Positions 1-49,858 of a stretch of DNA of 49,858 nt are shown here, piece after piece. The stretch's first letter is position 1. The number at the start of each line of letters is the position of its first letter. Both the position numbers and the translations under genes were made by a program. The DNA lies in contig NZ_KB893744.1 of the NCBI RefSeq assembly GCF_000374165.1, positions 181 to 50,038 of the forward strand. The letters run 5' to 3'. Source of the DNA: Parafrankia elaeagni. GTDB taxonomy: Bacteria; Actinomycetota; Actinomycetes; Frankiales; Frankiaceae. The notes under the pieces were generated by a model. It saw only the letters and a program-made list of their open reading frames with translations. It did not search any database and was not told the origin of the DNA.

Positions 1-115
1 CCCGGCTGGCTGACCGAGATCCCCGCGGTGGCGATCCTGCGGCAGATGCTGGTGCAGACCTACTACCTGTCCACCGACAGCCGGGGACGGGAGGTGATCG
101 TGAAGCGGGACGCCG
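1..115 (+). pseudogene. IS1182-like transposase C-terminal fragment (cut by window edge)
   Basis: The frame open from base 1 reads PGWLTEIPAVAILRQ and then a segment ending in GREVIVKRDAD, which resembles the C-terminal part of IS1182-type transposases as I remember the family. After about base 115 the frame continues to a stop at 294 but becomes low-complexity (repeated RPSPGRHP-like text) with no family resemblance, so the transposase similarity is lost before the stop. The converging dioxygenase gene overlaps the end of this open frame. I read it as the decayed 3' end of an insertion sequence lying mostly outside the window. The assignment is from recalled family sequence only. Confidence 0.4.
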
Positions 116-269
116 ACCCGCGAACTAAGCAGCAGAGTCGGCGGCCGAGGCAAAGCCACCACCTACCAGCGGACGGACTCATAGCCGCCCGATCCTCACC
201 CGCCGGAAGGGACAACGGTCATGCGCGCCCGCACTGCCACCCGGCTGCCACCCGGCCGTCACCCGGCCG

Positions 270-1109
270 TCACCCGGCCGTGACGAACTCCTGACCGACG
301 AGCGTGGTGCGGTGCATCAGCCGGCGTGAGGTCGGCTCGAAGGGCAGGGCGCGGTGGAGCATGCCGGTGTTGTCCCAGATCACCAGGTCGCCGCGCCGCC
401 ACTGGTGCCGGAGGGTGAACCGCGGGCTGGTGGACCATTCGAGCAGACGGTCCAGCAGGGCCCGGCTGCGCTCTTCCGACCAGCCGACGACCGTACCGGC
501 GGTCGCCCCGACCAGCAGGGACTTCCGCCCGTTCGCACGGGTCCAGACAAGCGGGTGCACCCGCGTCGGCACCCCCTCCCAGCTCGCCCGCTGCTTCTCG
601 CCGGCGTCGGGATAGGCGATCCGCTGGGCGGTCGCGAAACTGTGGACGACCCGCAGGTCAGCGATCTCCGCCTTGTCCTCGTCGGAGAGGGCCGCGTAGG
701 CGGCGTAGGTGTTGGCGAACTGCGTGTCGCCGCCGGCGGGGTCGACCTCGCGGGCGGTGAGCAGCGTCGCCTGCTGGGGAAGCTCGTCGGTCGCGCCGTC
801 GATGTGCCAGAGGAAGTTCCCCTGCCGGTAGCCGGCCAGCACGCTCTTCTCCGGGTCGAGCGTGATGTGGGCGATCTCCGGATACTCCCCGGGGTCGTTG
901 ACCTTCGGCACCACGACCTCACCCAGCATCCGGCTGAACCGGACCAGGTCGCCGTCCTCGATGTGCACCTCCCGGTAGACCAGGACGCCGTACTCGTCCA
1001 GCGCGGCCCTGCACTCGGCGGCGACCGCCTCGTCGACGAGCTCGCTCCCGGTGTAGCCGCTGATCTCGGCGCCGATGTCGGGCGTCAACCTGGTGACCGT
1101 GATCGACAT
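270..1109 (-). CDS. TauD/TfdA-family Fe(II)/2-oxoglutarate dioxygenase
   Basis: The 279-residue product matches the usual length of the TauD/TfdA family, which uses Fe(II) and 2-oxoglutarate to hydroxylate small substrates such as taurine, alkyl sulfates or aryloxy acids in the cytoplasm. The metal-binding triad is visible: H102-x-D104 inside FLWHIDG and H252 inside GMLHRALPF. R263, eleven residues after H252, sits where the family's 2-oxoglutarate-binding arginine is found. No signal peptide or membrane segment is seen. It is transcribed divergently from a TetR gene 156 bp away, and repeats in that gap suggest the TetR protein controls it. The substrate cannot be told from sequence. The enzyme family is a confident call; the role (sulfur scavenging or aromatic/xenobiotic oxidation) is open. 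Confidence 0.88.
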   Translation of the reverse strand: MSITVTRLTPDIGAEISGYTGSELVDEAVAAECRAALDEYGVLVYREVHIEDGDLVRFSRMLGEVVVPKVNDPGEYPEIAHITLDPEKSVLAGYRQGNFLWHIDGATDELPQQATLLTAREVDPAGGDTQFANTYAAYAALSDEDKAEIADLRVVHSFATAQRIAYPDAGEKQRASWEGVPTRVHPLVWTRANGRKSLLVGATAGTVVGWSEERSRALLDRLLEWSTSPRFTLRHQWRRGDLVIWDNTGMLHRALPFEPTSRRLMHRTTLVGQEFVTAG

Positions 1110-1213
1110 GACTTCCTCCGGCAGATGGAATCCGGACGTCCCCCGACAGGTGGAATCCGGCGGTTCGCGTGCTCAGGATGCCCTCCGTTCGTACCACTCG
1201 CCGCCCACACAAC

Positions 1214-1248
1214 GCAAGGATCTTCTTGCATCCTAAAAGGATCTTCTG
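1214..1248. promoter_or_regulatory. Candidate TetR operator in the divergent intergenic region
   Basis: The 11-bp sequence AAGGATCTTCT occurs at 1216-1226 and 1237-1247, exactly 21 bp (two helical turns) apart. Inverted half-sites are nested in the same block: GCAAG/CTTGC at 1214-1229 and ATCCT/AGGAT at 1230-1242. A -10-like TAGAGT at 1255-1260 lies just before the tetR ATG at 1266, so the tetR transcript may be leaderless. That the TetR protein binds here and controls both genes is inferred from position. Confidence 0.5.
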
Positions 1249-1265
1249 GCGCGCTAGAGTGAGGC

Positions 1266-1862
1266 ATGGCCCGGGACACCCGCGAGCGCCTGATGGAGGC
1301 CGGACTCGTCCTGTTCTCCCGCAAGGGCCTCGCCGGCACCACGGTCTCCGACATCGAGGCCCGCGCCGGGCTGCGGGCCGGATCCGGCTCGTTCTACCGC
1401 CACTTCGCCTCGAAGGACGCGCTCTTCGAGGTCGTCGTCCGCCGCGAACTCGACCGGTACCGCGCCACGATCCGCGACGCGGAGCCCGACTCACCGCGCG
1501 AACCGCGCGAACCGGGCGTCGCGGATGCGAAGGTCGCCCTCGCGCTGGAGTTCCACCAGACCCTGACGACGCTGGACCAGCTCGGCAGACTCGAGACGAT
1601 CATCAGCCGGGACGCCCGCGCGATGGGCACCCTGTTCGACGAGGTGGAGAGCCTGTACAACGCCGCCCTCGACGCCAGCACCCATCGGTTGGACCAGCTC
1701 ATGAAGGCCGGGCAGATCCCCCGGCGCGACCCGCAGGCCCTCGCCGAGATGATCAGAAGCACGCTCATCGGCTACCACCTGAACACGCAGTCGTTCCGAA
1801 GGTCCCCCCGCCGCGTATCACCGGCGGATCTGATCGCCACCCTGATAGACCTGATCTCCTGA
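1266..1862 (+). CDS. TetR/AcrR-family transcriptional regulator
   Basis: The 198-residue protein has the classic TetR layout. The N-terminal helix-turn-helix (about residues 5-52) contains RERLMEAGLVLFSRKG, TTVSDIEARAGL and SFYRHFASKDALFEVV, followed by a variable all-helical ligand/dimerisation domain. The ATG at 1266 has a -10-like TAGAGT only 6 bp upstream and no clear ribosome site, consistent with leaderless transcription. The gene is divergent from the dioxygenase at 270-1109, the usual arrangement for a ligand-responsive repressor and its target. The ligand is unknown. No relation to the Pgl genes downstream is evident; 245 bp separate it from the next gene. Confidence 0.88.
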   Translation: MARDTRERLMEAGLVLFSRKGLAGTTVSDIEARAGLRAGSGSFYRHFASKDALFEVVVRRELDRYRATIRDAEPDSPREPREPGVADAKVALALEFHQTLTTLDQLGRLETIISRDARAMGTLFDEVESLYNAALDASTHRLDQLMKAGQIPRRDPQALAEMIRSTLIGYHLNTQSFRRSPRRVSPADLIATLIDLIS

Positions 1863-2107
1863 CCGAGTGCGGTCGCACCGACCCCGGCCCGGCGAGCCGG
1901 CGTTACCGGCGCTACCGGCGGTCCTTGCGGTGGCGCCCGGGCGCCCGGGCGCCCGCTCGCCGGGCTCCGTCTCCGCGACCGGGGTGTCCGCCTTCGTGTC
2001 TGGCGTGTCGGGTCGTGTGCTGTCGAGTCGGTACAGTTCGTTCGCCGGCGCGGAGCGTGGAGATACTCCAACGGTCGGCGACCATCTGCTGACAGGGGGA
2101 ACGCGCG

Positions 2108-3925
2108 GTGGCGGTGCACGACACTCTCCTCGAGACGCTGCTCAACGACGTGTCCGCCGGCAAGATCCAGTTGCCGGACTTCCAGCGGGCGTGGAAGTGG
2201 GACGACGAACGGATCCGTTCGCTGCTCGCGACGGTCACCAGGGAGTTCCCGCTCGGGGTCATCATGTCTTTGGAGACCGGCGGCAAGGCGCAGTTCAAGG
2301 CACGCCCGCTGCAGGGCACGAAGGTTCCCGACGGAGCGGCCCCCGCGCATCTGCTGCTCGACGGGCAGCAGCGCCTCACCTCGCTCTACCACGCACTGGT
2401 CTCCAGCGAGCCCGTGCAGACCGAGGACGAGCGGCACAACGAGCTGTCGGTCTGGTACTACATCGACATCGTCCGGGCGATCGGCAGCGAGGACGAGCGC
2501 GAGGAGGCCATCGTCTCCGTTCCGGCGAACCGGCTGCTGCGCCGGGGCTCCGGGCCGGACGACGTCATCGATCTGACGAGCCGGGAGAAGGAGTGCGCGG
2601 CGGGGATGTTCCCGCTCAACCTCAGCCTGGACTCGATGGCGACGAATGACTGGCAGTGGACGTACGCAGTAGACGAGGACCGGAGACGAACCTGGGGGCG
2701 CTTCAACGGCGAGGTGCTCAAGAGGATCAACAAGTTCCTCGTGCCGTGGGTCAAGCTCCCCAAGGAGACGAGCAACGAGGCCGTCTGCACGGTGTTCGAG
2801 AAGGTCAACACCGGCGGCCTTGTCCTGAACGTCTTCGAACTGCTGACGGCAACCTACGCCGGCAACCGTGAGTACGCATCCCAGCACGGATCGGAGTTCA
2901 ATCTCCAGGAGGACTGGAAAGGGATCTCGAAGGGACTGAGCGAGAAGTACCCCGTCCTGGAGGATCTGAAGAACATCGACTTCCTCCAGGCGCTCACGCT
3001 GGTCATCAGCTACCACAAGCGCCACCACTACCTCGCCGAGCATCCGCGACGGACCACGGACGCACCGTCGATCCGGTGCAAGCGCAGGGACCTGCTGACA
3101 CTCCCGCTGGCCGACTACCGGAAATGGTCCCCCGCGGTGACGGAGGCGCTTGCCTGGGCCGGCGACTTCCTCCAGGGCCAGTGCGTCTTCCGCAGCGGCG
3201 AACTGCCGTACCGCACACAGCTCGTGCCGCTGGCCGCGATCAGGACCATCCTCGGGGAGGCCGCCGACCGGCCCGACGCCTACGAGAAGATCGTCCGCTG
3301 GTACTGGTGTGGCGTGTTCGGCGAGCTCTACGGCGGCACCACCGAGAGCCGGTTCCCGAAGGACGTCGAGCAGGTGATCGACTGGGTGAACGGCACCGGC
3401 AGGGAGCCGGACACCGTCACCGAGGCGGCGTTCCAGGAGCAGCGGCTGCACACCATGACGACGAAGGTCAGCGCCGCCTACAAGGGCGTCTTCGCGCTGC
3501 TGCTGCAGCAGGGCTGTTACGACTGGTATGCGACCGACGCGCCGATCAACGCCGACACGCTGGTGACCGAGACGGTCGACTTCCGGCAGATCTTTCCGAA
3601 GGCCTGGTTCGAGCGCGCCGGAACCAAGGACCCCCGCATGACCAGCGTGATCAACAAGTCGCCCCTCTCGCTGCGCGCGGCCAAGACGATCGGCGGTCGC
3701 TCTCCGGCGACCTACCTCGAGATGTTCGCCCGCGAGTCAGGCCTGCCGGTCGACTGGATCGACGATCTTGTCGATTCCCAGCGGATCGACCCGAAGACAC
3801 TGCGGGCCAACGACTTCGAGGCCTTCTACCAGGACAGGATCCAGAGGTTGCTCACTCTGATCGAGAAGGCGATGGGCAGGCCCGCGGGCCGGGAGACGCC
3901 CGCGTCCGTCGCTGCGTCCGACTGA
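2108..3925 (+). CDS. DUF262 (GmrSD/BrxU-like) protein with degenerate HNH-type C-terminus
   Basis: The 605-residue protein starts at GTG 2108, preceded by GGGGGA at 2095-2100. The N-terminal DUF262 (ParB/Srx-like) domain is clear: IQLPDFQRAWKW at residues 19-30, the signature DGQQR at 85-89, and VNTGG followed by a helical region. DUF262 proteins such as GmrS and BrxU bind nucleotide and act in type IV restriction, normally with a DUF1524 HNH domain. The C-terminal segment from about 488 keeps the framework of that domain (IFPKAWF, INKSPLSL, IGGRSPATYL), but where active relatives have a His pair before IFPK this protein has R493-Q494. It may therefore have lost nuclease activity. It forms a likely operon with the CBS-HEPN gene 11 bp downstream and lies just upstream of pglW, recalling BrxU beside BREX loci. 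Domain call firm; loss of activity inferred. Confidence 0.8.
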   Translation: MAVHDTLLETLLNDVSAGKIQLPDFQRAWKWDDERIRSLLATVTREFPLGVIMSLETGGKAQFKARPLQGTKVPDGAAPAHLLLDGQQRLTSLYHALVSSEPVQTEDERHNELSVWYYIDIVRAIGSEDEREEAIVSVPANRLLRRGSGPDDVIDLTSREKECAAGMFPLNLSLDSMATNDWQWTYAVDEDRRRTWGRFNGEVLKRINKFLVPWVKLPKETSNEAVCTVFEKVNTGGLVLNVFELLTATYAGNREYASQHGSEFNLQEDWKGISKGLSEKYPVLEDLKNIDFLQALTLVISYHKRHHYLAEHPRRTTDAPSIRCKRRDLLTLPLADYRKWSPAVTEALAWAGDFLQGQCVFRSGELPYRTQLVPLAAIRTILGEAADRPDAYEKIVRWYWCGVFGELYGGTTESRFPKDVEQVIDWVNGTGREPDTVTEAAFQEQRLHTMTTKVSAAYKGVFALLLQQGCYDWYATDAPINADTLVTETVDFRQIFPKAWFERAGTKDPRMTSVINKSPLSLRAAKTIGGRSPATYLEMFARESGLPVDWIDDLVDSQRIDPKTLRANDFEAFYQDRIQRLLTLIEKAMGRPAGRETPASVAASD

Positions 3926-3936
3926 CCGCCCACCAC

Positions 3937-5133
3937 ATGGAGACGCAGAGACCGCAGACACCCCTCATGGACGACATCCTCACGTCACTGGTCGACAGCG
4001 AGCTGACGATCCGGCAGCTGCTGGAACGGTTCGGCTACGGCGTCCGCAGCCCCACGGCGATCTCCGCGCTCCGCGTCCGGCTCTCCCAGGCACGGCTGAC
4101 GACCGAGCCGACCTTCGAGGCCGGCCCACTCGACACCCTGATCAAGGTCCTTCCGGTCTCGCGACCCGCGCAGGAGGACGGCCCGCCCACGCCGAGCTCT
4201 CCGGACGCGACGGTCGCCGGGGAGCCCACCTCGTCGCCTCCACCGGGTGACGCCTCGGCCTCGTCCGAGGAGATCCCGTCCCAGCGAGTCGCGGACGACG
4301 GTGCGACGGGACCGGCCGGCCAGGAGGGCCCGACCGGGCAGGAGACGCCGACCGGGCAGGAGACGCCGACCGGGCCCGGGCAGGAGGAAGCGGGCGAGTA
4401 CCCCGACGAGGAGCTCCCCGCGGGAACGCTGCGGGTCGGCGACCTGCTGTCAGCGCACCGGGAGCTCCGCACCGTCGGACCCGGGGACAGCCTTCACAAG
4501 GCCATCACCTGCATGCTCCAGTGGGACTACTCCCAGATCCCGGTGCTGGAGGGCAAGTTCCATCTCCACGGTGTCGTGACCTGGCAGTCCGTCGCCATGC
4601 TGTACGCGCACAGTCACGAACCCACCCTGGCGAAGGCGACCGACGGCAACGTCCAGGTCGTCCATGACACGGACAGCCTGCTGGCGGCGCTCGCCACGAT
4701 CACCGCATCCGACTACGTCCTGGTCCGCAACCAGCAGGGGGAGATCTGCGGCATCGTCACGATGGCCGACGTCGCGACCCGCTTCGGCGACCTCGCCCGG
4801 CCGTTCTTCGTGATCGGCGAGATCGAGCGGCTCATCCGCAGCTTCCTCACGCCTGTCTTCGACCACGATCCGGCCGTCCTGAAGGCCACCGGGAAGAAAA
4901 CCGACCGAGTCGCGGAGATGATGTTCGGAAACTACAAGTACCTGCTGGACGTGCCGGCGAACTGGCAGAAGCTCGGCTGGCCGTTCGTCGACCGCGCGGC
5001 CTTCATCGAGCTCCTCGACGACGTCCGCAAGATCCGTAACTCTGTCGCGCACTTCCGCACGGCGCCGCTGACCGCCGAGGAGAACCGCCAGATCAACCAG
5101 CTCCACGGAATGCTGAAGAAGCTCGCCCTGTAG
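3937..5133 (+). CDS. CBS-pair protein with C-terminal HEPN-like RNase motif
   Basis: The frame stays open upstream inside the DUF262 gene; I place the start at ATG 3937 (ATG 3967 is the alternative), giving 398 residues. The N-terminal helical part (about 10-60) is unassigned. Next comes a Pro/Gly/Glu/Thr-rich linker with a short tandem repeat, then two CBS repeats (about 165-290), including RVGDLL, SQIPVLEG, GVVTWQSV and GIVTMADVA. CBS pairs usually bind adenine nucleotides. The last 100 residues end in a helical domain with RKIRNSVAHF, giving R367-x4-H372, the Rx4-6H motif of HEPN ribonucleases. A nucleotide-sensing CBS module joined to a HEPN toxin beside a DUF262 gene and pglW suggests an abortive-infection effector. 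Domains are seen; the toxin role is inferred. Confidence 0.72.
   Translation: METQRPQTPLMDDILTSLVDSELTIRQLLERFGYGVRSPTAISALRVRLSQARLTTEPTFEAGPLDTLIKVLPVSRPAQEDGPPTPSSPDATVAGEPTSSPPPGDASASSEEIPSQRVADDGATGPAGQEGPTGQETPTGQETPTGPGQEEAGEYPDEELPAGTLRVGDLLSAHRELRTVGPGDSLHKAITCMLQWDYSQIPVLEGKFHLHGVVTWQSVAMLYAHSHEPTLAKATDGNVQVVHDTDSLLAALATITASDYVLVRNQQGEICGIVTMADVATRFGDLARPFFVIGEIERLIRSFLTPVFDHDPAVLKATGKKTDRVAEMMFGNYKYLLDVPANWQKLGWPFVDRAAFIELLDDVRKIRNSVAHFRTAPLTAEENRQINQLHGMLKKLAL
4331..4372 (+). repeat. 18-bp tandem repeat coding the linker of the CBS-HEPN protein
   Basis: The unit cgaccgggcaggagacgc occurs at 4331-4348 and 4349-4366, with a further partial copy. It encodes TGQETP-type hexapeptides in the flexible linker before the CBS pair. 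Being a multiple of three, copy-number change would alter linker length without a frameshift. Confidence 0.8.
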
Positions 5134-5222
5134 GTGGGCTTGTGGGGGTGGGCTAAGGTCGCGGGCTGGGGCAACGGGGGTCGTCGTTCGGAGCGTGGCG
5201 GCGGGAGCAGCGGGGAGACGGG

Positions 5223-8200
5223 GTGCAGGACAGGCGTTGGACGACGGTCACGGCGTCGCAGTTCCCGCATGAGCGGGAGGCGCTGGAGCACGTCCAGCGG
5301 CTGCTGCCGGACGCGGAGCCGTACCGGGCCTGGTCGAACTTCACCTTCGTCGCGTCGACCGGGCACCTGCGCGAGGTCGACCTGCTCGTCGTCGCCCGCG
5401 GCGGGGTGTACCTCATCGAGATCAAGAGCTGGGCGGGCCGGCTGACGGCGTCGGGGTCGAACTGGGTCCAGCACCGGCCGTCCGGCAGCGACCTGATCTT
5501 CGACAATCCGCTGATCCTCGCGAACCAGAAGTCCAAGGAGCTCAAGCACCTCCTGGAGACCGCGGCCCGCGCGCAGGGGCTCGGCAAACTGCGGATGCCG
5601 TTCTTCCAGCCGGCGGTCTTCCTCTCGAACGGGACGTTGAAGGTCGAGCTGCCGGACTTCCAGCTGCACGGGATCTTCGGCCCGGAGCCCGCCGATGCCA
5701 CCGGCGGCGCCCCGGTCAGGGCGGGCACCGCGGGTGCGCTGCCGCCGATCTGGTCCAGCCTGCTGGACGCGCCGCTACGCGACGAACGCGCCCGGATCAG
5801 CCCGGAGACGTCCAGGCGGCTCGCGACGCTGCTCCCGGCCGCCGGGATCGCGCGCAGCCGGCGCCACCACCGCGTCGGCGCGTGGGAGCTGGAGTTCCCG
5901 GCCTTCGAGTCCGGCCCGACGTGGCAGGACTACCACGCCCGGCACACCCAGATGGGCTCCGCGCGCCGCCGCGTGCGGATCTACCTGGTGGAGACGGGCG
6001 CGGCCGAGGCCGAGCGCCGCACCCGGGAGGCGGCGGCCAGGCGCGAGTTCCTCGTCCTCAACGGGATCGACCACCAGGGCATCGTGCAGGTCGACGGCCT
6101 GGAGCAGCACGAGGCCGGCCCGGCGCTGATCTTCCGGCACCACCCCGACGAGATGCGCCTCGACCACTATCTCGCCCGGTACGGCGACCGGCTCGACGCC
6201 GGCACCCGGCTGCGGATGATCCGTGAGCTCGCCGAGACGCTCGACTACGCGCACGGCCGCCACCTCTACCACCGGGCGCTCGCGGCCCGCAGCGTCCTCG
6301 TCGTGCCGGCCGCCCGCCGCGGCGACGACGACCAGGCGGAGAGTGAGCGGCGCTGGCTCTCCCCCCGGCTGGTCATCAGCGACTGGCAGGCGGCGGCCCG
6401 CGACATCGACGCGTCGACGGGGCAGCTGACCGGCTCGATGACGACGGCCTCGGTCGCGCTCGCCATCGAGCCCGCGCACCGGTTCCTGCCGCAGCTGGAA
6501 CGGGCCGCGGAGAGCTACCTCGCCCCCGAGGTCGACGCCCCGTACCCGGACCCGGTCGGCATCGACGTGTTCGGCCTGGGCGCGCTCGCCTACCTGATCC
6601 TGACCGGTGAGGCCCCCGCGCCGACCCGCAACGCGCTGAAGGCGCGGCTCACCGAGGCCGGCGGGCTGCACCCGTCCGCGGTCGTCGACTCGCTGTCCGA
6701 GACGGCGAACGACCTGGTCGCGCTGGCCACCCGGGCGAAGCCGGATGATCGCTTCGCCACCGTCGGCGAGTTCCTCGACTGGCTGGAGCTCGTCGTCGAC
6801 GACGTCACGGCGCCTGCTGTCGAGGCGACGGAAAGCGCGACCACCGCGACCACGCCGACGGTCGACCCGCCGGAGGAGCCGGCGCCGGAGCTGGACCCGT
6901 TGGAGGCCGAGCGCGGCGACCTCGTCGGCGGGGAGTGGCGGATCAGAAGCCGCCTCGGTACCGGCTCGACGAGCCGCGCGTTCCTCGCGCACAACGAGAA
7001 GACGAAGCGTGACGAGGTCCTGAAGGTCGCGCTCTCCGACGAGCGGGCAGCGCGGCTCGCGCACGAGGCGGACGTGCTGGGCCGGCTGCGCGACTCGCGG
7101 GTGATCCGGCTGGCCCGGCAGGACACCCTCGTCATCGGCGGGCGCACCGTGCTCGTCCTCGACCACGCGGGCGAGCAGACCATGGCCCGCAAGCTGCGCG
7201 AGGGCCGGCTGTCGGTCGACGAGCTGGAGATCTTCTCGAACGACCTGTTCGTCGCCGTCGACTACCTCGACGGCGAGGGCGTCGCGCACCGCGACCTCAA
7301 GCCCGACAACATCGTGCTGCGCCGCCGGCCCAACCGGACCTGGCAGCTGGTGCTCATCGACTTCTCGCTGGCCAACCACTCCGTGCGCGACACGGCCGCC
7401 GGCACGCCCCGCTACCTGGACCCGTTCCTCGGCGCCGGCACCCGCACCACCTACGACGACCAGGCCGAGCGGTACGCCCTGGCGGTCACGCTGCACGAGA
7501 TGGCCTCCGGCGAGCTGCCGCTGTGGGGCGACGGCTCCACCGAGGCGCGGTTCACCGAGGGCCCACCGACGGTGGCGACCGAGGCGTTCGACCCGGCGAT
7601 CCGAGCCGGCCTCACCTCCTTCTTCCTGCACGCGCTCGACCGGGACGCGGGCAGGCGGTTCGGCTCGCTGAAGGACATGCGCGACGCCTGGCTCGCCGTC
7701 TTCCGCGCCGCCGACTCGACGCCGCCGGTGCCGAGCGTCCACCCGGCCGCCGGCGAGCAGCCGCTGACCCCGGACGAGGCCGCGGCCCAGGCGACCGAGG
7801 CCACACCACTCGAGCAGGCGGGCCTGTCGCCGCGCGCCGTCTCGGCGGCGCACCGGCTGGACGCGACGACCGTCGGCGACCTGCTCGACCTCGGCTCGAA
7901 GGACATCATCGGCCTGCCCGGCCTGGCCGGTAAGACCCGCCAGGAGCTGCAGGCCCGGATCCGGCAGTGGCGCCGCGCGCTCGCCCCGGCTCCGCAGGGC
8001 CCGCCAGCGGACGTGCCGACGGCGGCCCAGCCCACGACGGCGGCGGACTACGCCCGGATGCCGGTCGAGGCGGTGGCCGACCGGCTGCTGCCCCGCTCCA
8101 CGCGGGCCACCACCGAGGCCAACGCCACCCGCCTGCTGCTCGGCCTGCCAGATGCCGCCGGCACCCTGCCGGACCTGCCGCTCTGGCCGGGGCAGCAGCT

Positions 8201-9806
8201 GGTCGCCGAGCGGGTCGGGGTGACGCCGGGCCGGATCGCCCAGGTGCTGATCGCGCGGCGCAGGGCCTGGCACGCCGACGCCGCCGTCCGTTCGGTGCAC
8301 GACGAGCTGGTCGAGATCCTCGCCGACGCCGGCCGGGTGATGGGTTTCGACGAGCTGGTCACCGCGGTGCTCGCCCGCCGGGGCAGCTCCCCGGGGACGA
8401 TCGCGCCGCGGGCGCGGGCGGCGGCGGTCGTCCGGGCCGCGCTGGAAACCGTCGACCTGGACTCCGAGCCGCGGATCGCCCGGCGGAAGTACAAGGACAG
8501 CGACCGGGTTCTGGTCGCCCTGGAGGTGACCGAGGCCGACAGCCCTGACACCCCGTCCGCGCCGGCGCTGCTCGACTACGCGGTGGCGCTCGGCAAGGTC
8601 GCCGACCGGCTGGCGAAGGCCGAGCAGCTCCCCAGCCCGGCGACCGTGCTGCGCGAGCTCGCCGCGGACACCCCGGACGGGATGCCGGCGCTCGCCGCGC
8701 CGCGCCTCGTCCGGCTGGCCGCGGCCGCCTCCCGCACTGCCGCGACCAACGCCCGCCTGGAGATCTACCCGCGCGACCTCGGCCTCGTCCGGGCACTGCG
8801 GCTCTCCCAGGCCGGCGTCCTCCTCCCAGCCCGCCCCGGCGGCATCCCCGCGCAGCCCACCGGCTCCGACGAGCGTGCCGAACGCGCCGAGCGCGATCTC
8901 CTGCTCGTCGAGACGGTCCACGAGCGGGTCCTGGCCCGGTTCCCGGGGCTGGCCACCGAGCTGCCGCCGCATCCGCGGCTCCACGGCCCGCTGCGCGACG
9001 CCGGGTTCACCCTCGACTGGGACCACGCCCGCGGCGGCTACGCGCAGCCGCACGGCCTGCTCTCCTCGACCGGCCTCGGCTCCCGGCCGACACCGGTCGT
9101 CCGCCAGCCCACCGGCCTGGGTGCCCGGGCCGGCCGCTCGGGCTCGGCGCTGGCAGACGACAGCCCCGGACGGATCGCCGCCGCGACCGCCGAGCAGCGC
9201 CTGGCCGCGGCCGCCGAGACCGGCGGGTTCCGGGCGCTCACCGTCCGGCGCAGCCACTACCTGACAGCGCGCGCCGAGCTGACGAAGCCGCACCGGTTCG
9301 CCGCCGAACCGGTCGACGTCGCCGCCGTGTTCCTCGACGCCCTGCACGCCGAGGTCGACCCTCGGCCCAAGCCGACGTGGGCGACGATCCTGCGCGCCGA
9401 CACCGCCGAGCCCGGCAGCCGCGCCGCCGCGAACCTCGCCGAGTACGTGCGGCTCGCCTGGGAACGGGCCGCGCCGCTGCTCACCGCACTGGTCGACGCC
9501 CCCGCCGGCCGGGTTGGCCCGGGCGGGCAGCCCGCGCCGCTGCTGCTGCACGACGCCGGCGTCTTCGGCCGCTACGACGGCCGGGGGCTCGACGTGCTGT
9601 TCACGCTCGCCGAGCGGGCCCGGACGCGGGCCGGCGGCCGGCCGCTGTGGCTGCTCTGCCCGACGACCGAGCCGAGCCTGCCGCCACGGCTCGACGGCGC
9701 GCTCGTGCAGCTGGTGACCGGAAGCGACTGGGTGCCGCTGCCGGACTCGTGGGTGGCCAACCTGCACCGCGCCGCGGACAACGAACCCGGCCTCGCCGCG
9801 TCGTAG
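5223..9806 (+). CDS. pglW: BREX-2/Pgl system Ser/Thr protein kinase PglW (NERD + pseudokinase + kinase)
   Basis: The 1527-residue protein starts at GTG 5223 after GGGGAGACGG. Residues 10-125 form a NERD nuclease-related domain (REVDLLVVARGGVYLIEIKSWAG-type core, read as D...E-x-K). A first kinase-like domain (about 270-520) has HRA at 350-352 where HRD is expected and no DFG, so it is a pseudokinase. The second (about 568-830) looks active: glycine loop GTGSTSRAF, VLKVA lysine, HRDLKPDN at 689-696 and DFS (713-715) in place of DFG. A helix-hairpin-helix follows (about 863-915), then roughly 600 residues of PglW-type C-terminus. PglW is the autophosphorylating kinase of the Streptomyces coelicolor Pgl system. 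It precedes the AAA-nuclease and pglX genes on the same strand. Identification is firm. Confidence 0.93.
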   Translation: MQDRRWTTVTASQFPHEREALEHVQRLLPDAEPYRAWSNFTFVASTGHLREVDLLVVARGGVYLIEIKSWAGRLTASGSNWVQHRPSGSDLIFDNPLILANQKSKELKHLLETAARAQGLGKLRMPFFQPAVFLSNGTLKVELPDFQLHGIFGPEPADATGGAPVRAGTAGALPPIWSSLLDAPLRDERARISPETSRRLATLLPAAGIARSRRHHRVGAWELEFPAFESGPTWQDYHARHTQMGSARRRVRIYLVETGAAEAERRTREAAARREFLVLNGIDHQGIVQVDGLEQHEAGPALIFRHHPDEMRLDHYLARYGDRLDAGTRLRMIRELAETLDYAHGRHLYHRALAARSVLVVPAARRGDDDQAESERRWLSPRLVISDWQAAARDIDASTGQLTGSMTTASVALAIEPAHRFLPQLERAAESYLAPEVDAPYPDPVGIDVFGLGALAYLILTGEAPAPTRNALKARLTEAGGLHPSAVVDSLSETANDLVALATRAKPDDRFATVGEFLDWLELVVDDVTAPAVEATESATTATTPTVDPPEEPAPELDPLEAERGDLVGGEWRIRSRLGTGSTSRAFLAHNEKTKRDEVLKVALSDERAARLAHEADVLGRLRDSRVIRLARQDTLVIGGRTVLVLDHAGEQTMARKLREGRLSVDELEIFSNDLFVAVDYLDGEGVAHRDLKPDNIVLRRRPNRTWQLVLIDFSLANHSVRDTAAGTPRYLDPFLGAGTRTTYDDQAERYALAVTLHEMASGELPLWGDGSTEARFTEGPPTVATEAFDPAIRAGLTSFFLHALDRDAGRRFGSLKDMRDAWLAVFRAADSTPPVPSVHPAAGEQPLTPDEAAAQATEATPLEQAGLSPRAVSAAHRLDATTVGDLLDLGSKDIIGLPGLAGKTRQELQARIRQWRRALAPAPQGPPADVPTAAQPTTAADYARMPVEAVADRLLPRSTRATTEANATRLLLGLPDAAGTLPDLPLWPGQQLVAERVGVTPGRIAQVLIARRRAWHADAAVRSVHDELVEILADAGRVMGFDELVTAVLARRGSSPGTIAPRARAAAVVRAALETVDLDSEPRIARRKYKDSDRVLVALEVTEADSPDTPSAPALLDYAVALGKVADRLAKAEQLPSPATVLRELAADTPDGMPALAAPRLVRLAAAASRTAATNARLEIYPRDLGLVRALRLSQAGVLLPARPGGIPAQPTGSDERAERAERDLLLVETVHERVLARFPGLATELPPHPRLHGPLRDAGFTLDWDHARGGYAQPHGLLSSTGLGSRPTPVVRQPTGLGARAGRSGSALADDSPGRIAAATAEQRLAAAAETGGFRALTVRRSHYLTARAELTKPHRFAAEPVDVAAVFLDALHAEVDPRPKPTWATILRADTAEPGSRAAANLAEYVRLAWERAAPLLTALVDAPAGRVGPGGQPAPLLLHDAGVFGRYDGRGLDVLFTLAERARTRAGGRPLWLLCPTTEPSLPPRLDGALVQLVTGSDWVPLPDSWVANLHRAADNEPGLAAS

Positions 9807-9892
9807 CGCCCGGCCCGACGATCATCCAACGCCCGCCGCCGTAGAGTTGCGGTTGATCGGGTCATGGTCTTTGCGGCGTAGGAGGCCGGTGA

Positions 9893-11524
9893 GTGGTGGT
9901 GCGCTGGTTCAACATCGCTGGACCCTGCGTGCCGGGGCAGCATTACATGATCGCAGCTTCGGCGCGATTGCCTGAGGTGCCGGGCCTGGTGGCGCGCGAG
10001 AACTACTTCGTGGTGCATGCACCGAGGCAGACCGGGAAGACGACGACGCTGCGGGCGCTCGCGGCCGAGCTGACGGCCAGCGGGAAGTACGCGGCGGTGA
10101 AACTCTCGCTGCAGAGCGGCGCGGCCTTCGGTGACGACATAGGCGGTGCTACCCGCTCCATCCTGGCGAAGGCCAGACAAGAGGCCCAGCTCGGCCTTCC
10201 GGCGGACCTGCGCCCACCGGCATGGCCCGAAGGTCCTGATGGTTATCTCTTCGGCGGCTCGCTCGCCGCCTGGGCCGCCTCCTGCCCCAGGCCGCTCGTC
10301 CTGTTTCTGGACGAGATCGACTCTCTCACGGGGGCGACACTCGTCTCGGTGCTCAGCCAGATCCGCGAGGGCTTCGAGGACCGCCCCGGCGCCTTCCCGG
10401 CCTCGATCGCCGTCTGCGGACTACGCGATGTCCGCGACTACAAAACCACCGCCGGCGGCAGCCCGGAGCGGTCGGGCGGGCCCAGCCCTTTCAACATCGT
10501 TGTCGAGTCGCTGCGGCTCGGGGACTTCACGCTCGGCGAGGTGCGGGCGCTCTACAGCCAGCACACCGCGGAGACCGGCCGCGTCTTCACCGACGAGGCC
10601 GTCGAGCATGTGTACGCGCTGACCGGCGGTCAGCCCTGGCTGGTCAACGCTCTCGCCGCGGAGATCGTCGATCGGATGAAGGTCCCGGCGACAGAGCCGG
10701 TCACCGTCGAGCAGATCGACACCGCCCGGGAGCGGGTCATCCAGGCCCGGCCGAGCCATCTGGACTCGCTGGTGCGCCGGCTACGTGAGCCGGAGGTGCA
10801 GAGGGTCCTCCTGCCGCTCCTCGCCGGCTCGGAGCAGCCCGTTGACCTGGAGTACTCCGACGACCGGTCCTTCGTCCTCGATCTCGGGCTGATCACCGAA
10901 GGCGACCAGGCGGGTCCGCGGATCGCCAATCCGATCTACGCGGAGGTGATCTCCCGGGCCCTCGCCGAGCAGGTCGTCCCCAGCCCGGCCGTGCTTCCCA
11001 CGGCGCGGGACTTCGTCCTGCCCGACGGCCGGTTCGACGTCCCGGGCGCGCTGACCGGGCTCGCGGCGTTCTGGCGCACGCACGGAAAGATGCTCGGCGA
11101 CGGGAGGCCGTACGAGGAGGCGCTCCCCCATGCCTTCCTGTTCGCCTGGCTCGACCGGGCCGTCAACGGTGACGGCGACGTGTTCCGGGAGTACGCCAAC
11201 GGCCGGGGGCGCGCCGACCTCTACCTACGCTGGCGCTACACCGCCCGCGACGGCGCCCGTGCCGAGCAGCGCGAGGTGTTCGAGGTGAAAGCCCAGCGTC
11301 CTGGCAAGGCCGACCCGCTCAAGGGCGCGATCGTCCAGCTCGACGACTACCTGAACCACCTGGGCCTGTCCTCGGGCTATATCGTGATCTTCGACCAGAG
11401 ACCGCAGCCCATGCCGGCCGCCGACGGGCCCTTGACGACTCAGGTCAGCCCGTCCGGCCACTCGATCAGCATCGCCCGTCTGGTCCTGCCACCTGCCCGC
11501 CAGCCGACCCGGGCACCGTCATAG
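9893..11524 (+). CDS. AAA-like ATPase fused to a C-terminal PD-(D/E)XK nuclease-like domain
   Basis: The 543-residue protein starts at GTG 9893 with GGAGG at 9881-9885. An AAA-like (AAA_35-type) ATPase domain occupies about residues 10-330, with Walker A APRQTGKT at 43-50 and Walker B LFLDE with D140-E141. The C-terminal 110 residues carry a PD-(D/E)XK-type core: GRGRADL with D442, then FEVKAQ with E464-x-K466, followed by a helix and a strand (GYIVIF). Such fusions are thought to be nucleases or effectors of conflict systems, but none is a standard BREX-2 component. It sits between pglW and pglX in the same orientation with only 86 and 135 bp gaps. Remnants of similar proteins occur at 20.9 kb and 43.3 kb. 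Domains are convincing; cooperation with Pgl is inferred from position. Confidence 0.78.
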   Translation: MVVRWFNIAGPCVPGQHYMIAASARLPEVPGLVARENYFVVHAPRQTGKTTTLRALAAELTASGKYAAVKLSLQSGAAFGDDIGGATRSILAKARQEAQLGLPADLRPPAWPEGPDGYLFGGSLAAWAASCPRPLVLFLDEIDSLTGATLVSVLSQIREGFEDRPGAFPASIAVCGLRDVRDYKTTAGGSPERSGGPSPFNIVVESLRLGDFTLGEVRALYSQHTAETGRVFTDEAVEHVYALTGGQPWLVNALAAEIVDRMKVPATEPVTVEQIDTARERVIQARPSHLDSLVRRLREPEVQRVLLPLLAGSEQPVDLEYSDDRSFVLDLGLITEGDQAGPRIANPIYAEVISRALAEQVVPSPAVLPTARDFVLPDGRFDVPGALTGLAAFWRTHGKMLGDGRPYEEALPHAFLFAWLDRAVNGDGDVFREYANGRGRADLYLRWRYTARDGARAEQREVFEVKAQRPGKADPLKGAIVQLDDYLNHLGLSSGYIVIFDQRPQPMPAADGPLTTQVSPSGHSISIARLVLPPARQPTRAPS

Positions 11525-11659
11525 CCGGCGGTGGCCTGCCTCAGGCATGGCGCTCCGGTGACGCACCGTACTGCCCATAGCATCGGATCTGTCCCGGCTC
11601 CTCCCGACGGAGCGGAGGCAGATGAACTGACAGCGGGCTGGGTAGCTGGGGGGTAAGGC

Positions 11660-14600
11660 GTGATCGACCGGGTGGCGTTGCTGAAGGGCGCCAAGCAGCA
11701 GGTCAAGGTGCTGGAGAAGGACCTGGAAGCCCAGGTCGATGCGGTGCCCGAGGTCGGGGCGCGGCTGCTGGCCGAGTACGATCGGGCGTTCAAGGTCGGC
11801 CGGACGGCGGCGACCTGGAAGGCCTGGCTGGACGAGCGGGTCACGCAGGCCGCGGTCGCGTGGGTGCTCGGGACGGTGTTCGTCCGGTTCTGCGAGGACA
11901 ACGGTCTGATCGGCGACCCGTACCTCGCCGGGCCGGAAGCGCGGCTCACGCTGGCCGAGGAGCGGCTGAACGAGTTCTACGTCCAGCACCCGGAGCTCAC
12001 CGCCCGCGATTGGCTGCTGGCAGCCTTCGGCGAGATCTCGAAGGTGCCAGTCGGAGCGGGGCTGTTCGACGAGCGACACAACGCACTGTTCCAGATCCCC
12101 CTTACCCACGACACGGCCAGAGACCTGATCACTTTCTGGCGCACACGCCAGTCCGGGGAGCTGGTTCACGACTTCACCGACCCGGATTGGGGCACCCGAT
12201 TCCTCGGTGACCTGTACCAAGACCTCTCCGAGGACGTCCGCGACAAGTACGCCCTTCTCCAGACTCCAGAGTTCGTCGAGGAGTTCATCCTCGACCTGAC
12301 ACTCACACCGGCGATCGAGGAGTTCGGCTACGACGCCGTGAGGATGATCGACCCCACCTGTGGATCAGGGCACTTCCTACTGGGCGCGTTTCACCGCCTG
12401 CGTGCGGAGTGGGAAAAGTTCGCACCCGAGAAGGATGCATTCGAGCAAGTCAGTCGGGCATTGGACGCAGTGCATGGCGTGGACATCAACCCGTATGCAG
12501 CCGCAATCGCGAAGTTCCGACTGATCGTCGCTGCGCTACGGGCGGCTGAAATTGCCACACTCGATGCGGCAGCAGGATACAATTTTCCTCTGCATGTAGC
12601 GGTTGGTGACTCCCTACTCAAGGGCCGCCAGCTCGACCTTTTCGGCGAGGAACGCGACGAGCTCGCCGAATTTTCCTACAGCACCGAGGATCTCGCCGAT
12701 CATTTGGACATTCTCAACGACGGCCGCTACCACGCAGTCGTCGGCAACCCGCCGTACATGCCCGTCAAGGACAAGACGCTAAACGGCCTGTATCGCGAGT
12801 TGTATAGCGCCGCCTCTGGCAAATACCAGATGACCGTACCTTTTGCCCAGCGATTCTTCGAGCTCGCCCTACAGGCAGATATTGAAGGCCGTAACGCCGG
12901 CCGAGTCGGACAAATTCTAGCCAACGCCTTCATGAAACGCAAATTCGGCACGAAGCTTATCGAAGATTTTTTCGCCAGCAAAGTTGAGTTGACTCACGTC
13001 ATTGATACATCCGGCGCCTATATTCCAGGCCCTGGAGTGACCACAGTAATACTCGCAGGACGGCGAAACCGGTGGAACCGATCCCGATCGGTACGAGCTA
13101 TCCTCGGCAAGCGCGGCGAACCGACAACTCCAGCCAATCCAGCCGAGGGGCTAGTTTGGCGGGCAATCGTCGAACAGATCGATTCCCCCGGCTCCGAGAG
13201 CCTATGGATAAGCGCCACAGACGTCGAACGTCAACAGTGGTCTCACCATCCATGGAGTGTGGGTGGCGGTGGAGCTACCGAACTGCTCGAATTTCTAGAT
13301 GAGACATCGGAGCGCCTTGGAACTAACGCTAAGCGCATCGGCGTACAGGGCATGACTAACGCCGACGACGTGATGCTAGCGCCAAGTCAAGCTTGGCGTC
13401 GTCGCGGAGTTCCCCAGCGAATGACGCGCGAACTCGTTATCGGTGAAGACATTCGCGACTGGAGCATCACTCAAGGCGATAGCGCCTTCTTCCCATATGA
13501 GCAGGATTTCACGCTAATCCCCCTTGACGACCCCTACTCAATCCGTTGGCTATGGCCAACCCGCACCACGCTAGGACATCGCGCTACATTCTCAAAAAAG
13601 ACGTACTTTGAAGAAGGCCGAAGCTGGCACAGCTGGCATCAGCTTACGCGCGATACCGAAGCCCACGAACTAACTATTTCACTCTCTTTTATTTCAACCC
13701 ACAACAACTTCTTCCTCGATCGCGACGGCAGGGTATTCAAGCAGTCAGCCACGGTGGTCAAGATGCCTGCAGCAACCTCAGAAAACGAGCATCTTGGGTT
13801 GCTGGGTGTACTAAATAGCTCAACCGCGTGCTTCTGGTTCAAACAAGTCTGCCATAGTCTCGGAAGTACCGCAGATTCAACGGGTGCGCGCCGAACCGCC
13901 GACGCCTGGGAAAATTTCTATGAATATGCAGGCACAAAGGTGCAGAACTTTCCGCTACCTGCAGAGCTTCCTTTGAAGCTTGGAAAAAAATCCGACGAGA
14001 TTGCACAGAATCTAACGTCGGTGAATCCGACTCAAGTAGTAGCAACAACTTTGCCGACGCGATCACGACTCGCAGCCGCCAAAGACGAATGGACCTCTCT
14101 TCGAGCGCGGATTATCGCATTTCAGGAGGAGTTGGATTGGCAGGTTTATAGACAGTATGGGCTGCTGGCCGATGAGTTGACACTGCCGATCACCGACGTC
14201 CCCGAAATCGAGCTGGGCGAGCGGGCGTTCGAAATCGTGCTGGCCAGGAAAATCGCGGCCGGCGAGGAGCAATCCGAGTGGTTCAATCGCCACGGATCCA
14301 CTCCGGTTACCGAGGTACCTATGCATTGGCCAGCCGAGTACCGGGCTCTCGTCGAGAAACGGATCTCGGCTATCGAGACGGACCGCAACATCGGGCTGAT
14401 CGAACGACCCGAGTACAAGCGCCGCTGGGCGACCGGGGGCTGGGACAAGCTGCAGGACGCGGCGCTGCGGGACTGGTTGCTTGACCGGCTGGAGACTCGT
14501 GACCTCTGGTTCGCCGACGTCGACGGCATGGTGCAACCGCGGCTGTGGACCACGGGCCAGCTTGCCGACGAGTTGGCCGCCGACGCGGACTTCGTGTCCG

Positions 14601-15244
14601 TCGCCGAGTTCTACAGGCCCGGCGAGGAACTGACCAAGGTCGTCGCCGCCTTGGTCGAGGACGAGCACGTCCCGTTCCTCGCCGCCCTGCGTTACACGGA
14701 CAACGGCCTGGCAAAGTGGGCCGACTGGGAGTCGGTCTGGGACCAGCAGCGTGCCGAGGATGCCGCGCCCACCCCGGCAAAGGCTAGGGAGATCCGCGAC
14801 GCGATTCCCGTTCCACGGAAGTACACGCCGAAGGACTTTCGGAAGACCTCCTTCTGGCGGGCCCGGGGCAAGCTCGACGTGCCGAAGGAACGGTTCATCT
14901 CCTACCAGCCGGCCGGCCGGGACAACGACCCGACGCTGCTGATCGGCTGGGCCGGCTTCGACCACCGGGAACAGGCGCAGGCGCTGGCCACCCTGATCGT
15001 CGACCGCCGCGACAACGACGGCTGGGACGGCAACCGCCTCACACCGCTCGTCGCCGGCCTGCGCGAGGTCATGCCCTGGGTCCGCCAGTGGCACAACGAG
15101 ATCGACCCGCTCTACGACGGCTCCCCCGCCGAGGTCTACGACGCCTTCCTCGCCGACACCATGGGCCAGCTCAACCTCACCGAGGACACCCTGACCAGCT
15201 GGCGCCCACCCGCTCCCACCCGCGGCCGCCGACCCACCAAATGA
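11660..15244 (+). CDS. pglX: BREX-2/Pgl adenine-specific DNA methyltransferase PglX
   Basis: The 1194-residue protein starts at GTG 11660, just after a G-run (GGGGGG) serving as ribosome site. The N6-adenine methyltransferase motifs are present: motif I DPTCGSGHF at 231-239 (SAM binding) and motif IV NPPY at 363-366 (catalysis). The length and the N-terminal helical region (FVRFCEDNGLIGDPYLAG) fit PglX, which marks host DNA in BREX-2. By eye, about 12,540-14,160 (residues ~293-833, motif IV and the presumed target-recognition part) is distinctly less G+C-rich than either end and uses A/T-ending codons freely, suggesting the specificity region was exchanged by recombination. The gene is intact with no homopolymer tract obvious enough to predict phase variation. 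Its last codons and downstream sequence are duplicated at 15,992-16,117. Confidence 0.93.
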   Translation: MIDRVALLKGAKQQVKVLEKDLEAQVDAVPEVGARLLAEYDRAFKVGRTAATWKAWLDERVTQAAVAWVLGTVFVRFCEDNGLIGDPYLAGPEARLTLAEERLNEFYVQHPELTARDWLLAAFGEISKVPVGAGLFDERHNALFQIPLTHDTARDLITFWRTRQSGELVHDFTDPDWGTRFLGDLYQDLSEDVRDKYALLQTPEFVEEFILDLTLTPAIEEFGYDAVRMIDPTCGSGHFLLGAFHRLRAEWEKFAPEKDAFEQVSRALDAVHGVDINPYAAAIAKFRLIVAALRAAEIATLDAAAGYNFPLHVAVGDSLLKGRQLDLFGEERDELAEFSYSTEDLADHLDILNDGRYHAVVGNPPYMPVKDKTLNGLYRELYSAASGKYQMTVPFAQRFFELALQADIEGRNAGRVGQILANAFMKRKFGTKLIEDFFASKVELTHVIDTSGAYIPGPGVTTVILAGRRNRWNRSRSVRAILGKRGEPTTPANPAEGLVWRAIVEQIDSPGSESLWISATDVERQQWSHHPWSVGGGGATELLEFLDETSERLGTNAKRIGVQGMTNADDVMLAPSQAWRRRGVPQRMTRELVIGEDIRDWSITQGDSAFFPYEQDFTLIPLDDPYSIRWLWPTRTTLGHRATFSKKTYFEEGRSWHSWHQLTRDTEAHELTISLSFISTHNNFFLDRDGRVFKQSATVVKMPAATSENEHLGLLGVLNSSTACFWFKQVCHSLGSTADSTGARRTADAWENFYEYAGTKVQNFPLPAELPLKLGKKSDEIAQNLTSVNPTQVVATTLPTRSRLAAAKDEWTSLRARIIAFQEELDWQVYRQYGLLADELTLPITDVPEIELGERAFEIVLARKIAAGEEQSEWFNRHGSTPVTEVPMHWPAEYRALVEKRISAIETDRNIGLIERPEYKRRWATGGWDKLQDAALRDWLLDRLETRDLWFADVDGMVQPRLWTTGQLADELAADADFVSVAEFYRPGEELTKVVAALVEDEHVPFLAALRYTDNGLAKWADWESVWDQQRAEDAAPTPAKAREIRDAIPVPRKYTPKDFRKTSFWRARGKLDVPKERFISYQPAGRDNDPTLLIGWAGFDHREQAQALATLIVDRRDNDGWDGNRLTPLVAGLREVMPWVRQWHNEIDPLYDGSPAEVYDAFLADTMGQLNLTEDTLTSWRPPAPTRGRRPTK

Positions 15245-15322
15245 TCGACTGAGGCCGCCGCGCCTCATCCGCATCACTGACGCCGGTCCCGGGTGCGAAG
15301 CCATCCGCACCTCGGGGCAGTT
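15198..15322 (+). repeat. Direct repeat, copy A: 3' end of pglX and downstream
   Basis: This segment, starting at gctggcgcccacccgctccc, spans the last 15 codons of pglX, its TGA and about 78 bp after it. It matches 15,992-16,117 with scattered substitutions and small indels. The two copies flank the deaminase gene. Confidence 0.75.
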
Positions 15323-15330
15323 CAGTTGGG

Positions 15331-15783
15331 TCAGACCGACAGGTGGGCGTTCATGGCGCGGGCCTGCTCGCCAAGCTCAGGCAGTTCCACGACGGTGACA
15401 CCGGCCTGGGTGAGGAGTTCGTAGCCTTGGCAGTCGGCGACGAAGAGGCTGGGCTCGCGCCAGGCGATGACCACCCGTGGGATCTTCGCCTCCAGGATGA
15501 GCTGGGTGCAGGTCCGTGGCCGGGACTTGCGCTGGGAGCAGGGCTCGAGGGTGCTGTAGATCGTCGCGGTGGCGAGCCGCGGGTCGTCGGGGGCGATCTT
15601 CGCGAGTGCGGACTCCTCGGCGTGCACCGCGTCGTCGACCTCACGGGAGAAGCCGAAGGCGATCTCCTCGTTGTTCTCGTCGACGATGACGGCGCCGACC
15701 GAGTAGGCGCCGGTGGCGGGTGGGCAGCGGTGGGCGAGTTCGATGGCCCGGGTCATCCAACGGTGGTCGTCGAGCTGAGGCAT
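15331..15783 (-). CDS. RibD-like / cytidine deaminase-superfamily zinc deaminase
   Basis: The 150-residue product has the zinc deaminase signature: H54-A55-E56 (HAEESAL) and P81-C82 with a second cysteine at C92 (EPCSQRKSRPRTC), the wide-spaced PC-x9-C form closest to the deaminase half of RibD rather than the PCxxC form of free cytidine deaminases. E56 would be the proton shuttle. I take ATG 15783 as start: the protein aligns from here, AAGGA lies 11 nt upstream on this strand, and the in-frame extension to 15951 is Arg/Pro-rich antisense-like sequence. The reductase half of RibD is absent. It points towards pglX (convergent) and is flanked by the two copies of the pglX 3' end. The substrate (pyrimidine nucleotide or riboflavin precursor) is unknown; a role in defence is possible but not shown. 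Confidence 0.78.
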   Translation of the reverse strand: MPQLDDHRWMTRAIELAHRCPPATGAYSVGAVIVDENNEEIAFGFSREVDDAVHAEESALAKIAPDDPRLATATIYSTLEPCSQRKSRPRTCTQLILEAKIPRVVIAWREPSLFVADCQGYELLTQAGVTVVELPELGEQARAMNAHLSV

Positions 15784-15991
15784 GGAGCGGCTCGTCCTTC
15801 CCTGGGGCCCGGTCCCTGGCGTGGGGCGCGGGCCGCACGGCCGGTGGGCGGGATGGCGGCAGTCAGACGTTGACGGCCGTGGGGGCCCGGTCCATCGCCT
15901 GGCGGAACTCGCGCACCTGGGAAACAGTCTGCCATCCGGCAACGGCGTCACGCAGGGACCGCAGACTGGTCATGATGCGTCCGGAGTGCGT

Positions 15992-16117
15992 GCTGGCGCC
16001 CACCCGCTCCCACCCGCGGCCGCTGTGCCACCAAATGATCAACTGAGGCCACCGCGCGCCTCATCCGAATGACGCCCAATCCCATGCGCGAAGGTCCATC
16101 CGCAACTCGGAGCGGCT
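15992..16117 (+). repeat. Direct repeat, copy B: degenerate second pglX 3' end
   Basis: Bases from 15,992 repeat the pglX tail almost exactly for the first 31 bp and then with scattered changes. In the matching frame the copy encodes WRPPAPTRGRCATK followed by TGA, against WRPPAPTRGRRPTK and TGA in the real gene, so the stop codon is preserved. Sequence upstream of 15,992 is not pglX-like. It is a remnant of a duplicated or second pglX 3' end. Confidence 0.75.
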
Positions 16118-16118
16118 C

Positions 16119-16313
16119 TCAAGCGGACACCACGCCTCCGGTGTCTGCCACGGAATGCCCGATGTCGTCGACGATCCTCACCCGTTCAGCCCCGGGCAGC
16201 AGACGCACCAGGCGAGAGGCAAGCTCCGGCAGGTCAGCATGGCGGAGAACCTCGGGGCTGACGATGGTGGATGTCGACTCCCGTTCGTCCACATAACACA
16301 AGATGACGATCAC
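16119..16313 (-). CDS. Small protein of unknown function, second gene of a coupled pair
   Basis: The 64-residue product starts with a GTG that overlaps the TGA of the upstream gene (GTGA, 4-nt overlap), so translation is probably coupled. It has an N-terminal hydrophobic strand (MIVILCYVDE) and alternating charged/hydrophobic segments (LPELASRLVRLLPGAERVRIVDDIG) compatible with a small alpha/beta fold. I do not recognise a family. It lies divergent from the XRE/TPR-like regulator at 16,735, and small unknown genes are common beside such regulators in actinomycetes. The overlap and the partner's ribosome site are the main support that it is real. Confidence 0.5.
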   Translation of the reverse strand: MIVILCYVDERESTSTIVSPEVLRHADLPELASRLVRLLPGAERVRIVDDIGHSVADTGGVVSA

Positions 16314-16564
16314 CGGGCGTCGTCGCGGGGCATGTCACCGATCACGAGAGCGGCACGGCGACGGCGGGCAGCATCGGGAGTCGGTGCCTTGTCCTGGAAC
16401 AGGATGCGAGACCTGGCGTCATCAGCCAGCTCGACGGAGGTCACGCCTGGTTCGGTCAACGCATCCCGCACGATCTGCTGTGGACCCGCCGCCACCACGT
16501 GTGGCCAGGTCAGATAAATGGTGTCCGGGACGCCGGACTCCCGGGTGACCCTCACATACGGCAT
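16310..16564 (-). CDS. Small protein of unknown function, first gene of a coupled pair
   Basis: The 84-residue product starts at ATG 16564 with a strong GGAGG five bases upstream on this strand. An in-frame extension to 16,645 is Arg-rich and lacks this signal. The sequence begins MPYVRVTRESGVPDTIYLTWPHV and ends in an Arg-rich, Asp-rich tail; there is no membrane segment or recognisable catalytic motif. Its stop overlaps the start of the next small gene by four bases. The divergent XRE/TPR-like regulator starts 170 bp away, so the pair may be its target. Function unknown. Confidence 0.55.
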   Translation of the reverse strand: MPYVRVTRESGVPDTIYLTWPHVVAAGPQQIVRDALTEPGVTSVELADDARSRILFQDKAPTPDAARRRRAALVIGDMPRDDAR

Positions 16565-16703
16565 GGTCGCCTCCGCCTTCTGGGGCCCCCGGGCACACCG
16601 GCTTCGTCGGCGGCAGCGCACCCGGGGGCGTCTGAGCGGGCGCACCGACGCCCTGACGGCCCGATGCGCCCAGACACAGACTGATCACGTTCCGCATCTA
16701 CCG

Positions 16704-16724
16704 GTAGGGGCACCTGTAGGGGCA
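16704..16724. promoter_or_regulatory. Direct repeats upstream of the XRE regulator
   Basis: GTAGGGGCA occurs at 16704-16712 and 16716-16724, 12 bp apart, just before the regulator's GTG at 16735 and in the divergent gap facing the small-gene pair. An operator for autoregulation is possible; binding is inferred from position only. Confidence 0.35.
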
Positions 16725-16734
16725 GACTGGTGCC

Positions 16735-17868
16735 GTGGCGGTAGGAGACCTGATTCGAGACCTACGCTCAGCACGCGGGTGGAGCCAGGGGCGGCTTGCC
16801 TCCGAACTGGTCAAGGCGTCCGGCCACGACACGATCACGCGGGAGACCGTGAGCCGGTGGGAGCGTGGGGCGATCCGATGCCCTGACCCGTTCTGGCTCC
16901 GGCACCTGGCCGGAGTCCTGGAGGTCCCGCTACAAGTCCTGGAGAACGAGAACGTGGATCGCCGCCGTTTCACCTCGATCGCTGCCGTCGCCACGGGCAT
17001 TGCCCCGGTCGTAGCCTCAGACCTGCTCCACGGCGGATTCTCGGCTGCACTCGCGGGAGCGGGCCCGGACGTCGACGACTGGAACGAGACCCTCGTGTCG
17101 TACGGGCGTGACTACATGTCCCTGGGTGCTGGCGAGATTCAGAAGCGCCTGACGGCTGACATGCTCGTCATCCAGCAGCAGCTGGACGGGCCGGAACGGT
17201 GGGGGGTCGCCTCTCGGCTGGCGACGCTGTACGCGAAGACGTACCCCGGCAGTGACGGTGTGAAAGCCGTGACCTGGTACAGGACGGCTGTGGAAGCTGC
17301 CGACAGGTCAGGCGGTCCCGAGACCCGCGTGTGGGTTCGCGGACGGGCGGCTATCGCTCTCGGCTACGAGGGAGCGGCGTTGGGGGTCGCCGAGACCCTG
17401 GCTCGACAGGCCGAAGCCATCGATGACCGCCCGTCCCTCGGCAGGCTGAACGCTGTCATGGGTCGTGCGCACGTCGCCGCGATCCGGGGTGACGAGGGCA
17501 CCGCGAATCACCTCCTTGACCAGGGACGCCGGATCTTCGATGCGGCTGGCTCCGAGGAACAGGAGTCTGACTACGCGGTTCCCTACTGGCGGATGAACGT
17601 GTTCACGTCCCTGCTCCTGGCCAGGTTGGGAGACGAGAACGGGGCTCTGAAGGCTCAGGAGGCGGCATCCGCGACCCTGCCTGACAGCCTGCCCCGGTTC
17701 CGTACGCACCTCGAAATGCACCGTGGGTTGATGTTGGCGCGAGCTGGCGACAAGGCGGGAGGTGTCGCGTACGCCCGGGGTGCCCTGAACGCCCTACCGC
17801 CGGAGAAGCACAGCCTGACTCTGCGGATGCTCATGGAAGAGGTAGAGGCGCCCTCCTCCGTCGCGTGA
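16735..17868 (+). CDS. XRE-family regulator with C-terminal helical (TPR-like) domain
   Basis: The 377-residue protein starts at GTG 16735. Residues 5-65 form a Cro/CI-type helix-turn-helix (LRSARGWSQGRLASELV, ETVSRWERGAIRCPDPFWLRHLAGVLEV). A short basic/hydrophobic stretch follows (RRRFTSIAAVATGIAP), then about 290 residues of helical repeats resembling TPRs (WGVASRLATLYAKTY, AVTWYRTAVEAADRSG, LNAVMGRAHVAAIRGDEG). This architecture is common in Streptomyces and Frankia, where such proteins sense peptides or other ligands and regulate nearby genes. No catalytic motif is seen. It is divergent from two small coupled genes and converges on a broken XRE gene. Likely target: the adjacent small genes (inference). 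Confidence 0.8.
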   Translation: MAVGDLIRDLRSARGWSQGRLASELVKASGHDTITRETVSRWERGAIRCPDPFWLRHLAGVLEVPLQVLENENVDRRRFTSIAAVATGIAPVVASDLLHGGFSAALAGAGPDVDDWNETLVSYGRDYMSLGAGEIQKRLTADMLVIQQQLDGPERWGVASRLATLYAKTYPGSDGVKAVTWYRTAVEAADRSGGPETRVWVRGRAAIALGYEGAALGVAETLARQAEAIDDRPSLGRLNAVMGRAHVAAIRGDEGTANHLLDQGRRIFDAAGSEEQESDYAVPYWRMNVFTSLLLARLGDENGALKAQEAASATLPDSLPRFRTHLEMHRGLMLARAGDKAGGVAYARGALNALPPEKHSLTLRMLMEEVEAPSSVA

Positions 17869-17974
17869 CGCTGTCCCGGCGTTCGATCGGAGGGAAAGGA
17901 GCGACCGGGGCGAACGGCCAGAAAGTTTCTTGAGATTTCTCGAATTCATGCGGATGGCAGTGGTACGAGTGAAA

Positions 17975-18551
17975 CTACGAGCCATCCGGAGACGCGTCAC
18001 CGGCAAGATCGTCGACGGTGCGATTGATGATCGCCCGTGCGGACCGGCCGTAGCTGGCGACAGCGGCGAGCTGCTCGAAGGCGCCCGCGTACAGCTCGAT
18101 CTCCGGCGGCTGCCGCAGGTCAAGCGCCGCGCTGAAGGTTTCGATGAGGACCCGCTCGGTGTCGTAGATCCAGAAGCCGTGCCACGATCAGCTCCTGCTG
18201 CCGCGGCTTCAGGCCAGCGCGGAGGATGCGCTGCCACTCGGCGTGCTGGACCTCGAGGGTATGGAGAGTGGCCAGCAGGGCCTGCGCCTCTGCCTGGCTG
18301 CCGGTCGCTTCGGTCCAGCCCCTGATGTCATCGTCCGTCGGGGTCTGCCGGCCGTTCTCCAGTTTGGAGACCTTCGAGGGTGGCCAGGACAACGACTCCG
18401 CGAGCTGCCGGCCGCTCAGGGCAGCCGCGGCGCGAAGCTCACGGAGCCGTTTGCCGAGGGCGCTGCGCGCCTCCTGGACGTTAGACGCGTCCGAGGTGCT
18501 GCTGGGTGGCAAAGTCGTCCCGTCTGACGGCGTGGTGCCAGGCGGCATCAC
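17975..18551 (-). pseudogene. XRE/DUF5753-like regulator broken by internal deletion and frame change
   Basis: The 5' part encodes an XRE helix-turn-helix (LGKRLRELRAAAALSGRQLA, SKVSKLENGRQTP) and then AEWQRILRAGLKPRQQELI, the usual entry into a DUF5753-type effector domain. The frame then ends in unrelated sequence. In the neighbouring frame a typical DUF5753 C-terminus follows at once: GFWIYDTERVLIETFSAALD, then YGRSARAIINRTV, ending at a TAG at 17975-17977. The two halves meet near 18,180, with roughly 90 residues of the middle domain missing and a change of frame. So the gene has lost its central domain and cannot make the normal product. Its 5' end overlaps the DUF6879 gene, the usual partner, by about 70 bp. 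Start codon uncertain (ATG 18551 or a later TTG). Confidence 0.7.
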
Positions 18552-19023
18552 GCCAGAGGTTGTGCCGCACGATCTCGGCCGGGTCCTCGACCACCTGCCC
18601 GCCGAGGAAACAGTCGGCCTCGTCGAAGTGCATCCGGACCAGCTTGGACGAGTCGAACAGCCAGTAGTCGTGGCGGGGCAGGTCGGCGGCCTCGGCCTGG
18701 TCGCGTGGCAGGTAGCGGATGTCCTCGCCGGCGCCGTTCGTGAACTGCGCGCAGTACACCCCGAAACGGCTGTAGTCGGTCAGGGGCAGGCTCACGACGC
18801 GGACCCGGGCGAACCGCCGGCCGGCGGCTGTGGCCTCGTGGAGCACGTCCAGCCAGCTGCGCATCCAGGGAAGATCGTCCGGCTCGCCCGCGAGGAACCG
18901 TTCCAGCGACTCCTGCTCGTAGGTCGCGTCGTAGGTGTCGCGTGCCTCCAGGCGGAAGGCGGTGTGCTCGAAGGAGTGGAAGAGCCGCCGGAGCTCGGGG
19001 CCGGGTGGGATGAGCTGGATCAG
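18481..19023 (-). CDS. DUF6879-family protein, possible CTG start
   Basis: DUF6879 proteins (about 170-200 residues) are partners of XRE/DUF5753 regulators in actinomycetes; their biochemistry is unknown. The product here contains the family's signature stretches: IPPGPELRRLF, FEHTAFRLE, ERFLAGEP, RVRVVSLPLTDY, GEDIRYLPRD, DYWLFDSS and MHFDEAD. The first ATG in frame (18864) would delete the conserved N-terminus. Similarity extends upstream to LIQLIPPGPEL, and just before that lies AGGAGGAGGAG followed within 2 nt by CTG at 19023, with no ATG, GTG or TTG in between. I therefore propose CTG 19023 as the start (180 residues) or a mutated ATG. The downstream overlapping XRE gene is broken, so the pair is probably not functional as a unit. 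Confidence 0.65.
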   Translation of the reverse strand: MIQLIPPGPELRRLFHSFEHTAFRLEARDTYDATYEQESLERFLAGEPDDLPWMRSWLDVLHEATAAGRRFARVRVVSLPLTDYSRFGVYCAQFTNGAGEDIRYLPRDQAEAADLPRHDYWLFDSSKLVRMHFDEADCFLGGQVVEDPAEIVRHNLWRDAAWHHAVRRDDFATQQHLGRV

Positions 19024-19034
19024 TGCTCCTCCTC

Positions 19035-19310
19035 CTACTCCAGGTAGCGGCGCGCGTAGAACTTCAGGACGTCTTCCGGGATCTCGATCAAGGTCTCATG
19101 GTCCGGGACGGGGCCGACGTCCGCCAGCACCTGGGGGTCCGTTCCGGCGCCGCACACGCGGCTGTCGATGGCGCGCGACGCCGACCACTCGGCGCCGCGC
19201 GCACGTCCGGTATCCGCGGCCTTTCGATGCTGCCGCTCGCGCTCTCTTCGGTGACGACGATTCCACCGGCCGCGAGGGCGAGCCCGATCACAAACGGTGG
19301 CCAGGCGGGC
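19035..19310 (-). pseudogene. Frameshifted small membrane-type gene upstream of DUF6879
   Basis: Two frames look coding in succession on this strand. The first contains a hydrophobic segment, PPFVIGLALAAGGIVVTEES, fitting one membrane helix. From about 19,200 the better frame is a different one, giving EWSASRAIDSRVCGAGTDPQ and later ETLIEIPEDVLKFYARRYLE, ending at TAG 19035-19037 directly before the DUF6879 ribosome site. A single frame change near 19,200 would join them into a protein of about 85-95 residues. I do not recognise the family. The evidence is the hydrophobic segment, the protein-like C-terminus and the tight junction to the next gene; it may instead be noncoding. Confidence 0.35.
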
Positions 19311-19324
19311 CTGGGCTCAGGCGA

Positions 19325-19795
19325 TCAGTAACCTTGGTGGGCGGCCCGGGAGGTCAGCACGTCGTGCAGGATGTTGACGCGTCGCTGCAGATAGCGGGTC
19401 TGTGAGCCGAACCAGCCGGGTGCCCAGAACCACGCGGTGAAGACACCGACCCGCGTCGGTGAACCGACTGCTGCATGCGCGGCATTGAGACGCTTCGCGG
19501 TGGCGGCGAGGCCGACGAAGGCCCAGAACGGGATGATCTGATTCCACCAGCGGCTGTTAGCCCTGCGCGGCTGACCAAGGATCGCGGACAGCTCACCGTT
19601 GATCCTGTCGTACCAGATGAAATAGTAAATCGAAAACGTGACCATGCAGAGCCACCACAGGCCCCATGCTCCCTGCTTGCGCGGAACGAGAGAAGCAGGG
19701 GGCGATGGCAGGGGACTTGGTATCCCGGCAGCCCGAAGATCGACTTCCGATGCGGTCGTCCGCACTCGGTCAACTGGATGGTTTGCCTGGGTCAT
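19325..19795 (-). CDS. DUF4234-like integral membrane protein
   Basis: The 156-residue product starts at ATG 19795 with GGGGGA six bases upstream on this strand. After a polar N-terminus of about 40 residues comes WGLWWLCMVTFSIYYFIWYD, close to the first membrane helix of DUF4234 proteins, followed by a conserved-looking loop (RINGELSAILGQ). A second hydrophobic segment is IIPFWAFVGLAATAKRLNAA and a third, weaker one is VGVFTAWFWAPGWFG. Function of the family is unknown. Upstream is a perfect inverted repeat (19,824-19,848) that could be its operator. Gene order gives no functional hint; the genes downstream on this strand are a decayed XRE/DUF6879 set. Confidence 0.65.
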   Translation of the reverse strand: MTQANHPVDRVRTTASEVDLRAAGIPSPLPSPPASLVPRKQGAWGLWWLCMVTFSIYYFIWYDRINGELSAILGQPRRANSRWWNQIIPFWAFVGLAATAKRLNAAHAAVGSPTRVGVFTAWFWAPGWFGSQTRYLQRRVNILHDVLTSRAAHQGY

Positions 19796-19823
19796 CAGAT
19801 ATCCCCCGTGGATCGACGCGTTT

Positions 19824-19848
19824 CCCTGTGATCGATATGATCACAGGG
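19824..19848. promoter_or_regulatory. Perfect 10-bp inverted repeat, candidate operator
   Basis: CCCTGTGATC (19824-19833) and GATCACAGGG (19839-19848) form a perfect palindrome with a 5-bp spacer, ending 29 bp before the ATG of the DUF4234-like gene on the - strand. There is no T-run after it in either direction, so it reads as a dimeric-regulator site and not a terminator. The binding protein is unknown. Confidence 0.55.
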
Positions 19849-20224
19849 GGGCGAGTGTATCGCATCATGCAATGTCACCCCACTTCGAACATGCGGCTCT
19901 CTCCGGCCACAAATCGGCGCCGCGCCTTCCTGGGCGCCGATCTTGACGTACCTGGCGCGACCATCCTGACGGCCGCGGGGAGGAGCATCGCCGCGTATGC
20001 GGTCCTCGGCGCGGGTCGAAGGGGCGCCGCAGGCTTCAGCCTGGGAACGACGCCGCCGCTCGGAGTGGGGCAAGCGCCGGATGGAGCACAGGCTGCCCAC
20101 CGGGCCGCCTTCGGCGGCTGAGCCACGAGCCCGCGCCGAGCGTCAATGCCCGCCGTCCCCTTGTCCGTCACGGTCTGCCATGCGGGAGCCGGGGCGAACG
20201 CGGGCCTCTGATGTGACTGCGGCC
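19849..20224. other. Non-coding stretch between divergent genes
   Basis: Apart from the palindrome at its left edge and the RNase H promoter at its right edge I see no supported gene here. Open frames exist on both strands but have no ribosome site or recognisable protein features. Confidence 0.5.
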
Positions 20225-20230
20225 TATGAT
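20225..20230 (+). promoter_or_regulatory. rnhA: -10 box for leaderless RNase H transcript
   Basis: TATGAT ends 6 bp before the ATG at 20237, so transcription would begin at or next to the start codon. No good -35 hexamer is seen at the usual distance and no ribosome site precedes the ATG, both compatible with actinobacterial leaderless expression. Confidence 0.45.
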
Positions 20231-20236
20231 CGTCAG

Positions 20237-20932
20237 ATGGCTCCGACGCCGGACGAGATCGACGCCGCGCGAACGCCGGCAGGAGGCTGGACCCGCGAAC
20301 AACTCGCGTTGTGGGGTGTTCCCTGGCCTCCGCCGAAGGGCTGGAGGCAGCGCTTGATTGATCAGAACGAGCAGATCACGGATGATGTCGAGCGGAAGCC
20401 GCCCACAGCGCTCCGGTTACCCATATCCGTGGATCGATCGGCGGGAGCCGCCAGCGGAGACAGAAAGCCGCCCGGCGACGGTGCGGGCGTCGTCGAGATC
20501 TTCACCGACGGCGCCTGCAAGGGTAATCCAGGGCCAGGAGGATGGGGGGCGGTCCTGCGCTACGGCAGACACGAGAAAACCATCTGTGGTGGTGAGCCTG
20601 CCGACACCACGAACAACCGCATGGAGCTACTGGCTGCGATCATGGCGCTCGAGGCCCTCACCCGGCCGTCGACTGTGCGTCTTCATACCGACAGCCAGTA
20701 CGTGCGTAACGGCATAAGCAGCTGGCTGGCTCGTTGGAAGAAGAAGGGCTGGCAGACGAGAGAGAAGAAGCCCGTCAAGAACGTGGATCTCTGGCAGCGC
20801 CTGGACGCCGCCGTGGGTGCGCACGACATCGAATGGCTGTGGGTACGTGGACACGCCGGCCATCCCGGCAACGAGCTCGCCGACCAGCTCGCGAACCGCG
20901 GACTGTCCGAAGCCCGCCGGCTCCCGGACTGA
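20237..20932 (+). CDS. rnhA: Ribonuclease HI with N-terminal extension
   Basis: The 231-residue protein carries a complete RNase HI domain from about residue 85. The catalytic carboxylates are D91 ([16 protein letters not shown]), E130 (NRMELLAAI), D152 (HTDSQYV) and D216 ([11 protein letters not shown]), with H206 in the flexible loop, the same order and spacing as the Escherichia coli enzyme. It should cut RNA in RNA-DNA hybrids in the cytoplasm. The first 85 residues are an extra segment with [21 protein letters not shown], unlike the known hybrid-binding N-domain of eukaryotic RNase H1; I have seen similar Trp/Pro-rich stretches in actinobacterial proteins but cannot assign a function. 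ATG 20237 is chosen because of the adjacent -10 box. Located in the gap between the two Pgl blocks; housekeeping or mobile origin is undecided. Confidence 0.88.
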
Positions 20933-20935
20933 TCC

Positions 20936-21175
20936 GTCGCGAGAGTACGACAGTCGAACCCGCGAATCGCGCGCCCCCGGCCGGCTCGACCTCCTCGTCA
21001 CCTGGCCCTACCACGGGCCCGATGGCACCCAGGCCGTGTAACGCCGGGCCATCGAGCTGGGGGTCCGCGCCGAGGGCGACGCCGGCCCCTCTGCTCCGCG
21101 CTCGTCCAGATCGACGGTTACCTCGACCGCCTCGGTCTCGACACCGGGCGCGCTGCTCCTCTGGGGCGGAAGCGG
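20936..21175 (+). pseudogene. Remnant of an AAA/PD-(D/E)XK fusion: nuclease domain only
   Basis: Directly after the RNase H stop, one frame reads REYDS, then APGRLDLLVTWPYHGPDG, stops at TAA, and the similarity resumes in other frames as RAIELGVRAEG and then QIDGYLDRLGLDTGALLLW. This parallels the C-terminal nuclease domain of the intact protein at 9,893-11,524 (REYAN, RADLYLRWRY, FEVKAQRPG, QLDDYLNHLGLSSGYIVIF) in order and spacing. At least two frame changes and one stop make it non-functional; the ATPase part is absent. It marks loss of another member of this family. Confidence 0.6.
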
Positions 21176-21309
21176 CGGTTGGAGCGATCAGCGTGAGCCA
21201 GGTCGGGTCGCAAGCCCGGCCGTCGGATCCACCCAGAACGTGACCGTCTGGCGACGCTTTGCGGTAATCTCTCCCTATTCAGGATCGTCGCTCGCACGGC
21301 TAAGGGATC

Positions 21310-22659
21310 GTGGACACAGTGCGCCGCTCCGCTCAGCTACTGGCCTCGATCAGCTGTGTACTCATGGTCGTGGCCGCCTGTGGAGGCGGCGACTTCGGCA
21401 TCGAGCACCCCGGTCCGTCCCGCGGCGGCGCAGGGGCAGCTGCCCCGACAGCCGACAGGCCGCTTCCCCCGGCTCGAAGCTACGACCCCCCGGTGCACTT
21501 CAACCCGGACGCCGCGGCACCGCTGCCAGATGAGGCCAGCGAGGGCGCCTTCAACCTCGGCGGTGACCTACGGAAGCCCCTTCCGGTGGCTCTCGTCGGA
21601 ACGGTCGCCTATATCGCCGCCACCGACCATCTTCTCGTCGTCGAGACACGTACCGGCCAGCAGCTCGGTGCTCCGATCAGACCTGAGTCAGGCAGCGGCG
21701 TGGCGTACGCGCCGAGCGGCTGGGCAGGCGACAATCCCGCCGAGCCGCCGCTGCCCGCGGCCGTCGACGGCAGCGGACGGGTGTATGCCGCCTTCATCGT
21801 CGACATACCCGGCAGCGGGACGACACCTGGTCATCGCAGCGTCGAACTCGTCGGCATCGAGGCACCTGGCGCCCGGCCGGTCTGGCGCGCCACCGTACCG
21901 CTGGAACAGTGGGCAAGCCAGACATACGACGCAGTGACTGCGGCACCGGTCTGGAGCGATGGACGCACCGTGCTCGTCCGGGTCTCAAGCCTCGGGAACT
22001 CGCCCGACGCCACCACCTATGCCATCGACGCGACCAGCGGAAAGATCCGCTGGAAACAGGACGACTTCGCCGCACGCGTCGTCGCCGGCGACACCGCGGT
22101 CGGTGAGGTCCCGTCAGCGTCCTTTCCGGCCAAGGTTTCCGGGCTGTCTCTGCCCGACGGCGGCGTTCGTTGGACGAACACCGAGAGCGCGCACAACGTC
22201 AGCATCTTTCCCGGCGGCCCATCGCTCGTCGTCGCCTATGGGCAGACGCTGGGAAGCCAGAACTTCCTCAGTCTGTTGGATGCCGCCACCGGGACGGTGA
22301 AGGACAGCGGAAGCGGCAGTTACAACGGCATCACCTGCCAGTATGACGGTGCTTCGGTGACCGTCTGCCATCAGAGTAGCTTCAGTCGTCCATGGGCCGC
22401 CGCATTCGACACCACGACGGGCGACTGGCTGTGGACCCTTCCCGACAACGATGCGAATCGGGTCGCACCCACCATCACCAGCGCCTGGCACGGCGCAGTC
22501 TACGGAACGACGCAGAGCGGCCCCGTCATCCTCGACGCCCGGACCGGTGCGGACCGAGCCACCGCACCGGGAGCCGCGCCTTTCATCGTGAACGGTAATG
22601 TGGGCCTCGCCCTGGATCCGAACGAGTCAGATCTCTGGGCGTTTCCCGCCGACGGCTGA
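21310..22659 (+). CDS. Secreted lipoprotein with PQQ/WD-like beta-propeller repeats
   Basis: The 449-residue product begins at GTG 21310 (GTG 21319 possible) and has a lipoprotein signal: MRRSAQLLAS-type basic/hydrophobic start and lipobox VAAC with C24, followed by GGG, so it should be lipid-anchored outside the membrane. After a Pro/Ala-rich linker come repeated blade-like segments, e.g. VGTVAYIAATDHLLVVETRTG, YAIDATSGKIRWKQDD, AAFDTTTGDWLWTLPD, GPVILDARTG. These match PQQ-like eight-blade propeller proteins used as binding scaffolds. No enzyme motif is seen. AAGGG stands just before the start. It converges on the truncated DUF4411 gene with 6 bp between stops. Ligand unknown. Confidence 0.75.
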   Translation: MDTVRRSAQLLASISCVLMVVAACGGGDFGIEHPGPSRGGAGAAAPTADRPLPPARSYDPPVHFNPDAAAPLPDEASEGAFNLGGDLRKPLPVALVGTVAYIAATDHLLVVETRTGQQLGAPIRPESGSGVAYAPSGWAGDNPAEPPLPAAVDGSGRVYAAFIVDIPGSGTTPGHRSVELVGIEAPGARPVWRATVPLEQWASQTYDAVTAAPVWSDGRTVLVRVSSLGNSPDATTYAIDATSGKIRWKQDDFAARVVAGDTAVGEVPSASFPAKVSGLSLPDGGVRWTNTESAHNVSIFPGGPSLVVAYGQTLGSQNFLSLLDAATGTVKDSGSGSYNGITCQYDGASVTVCHQSSFSRPWAAAFDTTTGDWLWTLPDNDANRVAPTITSAWHGAVYGTTQSGPVILDARTGADRATAPGAAPFIVNGNVGLALDPNESDLWAFPADG

Positions 22660-22665
22660 CGGCTC

Positions 22666-22944
22666 TCATCTTCCCATCATCTTGGGATGCGAGGCGAGTA
22701 CCGTCTTCGTCGCCTGCTGGATCTCGAGGCCGAGCGCGACGAACAGGTCGCTCTGGAGGTTGGCCCACGCGTTCACCTCGTCGTCGCGCTTGGCCAGCTC
22801 GTCCCTGACGACATCGACTGCCCGGATGTCACCGACTGCGATCATTTCCTCGACATTGCGCCAGAGCGACGGGAAGACCGCGGGAGGAAGCAGGTCGCGT
22901 CGCCCGTTGATCAGCGCGCTGGTGTCGAACGAATAAAATGACAT
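22666..22944 (-). pseudogene. Truncated DUF4411 PIN-like toxin
   Basis: The 92-residue product begins MSFYSFDTSALINGRRDLLPP, with the first PIN-type acidic residue (D7), and continues through RNVEEMIAVGDIRAVDVVRDEL, typical of DUF4411 proteins, which are normally about 160-170 residues. It stops right after VLASHPKMMG, where relatives continue with the C-terminal half carrying the remaining acidic active-site residues. The stop lies beside the end of the converging lipoprotein gene, so the missing half was probably lost in a rearrangement there. The gene starts 3 bp after the XRE/ImmA gene ends, the standard toxin-antitoxin order. A catalytically inactive remnant is the likeliest reading. Confidence 0.68.
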
Positions 22945-22947
22945 CCG

Positions 22948-24141
22948 TCATGCCGGCAGCCGGACTGCCGCCTCCTCTGCCAGTTTCGAGATCTGGCCTA
23001 CCTTCGCGTTGAGATAGGTGGCGGCCGTGTAGCTGTCGATGACGCGCCGGCGGTGTGCATCCGCCACTCGGCGCACGTAGCCTTTCCCCAGGTCGCGCGC
23101 GGTGTTCCGGTACCAGTTGCCACCGCCCCGGCTGCGGTCGGAGTCCGCCTCGTACGCGGCGACGAACTGCGGCCGCCGGGCGTCGTAGAGTTCCCTGCTA
23201 GCGCGGCCGAGGGTGACCAACCGCCGGAGGAATGCCTCGGCACTCACCCCGAACGGGGCAGCGGCCCCCCGCAGGGCCGCGTAGCTCCACCGTTCGTCCA
23301 CCTCGCCGTGGCCTGTCGACTCCAGCCAGGCGATCACGGCCTCGGCCGGCATCAGGGCCGCGGCCGCCACCGCGTTGCACCGTGCTTCCAGCCGCCGGTC
23401 GGCTGTCGTCTCACGCTGGCTGGTGACCGTGTCACACAGCCCGCCGGTGTGCAGAAGCAGGTGCGCGTACTCGTGCAGCAGAGAGAACAGCCGGCCGCGG
23501 GGTGCGTCGCTTCCGTTGACCATGATGACCGGGTACTGGTCGAAGTAGAGCGAAAACGCCCTCATCTCCTGGGTCAGTACTCGGCCCTGCGATGTCGACA
23601 TGACGAGGATGCCGGCGTCCTCCGCGGCTGCCGTCCAGTAGTTGAGGGCGTCGTACTCCGTGCCGGTCACGGGCGGCGGAGCGGGCTGGGTCGTCGTCAG
23701 GACGTGGCGAGCGAAGGCGCCGACCCTCTCCTCGTCGTCATCCTCGGTAACGACGGTCGTGCTCCAGACCGTGGGCGGCGGTCGCTCGTCGAGCTCAGCA
23801 AGTTCCAGCGCGTGCTCCCGCTGGGCAAGCGCTCGCCGGTACTCCGCGTGCAGCTCGGGTGACCATTCCCGGTCCGCTCCGGCGTCGAGGCGCCGAAAGT
23901 CGCGCATCGCGTCGAACGAGCGAGGCGGCTCCGGCAGGAAGAAGACGCCCAACGGGCGCTTGTAGGCGACCGCAGCCGCGCGCAGCTGCGCGATCGTGGG
24001 CTGCGCGGTGCCGGCTTCCCACTCGTCGACGCGCCCGTCCGGAACGGCGATCCGGCGTGCGGCCGCAGTCGGTGTCAGCCCGATCGAAAGACGAGCCCAC
24101 CGCAGAACCGAGGGTTCGACGAGCGCGGGGATCGACTGCGC
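22948..24141 (-). CDS. XRE + ImmA/IrrE metallopeptidase, partner of DUF4411
   Basis: The 397-residue product starts at ATG 24141, with GGGGAG four bases upstream; an in-frame extension to 24,195 lacks such a site. Residues 10-70 are a helix-turn-helix (LRWARLSIGLTPTAAARRI, VDEWEAGTAQPT). The middle and C-terminal parts are an ImmA/IrrE-type zinc peptidase: HEYAH at 224-228 (HExxH) within LFSLLHEYAHLLLH, with a downstream EARCNAVAAAALMP helix that supplies the third ligand in the family. Such proteins regulate and may cleave a partner repressor or antitoxin, and pair with DUF4411 toxins. It ends 3 bp before the truncated toxin gene. The peptidase looks intact, so it may persist as a stand-alone regulator. 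Confidence 0.82.
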   Translation of the reverse strand, partial: AQSIPALVEPSVLRWARLSIGLTPTAAARRIAVPDGRVDEWEAGTAQPTIAQLRAAAVAYKRPLGVFFLPEPPRSFDAMRDFRRLDAGADREWSPELHAEYRRALAQREHALELAELDERPPPTVWSTTVVTEDDDEERVGAFARHVLTTTQPAPPPVTGTEYDALNYWTAAAEDAGILVMSTSQGRVLTQEMRAFSLYFDQYPVIMVNGSDAPRGRLFSLLHEYAHLLLHTGGLCDTVTSQRETTADRRLEARCNAVAAAALMPAEAVIAWLESTGHGEVDERWSYAALRGAAAPFGVSAEAFLRRLVTLGRASRELYDARRPQFVAAYEADSDRSRGGGNWYRNTARDLGKGYVRRVADAHRRRVIDSYTAATYLNAKVGQISKLAEEAAVRLPA

Positions 24142-24256
24142 CATCACTCTCCCCTCGACAGCGGGCACATTACCAATCAGTGACGACTCGGACACTACCG
24201 GCTTGGCTCACACGGAACCAGCTCCGGGTCAGGTGGCTGCGGGCCTGAGCGGAGAT

Positions 24257-24658
24257 TCAGAGCGGGTCGGCGATCTCATCGATCGCGTCGGCGCGGGTGC
24301 GGTGCTGGGTGGCGAATCGTTCGGCGAGCTCGCGGCGATCATGCTGGCGCTCAGCCTCGAAGCGGGCGAGGTCGCGCAGCGGGATGCGGCGGTCGCGGCC
24401 GACGCGGTGGGAGGGGATCTCGCCGCGGTCGAGGAGCTTGTAGAGGTGGGTACGGCTCATCCCGAGCCGCTCGGCCGCCTGGCTGGGTGTCAGGGAGGCG
24501 GCGTCGCTGGTCGCGGTGATCGTCGCCCCGTCACGGATGTAGCGACTGAGACCGAGCAGCAGGTCACGTAGCTGCGGGCCGGCGGTATCTCGAGCGAAGT
24601 GCTCGAGTTCGTCCAGCTGCTCAGCCGAGATCTCCGCGGTCGCAAGGTGCTCGATCAC
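24257..24658 (-). CDS. Excisionase-type HTH protein, orphan antitoxin-like
   Basis: I choose GTG 24658 (133 residues) because GGAGG lies five bases upstream; TTG 24670 is the next alternative. Residues 58-105 are an excisionase/MerR-like helix-turn-helix (LTPSQAAERLGMSRTHLYKLL, GEIPSHRVGRDRRIPLRDLARF). The same layout, a helical N-terminus, this HTH and a charged tail, is seen in the antitoxin at 42,687-43,187, which is followed by a PIN toxin. Here no toxin follows: the 115 bp before the XRE/ImmA start carry no gene. It is divergent from pglY with 9-bp repeats between, so it could regulate pglY, an untested inference. Confidence 0.72.
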   Translation of the reverse strand: MIEHLATAEISAEQLDELEHFARDTAGPQLRDLLLGLSRYIRDGATITATSDAASLTPSQAAERLGMSRTHLYKLLDRGEIPSHRVGRDRRIPLRDLARFEAERQHDRRELAERFATQHRTRADAIDEIADPL

Positions 24659-24685
24659 GCCGCCCTCCAAGCATCACAGATGACC

Positions 24686-24709
24686 CAGGTGTCACAGGTG
24701 TCACAGGTG
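24686..24709. repeat. 9-bp tandem repeat between the HTH gene and pglY
   Basis: CAGGTGTCA is present at 24686-24694 and 24695-24703, with a further CAGGTG at 24704-24709. It lies 28 bp upstream of the HTH gene's start and about 150 bp before pglY, a fitting place for an operator bound by the HTH protein (inference). Confidence 0.5.
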
Positions 24710-24855
24710 AAACTAGCGGGCGTGGTCGATCCGGGCAAGCCAAGCACCGATGGAGCGTCGGCCGGTGAAGGTAGCCTGCGACACATCACGGTATGTTTGG
24801 CTGTCGCGCAGGCAAAGCCGCACCAGTACTCGCACGACCAAGCCCGGGGGGCCGT

Positions 24856-27800
24856 ATGACCAGCCCGTCGTCTCAGCCGTTGCTGCGCGACGTCATCGAC
24901 ATCCCGGAGCGGACGTCGGACAGCGACTTCGTCCTCAAGCTCACCGAGGGTGTCGCCGACGCGGCCGCGACGATGCGCGACTACGTGCTGACCGACCGGC
25001 TCGTGCACAACTTCGACGAGGCGCTCGGCCTGATCGCGCAGGCGGTGGGCACCGGCGCGTCCAAGGGCGTCTATCTGCACGGCTCGTTCGGCTCCGGCAA
25101 GTCGCACTTCATGGCGGTGCTGCACGCGCTGCTGCGTGGCGAGCCCGCCGCGCGGGCGCTCGACGACCTGGCCGCCGTGCTCGGCAAGCACGACGGCGAC
25201 CTGGCCGGCAAGAAGTTCCTGCTCGTCCCGTTCCACATGCTGGGTGCGAAGTCGATCGAGCAGCGGGTCCTGGGTGGCTACGCCGACCGCCTGCGCGCGC
25301 TGCACCCCGAGGCACCGATCCCGGCGGTGCACCGGGCCGAGGCGCTGCTCGACGAGGCACGTGGCCTGCGCGCGAAGGTCGGCGACGCGGCCTTCCTGGA
25401 GGAGCTGAACCGCGCGGGCTCGGGCGGAGGCGAGGATGCCGAGGAGGACGAGTGGGGCGATGACGCCTCCTGGACGGCCGCCGAGCTGGACGCGGCGCTG
25501 GCCCCGACCGGCGCGGACGCGGCGGCGCGGCGCCGGCTCACCTCCGACCTGCTCTCGACCTGGTTCCCGAACACCTACCGTGACCTGCGCGAGGACGCCG
25601 AGGGCTTCATCTCCCTCGACCAGGGCCTGAGCGAGATCGCCCGGCACGCGAAGGGCCTGGGCTACGACGCGGTCATCCTGTTCCTCGACGAGCTGATTCT
25701 CTGGCTCGCGAACAACATGGGTGACCAGGCGTTCGTCTCCCGGGAGGTCCAGAAGGTCACGAACTTCGTCGAGGGCGGGCTCGGCGCCCGGCCCATCCCG
25801 GTGGTCAGCTTCATCGCCCGGCAGCGTGACCTGCGGGAACTGGTCGGCGAGTCGATCGCCGGCGACGTCCGGCTGAGCTTCCTCGACGTGCTCACCCTGG
25901 CCGACGGCCGGTTCGACAAGATCATCCTTGAGGACCGGAACCTGCCGCTGATCGCCAACCGGCGGCTCCTGCGCGCGAAGGACACCGCCGCGGCGGCCCG
26001 GATCGAGAAGGCGTTCGAGACGACGGCGAAGGTCCGCGCCGAGGTGTGGGACACGATGCTCGGCGGCAGCGCCCAGCTCGGCGCCGACCGGGACGCGTTC
26101 AGGCTCTCCTACCCGTTCAGCCCGGCGTTCATGGAGACCCTCGTCCACGTCTCCTCCGCCCTGCAGCGCAACCGGACCGCACTCAAGCTCATGCGCCAGC
26201 TGCTCGTCGCGCAGCGGGACGAGCTGCGCCTGGGCCAGGTCATCCCGCTGGGCGATCTGTGGGACGTCATCACCCGGGGCGGAGACGCCCCGTTCACCGA
26301 CGTGCTCAAGGTCGAGTTCGAGGCGGCGCAGCGGCTCTACAACCGCAAGCTGCGCCCCTACCTGCTTGACACGGAGGGCCTCGACGAGGACATCCTCGCC
26401 CGGGTGCGCCGCGCCCAGTCGACCGGCGCCGCCGTCGACGGGGAGCTGGCCGTCAAGGTCCGCCGGTTCACCGCCGACGACCGGCTGGTGAAGACGCTGC
26501 TGCTCTCCGCACTGGCGCCGAGTGTGCCGGCCCTGCGCAACCTGACGCCGCGGCGGCTCTCCGCGCTCAACCACGGCAGCATCACGAGCCCGATCCCGGG
26601 CGGCGAGTTCGGCATCGTCGGGAAGAAGGTCGAGCGCTGGGCCGGCCAGTTCGGCGAGGTCAAGTTCCTGCCGGTCGAGGGCGGTGATCCGGGCGTCGGC
26701 CTGGAGCTGGTCGACGTCGAGATCGACGGCATTCTCAGCCAGACGACCGCCTACGACAGCGGCGGCAACCGCCGCGCCCTGGTCAGGAAGCTGCTCGTCG
26801 AGGAGCTGGGCGTCACCGTCACCGACGATGCCTACGGCGACCGCCTCGACCTGGTGTGGCGGGGCTCCAGGCGCTCCGCCGAGGTCGTCTTCGGCTCGCT
26901 GCGTGGCGCGGACCTGCGTGACGACCAGCTGGAACCGGCGGATCCGGAGTCCTGGCGGCTGGTGATCGACTATCCGTTCGACGACGCCGGCAGGCCGCCG
27001 GTGGACGCGCGGGCCCGGGTCGAACGGCTGCGTGGCGGTGGGGCGCCGCACCGGACGGTCTGCTGGATCCCGGCGGACCTGACCGCCACCCGGCTCGCGG
27101 ATCTCGGGATGCTCGTCCGGCTCGACCACCTGCTCAACCGGAACCGGTTCGACAGCCACGCCCAGCACCTGAGCGCCGACGACCGGCAGCGCGCCCGCGG
27201 CGTGCTGAAGAGCCGGTACGACGCGCTGCTGACGAAGACCCGCACCCTGCTGCGGATGGCCTACGGGCTGGCGAAGCGCGAGGAGCAGGACGCCAGCGAC
27301 TACTCGGACTGGCTGCGCACCCTGTGGCCGGGGCTCACCCCCACGCTGGCCTTCGGGGCGACGTTCCGGGAAGCCGCGCGGCGGCTCGTCGGGGACCTGC
27401 TGGCCGACCAGTTCCCCGGCCATCCCGACCTCGACCCCGACCAGACCGGCCACCCCGCCAGGCCGGCCGACTACAAGCTCGTCCTCTCCTACGTGGCGAA
27501 GGCGGCCGAGGCCAACGGCAACTCGGTCGAGGTCATCCGCAGCGACCGGGCGCCGATGCGGCGGATAGCGCCGGCGCTCGGCCTCGGGATCATGCACGAG
27601 GCGCGTTTCGAGCTCGGCCGGGAGTGGGTCGACCACTTCACCCGGAAGGCGGCGCAGGCCGCGGCCAGCGGTCCCGGCGGCGGCTCCGGCGACGGCTCCG
27701 GCTCCGGCGGTGCGGAAGGCGAGCTGCGGGTGGCCGACCTGCTGACGTGGATCGACGAGCCGAGGCCGCGCGGCCTGGACAGCCCGGTCGCCGCGCTGAT

Positions 27801-28740
27801 CGTCAACGCGTTCGCCGAGCAGACCGACCGCGCCTGGTACAGGTACGGCGGGATCCTGCCCGCCCCGCCCGAGCTGACGGCCGGGATCAGGGACATGACG
27901 CTGCGCGAGCAGCCGCTGCCCAGCCCCGAGGACTGGGCCGCCGCCGGCCAGCGGGCTCAGGCCCTCTTCGGAGTGCAGCCGCCGCCGCTGCGGCGCGGCC
28001 GGCTGATCCGCACCTTCGCCGAGGAGCTGACGAAGAAGGCCCAGGACCATTTCACGGCGACGCGGGACCTGGTGACCGCGCTGGAGGCACACGCCGCCGA
28101 TCTCGGTCTCGACCCACGGACCGGGTGTGCCCTGGAGCCCGCCGGAGCCACCGCGGGACGTCTTCGGACCGCCCGGGCCGCCCACGACCTGGTTGCGGCG
28201 CTGGACGGCCCGAAGGCCGGCACGGAGATCGTCACGCGGCTGGCGCATGCCGATCTCGCGGGTCCGGCGGAGCGGTTGGCGCGCAGCATCAGCCGCGCCG
28301 CGGCCGTCGCCGGCGCTGTCACGTCCGCCCCGTGGGGCGAGATGTTCGGCATGATCGCCACCTTGCCGGAGCCCTACCGGACGGAGGCCCAGGAGATCCT
28401 CGGGCGCATCCGGAAGGCAGGCGCCGCCGAGGAGCTGACGACCCCGCTCGCCGACGTGCTGACCAGCTCCCGGGCCAGGGCGGCCCAGCTCATCCGCCGG
28501 GCCGTCAGCGCGCCACCCACCGACCCGCGGCCCACCGACCCGACTCCATCCCCGCCCAGCGAGCAGCCGGTGGTGATCGGCGGGAACGGCCCGGCGGATC
28601 CCGGGCAGGGAACCAGTCCTCCGGCCCAGCGGCAGTGGCGCGTGCGGCCGGCCGAGCTGGAGCAGGCAGTCACCGAGGTCCGTGAATATGTCGGTGACCA
28701 GCCCGGCGAGGTCGAGATCATCTGGCGGCCGGCACGGTGA
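24856..28740 (+). CDS. pglY: BREX-2/Pgl ATPase PglY
   Basis: I take ATG 24856 as start (GGGGGG four bases upstream), giving 1294 residues, the size expected for PglY; an in-frame extension to 24,793 lacks a ribosome site. The N-terminal P-loop ATPase has Walker A GSFGSGKS at 76-83 and Walker B VILFLDE with D278-E279, followed by NNMGDQAFVSREVQK. The rest is long, mostly helical and typical of the BrxC/PglY family, with a Gly/Ser-rich linker near residue 940 (PGGGSGDGSGSG) and a proline-rich tail before the last 40 residues. PglY is the large ATPase of BREX-2, essential with PglZ. Its stop overlaps the pglZ start (GTGA). Identification is firm from order and motifs. Confidence 0.92.
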   Translation: MTSPSSQPLLRDVIDIPERTSDSDFVLKLTEGVADAAATMRDYVLTDRLVHNFDEALGLIAQAVGTGASKGVYLHGSFGSGKSHFMAVLHALLRGEPAARALDDLAAVLGKHDGDLAGKKFLLVPFHMLGAKSIEQRVLGGYADRLRALHPEAPIPAVHRAEALLDEARGLRAKVGDAAFLEELNRAGSGGGEDAEEDEWGDDASWTAAELDAALAPTGADAAARRRLTSDLLSTWFPNTYRDLREDAEGFISLDQGLSEIARHAKGLGYDAVILFLDELILWLANNMGDQAFVSREVQKVTNFVEGGLGARPIPVVSFIARQRDLRELVGESIAGDVRLSFLDVLTLADGRFDKIILEDRNLPLIANRRLLRAKDTAAAARIEKAFETTAKVRAEVWDTMLGGSAQLGADRDAFRLSYPFSPAFMETLVHVSSALQRNRTALKLMRQLLVAQRDELRLGQVIPLGDLWDVITRGGDAPFTDVLKVEFEAAQRLYNRKLRPYLLDTEGLDEDILARVRRAQSTGAAVDGELAVKVRRFTADDRLVKTLLLSALAPSVPALRNLTPRRLSALNHGSITSPIPGGEFGIVGKKVERWAGQFGEVKFLPVEGGDPGVGLELVDVEIDGILSQTTAYDSGGNRRALVRKLLVEELGVTVTDDAYGDRLDLVWRGSRRSAEVVFGSLRGADLRDDQLEPADPESWRLVIDYPFDDAGRPPVDARARVERLRGGGAPHRTVCWIPADLTATRLADLGMLVRLDHLLNRNRFDSHAQHLSADDRQRARGVLKSRYDALLTKTRTLLRMAYGLAKREEQDASDYSDWLRTLWPGLTPTLAFGATFREAARRLVGDLLADQFPGHPDLDPDQTGHPARPADYKLVLSYVAKAAEANGNSVEVIRSDRAPMRRIAPALGLGIMHEARFELGREWVDHFTRKAAQAAASGPGGGSGDGSGSGGAEGELRVADLLTWIDEPRPRGLDSPVAALIVNAFAEQTDRAWYRYGGILPAPPELTAGIRDMTLREQPLPSPEDWAAAGQRAQALFGVQPPPLRRGRLIRTFAEELTKKAQDHFTATRDLVTALEAHAADLGLDPRTGCALEPAGATAGRLRTARAAHDLVAALDGPKAGTEIVTRLAHADLAGPAERLARSISRAAAVAGAVTSAPWGEMFGMIATLPEPYRTEAQEILGRIRKAGAAEELTTPLADVLTSSRARAAQLIRRAVSAPPTDPRPTDPTPSPPSEQPVVIGGNGPADPGQGTSPPAQRQWRVRPAELEQAVTEVREYVGDQPGEVEIIWRPAR

Positions 28741-31739
28741 GCGTCCTGTCACCCGCGGCCGGCCCAACGGGCTCTGGCACGCCCGCGCCGCTGGTCACCA
28801 ACGCGATGCTGGTCGGCCGGGTCGCCCGGCTGTTGCGCGGGTCGGCCGGCACCGGCAGGCGTGCGCGGATCCTGCTGGTGCGGGCACAGCCCGAGTGGCC
28901 CGGTCCCGGTGAGCTGCTGGTCGGCGGCAGGACGGTGCGGGTCGTGGCCTGCGTCTCGCCGCTCGGCGTGCTCGAGGAGGTCGCGCGCTGGGGGCGGGAG
29001 CCGGTGCCCGAGGGCTGGCTCGTGCTGCTCACCGACGCCGACGAGGAGACCCTGGGCGACACCGTGCTCGCCCAGGTCCACCGTCAACGCGTCGACGTGA
29101 TCGAGCCGTGGGCCGCGGTCGCGGAGGACTTCGGCGCCGCCCAGCTCGACCCACGGCTGCGCACACATGCCTACCGCTGGATGGCCAAGGCACTGCTGGA
29201 GGCACGTCCGCCGGCTGGCTGGCCGCGCCGGCCAGGCGGTGTCCTCAGCCTCGAGGACGCGCTGGCGGAGCTGACCGCCGTCCGGCTCGGCCTGACCGAG
29301 CTGGGCCTCGGTGCCGCCGACCTGGACATCGCCACGCTGCTGCGCTGGACGACGGTTCCCGGGGCGACCGAGGCCTTCCGTCGGCTCGGCGACGACGAGC
29401 GCGCCGGCATCACCGCGTTCCTGCGGGAGCGGACCGGGCACGCGGGACTCGCGTTGACCACGCTGGTCGCCGCCGGCAACGGCGAGCGTTCGCTGGCCCT
29501 CGGCCTGGTCTGCGACTGCCTGTGGCCCGGGAAGGACGGCCGCTCCCCCAGCCTGGACGCCGCGGCCGTCGAACGGGCGAAGGGCCGGGTGGAACGCTAC
29601 TTCGGCGACACCCAGCTCAACGACGAGACCATGCGCCGGTTCGCCGACGCGGTCCGTGAGGCCGTCCGCACCGGGATGAACACGCCGGACGACCTGCCGG
29701 GGCTGCTCGACACCGCCGACCGGCTGCTCGACGAGCTCGACGCGCGGGCTGCCGGCGCGACCAGCGACATCCTGCGGGCCGGGTTCGACGGCCGGCTGTC
29801 CGCCGTCGCCGCGACACTGCGTGGTTTCCTGGCCGCGGCCGGCTCCGGCGTGCACCACACGTTCCTGCGGGCCTCGGCCCGTGAGGTCGCGGCCGCCGTC
29901 GACGTCCTGCGGGCGCATCTGCTCGCCGGTCTCGAGGCCGGGCAGGTCGAGCGGGCCGAGATGGCGGCCCGCGTCGCCGGCTGGCTCGCCGGTCGGCCGG
30001 TGGACGGGCCGGGCACGCTCGCTGCCGCGCTCGAGGGCTATCTCGACGATGCGGCCTGGGCTGACGTCGCGCTCGGGCAGCTCGCCGTCGGCGACCCGTC
30101 GCCCACGGTCGGCGCCGTCTACGGCGACCTGTACCGGGCCGCGATCCGGCGGCGGCATGCCCTCGACGCCCGGTTCGCCCGGCTGCTTGCGGACTGGACG
30201 ACGACCGGCAGCCTGCCCAGCGAGGCCGAGGGCGCGCCGCTGGGCATCGAGGAGGTCCTCGACCGCGTGGTCGCCCCAGTCATCAGGGCCCGGGGCAAGG
30301 CCCTGCTCGTCGTGCTCGACGGGATGAGCGCCGCCGTCGCCATCCAGCTCGCCGCCGCGCTGCGAGGCGAGCGGTGGGAGGAATGTGACCCGCTCGGCGC
30401 CAGCGCGGGCGGCGACAGTGCGGGCGGCACCAGCGCGGGCGGCACCAGCGCTGGCGCCGCCCGGCGGCGGGCCGCACTGGCCGTCCTGCCGACGGTGACG
30501 GACAGGTCGCGTGCCTCGCTGCTCGCCGGCCGTCTCCTGACGGGCGACAAGGCGAAGGAGAAAAGCGAGTTCGAGGCTCACCCGCGCTGGCAGCGGCGCG
30601 CGGTCCGGTTGTTCCACCACGCCGACCTCGACGGCACGCCGGGCTCCGCGCTCGACCGGGAGCTCAGCGACGAGCTGACCTCGAACACCCCGCTCGTCGC
30701 CGTCGTCATCAACACCATCGACGATCTGCTGGACTCCGGCCGGCAGCGCGACGACGGCGGCTGGAGCCTCGCCGACGTCGGCAAGCTGCGCACCATCCTG
30801 CGCTACGCGCAGACCGCCGACCGGGCCGTGATCCTCACCAGCGACCACGGCCACGTTCTCGACCACGGCGCGTCGGCAGTGGCCGCCGAGGACGCCATCT
30901 CGGCTCGGCACCGCATCCCGGTTGACGGTGTCTCCACGGATCTTCGTGACGGCGAGGTCACACTCACCGGGCCGCGGGTGCTCGTGCCCGGCGCGCGGAT
31001 CGTCGCGCTCTGGGACTCGGAGCTGCACTACCGGGGCCGCAAGGGCGGCTACCACGGCGGCGCGGCGGCGGCGGAGGTGACCGTGCCCGTGTTGGCGTTC
31101 CTGCCGTTCCGCCTGTCGGCGGCGTCGACGAGCCGCAATGTGCCGGCAGGCTGGCGGCTGCTACCCGACCAGCGGCCCCGCTGGTGGTCGCTGGAGCAGC
31201 AGGACCTGCTCGCCGGGCTCGGCGGCGGCGACACCGTGCTCGTCGGTCGGCACCGTGGCGAGGCCGCTCCCGTCGCCGTGCCGACGACACAATCGCGCAA
31301 ACGGCACAAGGCTGCGGAGGCGCAGGCCGGTCCCGCGCTGTTCGACCTGCCGGAGGAGGCGGCCCCGGCCATGTCGGCTGCATCGGCCGCGTCGCCAGTG
31401 CCCGCCGAGGCCGCGCCGACGACGGGTGTCGACGTGCTCGTCGCCGCGCTGCTGGCCAGCGAGCTGTTCCGGTCCCAGCTCGGTGGCCTGGCGCGGCGGG
31501 TGCCGGTCGAGAAGGTCGAGGCGGCGGTGCGAGCGCTGCTCGACGCGGGTGGCACGCTGGCGACCAGCGTCGTCGCCGAGCGGGCCGGGGAGCTGGCGCA
31601 TCGGGCCGCCGGCTTCGCCGTCAACCTGCAGCGAGTCTTCAACGTCGACAACTACCCGGTGCTGGAGCCGCTCGACGACGGGCACACACTGCGGCTCAAC
31701 GTGGACCTGCTGGGCCAGCAGTTCGGGCCGCTCGGGTGA
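28737..31739 (+). CDS. pglZ: BREX-2/Pgl alkaline-phosphatase-superfamily protein PglZ
   Basis: The 1000-residue protein starts at GTG 28737, overlapping the pglY stop by four bases. The PglZ domain lies at about 520-720: LLVVLDGMSAAVA with metal-ligand D528, LPTVTDRSRASLL as the nucleophile region, and ILTSDHGHVLDHG with D703-H704-G705-H706. These match the metal-binding layout of the alkaline phosphatase superfamily. The N-terminal 500 residues are helical and specific to PglZ. A winged-helix-like C-terminus ends in NVDNYPVLEPLDDG. A four-unit GxSAG repeat sits between the first and second catalytic segments. PglZ is required in every BREX type; its in vivo substrate is not settled. The brxD start overlaps its stop, so translation is coupled. 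Confidence 0.93.
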   Translation: MSVLSPAAGPTGSGTPAPLVTNAMLVGRVARLLRGSAGTGRRARILLVRAQPEWPGPGELLVGGRTVRVVACVSPLGVLEEVARWGREPVPEGWLVLLTDADEETLGDTVLAQVHRQRVDVIEPWAAVAEDFGAAQLDPRLRTHAYRWMAKALLEARPPAGWPRRPGGVLSLEDALAELTAVRLGLTELGLGAADLDIATLLRWTTVPGATEAFRRLGDDERAGITAFLRERTGHAGLALTTLVAAGNGERSLALGLVCDCLWPGKDGRSPSLDAAAVERAKGRVERYFGDTQLNDETMRRFADAVREAVRTGMNTPDDLPGLLDTADRLLDELDARAAGATSDILRAGFDGRLSAVAATLRGFLAAAGSGVHHTFLRASAREVAAAVDVLRAHLLAGLEAGQVERAEMAARVAGWLAGRPVDGPGTLAAALEGYLDDAAWADVALGQLAVGDPSPTVGAVYGDLYRAAIRRRHALDARFARLLADWTTTGSLPSEAEGAPLGIEEVLDRVVAPVIRARGKALLVVLDGMSAAVAIQLAAALRGERWEECDPLGASAGGDSAGGTSAGGTSAGAARRRAALAVLPTVTDRSRASLLAGRLLTGDKAKEKSEFEAHPRWQRRAVRLFHHADLDGTPGSALDRELSDELTSNTPLVAVVINTIDDLLDSGRQRDDGGWSLADVGKLRTILRYAQTADRAVILTSDHGHVLDHGASAVAAEDAISARHRIPVDGVSTDLRDGEVTLTGPRVLVPGARIVALWDSELHYRGRKGGYHGGAAAAEVTVPVLAFLPFRLSAASTSRNVPAGWRLLPDQRPRWWSLEQQDLLAGLGGGDTVLVGRHRGEAAPVAVPTTQSRKRHKAAEAQAGPALFDLPEEAAPAMSAASAASPVPAEAAPTTGVDVLVAALLASELFRSQLGGLARRVPVEKVEAAVRALLDAGGTLATSVVAERAGELAHRAAGFAVNLQRVFNVDNYPVLEPLDDGHTLRLNVDLLGQQFGPLG
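30396..30455 (+). repeat. pglZ: 15-bp tandem repeat in pglZ
   Basis: Four 15-bp units (30396-30410, -30425, -30440, -30455), the third being ggcaccagcgcgggc, encode GASAG, GDSAG, GTSAG, GTSAG inside the PglZ domain. The unit is a multiple of three, so copy-number change would lengthen or shorten a surface loop without a frameshift. Confidence 0.8.
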
Positions 31740-33103
31740 CCGGCGCCGCCGTCAGCGCCGCGCGGCGACGCGACGTCCTGGACGCCCTGCGGCGTGGGGC
31801 GGTGCCGGCCGCGGGGCTGGATCTGCTGGCTGTGGGGCTGGACAGGTTCGAGCGTTCCGTGGGCGAGGACCTGGCCGCGGTCGCGTCGGGCGGGTCGGTG
31901 TTCAAGGCGGTGCGGGGCGAGTACGGGTCGGGAAAGACGTTCTTCACCCGGTGGCTGGCCGAGCGGGCGAAAAGGGCGGGGCTGGCGACGGCCGAGGTAC
32001 AGATCTCGGAGAACGAGACGCCGCTGCACAAGCTGGAAACGGTCTACCGGCGGCTCACCGAGCGGCTCGCCACGTCGACCTTTCCGCCGAGCGCGCTGCG
32101 CAACGTCGTCGATGGCTGGTTCTATGCGCTGGAGGAGGACGTCCTCGCCGCCGATGCCGCGGCAGGCAACGACCCGGCCACGTTGGAGAAGGCGGTGGGC
32201 GAGCTGTTCGACCGGCGGCTGCTCGACGTCGGTCGAACAGCGCCGGCGTTCGCCGCCGCGCTGCGTGGCTACCGGTCCGCGATCGTGGCCGGTGACGAGG
32301 CGACCGCGTCGGCGCTGCTTGCCTGGCTCGGCGGGCAGCCGCACGTCGCCGCCAGCGCCCGCCGGGCCGCCGGTGTCCGTGGCGACCTGGACCATTTCGG
32401 GGCGCTGGGCTTCCTGCAGGGACTACTCGTCGTGCTGCGCGACAGCGGGTACAAGGGGCTGCTCGTCGTGCTGGACGAAGTCGAGACGCTGCAGCGAGTC
32501 CGCTCCGACGCACGAGACAAGGCGCTGAACTCACTGCGCCAGCTCATTGACGAGGTGCAGGGCGGCCGATTCCCTGGGCTGCATATCGTGATCACCGGAA
32601 CACCCGCGTTCTACGACGGGCCACAGGGGGTGCAGCGGCTCGCGCCGCTCGCGCAGCGGCTGGCGACCGACTTCTCGACCGACGCACGGTTCGACAATCC
32701 GCGGGCGGTGCAGCTCCGGCTCACCGGCTTCACCGAGGCGTCGCTCATCGAGCTCGGAGCGCGGGTCCGGGGGCTGTTCGCCGGCGGCGCCTCACTCGAG
32801 GCCGCGGCCCGGATCGAAAGGCTGGCCGATGACGCCTATCTCGCCGAGCTGGCCGGCGCGGTCGCGGGTCGGCTCGGTGGCAAGGTCGGCGTCGCGCCAC
32901 GGCTGTTCCTGAAGAAGCTCGTCGCCGACGTTCTCGACCGCGTCGACCAGCACGCCGACTTCGACCCGCGCCGGGACTACCCGCTGACGCTCACCACTGC
33001 CGAGATGACGGACCTGGAGCGCAATTTCGCTGGACGAGCCGCCGCATCCGCCACATCCGCCACATCTGCCATATCCGCCGACGATATCGACCTGGACCTG
33101 TAA
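31736..33103 (+). CDS. brxD: BREX-2 ATP-binding protein BrxD
   Basis: The 455-residue protein starts at GTG 31736, overlapping the pglZ stop (GTGA); the frame is open further upstream but antisense-like. Walker A is GEYGSGKT at 61-68 and Walker B LLVVLDE with D247-E248, followed by a helical C-terminus with RLTGFTEASLIELGARV. Size, motifs and position between pglZ and the helicase fit BrxD, the BREX-2 ATP-binding (DUF2791-type) protein. The last residues are a short Ser/Ala/Thr repeat (TSATSAIS) coded by imperfect 9-bp DNA repeats. The brxHI ATG shares one base with its stop. Its biochemical role is unknown; it is assumed to work with BrxHI. Confidence 0.88.
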   Translation: MTGAAVSAARRRDVLDALRRGAVPAAGLDLLAVGLDRFERSVGEDLAAVASGGSVFKAVRGEYGSGKTFFTRWLAERAKRAGLATAEVQISENETPLHKLETVYRRLTERLATSTFPPSALRNVVDGWFYALEEDVLAADAAAGNDPATLEKAVGELFDRRLLDVGRTAPAFAAALRGYRSAIVAGDEATASALLAWLGGQPHVAASARRAAGVRGDLDHFGALGFLQGLLVVLRDSGYKGLLVVLDEVETLQRVRSDARDKALNSLRQLIDEVQGGRFPGLHIVITGTPAFYDGPQGVQRLAPLAQRLATDFSTDARFDNPRAVQLRLTGFTEASLIELGARVRGLFAGGASLEAAARIERLADDAYLAELAGAVAGRLGGKVGVAPRLFLKKLVADVLDRVDQHADFDPRRDYPLTLTTAEMTDLERNFAGRAAASATSATSAISADDIDLDL

Positions 33104-35331
33104 TGGCGGACCGGCCGGACGTGGCACCACCGGACACGGCACCACTCGACGCACCGGACCTGCTGCATCCGGTGGTGCTGCACCACATCGTGAACTCGTT
33201 GCAGTGGCCCGGGTTGCGGCCGTTGCAGGAGGCTGCGGTGGCGCCGCTGCTCGGTGGGTCGGATGCGTTGCTGCTGGCGCCGACGGCCGGGGGGAAGACC
33301 GAGGCGGCGATGTTCCCGACGCTGTCGCGGATGGCGTCCGAGAACTGGCAGGGCACGTCCGTTCTCTACGTCTGTCCGCTCAAGGCGCTGCTGAACAATC
33401 TGGCTCCCCGGCTGGAGACGTACACCGGCTGGCTCGGGCGCCAGGCCGCCGTCTGGCACGGGGACGTGACGACCAGCAGACGGGAGCGGATCCGTCGCGA
33501 ACGGCCGGACGTCCTGCTCACCACACCCGAGTCGCTCGAAGCGATGCTGGTCAGCGTCCGCACCGACCATCGCGGCTTCTTCGCCGGCGTACGGGCTGTG
33601 ATCGTCGACGAGGTGCACGTCTTCGCGGGTGACGACCGGGGCTGGCACCTGCTGGCCGTGCTGGAACGGTTGCGACGGATCATCACCGCCGAAGCAGCCG
33701 AAGCGGCCGGCGCGGGCGCGGTCCGGCCCGAGCTGCAGATCGTGGGACTGTCCGCGACGGTCGGCAACCCGGCCGACCTGCTCCGCTGGCTCCAGGGCTC
33801 CGGCGCCGGCCGCCGGCCCGGTCTTGTGGTCGCGCCCGACATGCCGGTCGCACCTGCCGTGCCGGCGGTCGCAACCGCGTCGGCGGCCGGCCCGCCGCCG
33901 GGCGAGATCGCGCTTGACTACGTCGGCTCGGTGCCGAACGCGGCGAAGGTACTCGCCACGCTGCACCCGGGCGAGAAACGGCTCGTCTTCTGCGACTCGA
34001 AGCAGCTCGTCGAACAGCTCGGCAGCGAACTGCGTGCCCGCGGCGTGACCACGTTTCTCTCCCACGCGTCCCTGTCGCTCGACGAGCGGCGCCGCTCCGA
34101 AGAGGCGTTCGCCCAGGCTCGCGACTGCGTGATCGTCGCTACCAGCACGCTGGAACTGGGCATCGACGTCGGCGACCTCGACCGCGTGATCCAGGTGAAC
34201 GCCCCCGGCTCGGTCGCGTCGTTCCTCCAACGCCTCGGCCGGACGGGGCGCCGGCCGGGAACCGTCCGCAACTGCCTGTTCCTGACCCTCACCGAGGACG
34301 CGCTCGTCCAGGCCGCCGGCCTGCTGCTGCTGTGGGGACGAGGCTGGGTCGAACCGGTCGTCGCCCCACCCGAGCCACGGCACATCGTCGCCCAGCAACT
34401 GCTCGCCTACTGCCTTCAGGAGAACAAAGTCGGTGACCGGCTCTGGGCCGACGAGTGGAACGGCCTGGCGCCCTTCGACCAGTCCGCCGAACCGATCGTC
34501 CGTCACCTCCTCCGCCTGGGATTCCTCGACTCCGACGGCGGCATGCTTTTCGTCGGCCCGGAAGCCGAACGCCGTTTCGGCCACCGGCACTTCTCCGAAC
34601 TGACCGCCGTCTTCACCGCGGCGCCCGAGTTCACCGTCCTCTCCGGCCGCACCGAGATCGGCCGCACCGACCCGATGCTCCTCTGCGACCCGGTCGAAGG
34701 CCCACGGCTGCTCCTGCTCGCCGGCCGCAGCTGGCGTGTCACCCACACCGACTGGAAACGCCGCCGCTGCTTCGTCGAACCCGCCGACAGCGGGGGCCGC
34801 GCCCGCTGGACCAGCGCCCTTCCCCCGCTGTCCTTCACCATGGTCAGAGCCATCCGCGACGTCCTCCTCGGAGCCGACCCCCAGGTCGCCACGACCACAC
34901 GCGCCGCCACCCGCCTGACCGAGATCCGCGAGAAGCACACCGACCTCGTCCACCCCGCCGGCACCATGATCGTGCGTGAGGCGGAAGCCGACGTCCGCTG
35001 GTGGACGTGGGCCGGCCACCTCGCCAACCGCACCCTCACCGCCTCCCTCGGCGATCTCGCCGACCCCCGTCAGAACGCCGACGAAGCATTCATCCGGCTA
35101 CGTTCTGACCTGACCCCGGCTATGTGGAAGGCCGCCACTCCGGATCTGGAAAAGCGGCTCTGTCTGCCCCACGTGGACGAACAGGCCCTGGCCGGCCTGA
35201 AGTTCAACGCGGCCCTACCCCCACGCCTGGCCGAAGCCACCCTCGCCACCCGCCTGGCCGACCTGCCCAGCGCGAAGGCGGTTCTCGCCGAACCGGTCCG
35301 GTGGTACACCATTCGGCGCGAATCGCAGTGA
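33103..35331 (+). CDS. brxHI: BREX-2 Lhr-like DEAD/DEAH helicase BrxHI
   Basis: The 742-residue protein begins at ATG 33103, overlapping the brxD stop by one base (TAATG). Superfamily 2 helicase motifs are in order: LRPLQ (Q-like), Walker A APTAGGKT at 59-66, CPLKALLNN (Ia), TTPESLEAML (Ib), DEVH at 169-172 (II), GLSATVGN (III), STLELGIDVGDLDRVIQ (V) and QRLGRTGRRPG (VI). After the two RecA-like domains comes an Lhr-type winged-helix and C-terminal region of about 300 residues. In BREX-2 loci this gene (brxHI) closes the operon, as here. It probably translocates on or unwinds nucleic acid. The substrate is unknown. Identification is firm. Confidence 0.9.
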   Translation: MADRPDVAPPDTAPLDAPDLLHPVVLHHIVNSLQWPGLRPLQEAAVAPLLGGSDALLLAPTAGGKTEAAMFPTLSRMASENWQGTSVLYVCPLKALLNNLAPRLETYTGWLGRQAAVWHGDVTTSRRERIRRERPDVLLTTPESLEAMLVSVRTDHRGFFAGVRAVIVDEVHVFAGDDRGWHLLAVLERLRRIITAEAAEAAGAGAVRPELQIVGLSATVGNPADLLRWLQGSGAGRRPGLVVAPDMPVAPAVPAVATASAAGPPPGEIALDYVGSVPNAAKVLATLHPGEKRLVFCDSKQLVEQLGSELRARGVTTFLSHASLSLDERRRSEEAFAQARDCVIVATSTLELGIDVGDLDRVIQVNAPGSVASFLQRLGRTGRRPGTVRNCLFLTLTEDALVQAAGLLLLWGRGWVEPVVAPPEPRHIVAQQLLAYCLQENKVGDRLWADEWNGLAPFDQSAEPIVRHLLRLGFLDSDGGMLFVGPEAERRFGHRHFSELTAVFTAAPEFTVLSGRTEIGRTDPMLLCDPVEGPRLLLLAGRSWRVTHTDWKRRRCFVEPADSGGRARWTSALPPLSFTMVRAIRDVLLGADPQVATTTRAATRLTEIREKHTDLVHPAGTMIVREAEADVRWWTWAGHLANRTLTASLGDLADPRQNADEAFIRLRSDLTPAMWKAATPDLEKRLCLPHVDEQALAGLKFNAALPPRLAEATLATRLADLPSAKAVLAEPVRWYTIRRESQ

Positions 35332-35442
35332 TCTGCTCGGAGGCCACCCCCGCCGTGCTGGCCTCGTCTTCCACCATCGCCCAGTCGCCCTCCAGCGCAC
35401 CCGCGGAGCCGACCGGATCCCGATAGGTGGGGGGAGCGTTCG

Positions 35443-35742
35443 ATGTCGGACAGTCCTCACGGGCACCATGGCCAGATGGACACCGACCCGCTGATGTACG
35501 TGACCGAGGTGGCCAGTCGCCTGTGCCTGACCCCCTCGTCCTGGCGCGCCTACGTCGCGGACGGAACCGCGCCACCGCCCGACGACCCTGACCTCGACCG
35601 GCCCGCGAACCGGCGCCGCCCGCGCTGGCGCGCCTCGACCGTGGACGCGTGGCGTGAGCAGTGGCGCCCCCGCATCCGGTCGCAGGGCGCCCAGGCGACC
35701 ACGGCGGCGGGCGATGCCGGGGAGCCGGCCACCCCCCACTGA
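35443..35742 (+). CDS. Small AlpA/excisionase-like HTH protein
   Basis: The 99-residue product starts at ATG 35443, preceded by GGGGGGAG six bases upstream. Residues 15-70 read as a short excisionase-type helix-turn-helix with wing: MYVTEVASRLCLTPSSWRAY, then VADGTAPPPDDPD and RPRWRASTVDAWREQW, as in small actinomycete HTH_17 proteins. The C-terminus is low-complexity. It follows brxHI by 111 bp on the same strand, so it could be part of the Pgl transcription unit or an accessory gene from a mobile element. Such proteins usually act as local regulators or recombination directionality factors; no integrase lies next to it. Confidence 0.62.
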   Translation: MSDSPHGHHGQMDTDPLMYVTEVASRLCLTPSSWRAYVADGTAPPPDDPDLDRPANRRRPRWRASTVDAWREQWRPRIRSQGAQATTAAGDAGEPATPH

Positions 35743-35931
35743 CCCCTGGGGCTGAAATCCTTGGGCCGGTGTCGGCCACGGCAGTGCGGCGGTGGCTCCC
35801 GCCTGGCCGACCTTGTCGTCGCGGATGAGCACCTCGACGACCCAGGGCCAGGCGGCGAGTGTGACCCGGATCGTTGTCGCGGCGACAAGGACGCGCTCGC
35901 GCGGGTTGGTGGGCCTGGGCGGGCGGGTCAT
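35743..35931 (-). other. Possible small gene or gene remnant, strong G/C third-position bias
   Basis: An ATG at 35931 opens a frame beginning MTRPPRPTNPRERVLVAATT and continuing through RVTLAAWPWVVEVLIRDDKVG and TAALPWPTPAQGFQPQG with high G/C at third positions. Past about 35,745 the frame runs on antisense to the small HTH gene without ending, so a true 3' end is not visible. I cannot name a family. It may be a truncated gene; the evidence is codon bias only. Confidence 0.25.
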
Positions 35932-36047
35932 CTGCTCGGCGTCCTGAGCCCCGCCGCCGACGCGTTTTTGATCCCCGACAACCACATCGGGCGGGCGACG
36001 GTGTCGAGTATCGCTGTCGCCCACGAGGTGCAGAGGAAGGCCCCGCG

Positions 36048-37763
36048 TCAGACGGGGCGGCGCGTCCTGCGGGCGGAAGGGGCGGGTTTTCCTCGGCGGC
36101 TGACGCCGAGCCGCGCGCCGGATTCCCGGCTTGGCCCTTCGGCGCGCAGGTTGAGGGGCTGGCCCGCGATGCGGGTGCGGGTCAATGCCTGCCGGGTGTC
36201 CCTGGGCAGGTCGGCGGGAAGTTCGACGAGGCTGTAGTCGGCCCGGATGTCGATCCGTCCGAAATCCGCCCGGTCCAGGCCGCCCTCGTTGGCGAGCGCC
36301 CCGACGATCTGGCCCGGGGTGACCCGCTGGCGATGCCCGACCCCGATCCGGTAGGTGGCATAGGCCGGCCGCGGCCCGCCCGCGCCGCGGGCGGGCCTGT
36401 CGCGGGCGGGCCTGTCGCGGGCAGGCGGGGCGATGTCCAGCGGGAGGAGGAACTCCTGCTGTTCATGGCGGGTCATCACGGCCAGCGCCGCGGCGATGTC
36501 GGCGAGCGGAACGTCGTGCTCGTGGGTGTAGCCAAGGACCAGGTCTCTGAAGACGGCGTGGGCTGGCGCGTCGAGCGCGGCGGTGATCGCGTCGTGGAAC
36601 TTCGCGACCCGCTGGGCGTTCACATCCTCCGCGGTGGGCAGTTCCATCTCGGCGAGCGGCTGGCGGGTCGCCCTCTCGATCGCGGCGAGCAGGCCCTTTT
36701 CCCTGGGGGTGACGAGCAGCAGCGCCTCACCGCTGCGCCCGGCGCGGCCGGTACGGCCGATGCGGTGGACGTACGACTCCGGGTCGGTGGGGATGTCGTA
36801 GTTGACGACGTGGGTGACCCGTTCGACGTCGAGGCCGCGGGCGGCGACGTCCGTGGCGACGAGCAGGTCGAGAGTGCCGTCGCGGAGCTGGGCGATGAGC
36901 TTCTCCCGCTGCGGCTGGCTGAGGTCGCCGTTGATCGCCTCGGTGGCGAACCCGCGGCTGCGCAGCCGCTCGGCGACGTCCTCGGTTGCCGACTTCGTCC
37001 GCACAAAAATGATCATCGCTTCGAACGGCTCGACTTCGAGGACCCGGGTGAGCGCGTCCATCTTGCGCGGCCCGGCGACGGTCAGGAACCGCTGCCGGGT
37101 ATTCGCGGCCGTGACGGTCCGCGCCCTGACGGTGATCTCAACCGGGTCACGCAGGTACTGCCGGGAGATGCGGCGGATCGGCGCGGGCATCGTCGCGGAG
37201 AACAACGCGACCTGCTTGGCATCGGGGGTGGCGGCGAGGATATGGTCGACCTCCTCCTGGAAGCCCATCCGGAGCATCTCGTCGGCCTCATCGAGGACCA
37301 GCATGCGCAGGCCGCCCAGACTGAGCGTCCCGCGTTCCAGGTGGTCGATAACCCGCCCGGGAGTGCCGACGATGACCTGCGCGCCACGGCGGATCCCGGC
37401 CAACTGGGGAGCGTAGGCCTGCCCTCCGTAGACGGGCAGCACATGCAGGCCGGTGAGGTGGTGGGCATACCGGCCGAACGCCTCGGCGACCTGCAGGACC
37501 AGTTCCCGGGTCGGGGCGAGCACAAGCGCCTGGGTGGAGGTGCTGCGCACGTCGATCCTGGACAGGATTGGGAGAGCGAACGCGGCGGTCTTGCCGGTCC
37601 CGGTCTGGGCGAGGCCGACGACGTCGCGGCCCGCGAGCAGGGCGGGGATCGTGCCGATCTGGATCGGCGACGGCACCTCGTAGCCGAGTTCGGTGAGGGC
37701 TCGCAGGACTGCGGTGCCAAGCCCGAGGTCTTGGAACGTCTGCTGGTCTTCGGACTCGGTCAC
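36048..37763 (-). CDS. DEAD-box RNA helicase (DeaD/CsdA-like) with DbpA-type RNA-binding domain
   Basis: With GTG 37763 as start (571 residues; an in-frame extension to 37,850 is Pro/Arg-rich) the Q-motif sits at the right distance from the N-terminus (FQDLGL, then PSPIQ). The DEAD-box motifs are complete: AQTGTGKT at 52-59, PTREL, TPGRV, DEAD at 158-161, FSATMP, and HRIGRTGRAGRSG. After the helicase core, a DbpA-type RNA-binding domain follows (VTPGQIVGALANEGGLDRADFG, IDIRADYSLVELP) and a short basic tail. Relatives assist ribosome assembly and mRNA turnover, especially in the cold. It is a stand-alone gene in opposite orientation to the Pgl operon and probably has no part in BREX. Confidence 0.92.
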   Translation of the reverse strand: MTESEDQQTFQDLGLGTAVLRALTELGYEVPSPIQIGTIPALLAGRDVVGLAQTGTGKTAAFALPILSRIDVRSTSTQALVLAPTRELVLQVAEAFGRYAHHLTGLHVLPVYGGQAYAPQLAGIRRGAQVIVGTPGRVIDHLERGTLSLGGLRMLVLDEADEMLRMGFQEEVDHILAATPDAKQVALFSATMPAPIRRISRQYLRDPVEITVRARTVTAANTRQRFLTVAGPRKMDALTRVLEVEPFEAMIIFVRTKSATEDVAERLRSRGFATEAINGDLSQPQREKLIAQLRDGTLDLLVATDVAARGLDVERVTHVVNYDIPTDPESYVHRIGRTGRAGRSGEALLLVTPREKGLLAAIERATRQPLAEMELPTAEDVNAQRVAKFHDAITAALDAPAHAVFRDLVLGYTHEHDVPLADIAAALAVMTRHEQQEFLLPLDIAPPARDRPARDRPARGAGGPRPAYATYRIGVGHRQRVTPGQIVGALANEGGLDRADFGRIDIRADYSLVELPADLPRDTRQALTRTRIAGQPLNLRAEGPSRESGARLGVSRRGKPAPSARRTRRPV

Positions 37764-38226
37764 ACCTGAGGATACGGTTCCCGCGCGGCAGCCCGGTGAA
37801 GCTGGCGGCCGGGGCCGGGCCCCGCGCACCGCCCAGCCGGTAAGGAACATTCACGGTGAGCGAAGGGGCGGCGAGAACGGACCGCGGCTCGAACTGCTGG
37901 CCGACGATGACCGTCCCGGCGGCTGGCTGATGCTGATGGACCAGGGCCGGCAGTCCTACGTCGATCTGCGCGACCCGGCCAGGTCCGCAGCCTCGTCGCG
38001 GATCTCTCCCCACAGGTCCGGAGTGGTCCGCGAGTCAGGCCGGCACCCTCCGCTCTGAGCACAGTCGGGAGCAGCAATGGCGCGGCGTACACCACCAGCC
38101 GCCCGCCCTTGCATCCCCACCGCCCAGCTTCTGGACGAACCCACGCAGCCTGGCACACCTGCTCCAACCGAGCCTCTGAGGAAGCCCCAGGTCGTCGCCG
38201 GTGAACCGGCCGAGGGTTCCGATCAT
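37764..38226. other. Intergenic stretch without a supported gene
   Basis: This segment upstream of the DEAD-box helicase must hold its promoter, but I see no convincing -35/-10 pair. Open frames on both strands are Arg/Gly/Pro-rich and lack ribosome sites. Confidence 0.5.
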
Positions 38227-38242
38227 GTCACCTGAAGGTGAC
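38227..38242. repeat. 16-bp palindrome beside the ISAs1 remnant
   Basis: GTCACCT-GA-AGGTGAC is a perfect inverted repeat with 7-bp arms. It lies directly downstream of the transposase remnant (which reads on the - strand) and may be a leftover of the insertion sequence end or a regulator site. Confidence 0.4.
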
Positions 38243-38249
38243 TCTTTCC

Positions 38250-38560
38250 CAGGCACGCCGAATCGGGACGGGAAGGACCAGCTCCGGCCAGGCGGGCCTG
38301 ACAGCGGATTCCCGCAGCGATGTTCGTGACGCCGGTCAGGCGCAGAACCGTGATCGCGAGGTTGTGCGGACTGGCCATGACCTGGGGCGTTGCCGGTCCG
38401 GACCTGGCGCGGGACCCGCGCGCAGTCTTGCCGTCCACGGCGACCCGCCGCTGTGTCCCCGTGTCCGGGCTGGTCGCCACGGCCGCCCAGGTTCCCAGCG
38501 CCGTGACCAGCGCGTCGGCGTCGAGGGCCGCGAACACCCGGCGGGCGGATGGCCGCGGGC
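38250..38560 (-). pseudogene. ISAs1-family transposase remnant with large internal deletion
   Basis: On this strand ARRVFAALDADALVTALGTW and then RRVAVDGKTARGSR match the N-terminal part of ISAs1-family transposases (the VDGKT...RGSR signature). Only a few residues later the frame reads SPHNLAITVLRLTGVTNIAA, which matches the extreme C-terminus of the same family (RNLAI..LRLAG..NIA). The roughly 200 residues between, including most of the DDE catalytic core, are missing, so the element is dead. Confidence 0.65.
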
Positions 38561-38748
38561 GACGAGAACGGCCGGCGAATTCTTCCGGATTCGACCTCAC
38601 ACACCACACATCGCGTGCTAAAAATAGCTTGGTCGCCATCCCTGCCGGTCACGCCTGCCTGCAGGTTTTCTTTCTCGTGCGCGTTCACCGAACACGCCAC
38701 AACGATCAAGAAAGTGACATTGTTTCTCCCCTGAGCCGGAGGTCCGTC

Positions 38749-39318
38749 GTGGCCGCTGGACGTTCCCGGCCGTCGGGCCGGAAAAAAAGACCAGCGCGCG
38801 GTAGATCCGCGCCCCGATCGAAACGGCCACGCGGTCGCTCGCAGGCTCGCAGCACCCGGAGTCTCAGTCGGCGCGAGCGGAAGAACCTCCACGCGGCTGC
38901 CTATCTTGCGATTGCCTCCGGCGGGCTGGCGCTGGGGATCGGAGTGGCCTGGCCCTGGGTATTCGCCGCAGTTTTCGTCATCTCGTTCCTGCTTGCGTTT
39001 CGATGGCCGACACTCTGCCGCGCCTATCGCACAGATGGCGGCATCTGCGAGATGTGGGTGAACGGCTGGCTCACCGGGTGCAACAGCCACGCCCCGGTCA
39101 AGCGTCGGGATCTACGCGCGGTGATGTGGCCGCCGAACGAGGTGTCTCCCTTTCATCGTGCCGCGCTGGCGATGCGCATCCCACCGCGGGAGAGCGAGGT
39201 GCAGGCTGTTCTCGACGGTGCGCCCCGCCGAATCACGATGCGAAACCTCACCGTCTCCTCACTCCTCGTCCTCAGCGGGCTGATCGTCCTCGTAGGCGCA
39301 GCTGCCGGGTCGCAGTGA
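38749..39318 (+). CDS. Membrane protein with basic N-terminus, partner of the nuclease-like gene
   Basis: GTG 38749 is chosen because GGAGG lies six bases upstream; the open frame extends further 5' but overlaps the ISAs1 remnant antisense. The 189-residue product has a very basic first 45 residues (RKKRPARGRS, RSKRPRGRSQ), two closely spaced hydrophobic segments at about 49-84 (AYLAIASGGLALGIGVAW, WVFAAVFVISFLLAF), a polar loop with several cysteines and tryptophans, and a C-terminal helix at about 167-187 (TVSSLLVLSGLIVLVGAAAG). No known domain is recognised. Only 16 bp separate it from the following PD-(D/E)XK-like gene, so the two are probably co-transcribed. A membrane-anchored partner of a nuclease or sensor is one inference. 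Confidence 0.6.
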   Translation: MAAGRSRPSGRKKRPARGRSAPRSKRPRGRSQARSTRSLSRRERKNLHAAAYLAIASGGLALGIGVAWPWVFAAVFVISFLLAFRWPTLCRAYRTDGGICEMWVNGWLTGCNSHAPVKRRDLRAVMWPPNEVSPFHRAALAMRIPPRESEVQAVLDGAPRRITMRNLTVSSLLVLSGLIVLVGAAAGSQ

Positions 39319-39334
39319 CCATCCGGAGCCGACA

Positions 39335-40786
39335 GTGGATATGAACGACGTCCTCGCGGCGATGGGCAGACCGGGCGTGGTGGCAACACTGTCGGAGCCA
39401 AGCGAGCAGGCCGCTATCGCGGAGATGGCAGCAAAGCTGGCCACAACCAAACCGCTGTATCTCTACCGCCAGGATCCCAGCCTGGTGCGGGTCCGGCCCT
39501 GGGTGCGGACGAGCCCGATGAACGTGCTGCGCGAGCTCGGCGTCGCGACCACCTTCTACCCCGACGGGCCCTTCTCCGACATGGCGCGGCACTGGGCGCA
39601 GGTCCGCTACTGCGGCGCCCTCACCACCCGTACCCGTGGGGTCAGCACGCTCCCGCAGCTGGCGATCGGCGACACCAGCCGCGTGGTGCACCACCACAAG
39701 ACCGCGCAGTCCGAGCACCTGGGCATCGGGTTCGCGATGGTCGTCGCCCGGGCGGTGCTGAACAGCCGCCACCCCGGATTCCGGTTCCAGGCGATGGACG
39801 CGGAGGTAGCGCTGGCCGACGGGTCCACCCTGGGTCACTCAGTGCGCTCCGCCGGCTCCAGTCTCGGCAGACCCGACTACATCCTGCTCGGCACCCAACT
39901 GCGAGCAGGTCGCTTTCACACCAAGATCTACCTGCTCGAATGCAAAGGCACGCATGGCGAAATGTCGAGGATCAGGGCGCAGCTCGCAAAGGCGAGCGTG
40001 CAGCTGTCAACCCTTCGGATCGACGGTCGCACACCCCCCGGACTCATGGTCGCCACGAAGCTGGACACGGCCGGAATATCCTGTCACGTCTTCGATCCTC
40101 CGGGCGACGAGAACCTCCTCTCCGGAGCGGCAGGTGAATTCGACGACATCGTGACGGAGGATCCGGAACCGTTTCCGTTCCCCCGGCGCCACCCCACCTA
40201 TCTGGATGCCGACATCCACCGGTCCGGCGGGCAGCTCACCGATGAGGAGATCGCACGCAGACGAGCCGAAGCCGGTTGGCGTTCCGAGGAGCTGCTCCGG
40301 CCGATCCGGGGTGCGGCCGACATCCTGGAGGTCCCGGCAGAGCGCCGACGGTGGTTACTGCAGATGCTCGCACGGAGTTCCGCCTTCACGTCTCTGCTGT
40401 ACGCCGGCGACAGAGCCGGCGCGGACACCTACTTTCCGGCCTGGCTGCGGCCTGAACCGCCGGCATCGGGTCAGCTGCCGTTCGACGATGATGTCTCACC
40501 CCCGCCGGATTTCACCAGCATCCGGTCCTCCTTCCAGCTTGGGCCCGACCTTGAGTTCTTCGGCATCAGCCACCGCATGCCCCTTCCCGACGGCAGGGTT
40601 CTCGTCGTCCGGCGCGGAGTCGAGCAGCAGCTGTACGGCCTGCTCAGCGATCACCGGCTGGCCCGTTCCTTTCGGCGTGCGCGGGATGTCGTGGGCCGCT
40701 GGCGCGCACGCAGCGGACGGCAGAACCTGCCGGCCGATGTCGGCGCCGACGGCACGGGCATCCTCATGGAGGTTCTCGACCGATGA
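39335..40786 (+). CDS. Uncharacterised protein with PD-(D/E)XK nuclease-like motif
   Basis: The 483-residue product begins at GTG 39335 (MDMNDVLAAMGRPG). I do not recognise the family. In the middle, GRPDYILLG with D181, followed by IYLLECKGTHG with E202-C-K204, has the D...E-x-K arrangement of PD-(D/E)XK nucleases, and upstream histidine-rich text (SRVVHHHKTAQSEHLG) forms a helix that could complete the fold. The C-terminal 200 residues are charged and helical without known motifs. No signal peptide or membrane segment is seen. It follows a membrane protein gene by 16 bp and lies at the end of the Pgl region next to IS debris, a setting typical of defence cassettes. Function is unknown; restriction or effector nuclease is a hypothesis. 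Confidence 0.6.
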   Translation: MDMNDVLAAMGRPGVVATLSEPSEQAAIAEMAAKLATTKPLYLYRQDPSLVRVRPWVRTSPMNVLRELGVATTFYPDGPFSDMARHWAQVRYCGALTTRTRGVSTLPQLAIGDTSRVVHHHKTAQSEHLGIGFAMVVARAVLNSRHPGFRFQAMDAEVALADGSTLGHSVRSAGSSLGRPDYILLGTQLRAGRFHTKIYLLECKGTHGEMSRIRAQLAKASVQLSTLRIDGRTPPGLMVATKLDTAGISCHVFDPPGDENLLSGAAGEFDDIVTEDPEPFPFPRRHPTYLDADIHRSGGQLTDEEIARRRAEAGWRSEELLRPIRGAADILEVPAERRRWLLQMLARSSAFTSLLYAGDRAGADTYFPAWLRPEPPASGQLPFDDDVSPPPDFTSIRSSFQLGPDLEFFGISHRMPLPDGRVLVVRRGVEQQLYGLLSDHRLARSFRRARDVVGRWRARSGRQNLPADVGADGTGILMEVLDR

Positions 40787-40849
40787 AGATCCTCCCGGAG
40801 CCGCACCGAAGGGAGATGTTGAGGTTCGGCGAACCTGTGCTTATCGCTT

Positions 40850-40864
40850 AGCCTGGATGCACCG
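40850..40864. repeat. Left terminal inverted repeat, IS1380-type element
   Basis: AGCCTGGATGCACCG is the exact reverse complement of 47156-47170. It faces the truncated IS1380 copy at 41.0-41.6 kb. The four bases outside the two ends (gctt and caga) differ, so no target duplication survives. Confidence 0.65.
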
Positions 40865-41650
40865 TCGCTTATGGCTGACCGTTGGGGTTCCTGAACGCGG
40901 AAGTGCCCTCTGAGCTGGGAGGATGAGAGTTCTCTACGCTTCCGTCCGCCAGATCGAGAGCGCACTTCGCAGGTGCGATTGTTGCCTGCGGCGTCCAGGA
41001 CGCACGCGCGGTTCGACGACCCTGACCTGTGATCGTCTGCGCGGGGCTGGTCCCGGTGGTGCGCCTGGCGGAGCAGGCCGGCCTGTCCGAGCTCCTCGAC
41101 GAGAATCTGCGGCCGGTGGACCCGAACGGTAACGGGGCGGTCGAGGAACTGTTCGCGGGGGTCGGGCCCCGTCCACACTCGGGAGCTTCCTGCGGACGTT
41201 GGACTGGGGAAACGTCCGCCAGCTCGACAAGGCCAACCGGCTGTCTCCCACCGCCCTGACCGAGCGGGCACCGCTGCTGCCGGGAGCGGAGACGGTGGCG
41301 TTCCTCGGTGTCGATTCCAGCCAGCGTCGGGTGTTCGGCCCGGCCAAGCAGGACGCCGCGTTCGGCCACACGAAGATCACGGAGAAGTCGTTGCTGGTCC
41401 GGGGCCTCAACGCGCTGGTCACCACCCTGTCGACCCTCCAGGCCGCACCGGTGATCGCGGGCACCCGGCTACGCGGCGGGAACGCCGGGTCCGCCCGGGG
41501 CGCGACGTCGTTCGTCGCCGAGGCCATCACCACCGCTCGCCACGCCGGCGCCACCGGCACCCTGATCGTCCGCGCCGACTCCGCCTACTGCTCCGGGACG
41601 TTCGTGGCGGCCTGCCACCGCGCCGGAGCCCGGTTCTCCGTCACCTGGCG
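40850..41650 (+). pseudogene. IS1380-family transposase remnant, copy 1 (3'-truncated)
   Basis: Reading from the left inverted repeat, similarity to the copy at 45.6-47.0 kb begins about 41,030 with AGLVPVVRLAEQAGLSELLDE. An internal deletion of about 90 bp removes the segment between VDPN and NGAVEELF, a one-base loss near 41,165 changes frame, and the sequence continues from 41,199 with DWGNVRQLDKANRL through VDSSQRRVFGPAKQ to RAGARFSVT. Homology stops at about 41,645, so the C-terminal half is gone. The copy cannot encode an active transposase. The spacer 40,865-41,030 holds no other supported feature. Confidence 0.75.
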
Positions 41651-41881
41651 GAGCCACGGACCCGGCCGAGCGTGACTCTTGTGCGGTCGCACCTTCAAGA
41701 TCCGCCTGTGGCGGATCACCGCAGTCTCGGCGCCAACGCTTCACGCCAGTGGTCACGCTCCGCGACCAGGATTCGAGCCCAGGATTTTGGTTGCTGACAC
41801 AATGGCTTCGCCTTGGCATCACATCGGCCAGATATTGATCTTCGTCGGGTCTTAGCCCTCACGAACGACCAGGTCAGGATG

Positions 41882-41927
41882 GGTGGGGCGGGTGGGGCTC
41901 GCACCCACGACCGACGGATTATGAGTG
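41882..41927 (-). repeat. tRNA 3'-half sequence, candidate attachment-site remnant (imperfect)
   Basis: Read on the - strand, these 46 bp look like the 3' half of a tRNA: anticodon loop CTCATAA (anticodon CAT), variable region, T-arm GTGGG/CCCAC and acceptor strand. The T-loop has TGCGAGC in place of TTCGAGC. The bases 5' of it cannot form the anticodon, D or acceptor stems, so it is not a functional tRNA. It matches 47,523-47,568 with three differences. Confidence 0.65.
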
Positions 41928-42111
41928 CCGCCCCAGCCGTCCTGTTCCGCGCCACCGGATGCCGGGTCGTGCCGTCCAGGCCGGTCAGCGGCTTCCGTCG
42001 TCTCGTACCGTGCCACTCCGTCCGTCGTGTGCCGCCCAGTTCGGCATCACACCGTCACCACCGGAACGGCGACGAGGCCCCACCATCCCTCACTCTCTGT
42101 CATTTGACATG

Positions 42112-42687
42112 TCAGAGGCTGTCGCCGAGGGGTGTGGCCGTGAGGCGGAGAATCTCGTCGGCGAAGCGGGGGGCGCCCGCTCGTCCGAGGACGGCGGAGA
42201 GGTCCTGCTGGGTGAGGGGCGGCCGCCGGGTGTGGGTGGCCTGTTCCTGGATGACACGCAGCATGGTGGGTGGACTGAAGTCCAGCTGGTCGAGCAGGAA
42301 GTCGTCCGGGTGGATCGCCCGCAGGCCGAGCGGGCCGAGCGCCGACATGGGGAAGTCGACGAGGTTCGCGGTGACGATGGCGTGCGCGCCGCCTCGGATG
42401 GCGGTCGCGACGACGTGGCGGTCGTCGGAGTCGGGCAGCGTGATCCCGGCCTCGAGGCCTTCCCAGCCTTCGACGAGGGCATCGTCGAAGGCTGCCCGCA
42501 TGTGGGCGAAGCGCTTCGCGACGTCGACACCCGGATGGATCTCCTCGGTGGCCTGCCGGGCCTCGGTGAGAATGCGCTCGGACCACAGCAGCCGGTAGAG
42601 ACCCTTCTCCGCGGCGCGCAGAAGCGTGTCGGCGAGCGAGATCGGCACGAGGACACAGGCGTCCAGCACGACCGTGTACGGGGGCAT
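42112..42687 (-). CDS. PIN-domain toxin (VapC-like RNase)
   Basis: The 191-residue product has PIN-domain features: VVLDACVLVP with D9, ILTEARQ with E42, DSDDRHVVATAI with D88/D89, and TANLVDFP with D111. These give the acidic cluster used for Mg-dependent RNA cleavage. The length is somewhat above the classic VapC size because of a C-terminal helical extension (SAVLGRAGAPRFADEIL). Its ATG overlaps the stop of the preceding HTH gene by one base (TGATG), the standard antitoxin-toxin coupling. No catalytic residue seems missing, so it may be active. The pair lies among decayed insertion sequences in the 41-47 kb segment. Confidence 0.82.
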   Translation of the reverse strand: MPPYTVVLDACVLVPISLADTLLRAAEKGLYRLLWSERILTEARQATEEIHPGVDVAKRFAHMRAAFDDALVEGWEGLEAGITLPDSDDRHVVATAIRGGAHAIVTANLVDFPMSALGPLGLRAIHPDDFLLDQLDFSPPTMLRVIQEQATHTRRPPLTQQDLSAVLGRAGAPRFADEILRLTATPLGDSL

Positions 42688-43187
42688 CAGGTCGCCGTCG
42701 TGCCAGCGGATCGCCGCCTGGCCGCCTTGAGGGCGGCCTTGTAGTCCTCGGGCCTGGCGTCGTAGAGTCCCGCCTCGCTGGCGTCCTCGGTCATCCGGTC
42801 CAGTGCGGCACGACGTTCGGCGCGGCGCCGCTCCTGGTAGGCCAGCAGGTCGGTGAACAGGACACGGCGGTGACGGCCGGGCTGGTCGAAGGGGATCTGA
42901 CCCTCCTCAAGGAGCCGGACGAGGGTCGGGCGACTGATCCCGAGGAAGTCGGCCGCCTCCTGAGTGGTAAGCCGCCGGGTGTGCGGCACCAGCGTGATGA
43001 TCTTTCCCTGGCGCATCGAGTTCACGACCTCGACCAGCAGCCGGTAGACCTCCTCCGGCAGCGGTACCTGCTCACCGTCCGGGCCGAGCAGCAGCGCGGG
43101 CTCGGCGTGGAGGTCCAGGAAACGGGCCAGGTCGAGCAGCGCGCCCAGGTCATGCGGCGGGAACGCCACACCCGCCTGTGTCGTCAT
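42687..43187 (-). CDS. Excisionase-type HTH antitoxin of the PIN toxin
   Basis: ATG 43187 is used as start (166 residues; AAGGA four to five bases upstream); an in-frame extension to 43,298 passes through the AT-rich promoter and is rejected. The N-terminal half is helical (LGALLDLARFLDLHAEPALL). Residues 80-125 form the excisionase-type helix-turn-helix (LTTQEAADFLGISRPTLVRLL, GQIPFDQPGRHRRVLFTDLLAY). The charged C-terminus (RRRAERRAALDRMTED) would wrap the toxin. It is transcribed first and coupled to the PIN gene. Tandem AAATCGAAA repeats just upstream of its -10 region are the probable operator for autoregulation. Confidence 0.82.
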   Translation of the reverse strand: MTTQAGVAFPPHDLGALLDLARFLDLHAEPALLLGPDGEQVPLPEEVYRLLVEVVNSMRQGKIITLVPHTRRLTTQEAADFLGISRPTLVRLLEEGQIPFDQPGRHRRVLFTDLLAYQERRRAERRAALDRMTEDASEAGLYDARPEDYKAALKAARRRSAGTTAT

Positions 43188-43216
43188 CGCGTCCTTCACG
43201 CCCGCCAGCATAACCC

Positions 43217-43234
43217 AAATCGAAAAAATCGAAA
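43217..43234. promoter_or_regulatory. Tandem 9-bp operator candidate for the PIN toxin-antitoxin operon
   Basis: AAATCGAAA is repeated head-to-tail at 43217-43225 and 43226-43234, an A/T-rich block that stands out here. On the - strand a -10-like TTATGC follows about 5 bp downstream and the antitoxin ATG is 30 bp away, so a bound protein would block the promoter. Binding is inferred. Confidence 0.55.
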
Positions 43235-43242
43235 ATGATCGC

Positions 43243-43345
43243 CGCTGGGGGTGGGCGGCAGTCGGGTGGCCCTGCGAGGTGAGCTTGGCGGATCTCAAGG
43301 CCTACTTCGCCGTCCACGCTCCCCGCCAAACGGGGAAGACGACCG
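43243..43345 (+). pseudogene. Remnant of an AAA-like ATPase: P-loop region only
   Basis: The frame reads LADLKAYFAVHAPRQTGKTT, matching the Walker A region of the intact AAA/nuclease protein at 9,893-11,524 (ENYFVVHAPRQTGKTTT). Similarity ends right after it in RARHRVP. No ATPase remainder or nuclease domain follows, so this is a short decayed fragment of the same family. Confidence 0.6.
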
Positions 43346-44054
43346 CACCCCGGGCCCGGCATCGTGTTCCCAGTCCGCGATCCCGTGCATCACGGCGTCA
43401 TCGACTACCAGCCCACCAGCGCCCGGACCCGGAGGAATCCCCCGGTCGTGCTGGTGCCCGGTAACGGATCTGCTCCCAGGCCCCAGGCTCCTGACGACCA
43501 AGATCATAAGCGGCGGCTACATCCAGTAACAGCGTTGACTATCTTGAGTGTGGGTGTGCTGCGCATCGGGATCGTCGCGGTTCGCGGCAGGCTGGGCGGC
43601 TATGGGTACGGGGGCACTGACGCCCCTGTCGCCACCGGCGTTCCGGTCTACTTCTGCGACCCGGTGCGCCACATTGTATCCCCGGCTGAGCCGGGAGGAA
43701 CTGGAGGAGTGTTCCAGGGCCTGATGGCTTACCTTGATCCGAAAGGTGATAAGGGACAGTAGCATGCCAGAAAATCGGCGGCCTGAGTCCAGGCGGACGG
43801 ATCGACGCGCCGGGGGGCCCGCGTGATATGGCGAAATCTGGGTTGACTGAACCCAAATCTCCAGGGATGGAAACAGAACATCCGCCGGAAAGCTGCCTGA
43901 AACCGGCGCCGTATCTCTGCAATGGCATTGTGGGTCTGTCGTTGCATCCCCCGGGATTCGGCCGATACCCAGCGAGGGTATTAGAGGAGATGAGTTGGGC
44001 GCCTAAGTCATGCTGTTACGTACGATGCGGACGAACGTGGCTCTCCGCAGTAGA
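43346..44054. other. Intergenic stretch without a supported gene
   Basis: Several short frames exist (for example one ending in AYLDPKGDKGQ at about 43,760) but none has a ribosome site or recognisable domain. A weak 6-bp hairpin occurs at 43,839-43,855. The stretch ends at the left inverted repeat of the IS4 element and is probably insertion-sequence debris. Confidence 0.5.
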
Positions 44055-45622
44055 CCCAATGCCACTTCCGCTAAGTCGATCAAGCTGCTAGCTGGGGTTT
44101 CGCGGGGTCGGCGAGCCTGATCGTGGGCGGGGTGTGGTGGCGGAGGCCGTGCTGGCCGGGTTTCTTGACCGGGTACTGGTTGTGGCGCGCCCGGCGGACG
44201 GCGCGGGGGTAGGTGCGTTCGCGGCGGGTGTTGAGCCGGGTCGGTCGGGTGATGTCGGTGGCGATCTCGCCCTGGGTGCGTGCCCGCTGGTCAGGGGGAA
44301 AAAGCCGGGTCGGTGACGACCCGGTCCCGGATGATCCTCACAGCGCGCTTGAACTTGATCCTGTCGGGGTCGATCCCGGCGGCGGTCGCGGCCTGGCAGG
44401 TCAGCGCACTGATCGCGTGGTGGGTGAGCAGGTAGCCGTAGATCTCCTGGTAGACGATGTCGGGGTGCTTCGAGCGCAGGACCTTCCCCGGGCCGCGTAG
44501 GTAGGTCTTGAGCTGCCTGTTGCCGATCTCGTGTTCCCATCTGTGCCGGTAGGCCCCGGCCAGGGCGGTCGCGGTCGCGTGGGTCGAGGATCGTGGTGAG
44601 CAGGGCGATGATCTCGTGTTTCCCGTCGCCGTCCCGGTCGGGCACGTCGTACTCGACGAGACGGGCGTAGCGGGCTTTCGCCGGGTCGAGTACCTCACCG
44701 GCCCGGGCCGCGGCGACGAGTGCGTCCCGCGCCTTCCCGGTGATCTTCGGGTTGACCAGGACCGTCAGGTACGAGCCGTCGGACAACGCGCGCAGCGGCG
44801 GTAGCCGCAGGCTGGCCTTGACCCGCCACAGCAGTGCCGCGCCGGTGCCCGCGGCCGTGCACCAGTCCGTCCAGGAGCAGAAGTTGCGGTCCGCGAGCAG
44901 AAGCCAGCGTTCGGCCAGCCGTGGGTACAGGGTGCGGGCCAGAGCCTGCTCGCTGGCGGGTTTCGCGCCGCCGGCCGGGCCGAGCGCGGCCAGCACCGGC
45001 GCGTGCGAGGCGCACTCGGACACGGTGACCGCGCGGACCTTCGGTAGCGCCCCGGGCGCGCCGTCGCGGCCCGCGGGCAGGCCGAACGCGGCGATGTTCT
45101 CCGCCGAGGCGGGCGCGTCCCACTCCAGTCCGTCGATACTCATCAGCCGCCACGGGCCGAGGAACGCCCCGACCGTGTCGAGGTCCGCGACCGGCGCCGC
45201 GACCTGCGAGAACAGTTCCGCCAGCGGCGCTGAACCGAGCCGCTGGCGGGCTTTCGTCAGCCCGCCCGAGGTCGGTTCCCACCGCGGCCCGACAACGTCG
45301 AGATCGTCAAGCGTGGCGGCGAGCCGCCGCGCGACCGCCTCGTAGTCGTCGTCCGCGAACAACGCCAGCGCCATCACGAAGTAGACCGCGACCCGCGGCG
45401 GGATCGTCGTGTCGCTGCGCCGGGCACCCGTCCCGGTCGCATCGATCGCCTCATCAACCGCATCCCGCGAGACGAACGACGTCAGGACCCCCAGCGAGAT
45501 CCAGTCCGTCAGCTGGCTACCCGTGTCCGTCACAGCCCACGATCATGCCGTCAACCAGGCAGATCCACCCGAACCGACACACCACAACCGGTCAAGATCC
45601 AACTAGTGGAAGTGGCATTGGG
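44055..45622 (-). mobile_element. IS4-family insertion sequence with 19-bp terminal inverted repeats
   Basis: CCCAATGCCACTTCCGCTA at 44055-44073 and the reverse complement of 45604-45622 agree in 18 of 19 positions. They bracket the transposase reading frame (stop at 44080, start at 45533) with short margins, so the 1568-bp element appears structurally complete. The right end directly abuts the 5'-truncated IS1380 copy 2. Flanking bases differ on the two sides, so no target duplication is visible, suggesting later rearrangement. Confidence 0.8.
44080..45533 (-). pseudogene. IS4-family DDE transposase, frameshifted twice
   Basis: The frame from ATG 45533 gives an IS4-type protein: PRVAVYFVMALALFADDDYE, DGLEWDAPASAEN with the first catalytic Asp, LLLADRNFCSW with the second, and LLWRVKASLRLPPL. 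Near 44,580, after TTILDP, the coding frame shifts by +1 to ATALAGAYRHRWEHE, which contains the Y-(2)-R-(3)-E-(6)-K signature with the catalytic Glu. Near 44,300, at a T5/C5 run, it shifts +1 again to DQRARTQGEIATDITRPTRL and ends at TGA 44080. No single frame makes the full protein, so the element depends on another copy or is dead. Two separate shifts make programmed frameshifting unlikely; a sequencing error at the homopolymer cannot be excluded. Confidence 0.78.
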
Positions 45623-46983
45623 GCTGGTCCCGGTGCTGCGCCTGGCGGAGCAGGCCGGTCTCCCCGAGCTCCTCGACGAGCATCTGCGGCCGGTGGACCC
45701 GAACCGTGTCAACGCCACGGTGAAGATCGGGTGCCTGGTCGCGGGCATGGTCGCCGGGGCCGACAGCATCGAGGACATGGAACTGCTCCGCAACGGGGCG
45801 GTCGAGGAACTGTTCGCCGGGGTCCGGGCCCCGTCCACGCTCGGGAGCTTCCTGCGGGCGTTGGACTGGGGGAACGTCCGCCAACTCGACAAGGTCAACC
45901 GGCTGTTCCTCACCGCCCTGGCCCAGCGGGCACCGCTGCTGCCGGGGGCGGAGACGGTGGCGTTCCTCGATGTCGATTCCAGCCAGCGTCGGGTGTTCGG
46001 CCCCGCCAAGCAGGGCGCCGCGTTCGGCCACACGAAGATCGCGGGAAAGTCGTTGCTGGTCCGGGGCCTGAACGCGCTGGTCGCCACCCTGTCGACCCCG
46101 CAGGCCGCACCTGTGATCGCGGGCACCCGGCTCCGCGGCGGGCACCCGGCTCCGCGGCGGGAACGCCGGGTCCGCCCGGGGCGCGGCGTCGTTCGTCGCC
46201 GAGGCCATCACCGCCGCCCGGCACGCCGGCGCCACCGGCACCCTGATCGTCCGCGCCGACTCCGCCTACTACTCCGGGACGTTCGTGGCGGCCTGCCGCC
46301 GCGCCGGAGCCCGGTTCTCCGTCACCACCCCCGTCGACACGAAGATCCGCCGCACCGTCGACGGGATCCCGCCCGACGCCTGGACCCCGATCCGCTACCC
46401 CCGCGCCGTCTGGGACGAGACCCACCGGGCCTGGGTCTCCGACGCCGAGATCGCCGAGATCGCCTACACCGCTTTCGAATCCGGCCGCCACCACACCCAC
46501 GGCCGCCTGCTCGTGCGCCGGGTCCGCGACCAGAACACCACCGCCGGCCAGGCAGAGCTTTTCCCCACCTGGCGCTATCACACCGTGTTCACCGACAGCC
46601 CGTTCGGGCTCGCCCAGGCCGAAGCCCAGCACCGCGACCACGCCCAGATCGAACAGGTCCTCGCCGACCTCGCCGCCGGCCCGCTGGCGCACCTGCCCTC
46701 CGGGGTGTTCACCGCGAACGCCGCCTGGCTCACCCTCGCCGCCACCGCACACAACCTGCTACACGCTGCCGGGACCCTGGCCTCGACGTTCCACGCCCGC
46801 GCCCGCGGCGCCACCCTGCGCACCCACCTGGTCAACATCCCCGCCCGGCTCGCGCGCCACGGCCGCGGACACATCACCCTGCACCTGCCCACCCACTGGC
46901 ACGCGCAGCACCCCTGGCACGGCCTGTTCACCACGGCCGGCCACCCCCCACCCGGCCCAGCCACCACGACACGAGCCGGCTGA
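45606..46983 (+). pseudogene. IS1380-family transposase, copy 2, frameshifted by a 19-bp tandem duplication
   Basis: This copy keeps almost the whole transposase: GLVPVLRLAEQAGLPELLDE, VAGMVAGADSIEDMELLRNG, FLDVDSSQRRVFGPAKQGAA (first catalytic Asp), then in the next frame IVRADSAYYSGTFVAACRRAG (second Asp), RYHTVFTDSPFGLAQAEAQH and the conserved Glu region IEQVLADLAAGPLAHLPSG. The break is a tandem duplication of 19 bp at 46,122-46,159, absent in copy 1, which shifts the frame by +1. The 5' end is also cut: it begins at the IS4 right end and lacks the first residues. The element ends at the right inverted repeat 47,156-47,170, with about 170 bp of low-complexity tail before it. Confidence 0.85.
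46122..46159 (+). repeat. 19-bp tandem duplication inactivating IS1380 copy 2
   Basis: ggcacccggctccgcggcg occurs twice head-to-tail (46122-46140, 46141-46159). The corresponding place in copy 1 (near 41,462-41,480) has a single unit. As 19 is not a multiple of three, it breaks the frame. Confidence 0.9.
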
Positions 46984-47155
46984 CCCAGCCCGCCCCGCAC
47001 CACCACGCACCCGGTCAGGACCTCACCTTCGAACTCCCGACAGCCACCACCGGACACACCGCCGAACCCGTCAGCGGCAGCACAACCACACCCACCGACA
47101 ACTACAATCCGTTATCGGACATTACGGGCACCCACGAGAAGGCCGCCGCATTCTT

Positions 47156-47170
47156 CGGTGCATCCAGGCT
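47156..47170. repeat. Right terminal inverted repeat, IS1380-type element
   Basis: CGGTGCATCCAGGCT is the exact reverse complement of 40850-40864. Its last base also forms part of the TGA of the nucleotidyltransferase gene on the opposite strand. Confidence 0.65.
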
Positions 47171-47493
47171 CAGACCGGTACGGCTTCGGCGAGAACGCGA
47201 TCACGAATACGCAGTTTGAGTCCGCCTTCGGTCGCGACCCGGGTGAACACGCCCAGCAGATCCTCCACCGCCAACGCGAAGGCGGCCATATCGAAGTACC
47301 CATGGCCGGGCTCGACGTCGATCAGCAGGTCCAGATCGCTGGACACCGTAGCCTCACGGCGGGCCACAGAACCGAAGACGCGCACATTGCGGACACCGAA
47401 GCGATGACCCAGAGTGATGATCTCCTCGCGGTGCAGGCGCACGTCGTCAAGCGTCACCGGGGCCCGTTCGGCCACCCTCCGTTCTGACGACAC
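47170..47493 (-). CDS. MNT-type nucleotidyltransferase (MntA-like antitoxin), HepT partner missing
   Basis: The 107-residue product starts at GTG 47493, with GGAGG seven bases upstream; an in-frame extension beyond 47,520 overlaps the tRNA-like repeat. The minimal nucleotidyltransferase motif is intact: G41-S42 followed by D53-x-D55 in GSVARREATVSSDLDLLID. MntA proteins AMPylate and silence HEPN toxins (HepT) encoded just beside them. Here the stop codon TGA uses the outermost base of the IS1380 right end, so the C-terminus may be altered by a few residues, and the place where hepT would follow is occupied by the insertion sequence. It is likely an orphan antitoxin. Confidence 0.78.
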   Translation of the reverse strand: MSSERRVAERAPVTLDDVRLHREEIITLGHRFGVRNVRVFGSVARREATVSSDLDLLIDVEPGHGYFDMAAFALAVEDLLGVFTRVATEGGLKLRIRDRVLAEAVPV

Positions 47494-47522
47494 CACCAAA
47501 CCTCCGACCGCTACGGACATCT

Positions 47523-47568
47523 GGTGGGGCGGGTGGGGCTCGAACCCACGACCGACGGATTCTAAGTG
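47523..47568 (-). repeat. tRNA 3'-half sequence, candidate attachment-site core next to the integrase
   Basis: On the - strand these 46 bp have a tRNA-like T-arm with normal loop TTCGAGC, flanked by GTGGG/CCCAC, and end in CGCCCCACCA. The bases upstream cannot complete a tRNA. It repeats 41,882-41,927 with three differences and lies 185 bp before a tyrosine integrase, the expected place for an integrated element's attachment site within a tRNA gene end. Whether it is attL, attR or a relic is not decidable here. Confidence 0.7.
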
Positions 47569-47675
47569 ATCATTAATCACTCTCCACCACTGTCCCTCGA
47601 TACAGGCTACCACTAGGGGAACTTGCTCCCAAGCACGAGCAGTTGACCATCACCGTCTACCAAGTTTTTTCATGA

Positions 47676-47697
47676 TTTCCGTGGGGTTTCCGTGGGG
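47676..47697. repeat. Tandem 11-bp repeats, possible integrase arm sites
   Basis: TTTCCGTGGGG is repeated exactly, head-to-tail, at 47676-47686 and 47687-47697, between the att-like core and the integrase gene. Arm-type binding sites of tyrosine integrases are often short direct repeats in this position; the binding role is inferred. Confidence 0.55.
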
Positions 47698-47753
47698 CTC
47701 AAGGTATCGTCAGAGACACCGGCGAAGCGCCCAGAACGGACGGCGGTGACCTC

Positions 47754-48896
47754 GTGGCCAGGCCCTCACTGAACCTCGGGACCTACGGCAACCTGTACAC
47801 AGCGAAGTACGGCGACGGCTACCGCGCACGCGCCCGGTACCGCGACTTCGACGGGCGCACGCGGCTCGTCGAACGCCACGCCAAGACCAAGGGCGCCGCG
47901 GAGCAAGCGCTACGCAAGGCCCTACGGGACCGCGCCCGTGTCGACGTCGGCACCGGCGCCATCACCGCCGAAGCGAAGGTCGCCGTTCTCGCCGAAGCCT
48001 GGTACGAGTCCGTCCAGCGCCAGGACCGCTCCCCCAACACCACCGCCGCCTACCGAACACGACTCGACAAGTCCGTGATCCCTGGCCTCGGCGAGTTGCG
48101 CATCCGAGAACTGACGGTCGGTGTCGTCGACCGCTTCCTGTCCATCATCGCCGAGAAGCACGGACCGGCCGCCGCCAAGCAGACCCGCGCTGTCCTCTCC
48201 GGCATGTGCGGTCTCGCGGCCCGTCACGACGCCCTCGACCGCAACGTCGTACGCGACGCCGGACCGATCGCCGAGGCCACTCCCAAGGAACAGCCGCGGG
48301 CCCTCACCCTCGACCAGCTCCGAGAGCTGCGTGTCGCACTCCGGAACGACCCGAAGGCCGTCGGGCGCGATATTCCAGAGTTCGTCGACCTGCTCATGAG
48401 CACCGGCGTCCGCATCGGCGAAGCCGCCGGTCTGACGTGGAGTGCCGTGAACCTCGACGAGGGGTGGATAGAGATCCGCTCGACCGTCGTACGGATCAAG
48501 GGCCAAGGGCTGTTCAACAAGCCGAAGCCCAAGACCAAGGCCGGCCACCGCCGCCTGCAACTCCCATCCTGGATGATCCGGACCCTGAAGCAGCGCTTCG
48601 ACAACCAGCCGGACGACGTGACGGTCTTCCCCGCTCAGCTCGGCGGACTACGCGACCCGTCGAACACTCAGGCCGATCTGCGCGACGCCTTCAAGGCCGT
48701 CGGCATGGAGTGGGCGACCTCCCACATCGTCGGCCGCAAGTCCGTCGCCTCAGCGATGGACAGCGCCGGACTGACCGCCCGTGCCGCCGCCGACCAACTC
48801 GGCCACCGCCAAGTCAGCCTCACCCAAGACCGCTACTTCGGTCGTAAAATTGCCGACACCGGAGCGGCAGCGCTACTTGAAGCGTTGGACGCTTGA
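47754..48896 (+). CDS. Tyrosine recombinase / phage-type integrase
   Basis: The 380-residue protein starts at GTG 47754. It has an N-terminal AP2-like arm-binding region (GYRARARYRDFDGRTRLVER), a core-binding SAM-like domain (SPNTTAAYRTRLDKSVIPGLG) and a C-terminal catalytic domain. Catalytic residues are R220 (TGVRIGEAAGL), H324 and R328 (SHIVGRKSVAS), H351 (LGHRQ) and nucleophile Y361 (QDRYFGR). The H-to-R spacing is three residues where HxxR is usual, which may be normal in this subfamily. It should integrate and excise the element that carries it, probably by recombination at the tRNA 3' end repeated at 47,523. It reads away from that site into the lower-G+C DNA on the right. Confidence 0.9.
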   Translation: MARPSLNLGTYGNLYTAKYGDGYRARARYRDFDGRTRLVERHAKTKGAAEQALRKALRDRARVDVGTGAITAEAKVAVLAEAWYESVQRQDRSPNTTAAYRTRLDKSVIPGLGELRIRELTVGVVDRFLSIIAEKHGPAAAKQTRAVLSGMCGLAARHDALDRNVVRDAGPIAEATPKEQPRALTLDQLRELRVALRNDPKAVGRDIPEFVDLLMSTGVRIGEAAGLTWSAVNLDEGWIEIRSTVVRIKGQGLFNKPKPKTKAGHRRLQLPSWMIRTLKQRFDNQPDDVTVFPAQLGGLRDPSNTQADLRDAFKAVGMEWATSHIVGRKSVASAMDSAGLTARAAADQLGHRQVSLTQDRYFGRKIADTGAAALLEALDA

Positions 48897-48899
48897 TTA

Positions 48900-49433
48900 T
48901 CAAGTGCCGATAGCCGCACCGATTGCACTTTCCGCTACGCTTGCGCCGATTGCCGACGCTATCCCAAGCGCCCAACTACCCGCGCGCGCCAAATACGACA
49001 ACGATGCCGCTCCTTCTCCCTCAGATGCAGCATTTTCTGCTCGGGCAATTTGGGCAAGCGACTCGAAATGTTCCGGATCTGCGGCCTGCTGCGCCATGGC
49101 AGATTTCAGGATGGCCAAGTCCTCTTTCAGCGAAAGCAGATCAATTTCGCTGGACTTCTGACTCCAGAGCTGAGAAAAATTTATATCATGAGCGTGAGAG
49201 TTGGGCCCAACTGCGCCCGCCTGACCGATCGTATAGTTGTCACCCATGAAGACCTCCTCGCGAATATTTCCATCGAATTTTTCGACATTCTGAATCAAAG
49301 ATTGAATTTGACTGTTTATAATTCTTGTCGTACCGACCAGAGATTGCCCGTCCTGCTCATTAAGAACCGTAAGCTCGAAGACCTCTAGAAACTTCAGGAG
49401 AACGGTGAGCTTGTTGGGTTCTTCGTTCGCCAC
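48900..49433 (-). CDS. Uncharacterised small protein downstream of a TPR protein
   Basis: The 177-residue product starts at GTG 49433, with GGAGAG upstream inside the end of the preceding gene. The N-terminal third is helical (NKLTVLLKFLEVFELTVLNE). Then comes a Gly/His-rich motif, GDNYTIGQAGAVGPNSHAHD, followed by FSQLW, a helical pair (EIDLLSLKEDLAILKSAMAQ) and a hydrophobic Ala/Gly-rich C-terminus (SWALGIASAIGASVAESAIG) that could insert in a membrane. I recall the YTIGQAGAVGP-type motif from small bacterial proteins in conflict-type contexts but cannot name the family. It follows the TPR gene by 6 bp and is less G+C-rich than its neighbours, pointing to recent acquisition with the integrase. 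Confidence 0.62.
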   Translation of the reverse strand: MANEEPNKLTVLLKFLEVFELTVLNEQDGQSLVGTTRIINSQIQSLIQNVEKFDGNIREEVFMGDNYTIGQAGAVGPNSHAHDINFSQLWSQKSSEIDLLSLKEDLAILKSAMAQQAADPEHFESLAQIARAENAASEGEGAASLSYLARAGSWALGIASAIGASVAESAIGAAIGT

Positions 49434-49439
49434 CCGAAC

Positions 49440-49858
49440 TCACTCTCCGTCTCGCTCAGCCCGAATGCGAAAGGAGCCTTCAGGTTCCGGGGAATTTTCC
49501 CCACGGCCACCTCCGCTACTAGATGCCGCGTCGGCCGCCCTGCGGATTGCAATAGCCATCTCGGAGTCCGATTTAGAACCCGTTCTCCTAAAACGAGTTT
49601 CGAGGGCAGAGGCGAAGTTGTTGACGATTTTTACCCATTCCGGATTCCTTGGCGAAGAGACATCAACAGCGATTCGGCCAAGCTTGATCGATTCGTCCAA
49701 ATCGGATGCAAGACCTGTCCGCTCGAATCGCGTCTGCAAAACTGCGCCAAGATTGGACAGCATCGCGGCCCGGTCAGGATGCTCGACCGGGACAACAGCG
49801 ACAGCCTCACGGGCAACAGCAACCGCCTGACCCAAATCGGCCAGATCTCCACTCAGTT
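49440..49858 (-). CDS. TPR-repeat protein (5' part beyond window)
   Basis: The frame is open to the window edge and ends at TGA 49440-49442, so only the last ~139 residues are seen. They contain TPR-type repeats of the kind found in bacterial CHAT/STAND proteins: HPDRAAMLSNLGAVLQTRFE, RTGLASDLDESIKLGRIAV and NPEWVKIVNNFASALETRF. A polar tail (SSSGGGRGENSPEPEGS) closes the protein. Catalytic domains of such proteins (CHAT protease, NTPase) usually lie N-terminal or at the far end and cannot be seen here. It is followed at 6 bp by the small GQAGAVGP-motif gene, with which it likely forms an operon. The A/T-richer codon use matches that gene. Confidence 0.7.
   Translation of the reverse strand, partial: LSGDLADLGQAVAVAREAVAVVPVEHPDRAAMLSNLGAVLQTRFERTGLASDLDESIKLGRIAVDVSSPRNPEWVKIVNNFASALETRFRRTGSKSDSEMAIAIRRAADAASSSGGGRGENSPEPEGSFRIRAERDGE

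What the first reader, a model, noticed from the sequence alone, without database searches (positions are those of the whole stretch)
2108..35331. Split type 2 BREX (Pgl) locus with three non-canonical genes fused into the kinase/methyltransferase block
pglW and pglX form one block, and pglY-pglZ-brxD-brxHI form a second, translationally overlapping block 9.6 kb away. Block 1 also carries a DUF262 protein, a CBS-HEPN protein and an AAA/PD-(D/E)XK fusion, all co-oriented. From memory the Streptomyces coelicolor pglWX and pglYZ pairs are also apart, but the extra effectors would make this an expanded Pgl system: methylation-based recognition joined to nucleotide sensing, RNase and nuclease arms.
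Basis: partly seen in the sequence, partly recalled or inferred. Interest (0 to 1): 0.75.

Follow-up and report, generated by a model that had tools for sequence, protein, structure and literature searches.

The report
Dead restriction enzyme paired with RNase
Next to a standard bacterial anti-virus system sits a two-gene add-on in which a relative of a virus-DNA-cutting enzyme has lost its cutting site and is paired with a predicted RNA-cutting protein, whose E. coli relative is a proven virus defence; the same pair was found inside this kind of system in many other actinobacteria.

Summary
The genes are as described: a complete type-2 BREX (Pgl) set in two blocks, with DUF262, CBS-HEPN and AAA/PD-(D/E)XK genes in block 1. 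But the three extras are two unrelated things. (1) DUF262 + CBS-HEPN is a portable two-gene module. In a genome scan for CBS-HEPN, 22 of 40 pair loci lie inside type-2 BREX, in four positions/orientations; 18 lie elsewhere. CBS-HEPN is homologous to DS-11, a validated one-protein E. coli anti-phage system. The DUF262 protein is of BrxU/GmrSD type but has lost the HNH dyad: 44 of 44 CBS-HEPN-paired members lack it, 13 of 13 unpaired relatives keep it (one clade, so one event). In BrxU, mutating either dyad residue abolishes DNA cleavage but not NTP hydrolysis. I infer a nuclease-dead type IV restriction NTPase that senses infection and controls an RNase. (2) AAA/PD-(D/E)XK is a dispersed multicopy family (28 of 59 genomes, this one included), with no sign of belonging to Pgl. 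The 'split' is cargo in the pglX|pglY slot. Type-2 BREX, GmrSD and DS-11 are known; my literature searches did not find the HNH-dead pairing or its recruitment to BREX-2.

The parts
2108..3925 (+). DUF262 (GmrSD_N) protein, 605 aa: N-terminal NTPase domain with DGQQR kept; C-terminal HNH-like region without the (D/H)H dyad (R493-Q494 instead)
3937..5133 (+). wHTH-like - tandem CBS - HEPN protein, 398 aa, DS-11-like; Y198 = DS-11 Y157; R367-N-x3-H372
   Evidence: NCBIfam NF053863 DS11_antiphage 2.1e-74, 250.4 bits against a cut-off of 260; full-length hhalign to the E. coli protein; motif mapping; model pLDDT 81.0
5223..9806 (+). pglW (NERD nuclease, tandem kinase-like domains, C-terminal half)
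   Evidence: PADLOC PglW 1603.8 bits; NCBIfam NF033442 1626.5 bits; Pfam NERD and Pkinase
9893..11524 (+). AAA ATPase with putative PD-(D/E)XK C-terminus; copy of a dispersed multicopy family
   Evidence: Pfam AAA_35 3.7e-7; 28 of 59 genomes, this one included; stretch 9768-11528 alone shared with the G018 region; shared upstream element
11660..15244 (+). pglX methyltransferase
   Evidence: PADLOC PglX 1683.8 bits; DUF7008 1.7e-165
24793..28740 (+). pglY (BrxC-like ATPase); true start probably 24856
   Evidence: PADLOC 1501.6 bits; NCBIfam BREXATPasePglY 1483.3 bits, under its cut-off of 1700; start by comparison with relatives
28737..31739 (+). pglZ
   Evidence: PADLOC 906.7 bits; NCBIfam BREX_PglZ_2 924.6 bits
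31736..33103 (+). brxD (start taken as GTG 31736, not the ORF start 31184)
   Evidence: PADLOC BrxD 667.6 bits; start list
33103..35331 (+). brxHI helicase
   Evidence: PADLOC BrxHI 1059.1 bits
22666..24195 (-). cargo in the pglX|pglY gap: HTH-M78 peptidase gene (22948-24195) and a small PIN-like ORF (22666-22944)
   Evidence: Pfam Peptidase_M78 3e-18; segment 22670-24815 in the sister genome at 88.5% DNA identity; the PIN label is my reading of the sequence, not a database hit

Best explanation
The locus is a standard type-2 BREX (Pgl) system carrying cargo in three slots. The first cargo, DUF262 + CBS-HEPN, is a portable two-gene defence module. The DUF262 subunit is a GmrSD/BrxU-type NTPase whose HNH active site is gone, so it should no longer cut DNA but should still bind and hydrolyse nucleotide and probably contact DNA. 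The partner is a DS-11-type ribonuclease: the CBS pair binds an adenine nucleotide and gates a HEPN dimer. Proposed working: the DUF262 subunit senses invading DNA (by analogy modified DNA, which BREX does not restrict) or a disturbed BREX complex, its NTP state changes, and it releases or activates the CBS-HEPN RNase, which cleaves RNA and stops growth. Shown by computation: gene content, HNH-dyad loss with pairing, kept NTPase, CBS and HEPN residues, recurrent BREX-2 linkage. Inferred: physical complex, trigger, RNA target, suicide outcome. The AAA/PD-(D/E)XK gene is a separate autonomous cargo gene.
For: Genome scan with the CBS-HEPN profile: 48 loci, 40 with DUF262 directly upstream; in 37 where both genes were called, 14 overlap by 4 nt. 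22 of the 40 lie with at least two type-2 BREX genes in the 10-kb flanks: 18 next to brxD on the opposite strand (17 with pglZ seen on the other side, L120 at a contig end), 2 between pglZ and brxD co-directed, 1 divergent and 1 co-directed upstream of pglW. The BREX label needs at least 7 changes on the tree. Check not selected by the pair: of 14 BREX-2 loci from a sample of 81 Streptomyces genomes, 3 carry the pair at pglZ|brxD and 2 carry AIPR there. HNH dyad absent in 44 of 44 paired, present in 13 of 13 unpaired; paired members form one clade, 100/97. BrxU D474A and H475A lose DNA cleavage and resistance but keep NTP hydrolysis (PMC8565348, passages). DS-11 homology, the Y157 position (19 Y, 5 F of 24, the E. 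coli protein included) and RN...H (24 of 24); in DS-11 Y157A and HEPN mutants abolish defence (PMC13092281, passages).
Confidence: 0.6

Rival explanations
1. Passenger: the pair is an independent defence module that lands in BREX junctions only because these are permissive slots in defence islands; there is no functional link with Pgl.
For: 18 of 40 pairs lie outside BREX and 14 of 15 such genomes tested lack BrxD; the pglZ|brxD slot also takes AIPR, the pglX|pglY slot an SLFN-g3 helicase, and the pglW|pglX gap a TIR protein gene; both strands are used.
Against: 22 of 40 in BREX-2 against two Druantia-like and one type IV neighbour among the non-BREX loci whose neighbours I searched (8 loci, 7); the pair sits at one junction in 20 of the 22.
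Confidence: 0.45
2. Expanded Pgl: DUF262, CBS-HEPN and AAA/PD-(D/E)XK are all working parts of one Pgl machine.
For: Co-directed, close-packed genes 2108-15244 in this genome and in its sister genome; no + strand terminator-like site in 1900-15400.
Against: Trio near pglW in 1 of 21 other pglW-bearing genomes of the sample; AAA/PD-(D/E)XK is multicopy with many fragments in 28 of 59 genomes and shares a leader element with dispersed copies.
Confidence: 0.1
3. Toxin-antitoxin pair: DUF262 is simply the antitoxin that neutralises the HEPN toxin.
For: Tight coupling (4-nt overlap in 14 of 37); HEPN domains are common in toxin-antitoxin systems (PMC3710099, passages).
Against: The E. coli homologue is a working one-protein system (PMC13092281, passages) and 8 of 48 CBS-HEPN loci show no DUF262.
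Confidence: 0.25
4. The DUF262 protein still cuts DNA through other residues, and the pair is a two-armed DNase + RNase effector.
Against: The dyad needed for cleavage in BrxU is lost in 44 of 44 paired members and the His position varies (Q, L, M, Y, P, R, H), as expected of a released constraint.
Confidence: 0.12

Closest known systems
Type-2 BREX / Pgl (pglW, pglX, pglY, pglZ, brxD, brxHI)
   Same: All six core genes present and matched by PADLOC models; two blocks as in S. coelicolor (pglWX and pglYZ 6 kb apart, PMC4365076, passage).
   Different: Carries a DUF262/CBS-HEPN pair upstream of pglW, an AAA/PD-(D/E)XK gene between pglW and pglX, and about 9.6 kb of cargo between pglX and pglY.
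DS-11 (DefensePredictor; NCBIfam NF053863)
   Same: CBS pair with the [YF]SQ adenine-contact position and HEPN RNx3H; 28% identity along the length to the E. coli protein annotated with that name.
   Different: DS-11 is reported as a one-protein system; here it is paired with a DUF262 protein, and its score (250.4) is just under the family cut-off (260).
BrxU / GmrSD type IV restriction enzymes
   Same: DUF262 NTPase domain with DGQQR and C-terminal HNH-like region; BrxU is likewise a gene inserted inside a (type-1) BREX locus (PMC8565348, passages).
   Different: The D/H-H dyad of the DHIYP motif is lost, and a predicted RNase gene follows.
Auxiliary effectors of BREX (Rakesh and Krishnan 2026, PMC12839542; sections 22 and 35 part 1 and passages seen)
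   Same: GmrSD, HEPN and PD-(D/E)XK genes are reported there as recurrent BREX neighbours.
   Different: 'CBS' and 'DUF262' do not occur in its main text; in what I saw, HEPN and GmrSD are separate effectors, not an HNH-dead/HEPN pair.
HEPN genes in Pgl operons and CBS-HEPN fusions (Anantharaman et al. 2013, PMC3710099; passages seen)
   Same: Already notes HEPN genes in a few Pgl operons, CBS-fused HEPN, and a HEPN fusion with DUF262 and HNH (VNG7073).
   Different: The passages seen do not combine CBS-HEPN with DUF262 or place it in Pgl.

Membership tests
Type-2 BREX | pglW, pglX, pglY, pglZ, brxD and brxHI at one locus | tested here: met
Type-2 BREX | site-specific adenine methylation and phage exclusion | not testable with these tools
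   needs methylome and phage assays
GmrSD/BrxU type IV restriction enzyme (DUF262 protein) | DUF262 NTPase domain with DGQQR | tested here: met
   DGQQR in 56 of 57 aligned proteins, DAQQR in L176
GmrSD/BrxU type IV restriction enzyme (DUF262 protein) | C-terminal HNH nuclease with (D/H)H-I-(F/Y)-P dyad | tested here: not met
   R493-Q494 in the window; 44 of 44 paired members lack the dyad, 13 of 13 unpaired keep it
GmrSD/BrxU type IV restriction enzyme (DUF262 protein) | overall BrxU-like structure | tested here: met
DS-11 anti-phage protein (CBS-HEPN) | curated NCBIfam score cut-off of 260 bits | tested here: not met
   250.4 bits, E 2.1e-74, profile covered 1-305 of 305; homologous but outside the curated cut-off
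DS-11 anti-phage protein (CBS-HEPN) | CBS adenine-contact Tyr and HEPN RNx3H | tested here: met
   window Y198 and R367-N-x3-H372 align with E. coli Y157 and R330
DS-11 anti-phage protein (CBS-HEPN) | one-protein system | tested here: not met
   DUF262 directly upstream in the window and in 40 of 48 scanned loci
PD-(D/E)XK nuclease (AAA protein) | significant PD-(D/E)XK profile match | tested here: inconclusive
   PDDEXK_9 E 0.075 and, in a second copy, 0.15; motif by eye only

The most novel reading that the evidence does not exclude
A type IV restriction enzyme has been turned into a nuclease-dead sensor that commands a nucleotide-gated HEPN RNase, and type-2 BREX repeatedly recruits this pair as a second line that acts on what BREX cannot restrict (modified DNA or BREX inhibition): DNA restriction replaced by RNA-level abortive defence within a BREX locus.
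Probability: 0.35. Interest if true: 0.78.

Novelty: new variant of a known kind. Interest (0 to 1): 0.62.

Why it matters
If right, it shows a defence enzyme losing its own catalytic site and handing the effector step to a different class of nuclease, and it gives DS-11-type CBS-HEPN proteins, whose ligand is reported as still undiscovered, a natural partner through which the trigger can be sought. It also makes the question of what extra genes do in Pgl/BREX-2 loci directly testable, since the same junction is empty, or holds the pair or AIPR, in different Streptomyces. The AAA/PD-(D/E)XK result is a caution against reading co-direction in one genome as one system.

Tried and rejected
Rejected: 'trio = one expanded Pgl system' (AAA/PD-(D/E)XK is dispersed). 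Rejected for now: AAA/PD-(D/E)XK as a transposon with defined ends. The stretch shared with the G018 region is 9768-11528 only, but in 30 rows (one copy entered twice, as L035 and L084) I saw by eye an upstream element resembling a -10 region in most, not all, and nothing conserved beyond the stop codon. My first view that the pair is unrelated to BREX (relatives only) was overturned. Viral carriage of CBS-HEPN: the viral-contig scan with the single protein found no relative (close relatives only). The VIA search of the CBS-HEPN model was filled by CBS domains, so the HEPN and wHTH parts were barely tested by structure; they rest on the sequence motif, weak sub-threshold Pfam HEPN hits (pEK499_p136 0.025, DUF4145 0.2) and DS-11 homology. 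Pfam found no significant family in the DUF262 C-terminus. PADLOC also gives the DUF262 protein a partial match to a candidate family, PDC-M55C (2.4e-22), and HEC-05, not followed. A 90-genome phylum sample gave one further DUF262 relative, unpaired and with HH kept. Novelty searches: and in-paper searches; the library holds only openly licensed papers, no preprints, and no supplements were read. Of the papers, PMC12839542 was seen as abstract, sections 22 and 35 (part 1 of 2) and passages; PMC3710099, PMC8565348, PMC4365076 and PMC13092281 as passages; all others as search listings. Rows dropped or left out: one search tested 16 of the 18 non-BREX pair loci (L095 and L102 left out); alignments A3 and A4 used 25 and 23 of the homologues held; tree 122 left out L145, L146 and L150, found through BREX; the query alignment of the genome scan (A2) itself held two BREX-linked copies (window, G006) and four others. 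L099, counted as non-BREX, has a PglX-like partial gene about 5 kb away. Some unpaired DUF262 rows are near-copies (L162/L177).
Full report
OBSERVATION. The window holds a complete type-2 BREX (Pgl) gene set. PADLOC models match PglW, PglX, BrxC-PglY and BrxD and PglZ and BrxHI with 668 to 1684 bits. Block 1 is DUF262 (2108-3925), CBS-HEPN (3937-5133), pglW (5223-9806), an AAA protein (9893-11524) and pglX (11660-15244). Block 2 is pglY, pglZ, brxD and brxHI (24793-35331; pglY probably starts at 24856) with overlaps of 4, 4 and 1 nt. The extras are separate genes, not fusions. The pattern scan shows no terminator-like site on the + strand in 1900-15400, so co-transcription is possible but untested.

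THE SPLIT. In 7 of the 20 pglW loci fetched pglW, pglX and pglY are seen contiguous (L052, L054, L056, L057, L058, L064, L066); in the rest an insert, decay or a contig end intervenes. In the sister genome G006 (its contig has the length of Frankia sp. EI5c NZ_LRTK01000029.1, L089) block 2 follows pglX after 4.8 kb on the same contig and shares an M78-peptidase segment with the window's gap. The gap is therefore cargo in the pglX|pglY slot, and S. coelicolor shows a 6-kb gap between pglWX and pglYZ (PMC4365076, passage).

AAA/PD-(D/E)XK GENE. It matched in 28 of 59 genomes, this one included, up to 11 matches in one genome, many of them fragments. Of 20 regions around other copies that I chose and fetched (mostly about 5 kb on each side), 1 (L076) holds BREX genes, and there the copy sits between pglX and pglY. 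A 62-residue remnant lies in the pglX|pglY gap of G006 too, so some affinity for BREX slots is possible. The copy in G018, a genome without pglW at E 1e-60, shares window 9768-11528 at 85% DNA identity and nothing else of window 1-16500. Most copies share a short upstream element, none a downstream one (by eye). I read it as an autonomous, often-moved cargo gene. Its nuclease label is weak.

DUF262 + CBS-HEPN AS A MODULE. Of 59 genomes 22 have pglW, this one included; the pglW loci of all 21 others were fetched. One has the pair upstream of pglW (G006); one (G007) has only DUF262 remnants upstream of a 93%-identical pglW and no CBS-HEPN; the other 19 show none in the flanks held, some of which are short contigs. 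G022 and G024 hold CBS-HEPN on another contig than pglW. A scan of the species-genome collection (84,980 genomes by the tool's description) with the CBS-HEPN profile gave 48 loci, 40 with DUF262 directly upstream. 22 of these 40 lie with at least two type-2 BREX genes: 18 next to brxD on the opposite strand (17 with pglZ on the other side; L120 ends first), 2 between pglZ and brxD on the same strand, 1 divergent from pglW, 1 co-directed with pglW (L089, whose genome G006 was in the query alignment). A 40-kb target in an 8-Mb genome would be met well under 1% of the time by chance (my estimate). The BREX label needs at least 7 changes on the DUF262 tree, though it is clustered (shuffled mean 13.8), so the link is not one inherited arrangement. 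Against a strict link: 18 of 40 pairs are elsewhere, two beside Druantia-like helicases and one beside a type IV restriction gene among the neighbours searched, and 14 of 15 such genomes tested have no BrxD match.

THE OTHER DIRECTION. Of 81 Streptomyces genomes 15 have BrxD. Of the 14 other than the centre genome, 3 carry the pair at pglZ|brxD, 2 carry AIPR, 1 a gap of about 1 kb with no pair, and 8 almost nothing. The junction is a cargo slot with alternative contents.

MECHANISM. Most likely an NTP-dependent, nuclease-dead GmrSD sensor controls a nucleotide-gated HEPN RNase; inside BREX-2 it would act on invaders that escape or inhibit BREX. The complex, trigger and target are inferred. Passenger and toxin-antitoxin readings remain open.

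RELATION TO PRINT. BREX auxiliary GmrSD, HEPN and PD-(D/E)XK genes are described (PMC12839542, sections 22 and 35 part 1), as are HEPN genes in Pgl operons and CBS-HEPN fusions (PMC3710099, passages). The pairing of HNH-dead DUF262 with CBS-HEPN and its place in BREX-2 did not appear in searches (listings) or in-paper searches.

Noticed in passing
13184-13735 in pglX: The window and its sister genome G006 align at 89% DNA identity over 2011-13183 but not over 13184-13735; PglX is 74% identical against 92% for PglW, and GC is 0.57 in 12-14 kb: looks like a swap of the target-recognition part of PglX.
   Followed up: partly
15331-15951: Cytidine/deoxycytidylate deaminase-like gene on the - strand just after pglX (Pfam 7.6e-20), not shown to belong to BREX.
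   Followed up: no
22666-24195: HTH-M78 peptidase gene with a small PIN-like ORF just upstream of the pglY block; the M78 protein is 92% identical at the same place in G006: possible toxin-antitoxin cargo.
   Followed up: partly
L147:12923-14671 and the same junction in L151: AIPR gene (Pfam 2.7e-36 in L147; same-length look-alike in L151) in the pglZ|brxD slot where other Streptomyces carry DUF262 + CBS-HEPN.
   Followed up: partly
L050:14454-17639: TIR-NB-ARC-TPR gene on the opposite strand between pglW and pglX in another Frankiaceae genome.
   Followed up: no
L164, L171, L175: HNH-intact DUF262 relatives directly downstream of drmC-like genes on cyanobacterial plasmids.
   Followed up: partly
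L049: Genome G007: pglW 93% identical to the window's, DUF262 reduced to remnants, and a nearby brxHI stretch with stop codons: a decaying BREX locus.
   Followed up: partly
L178:1952-2137 (G006:C29:102651-102836): A 62-residue remnant of a second AAA/PD-(D/E)XK copy in the pglX|pglY gap of the sister genome.
   Followed up: no
L099:16213-18360: A PglX-like partial protein (PADLOC 1.7e-170) about 5 kb from a DUF262 + CBS-HEPN pair in a Streptomyces genome with no BrxD match: possible BREX remnant.
   Followed up: no
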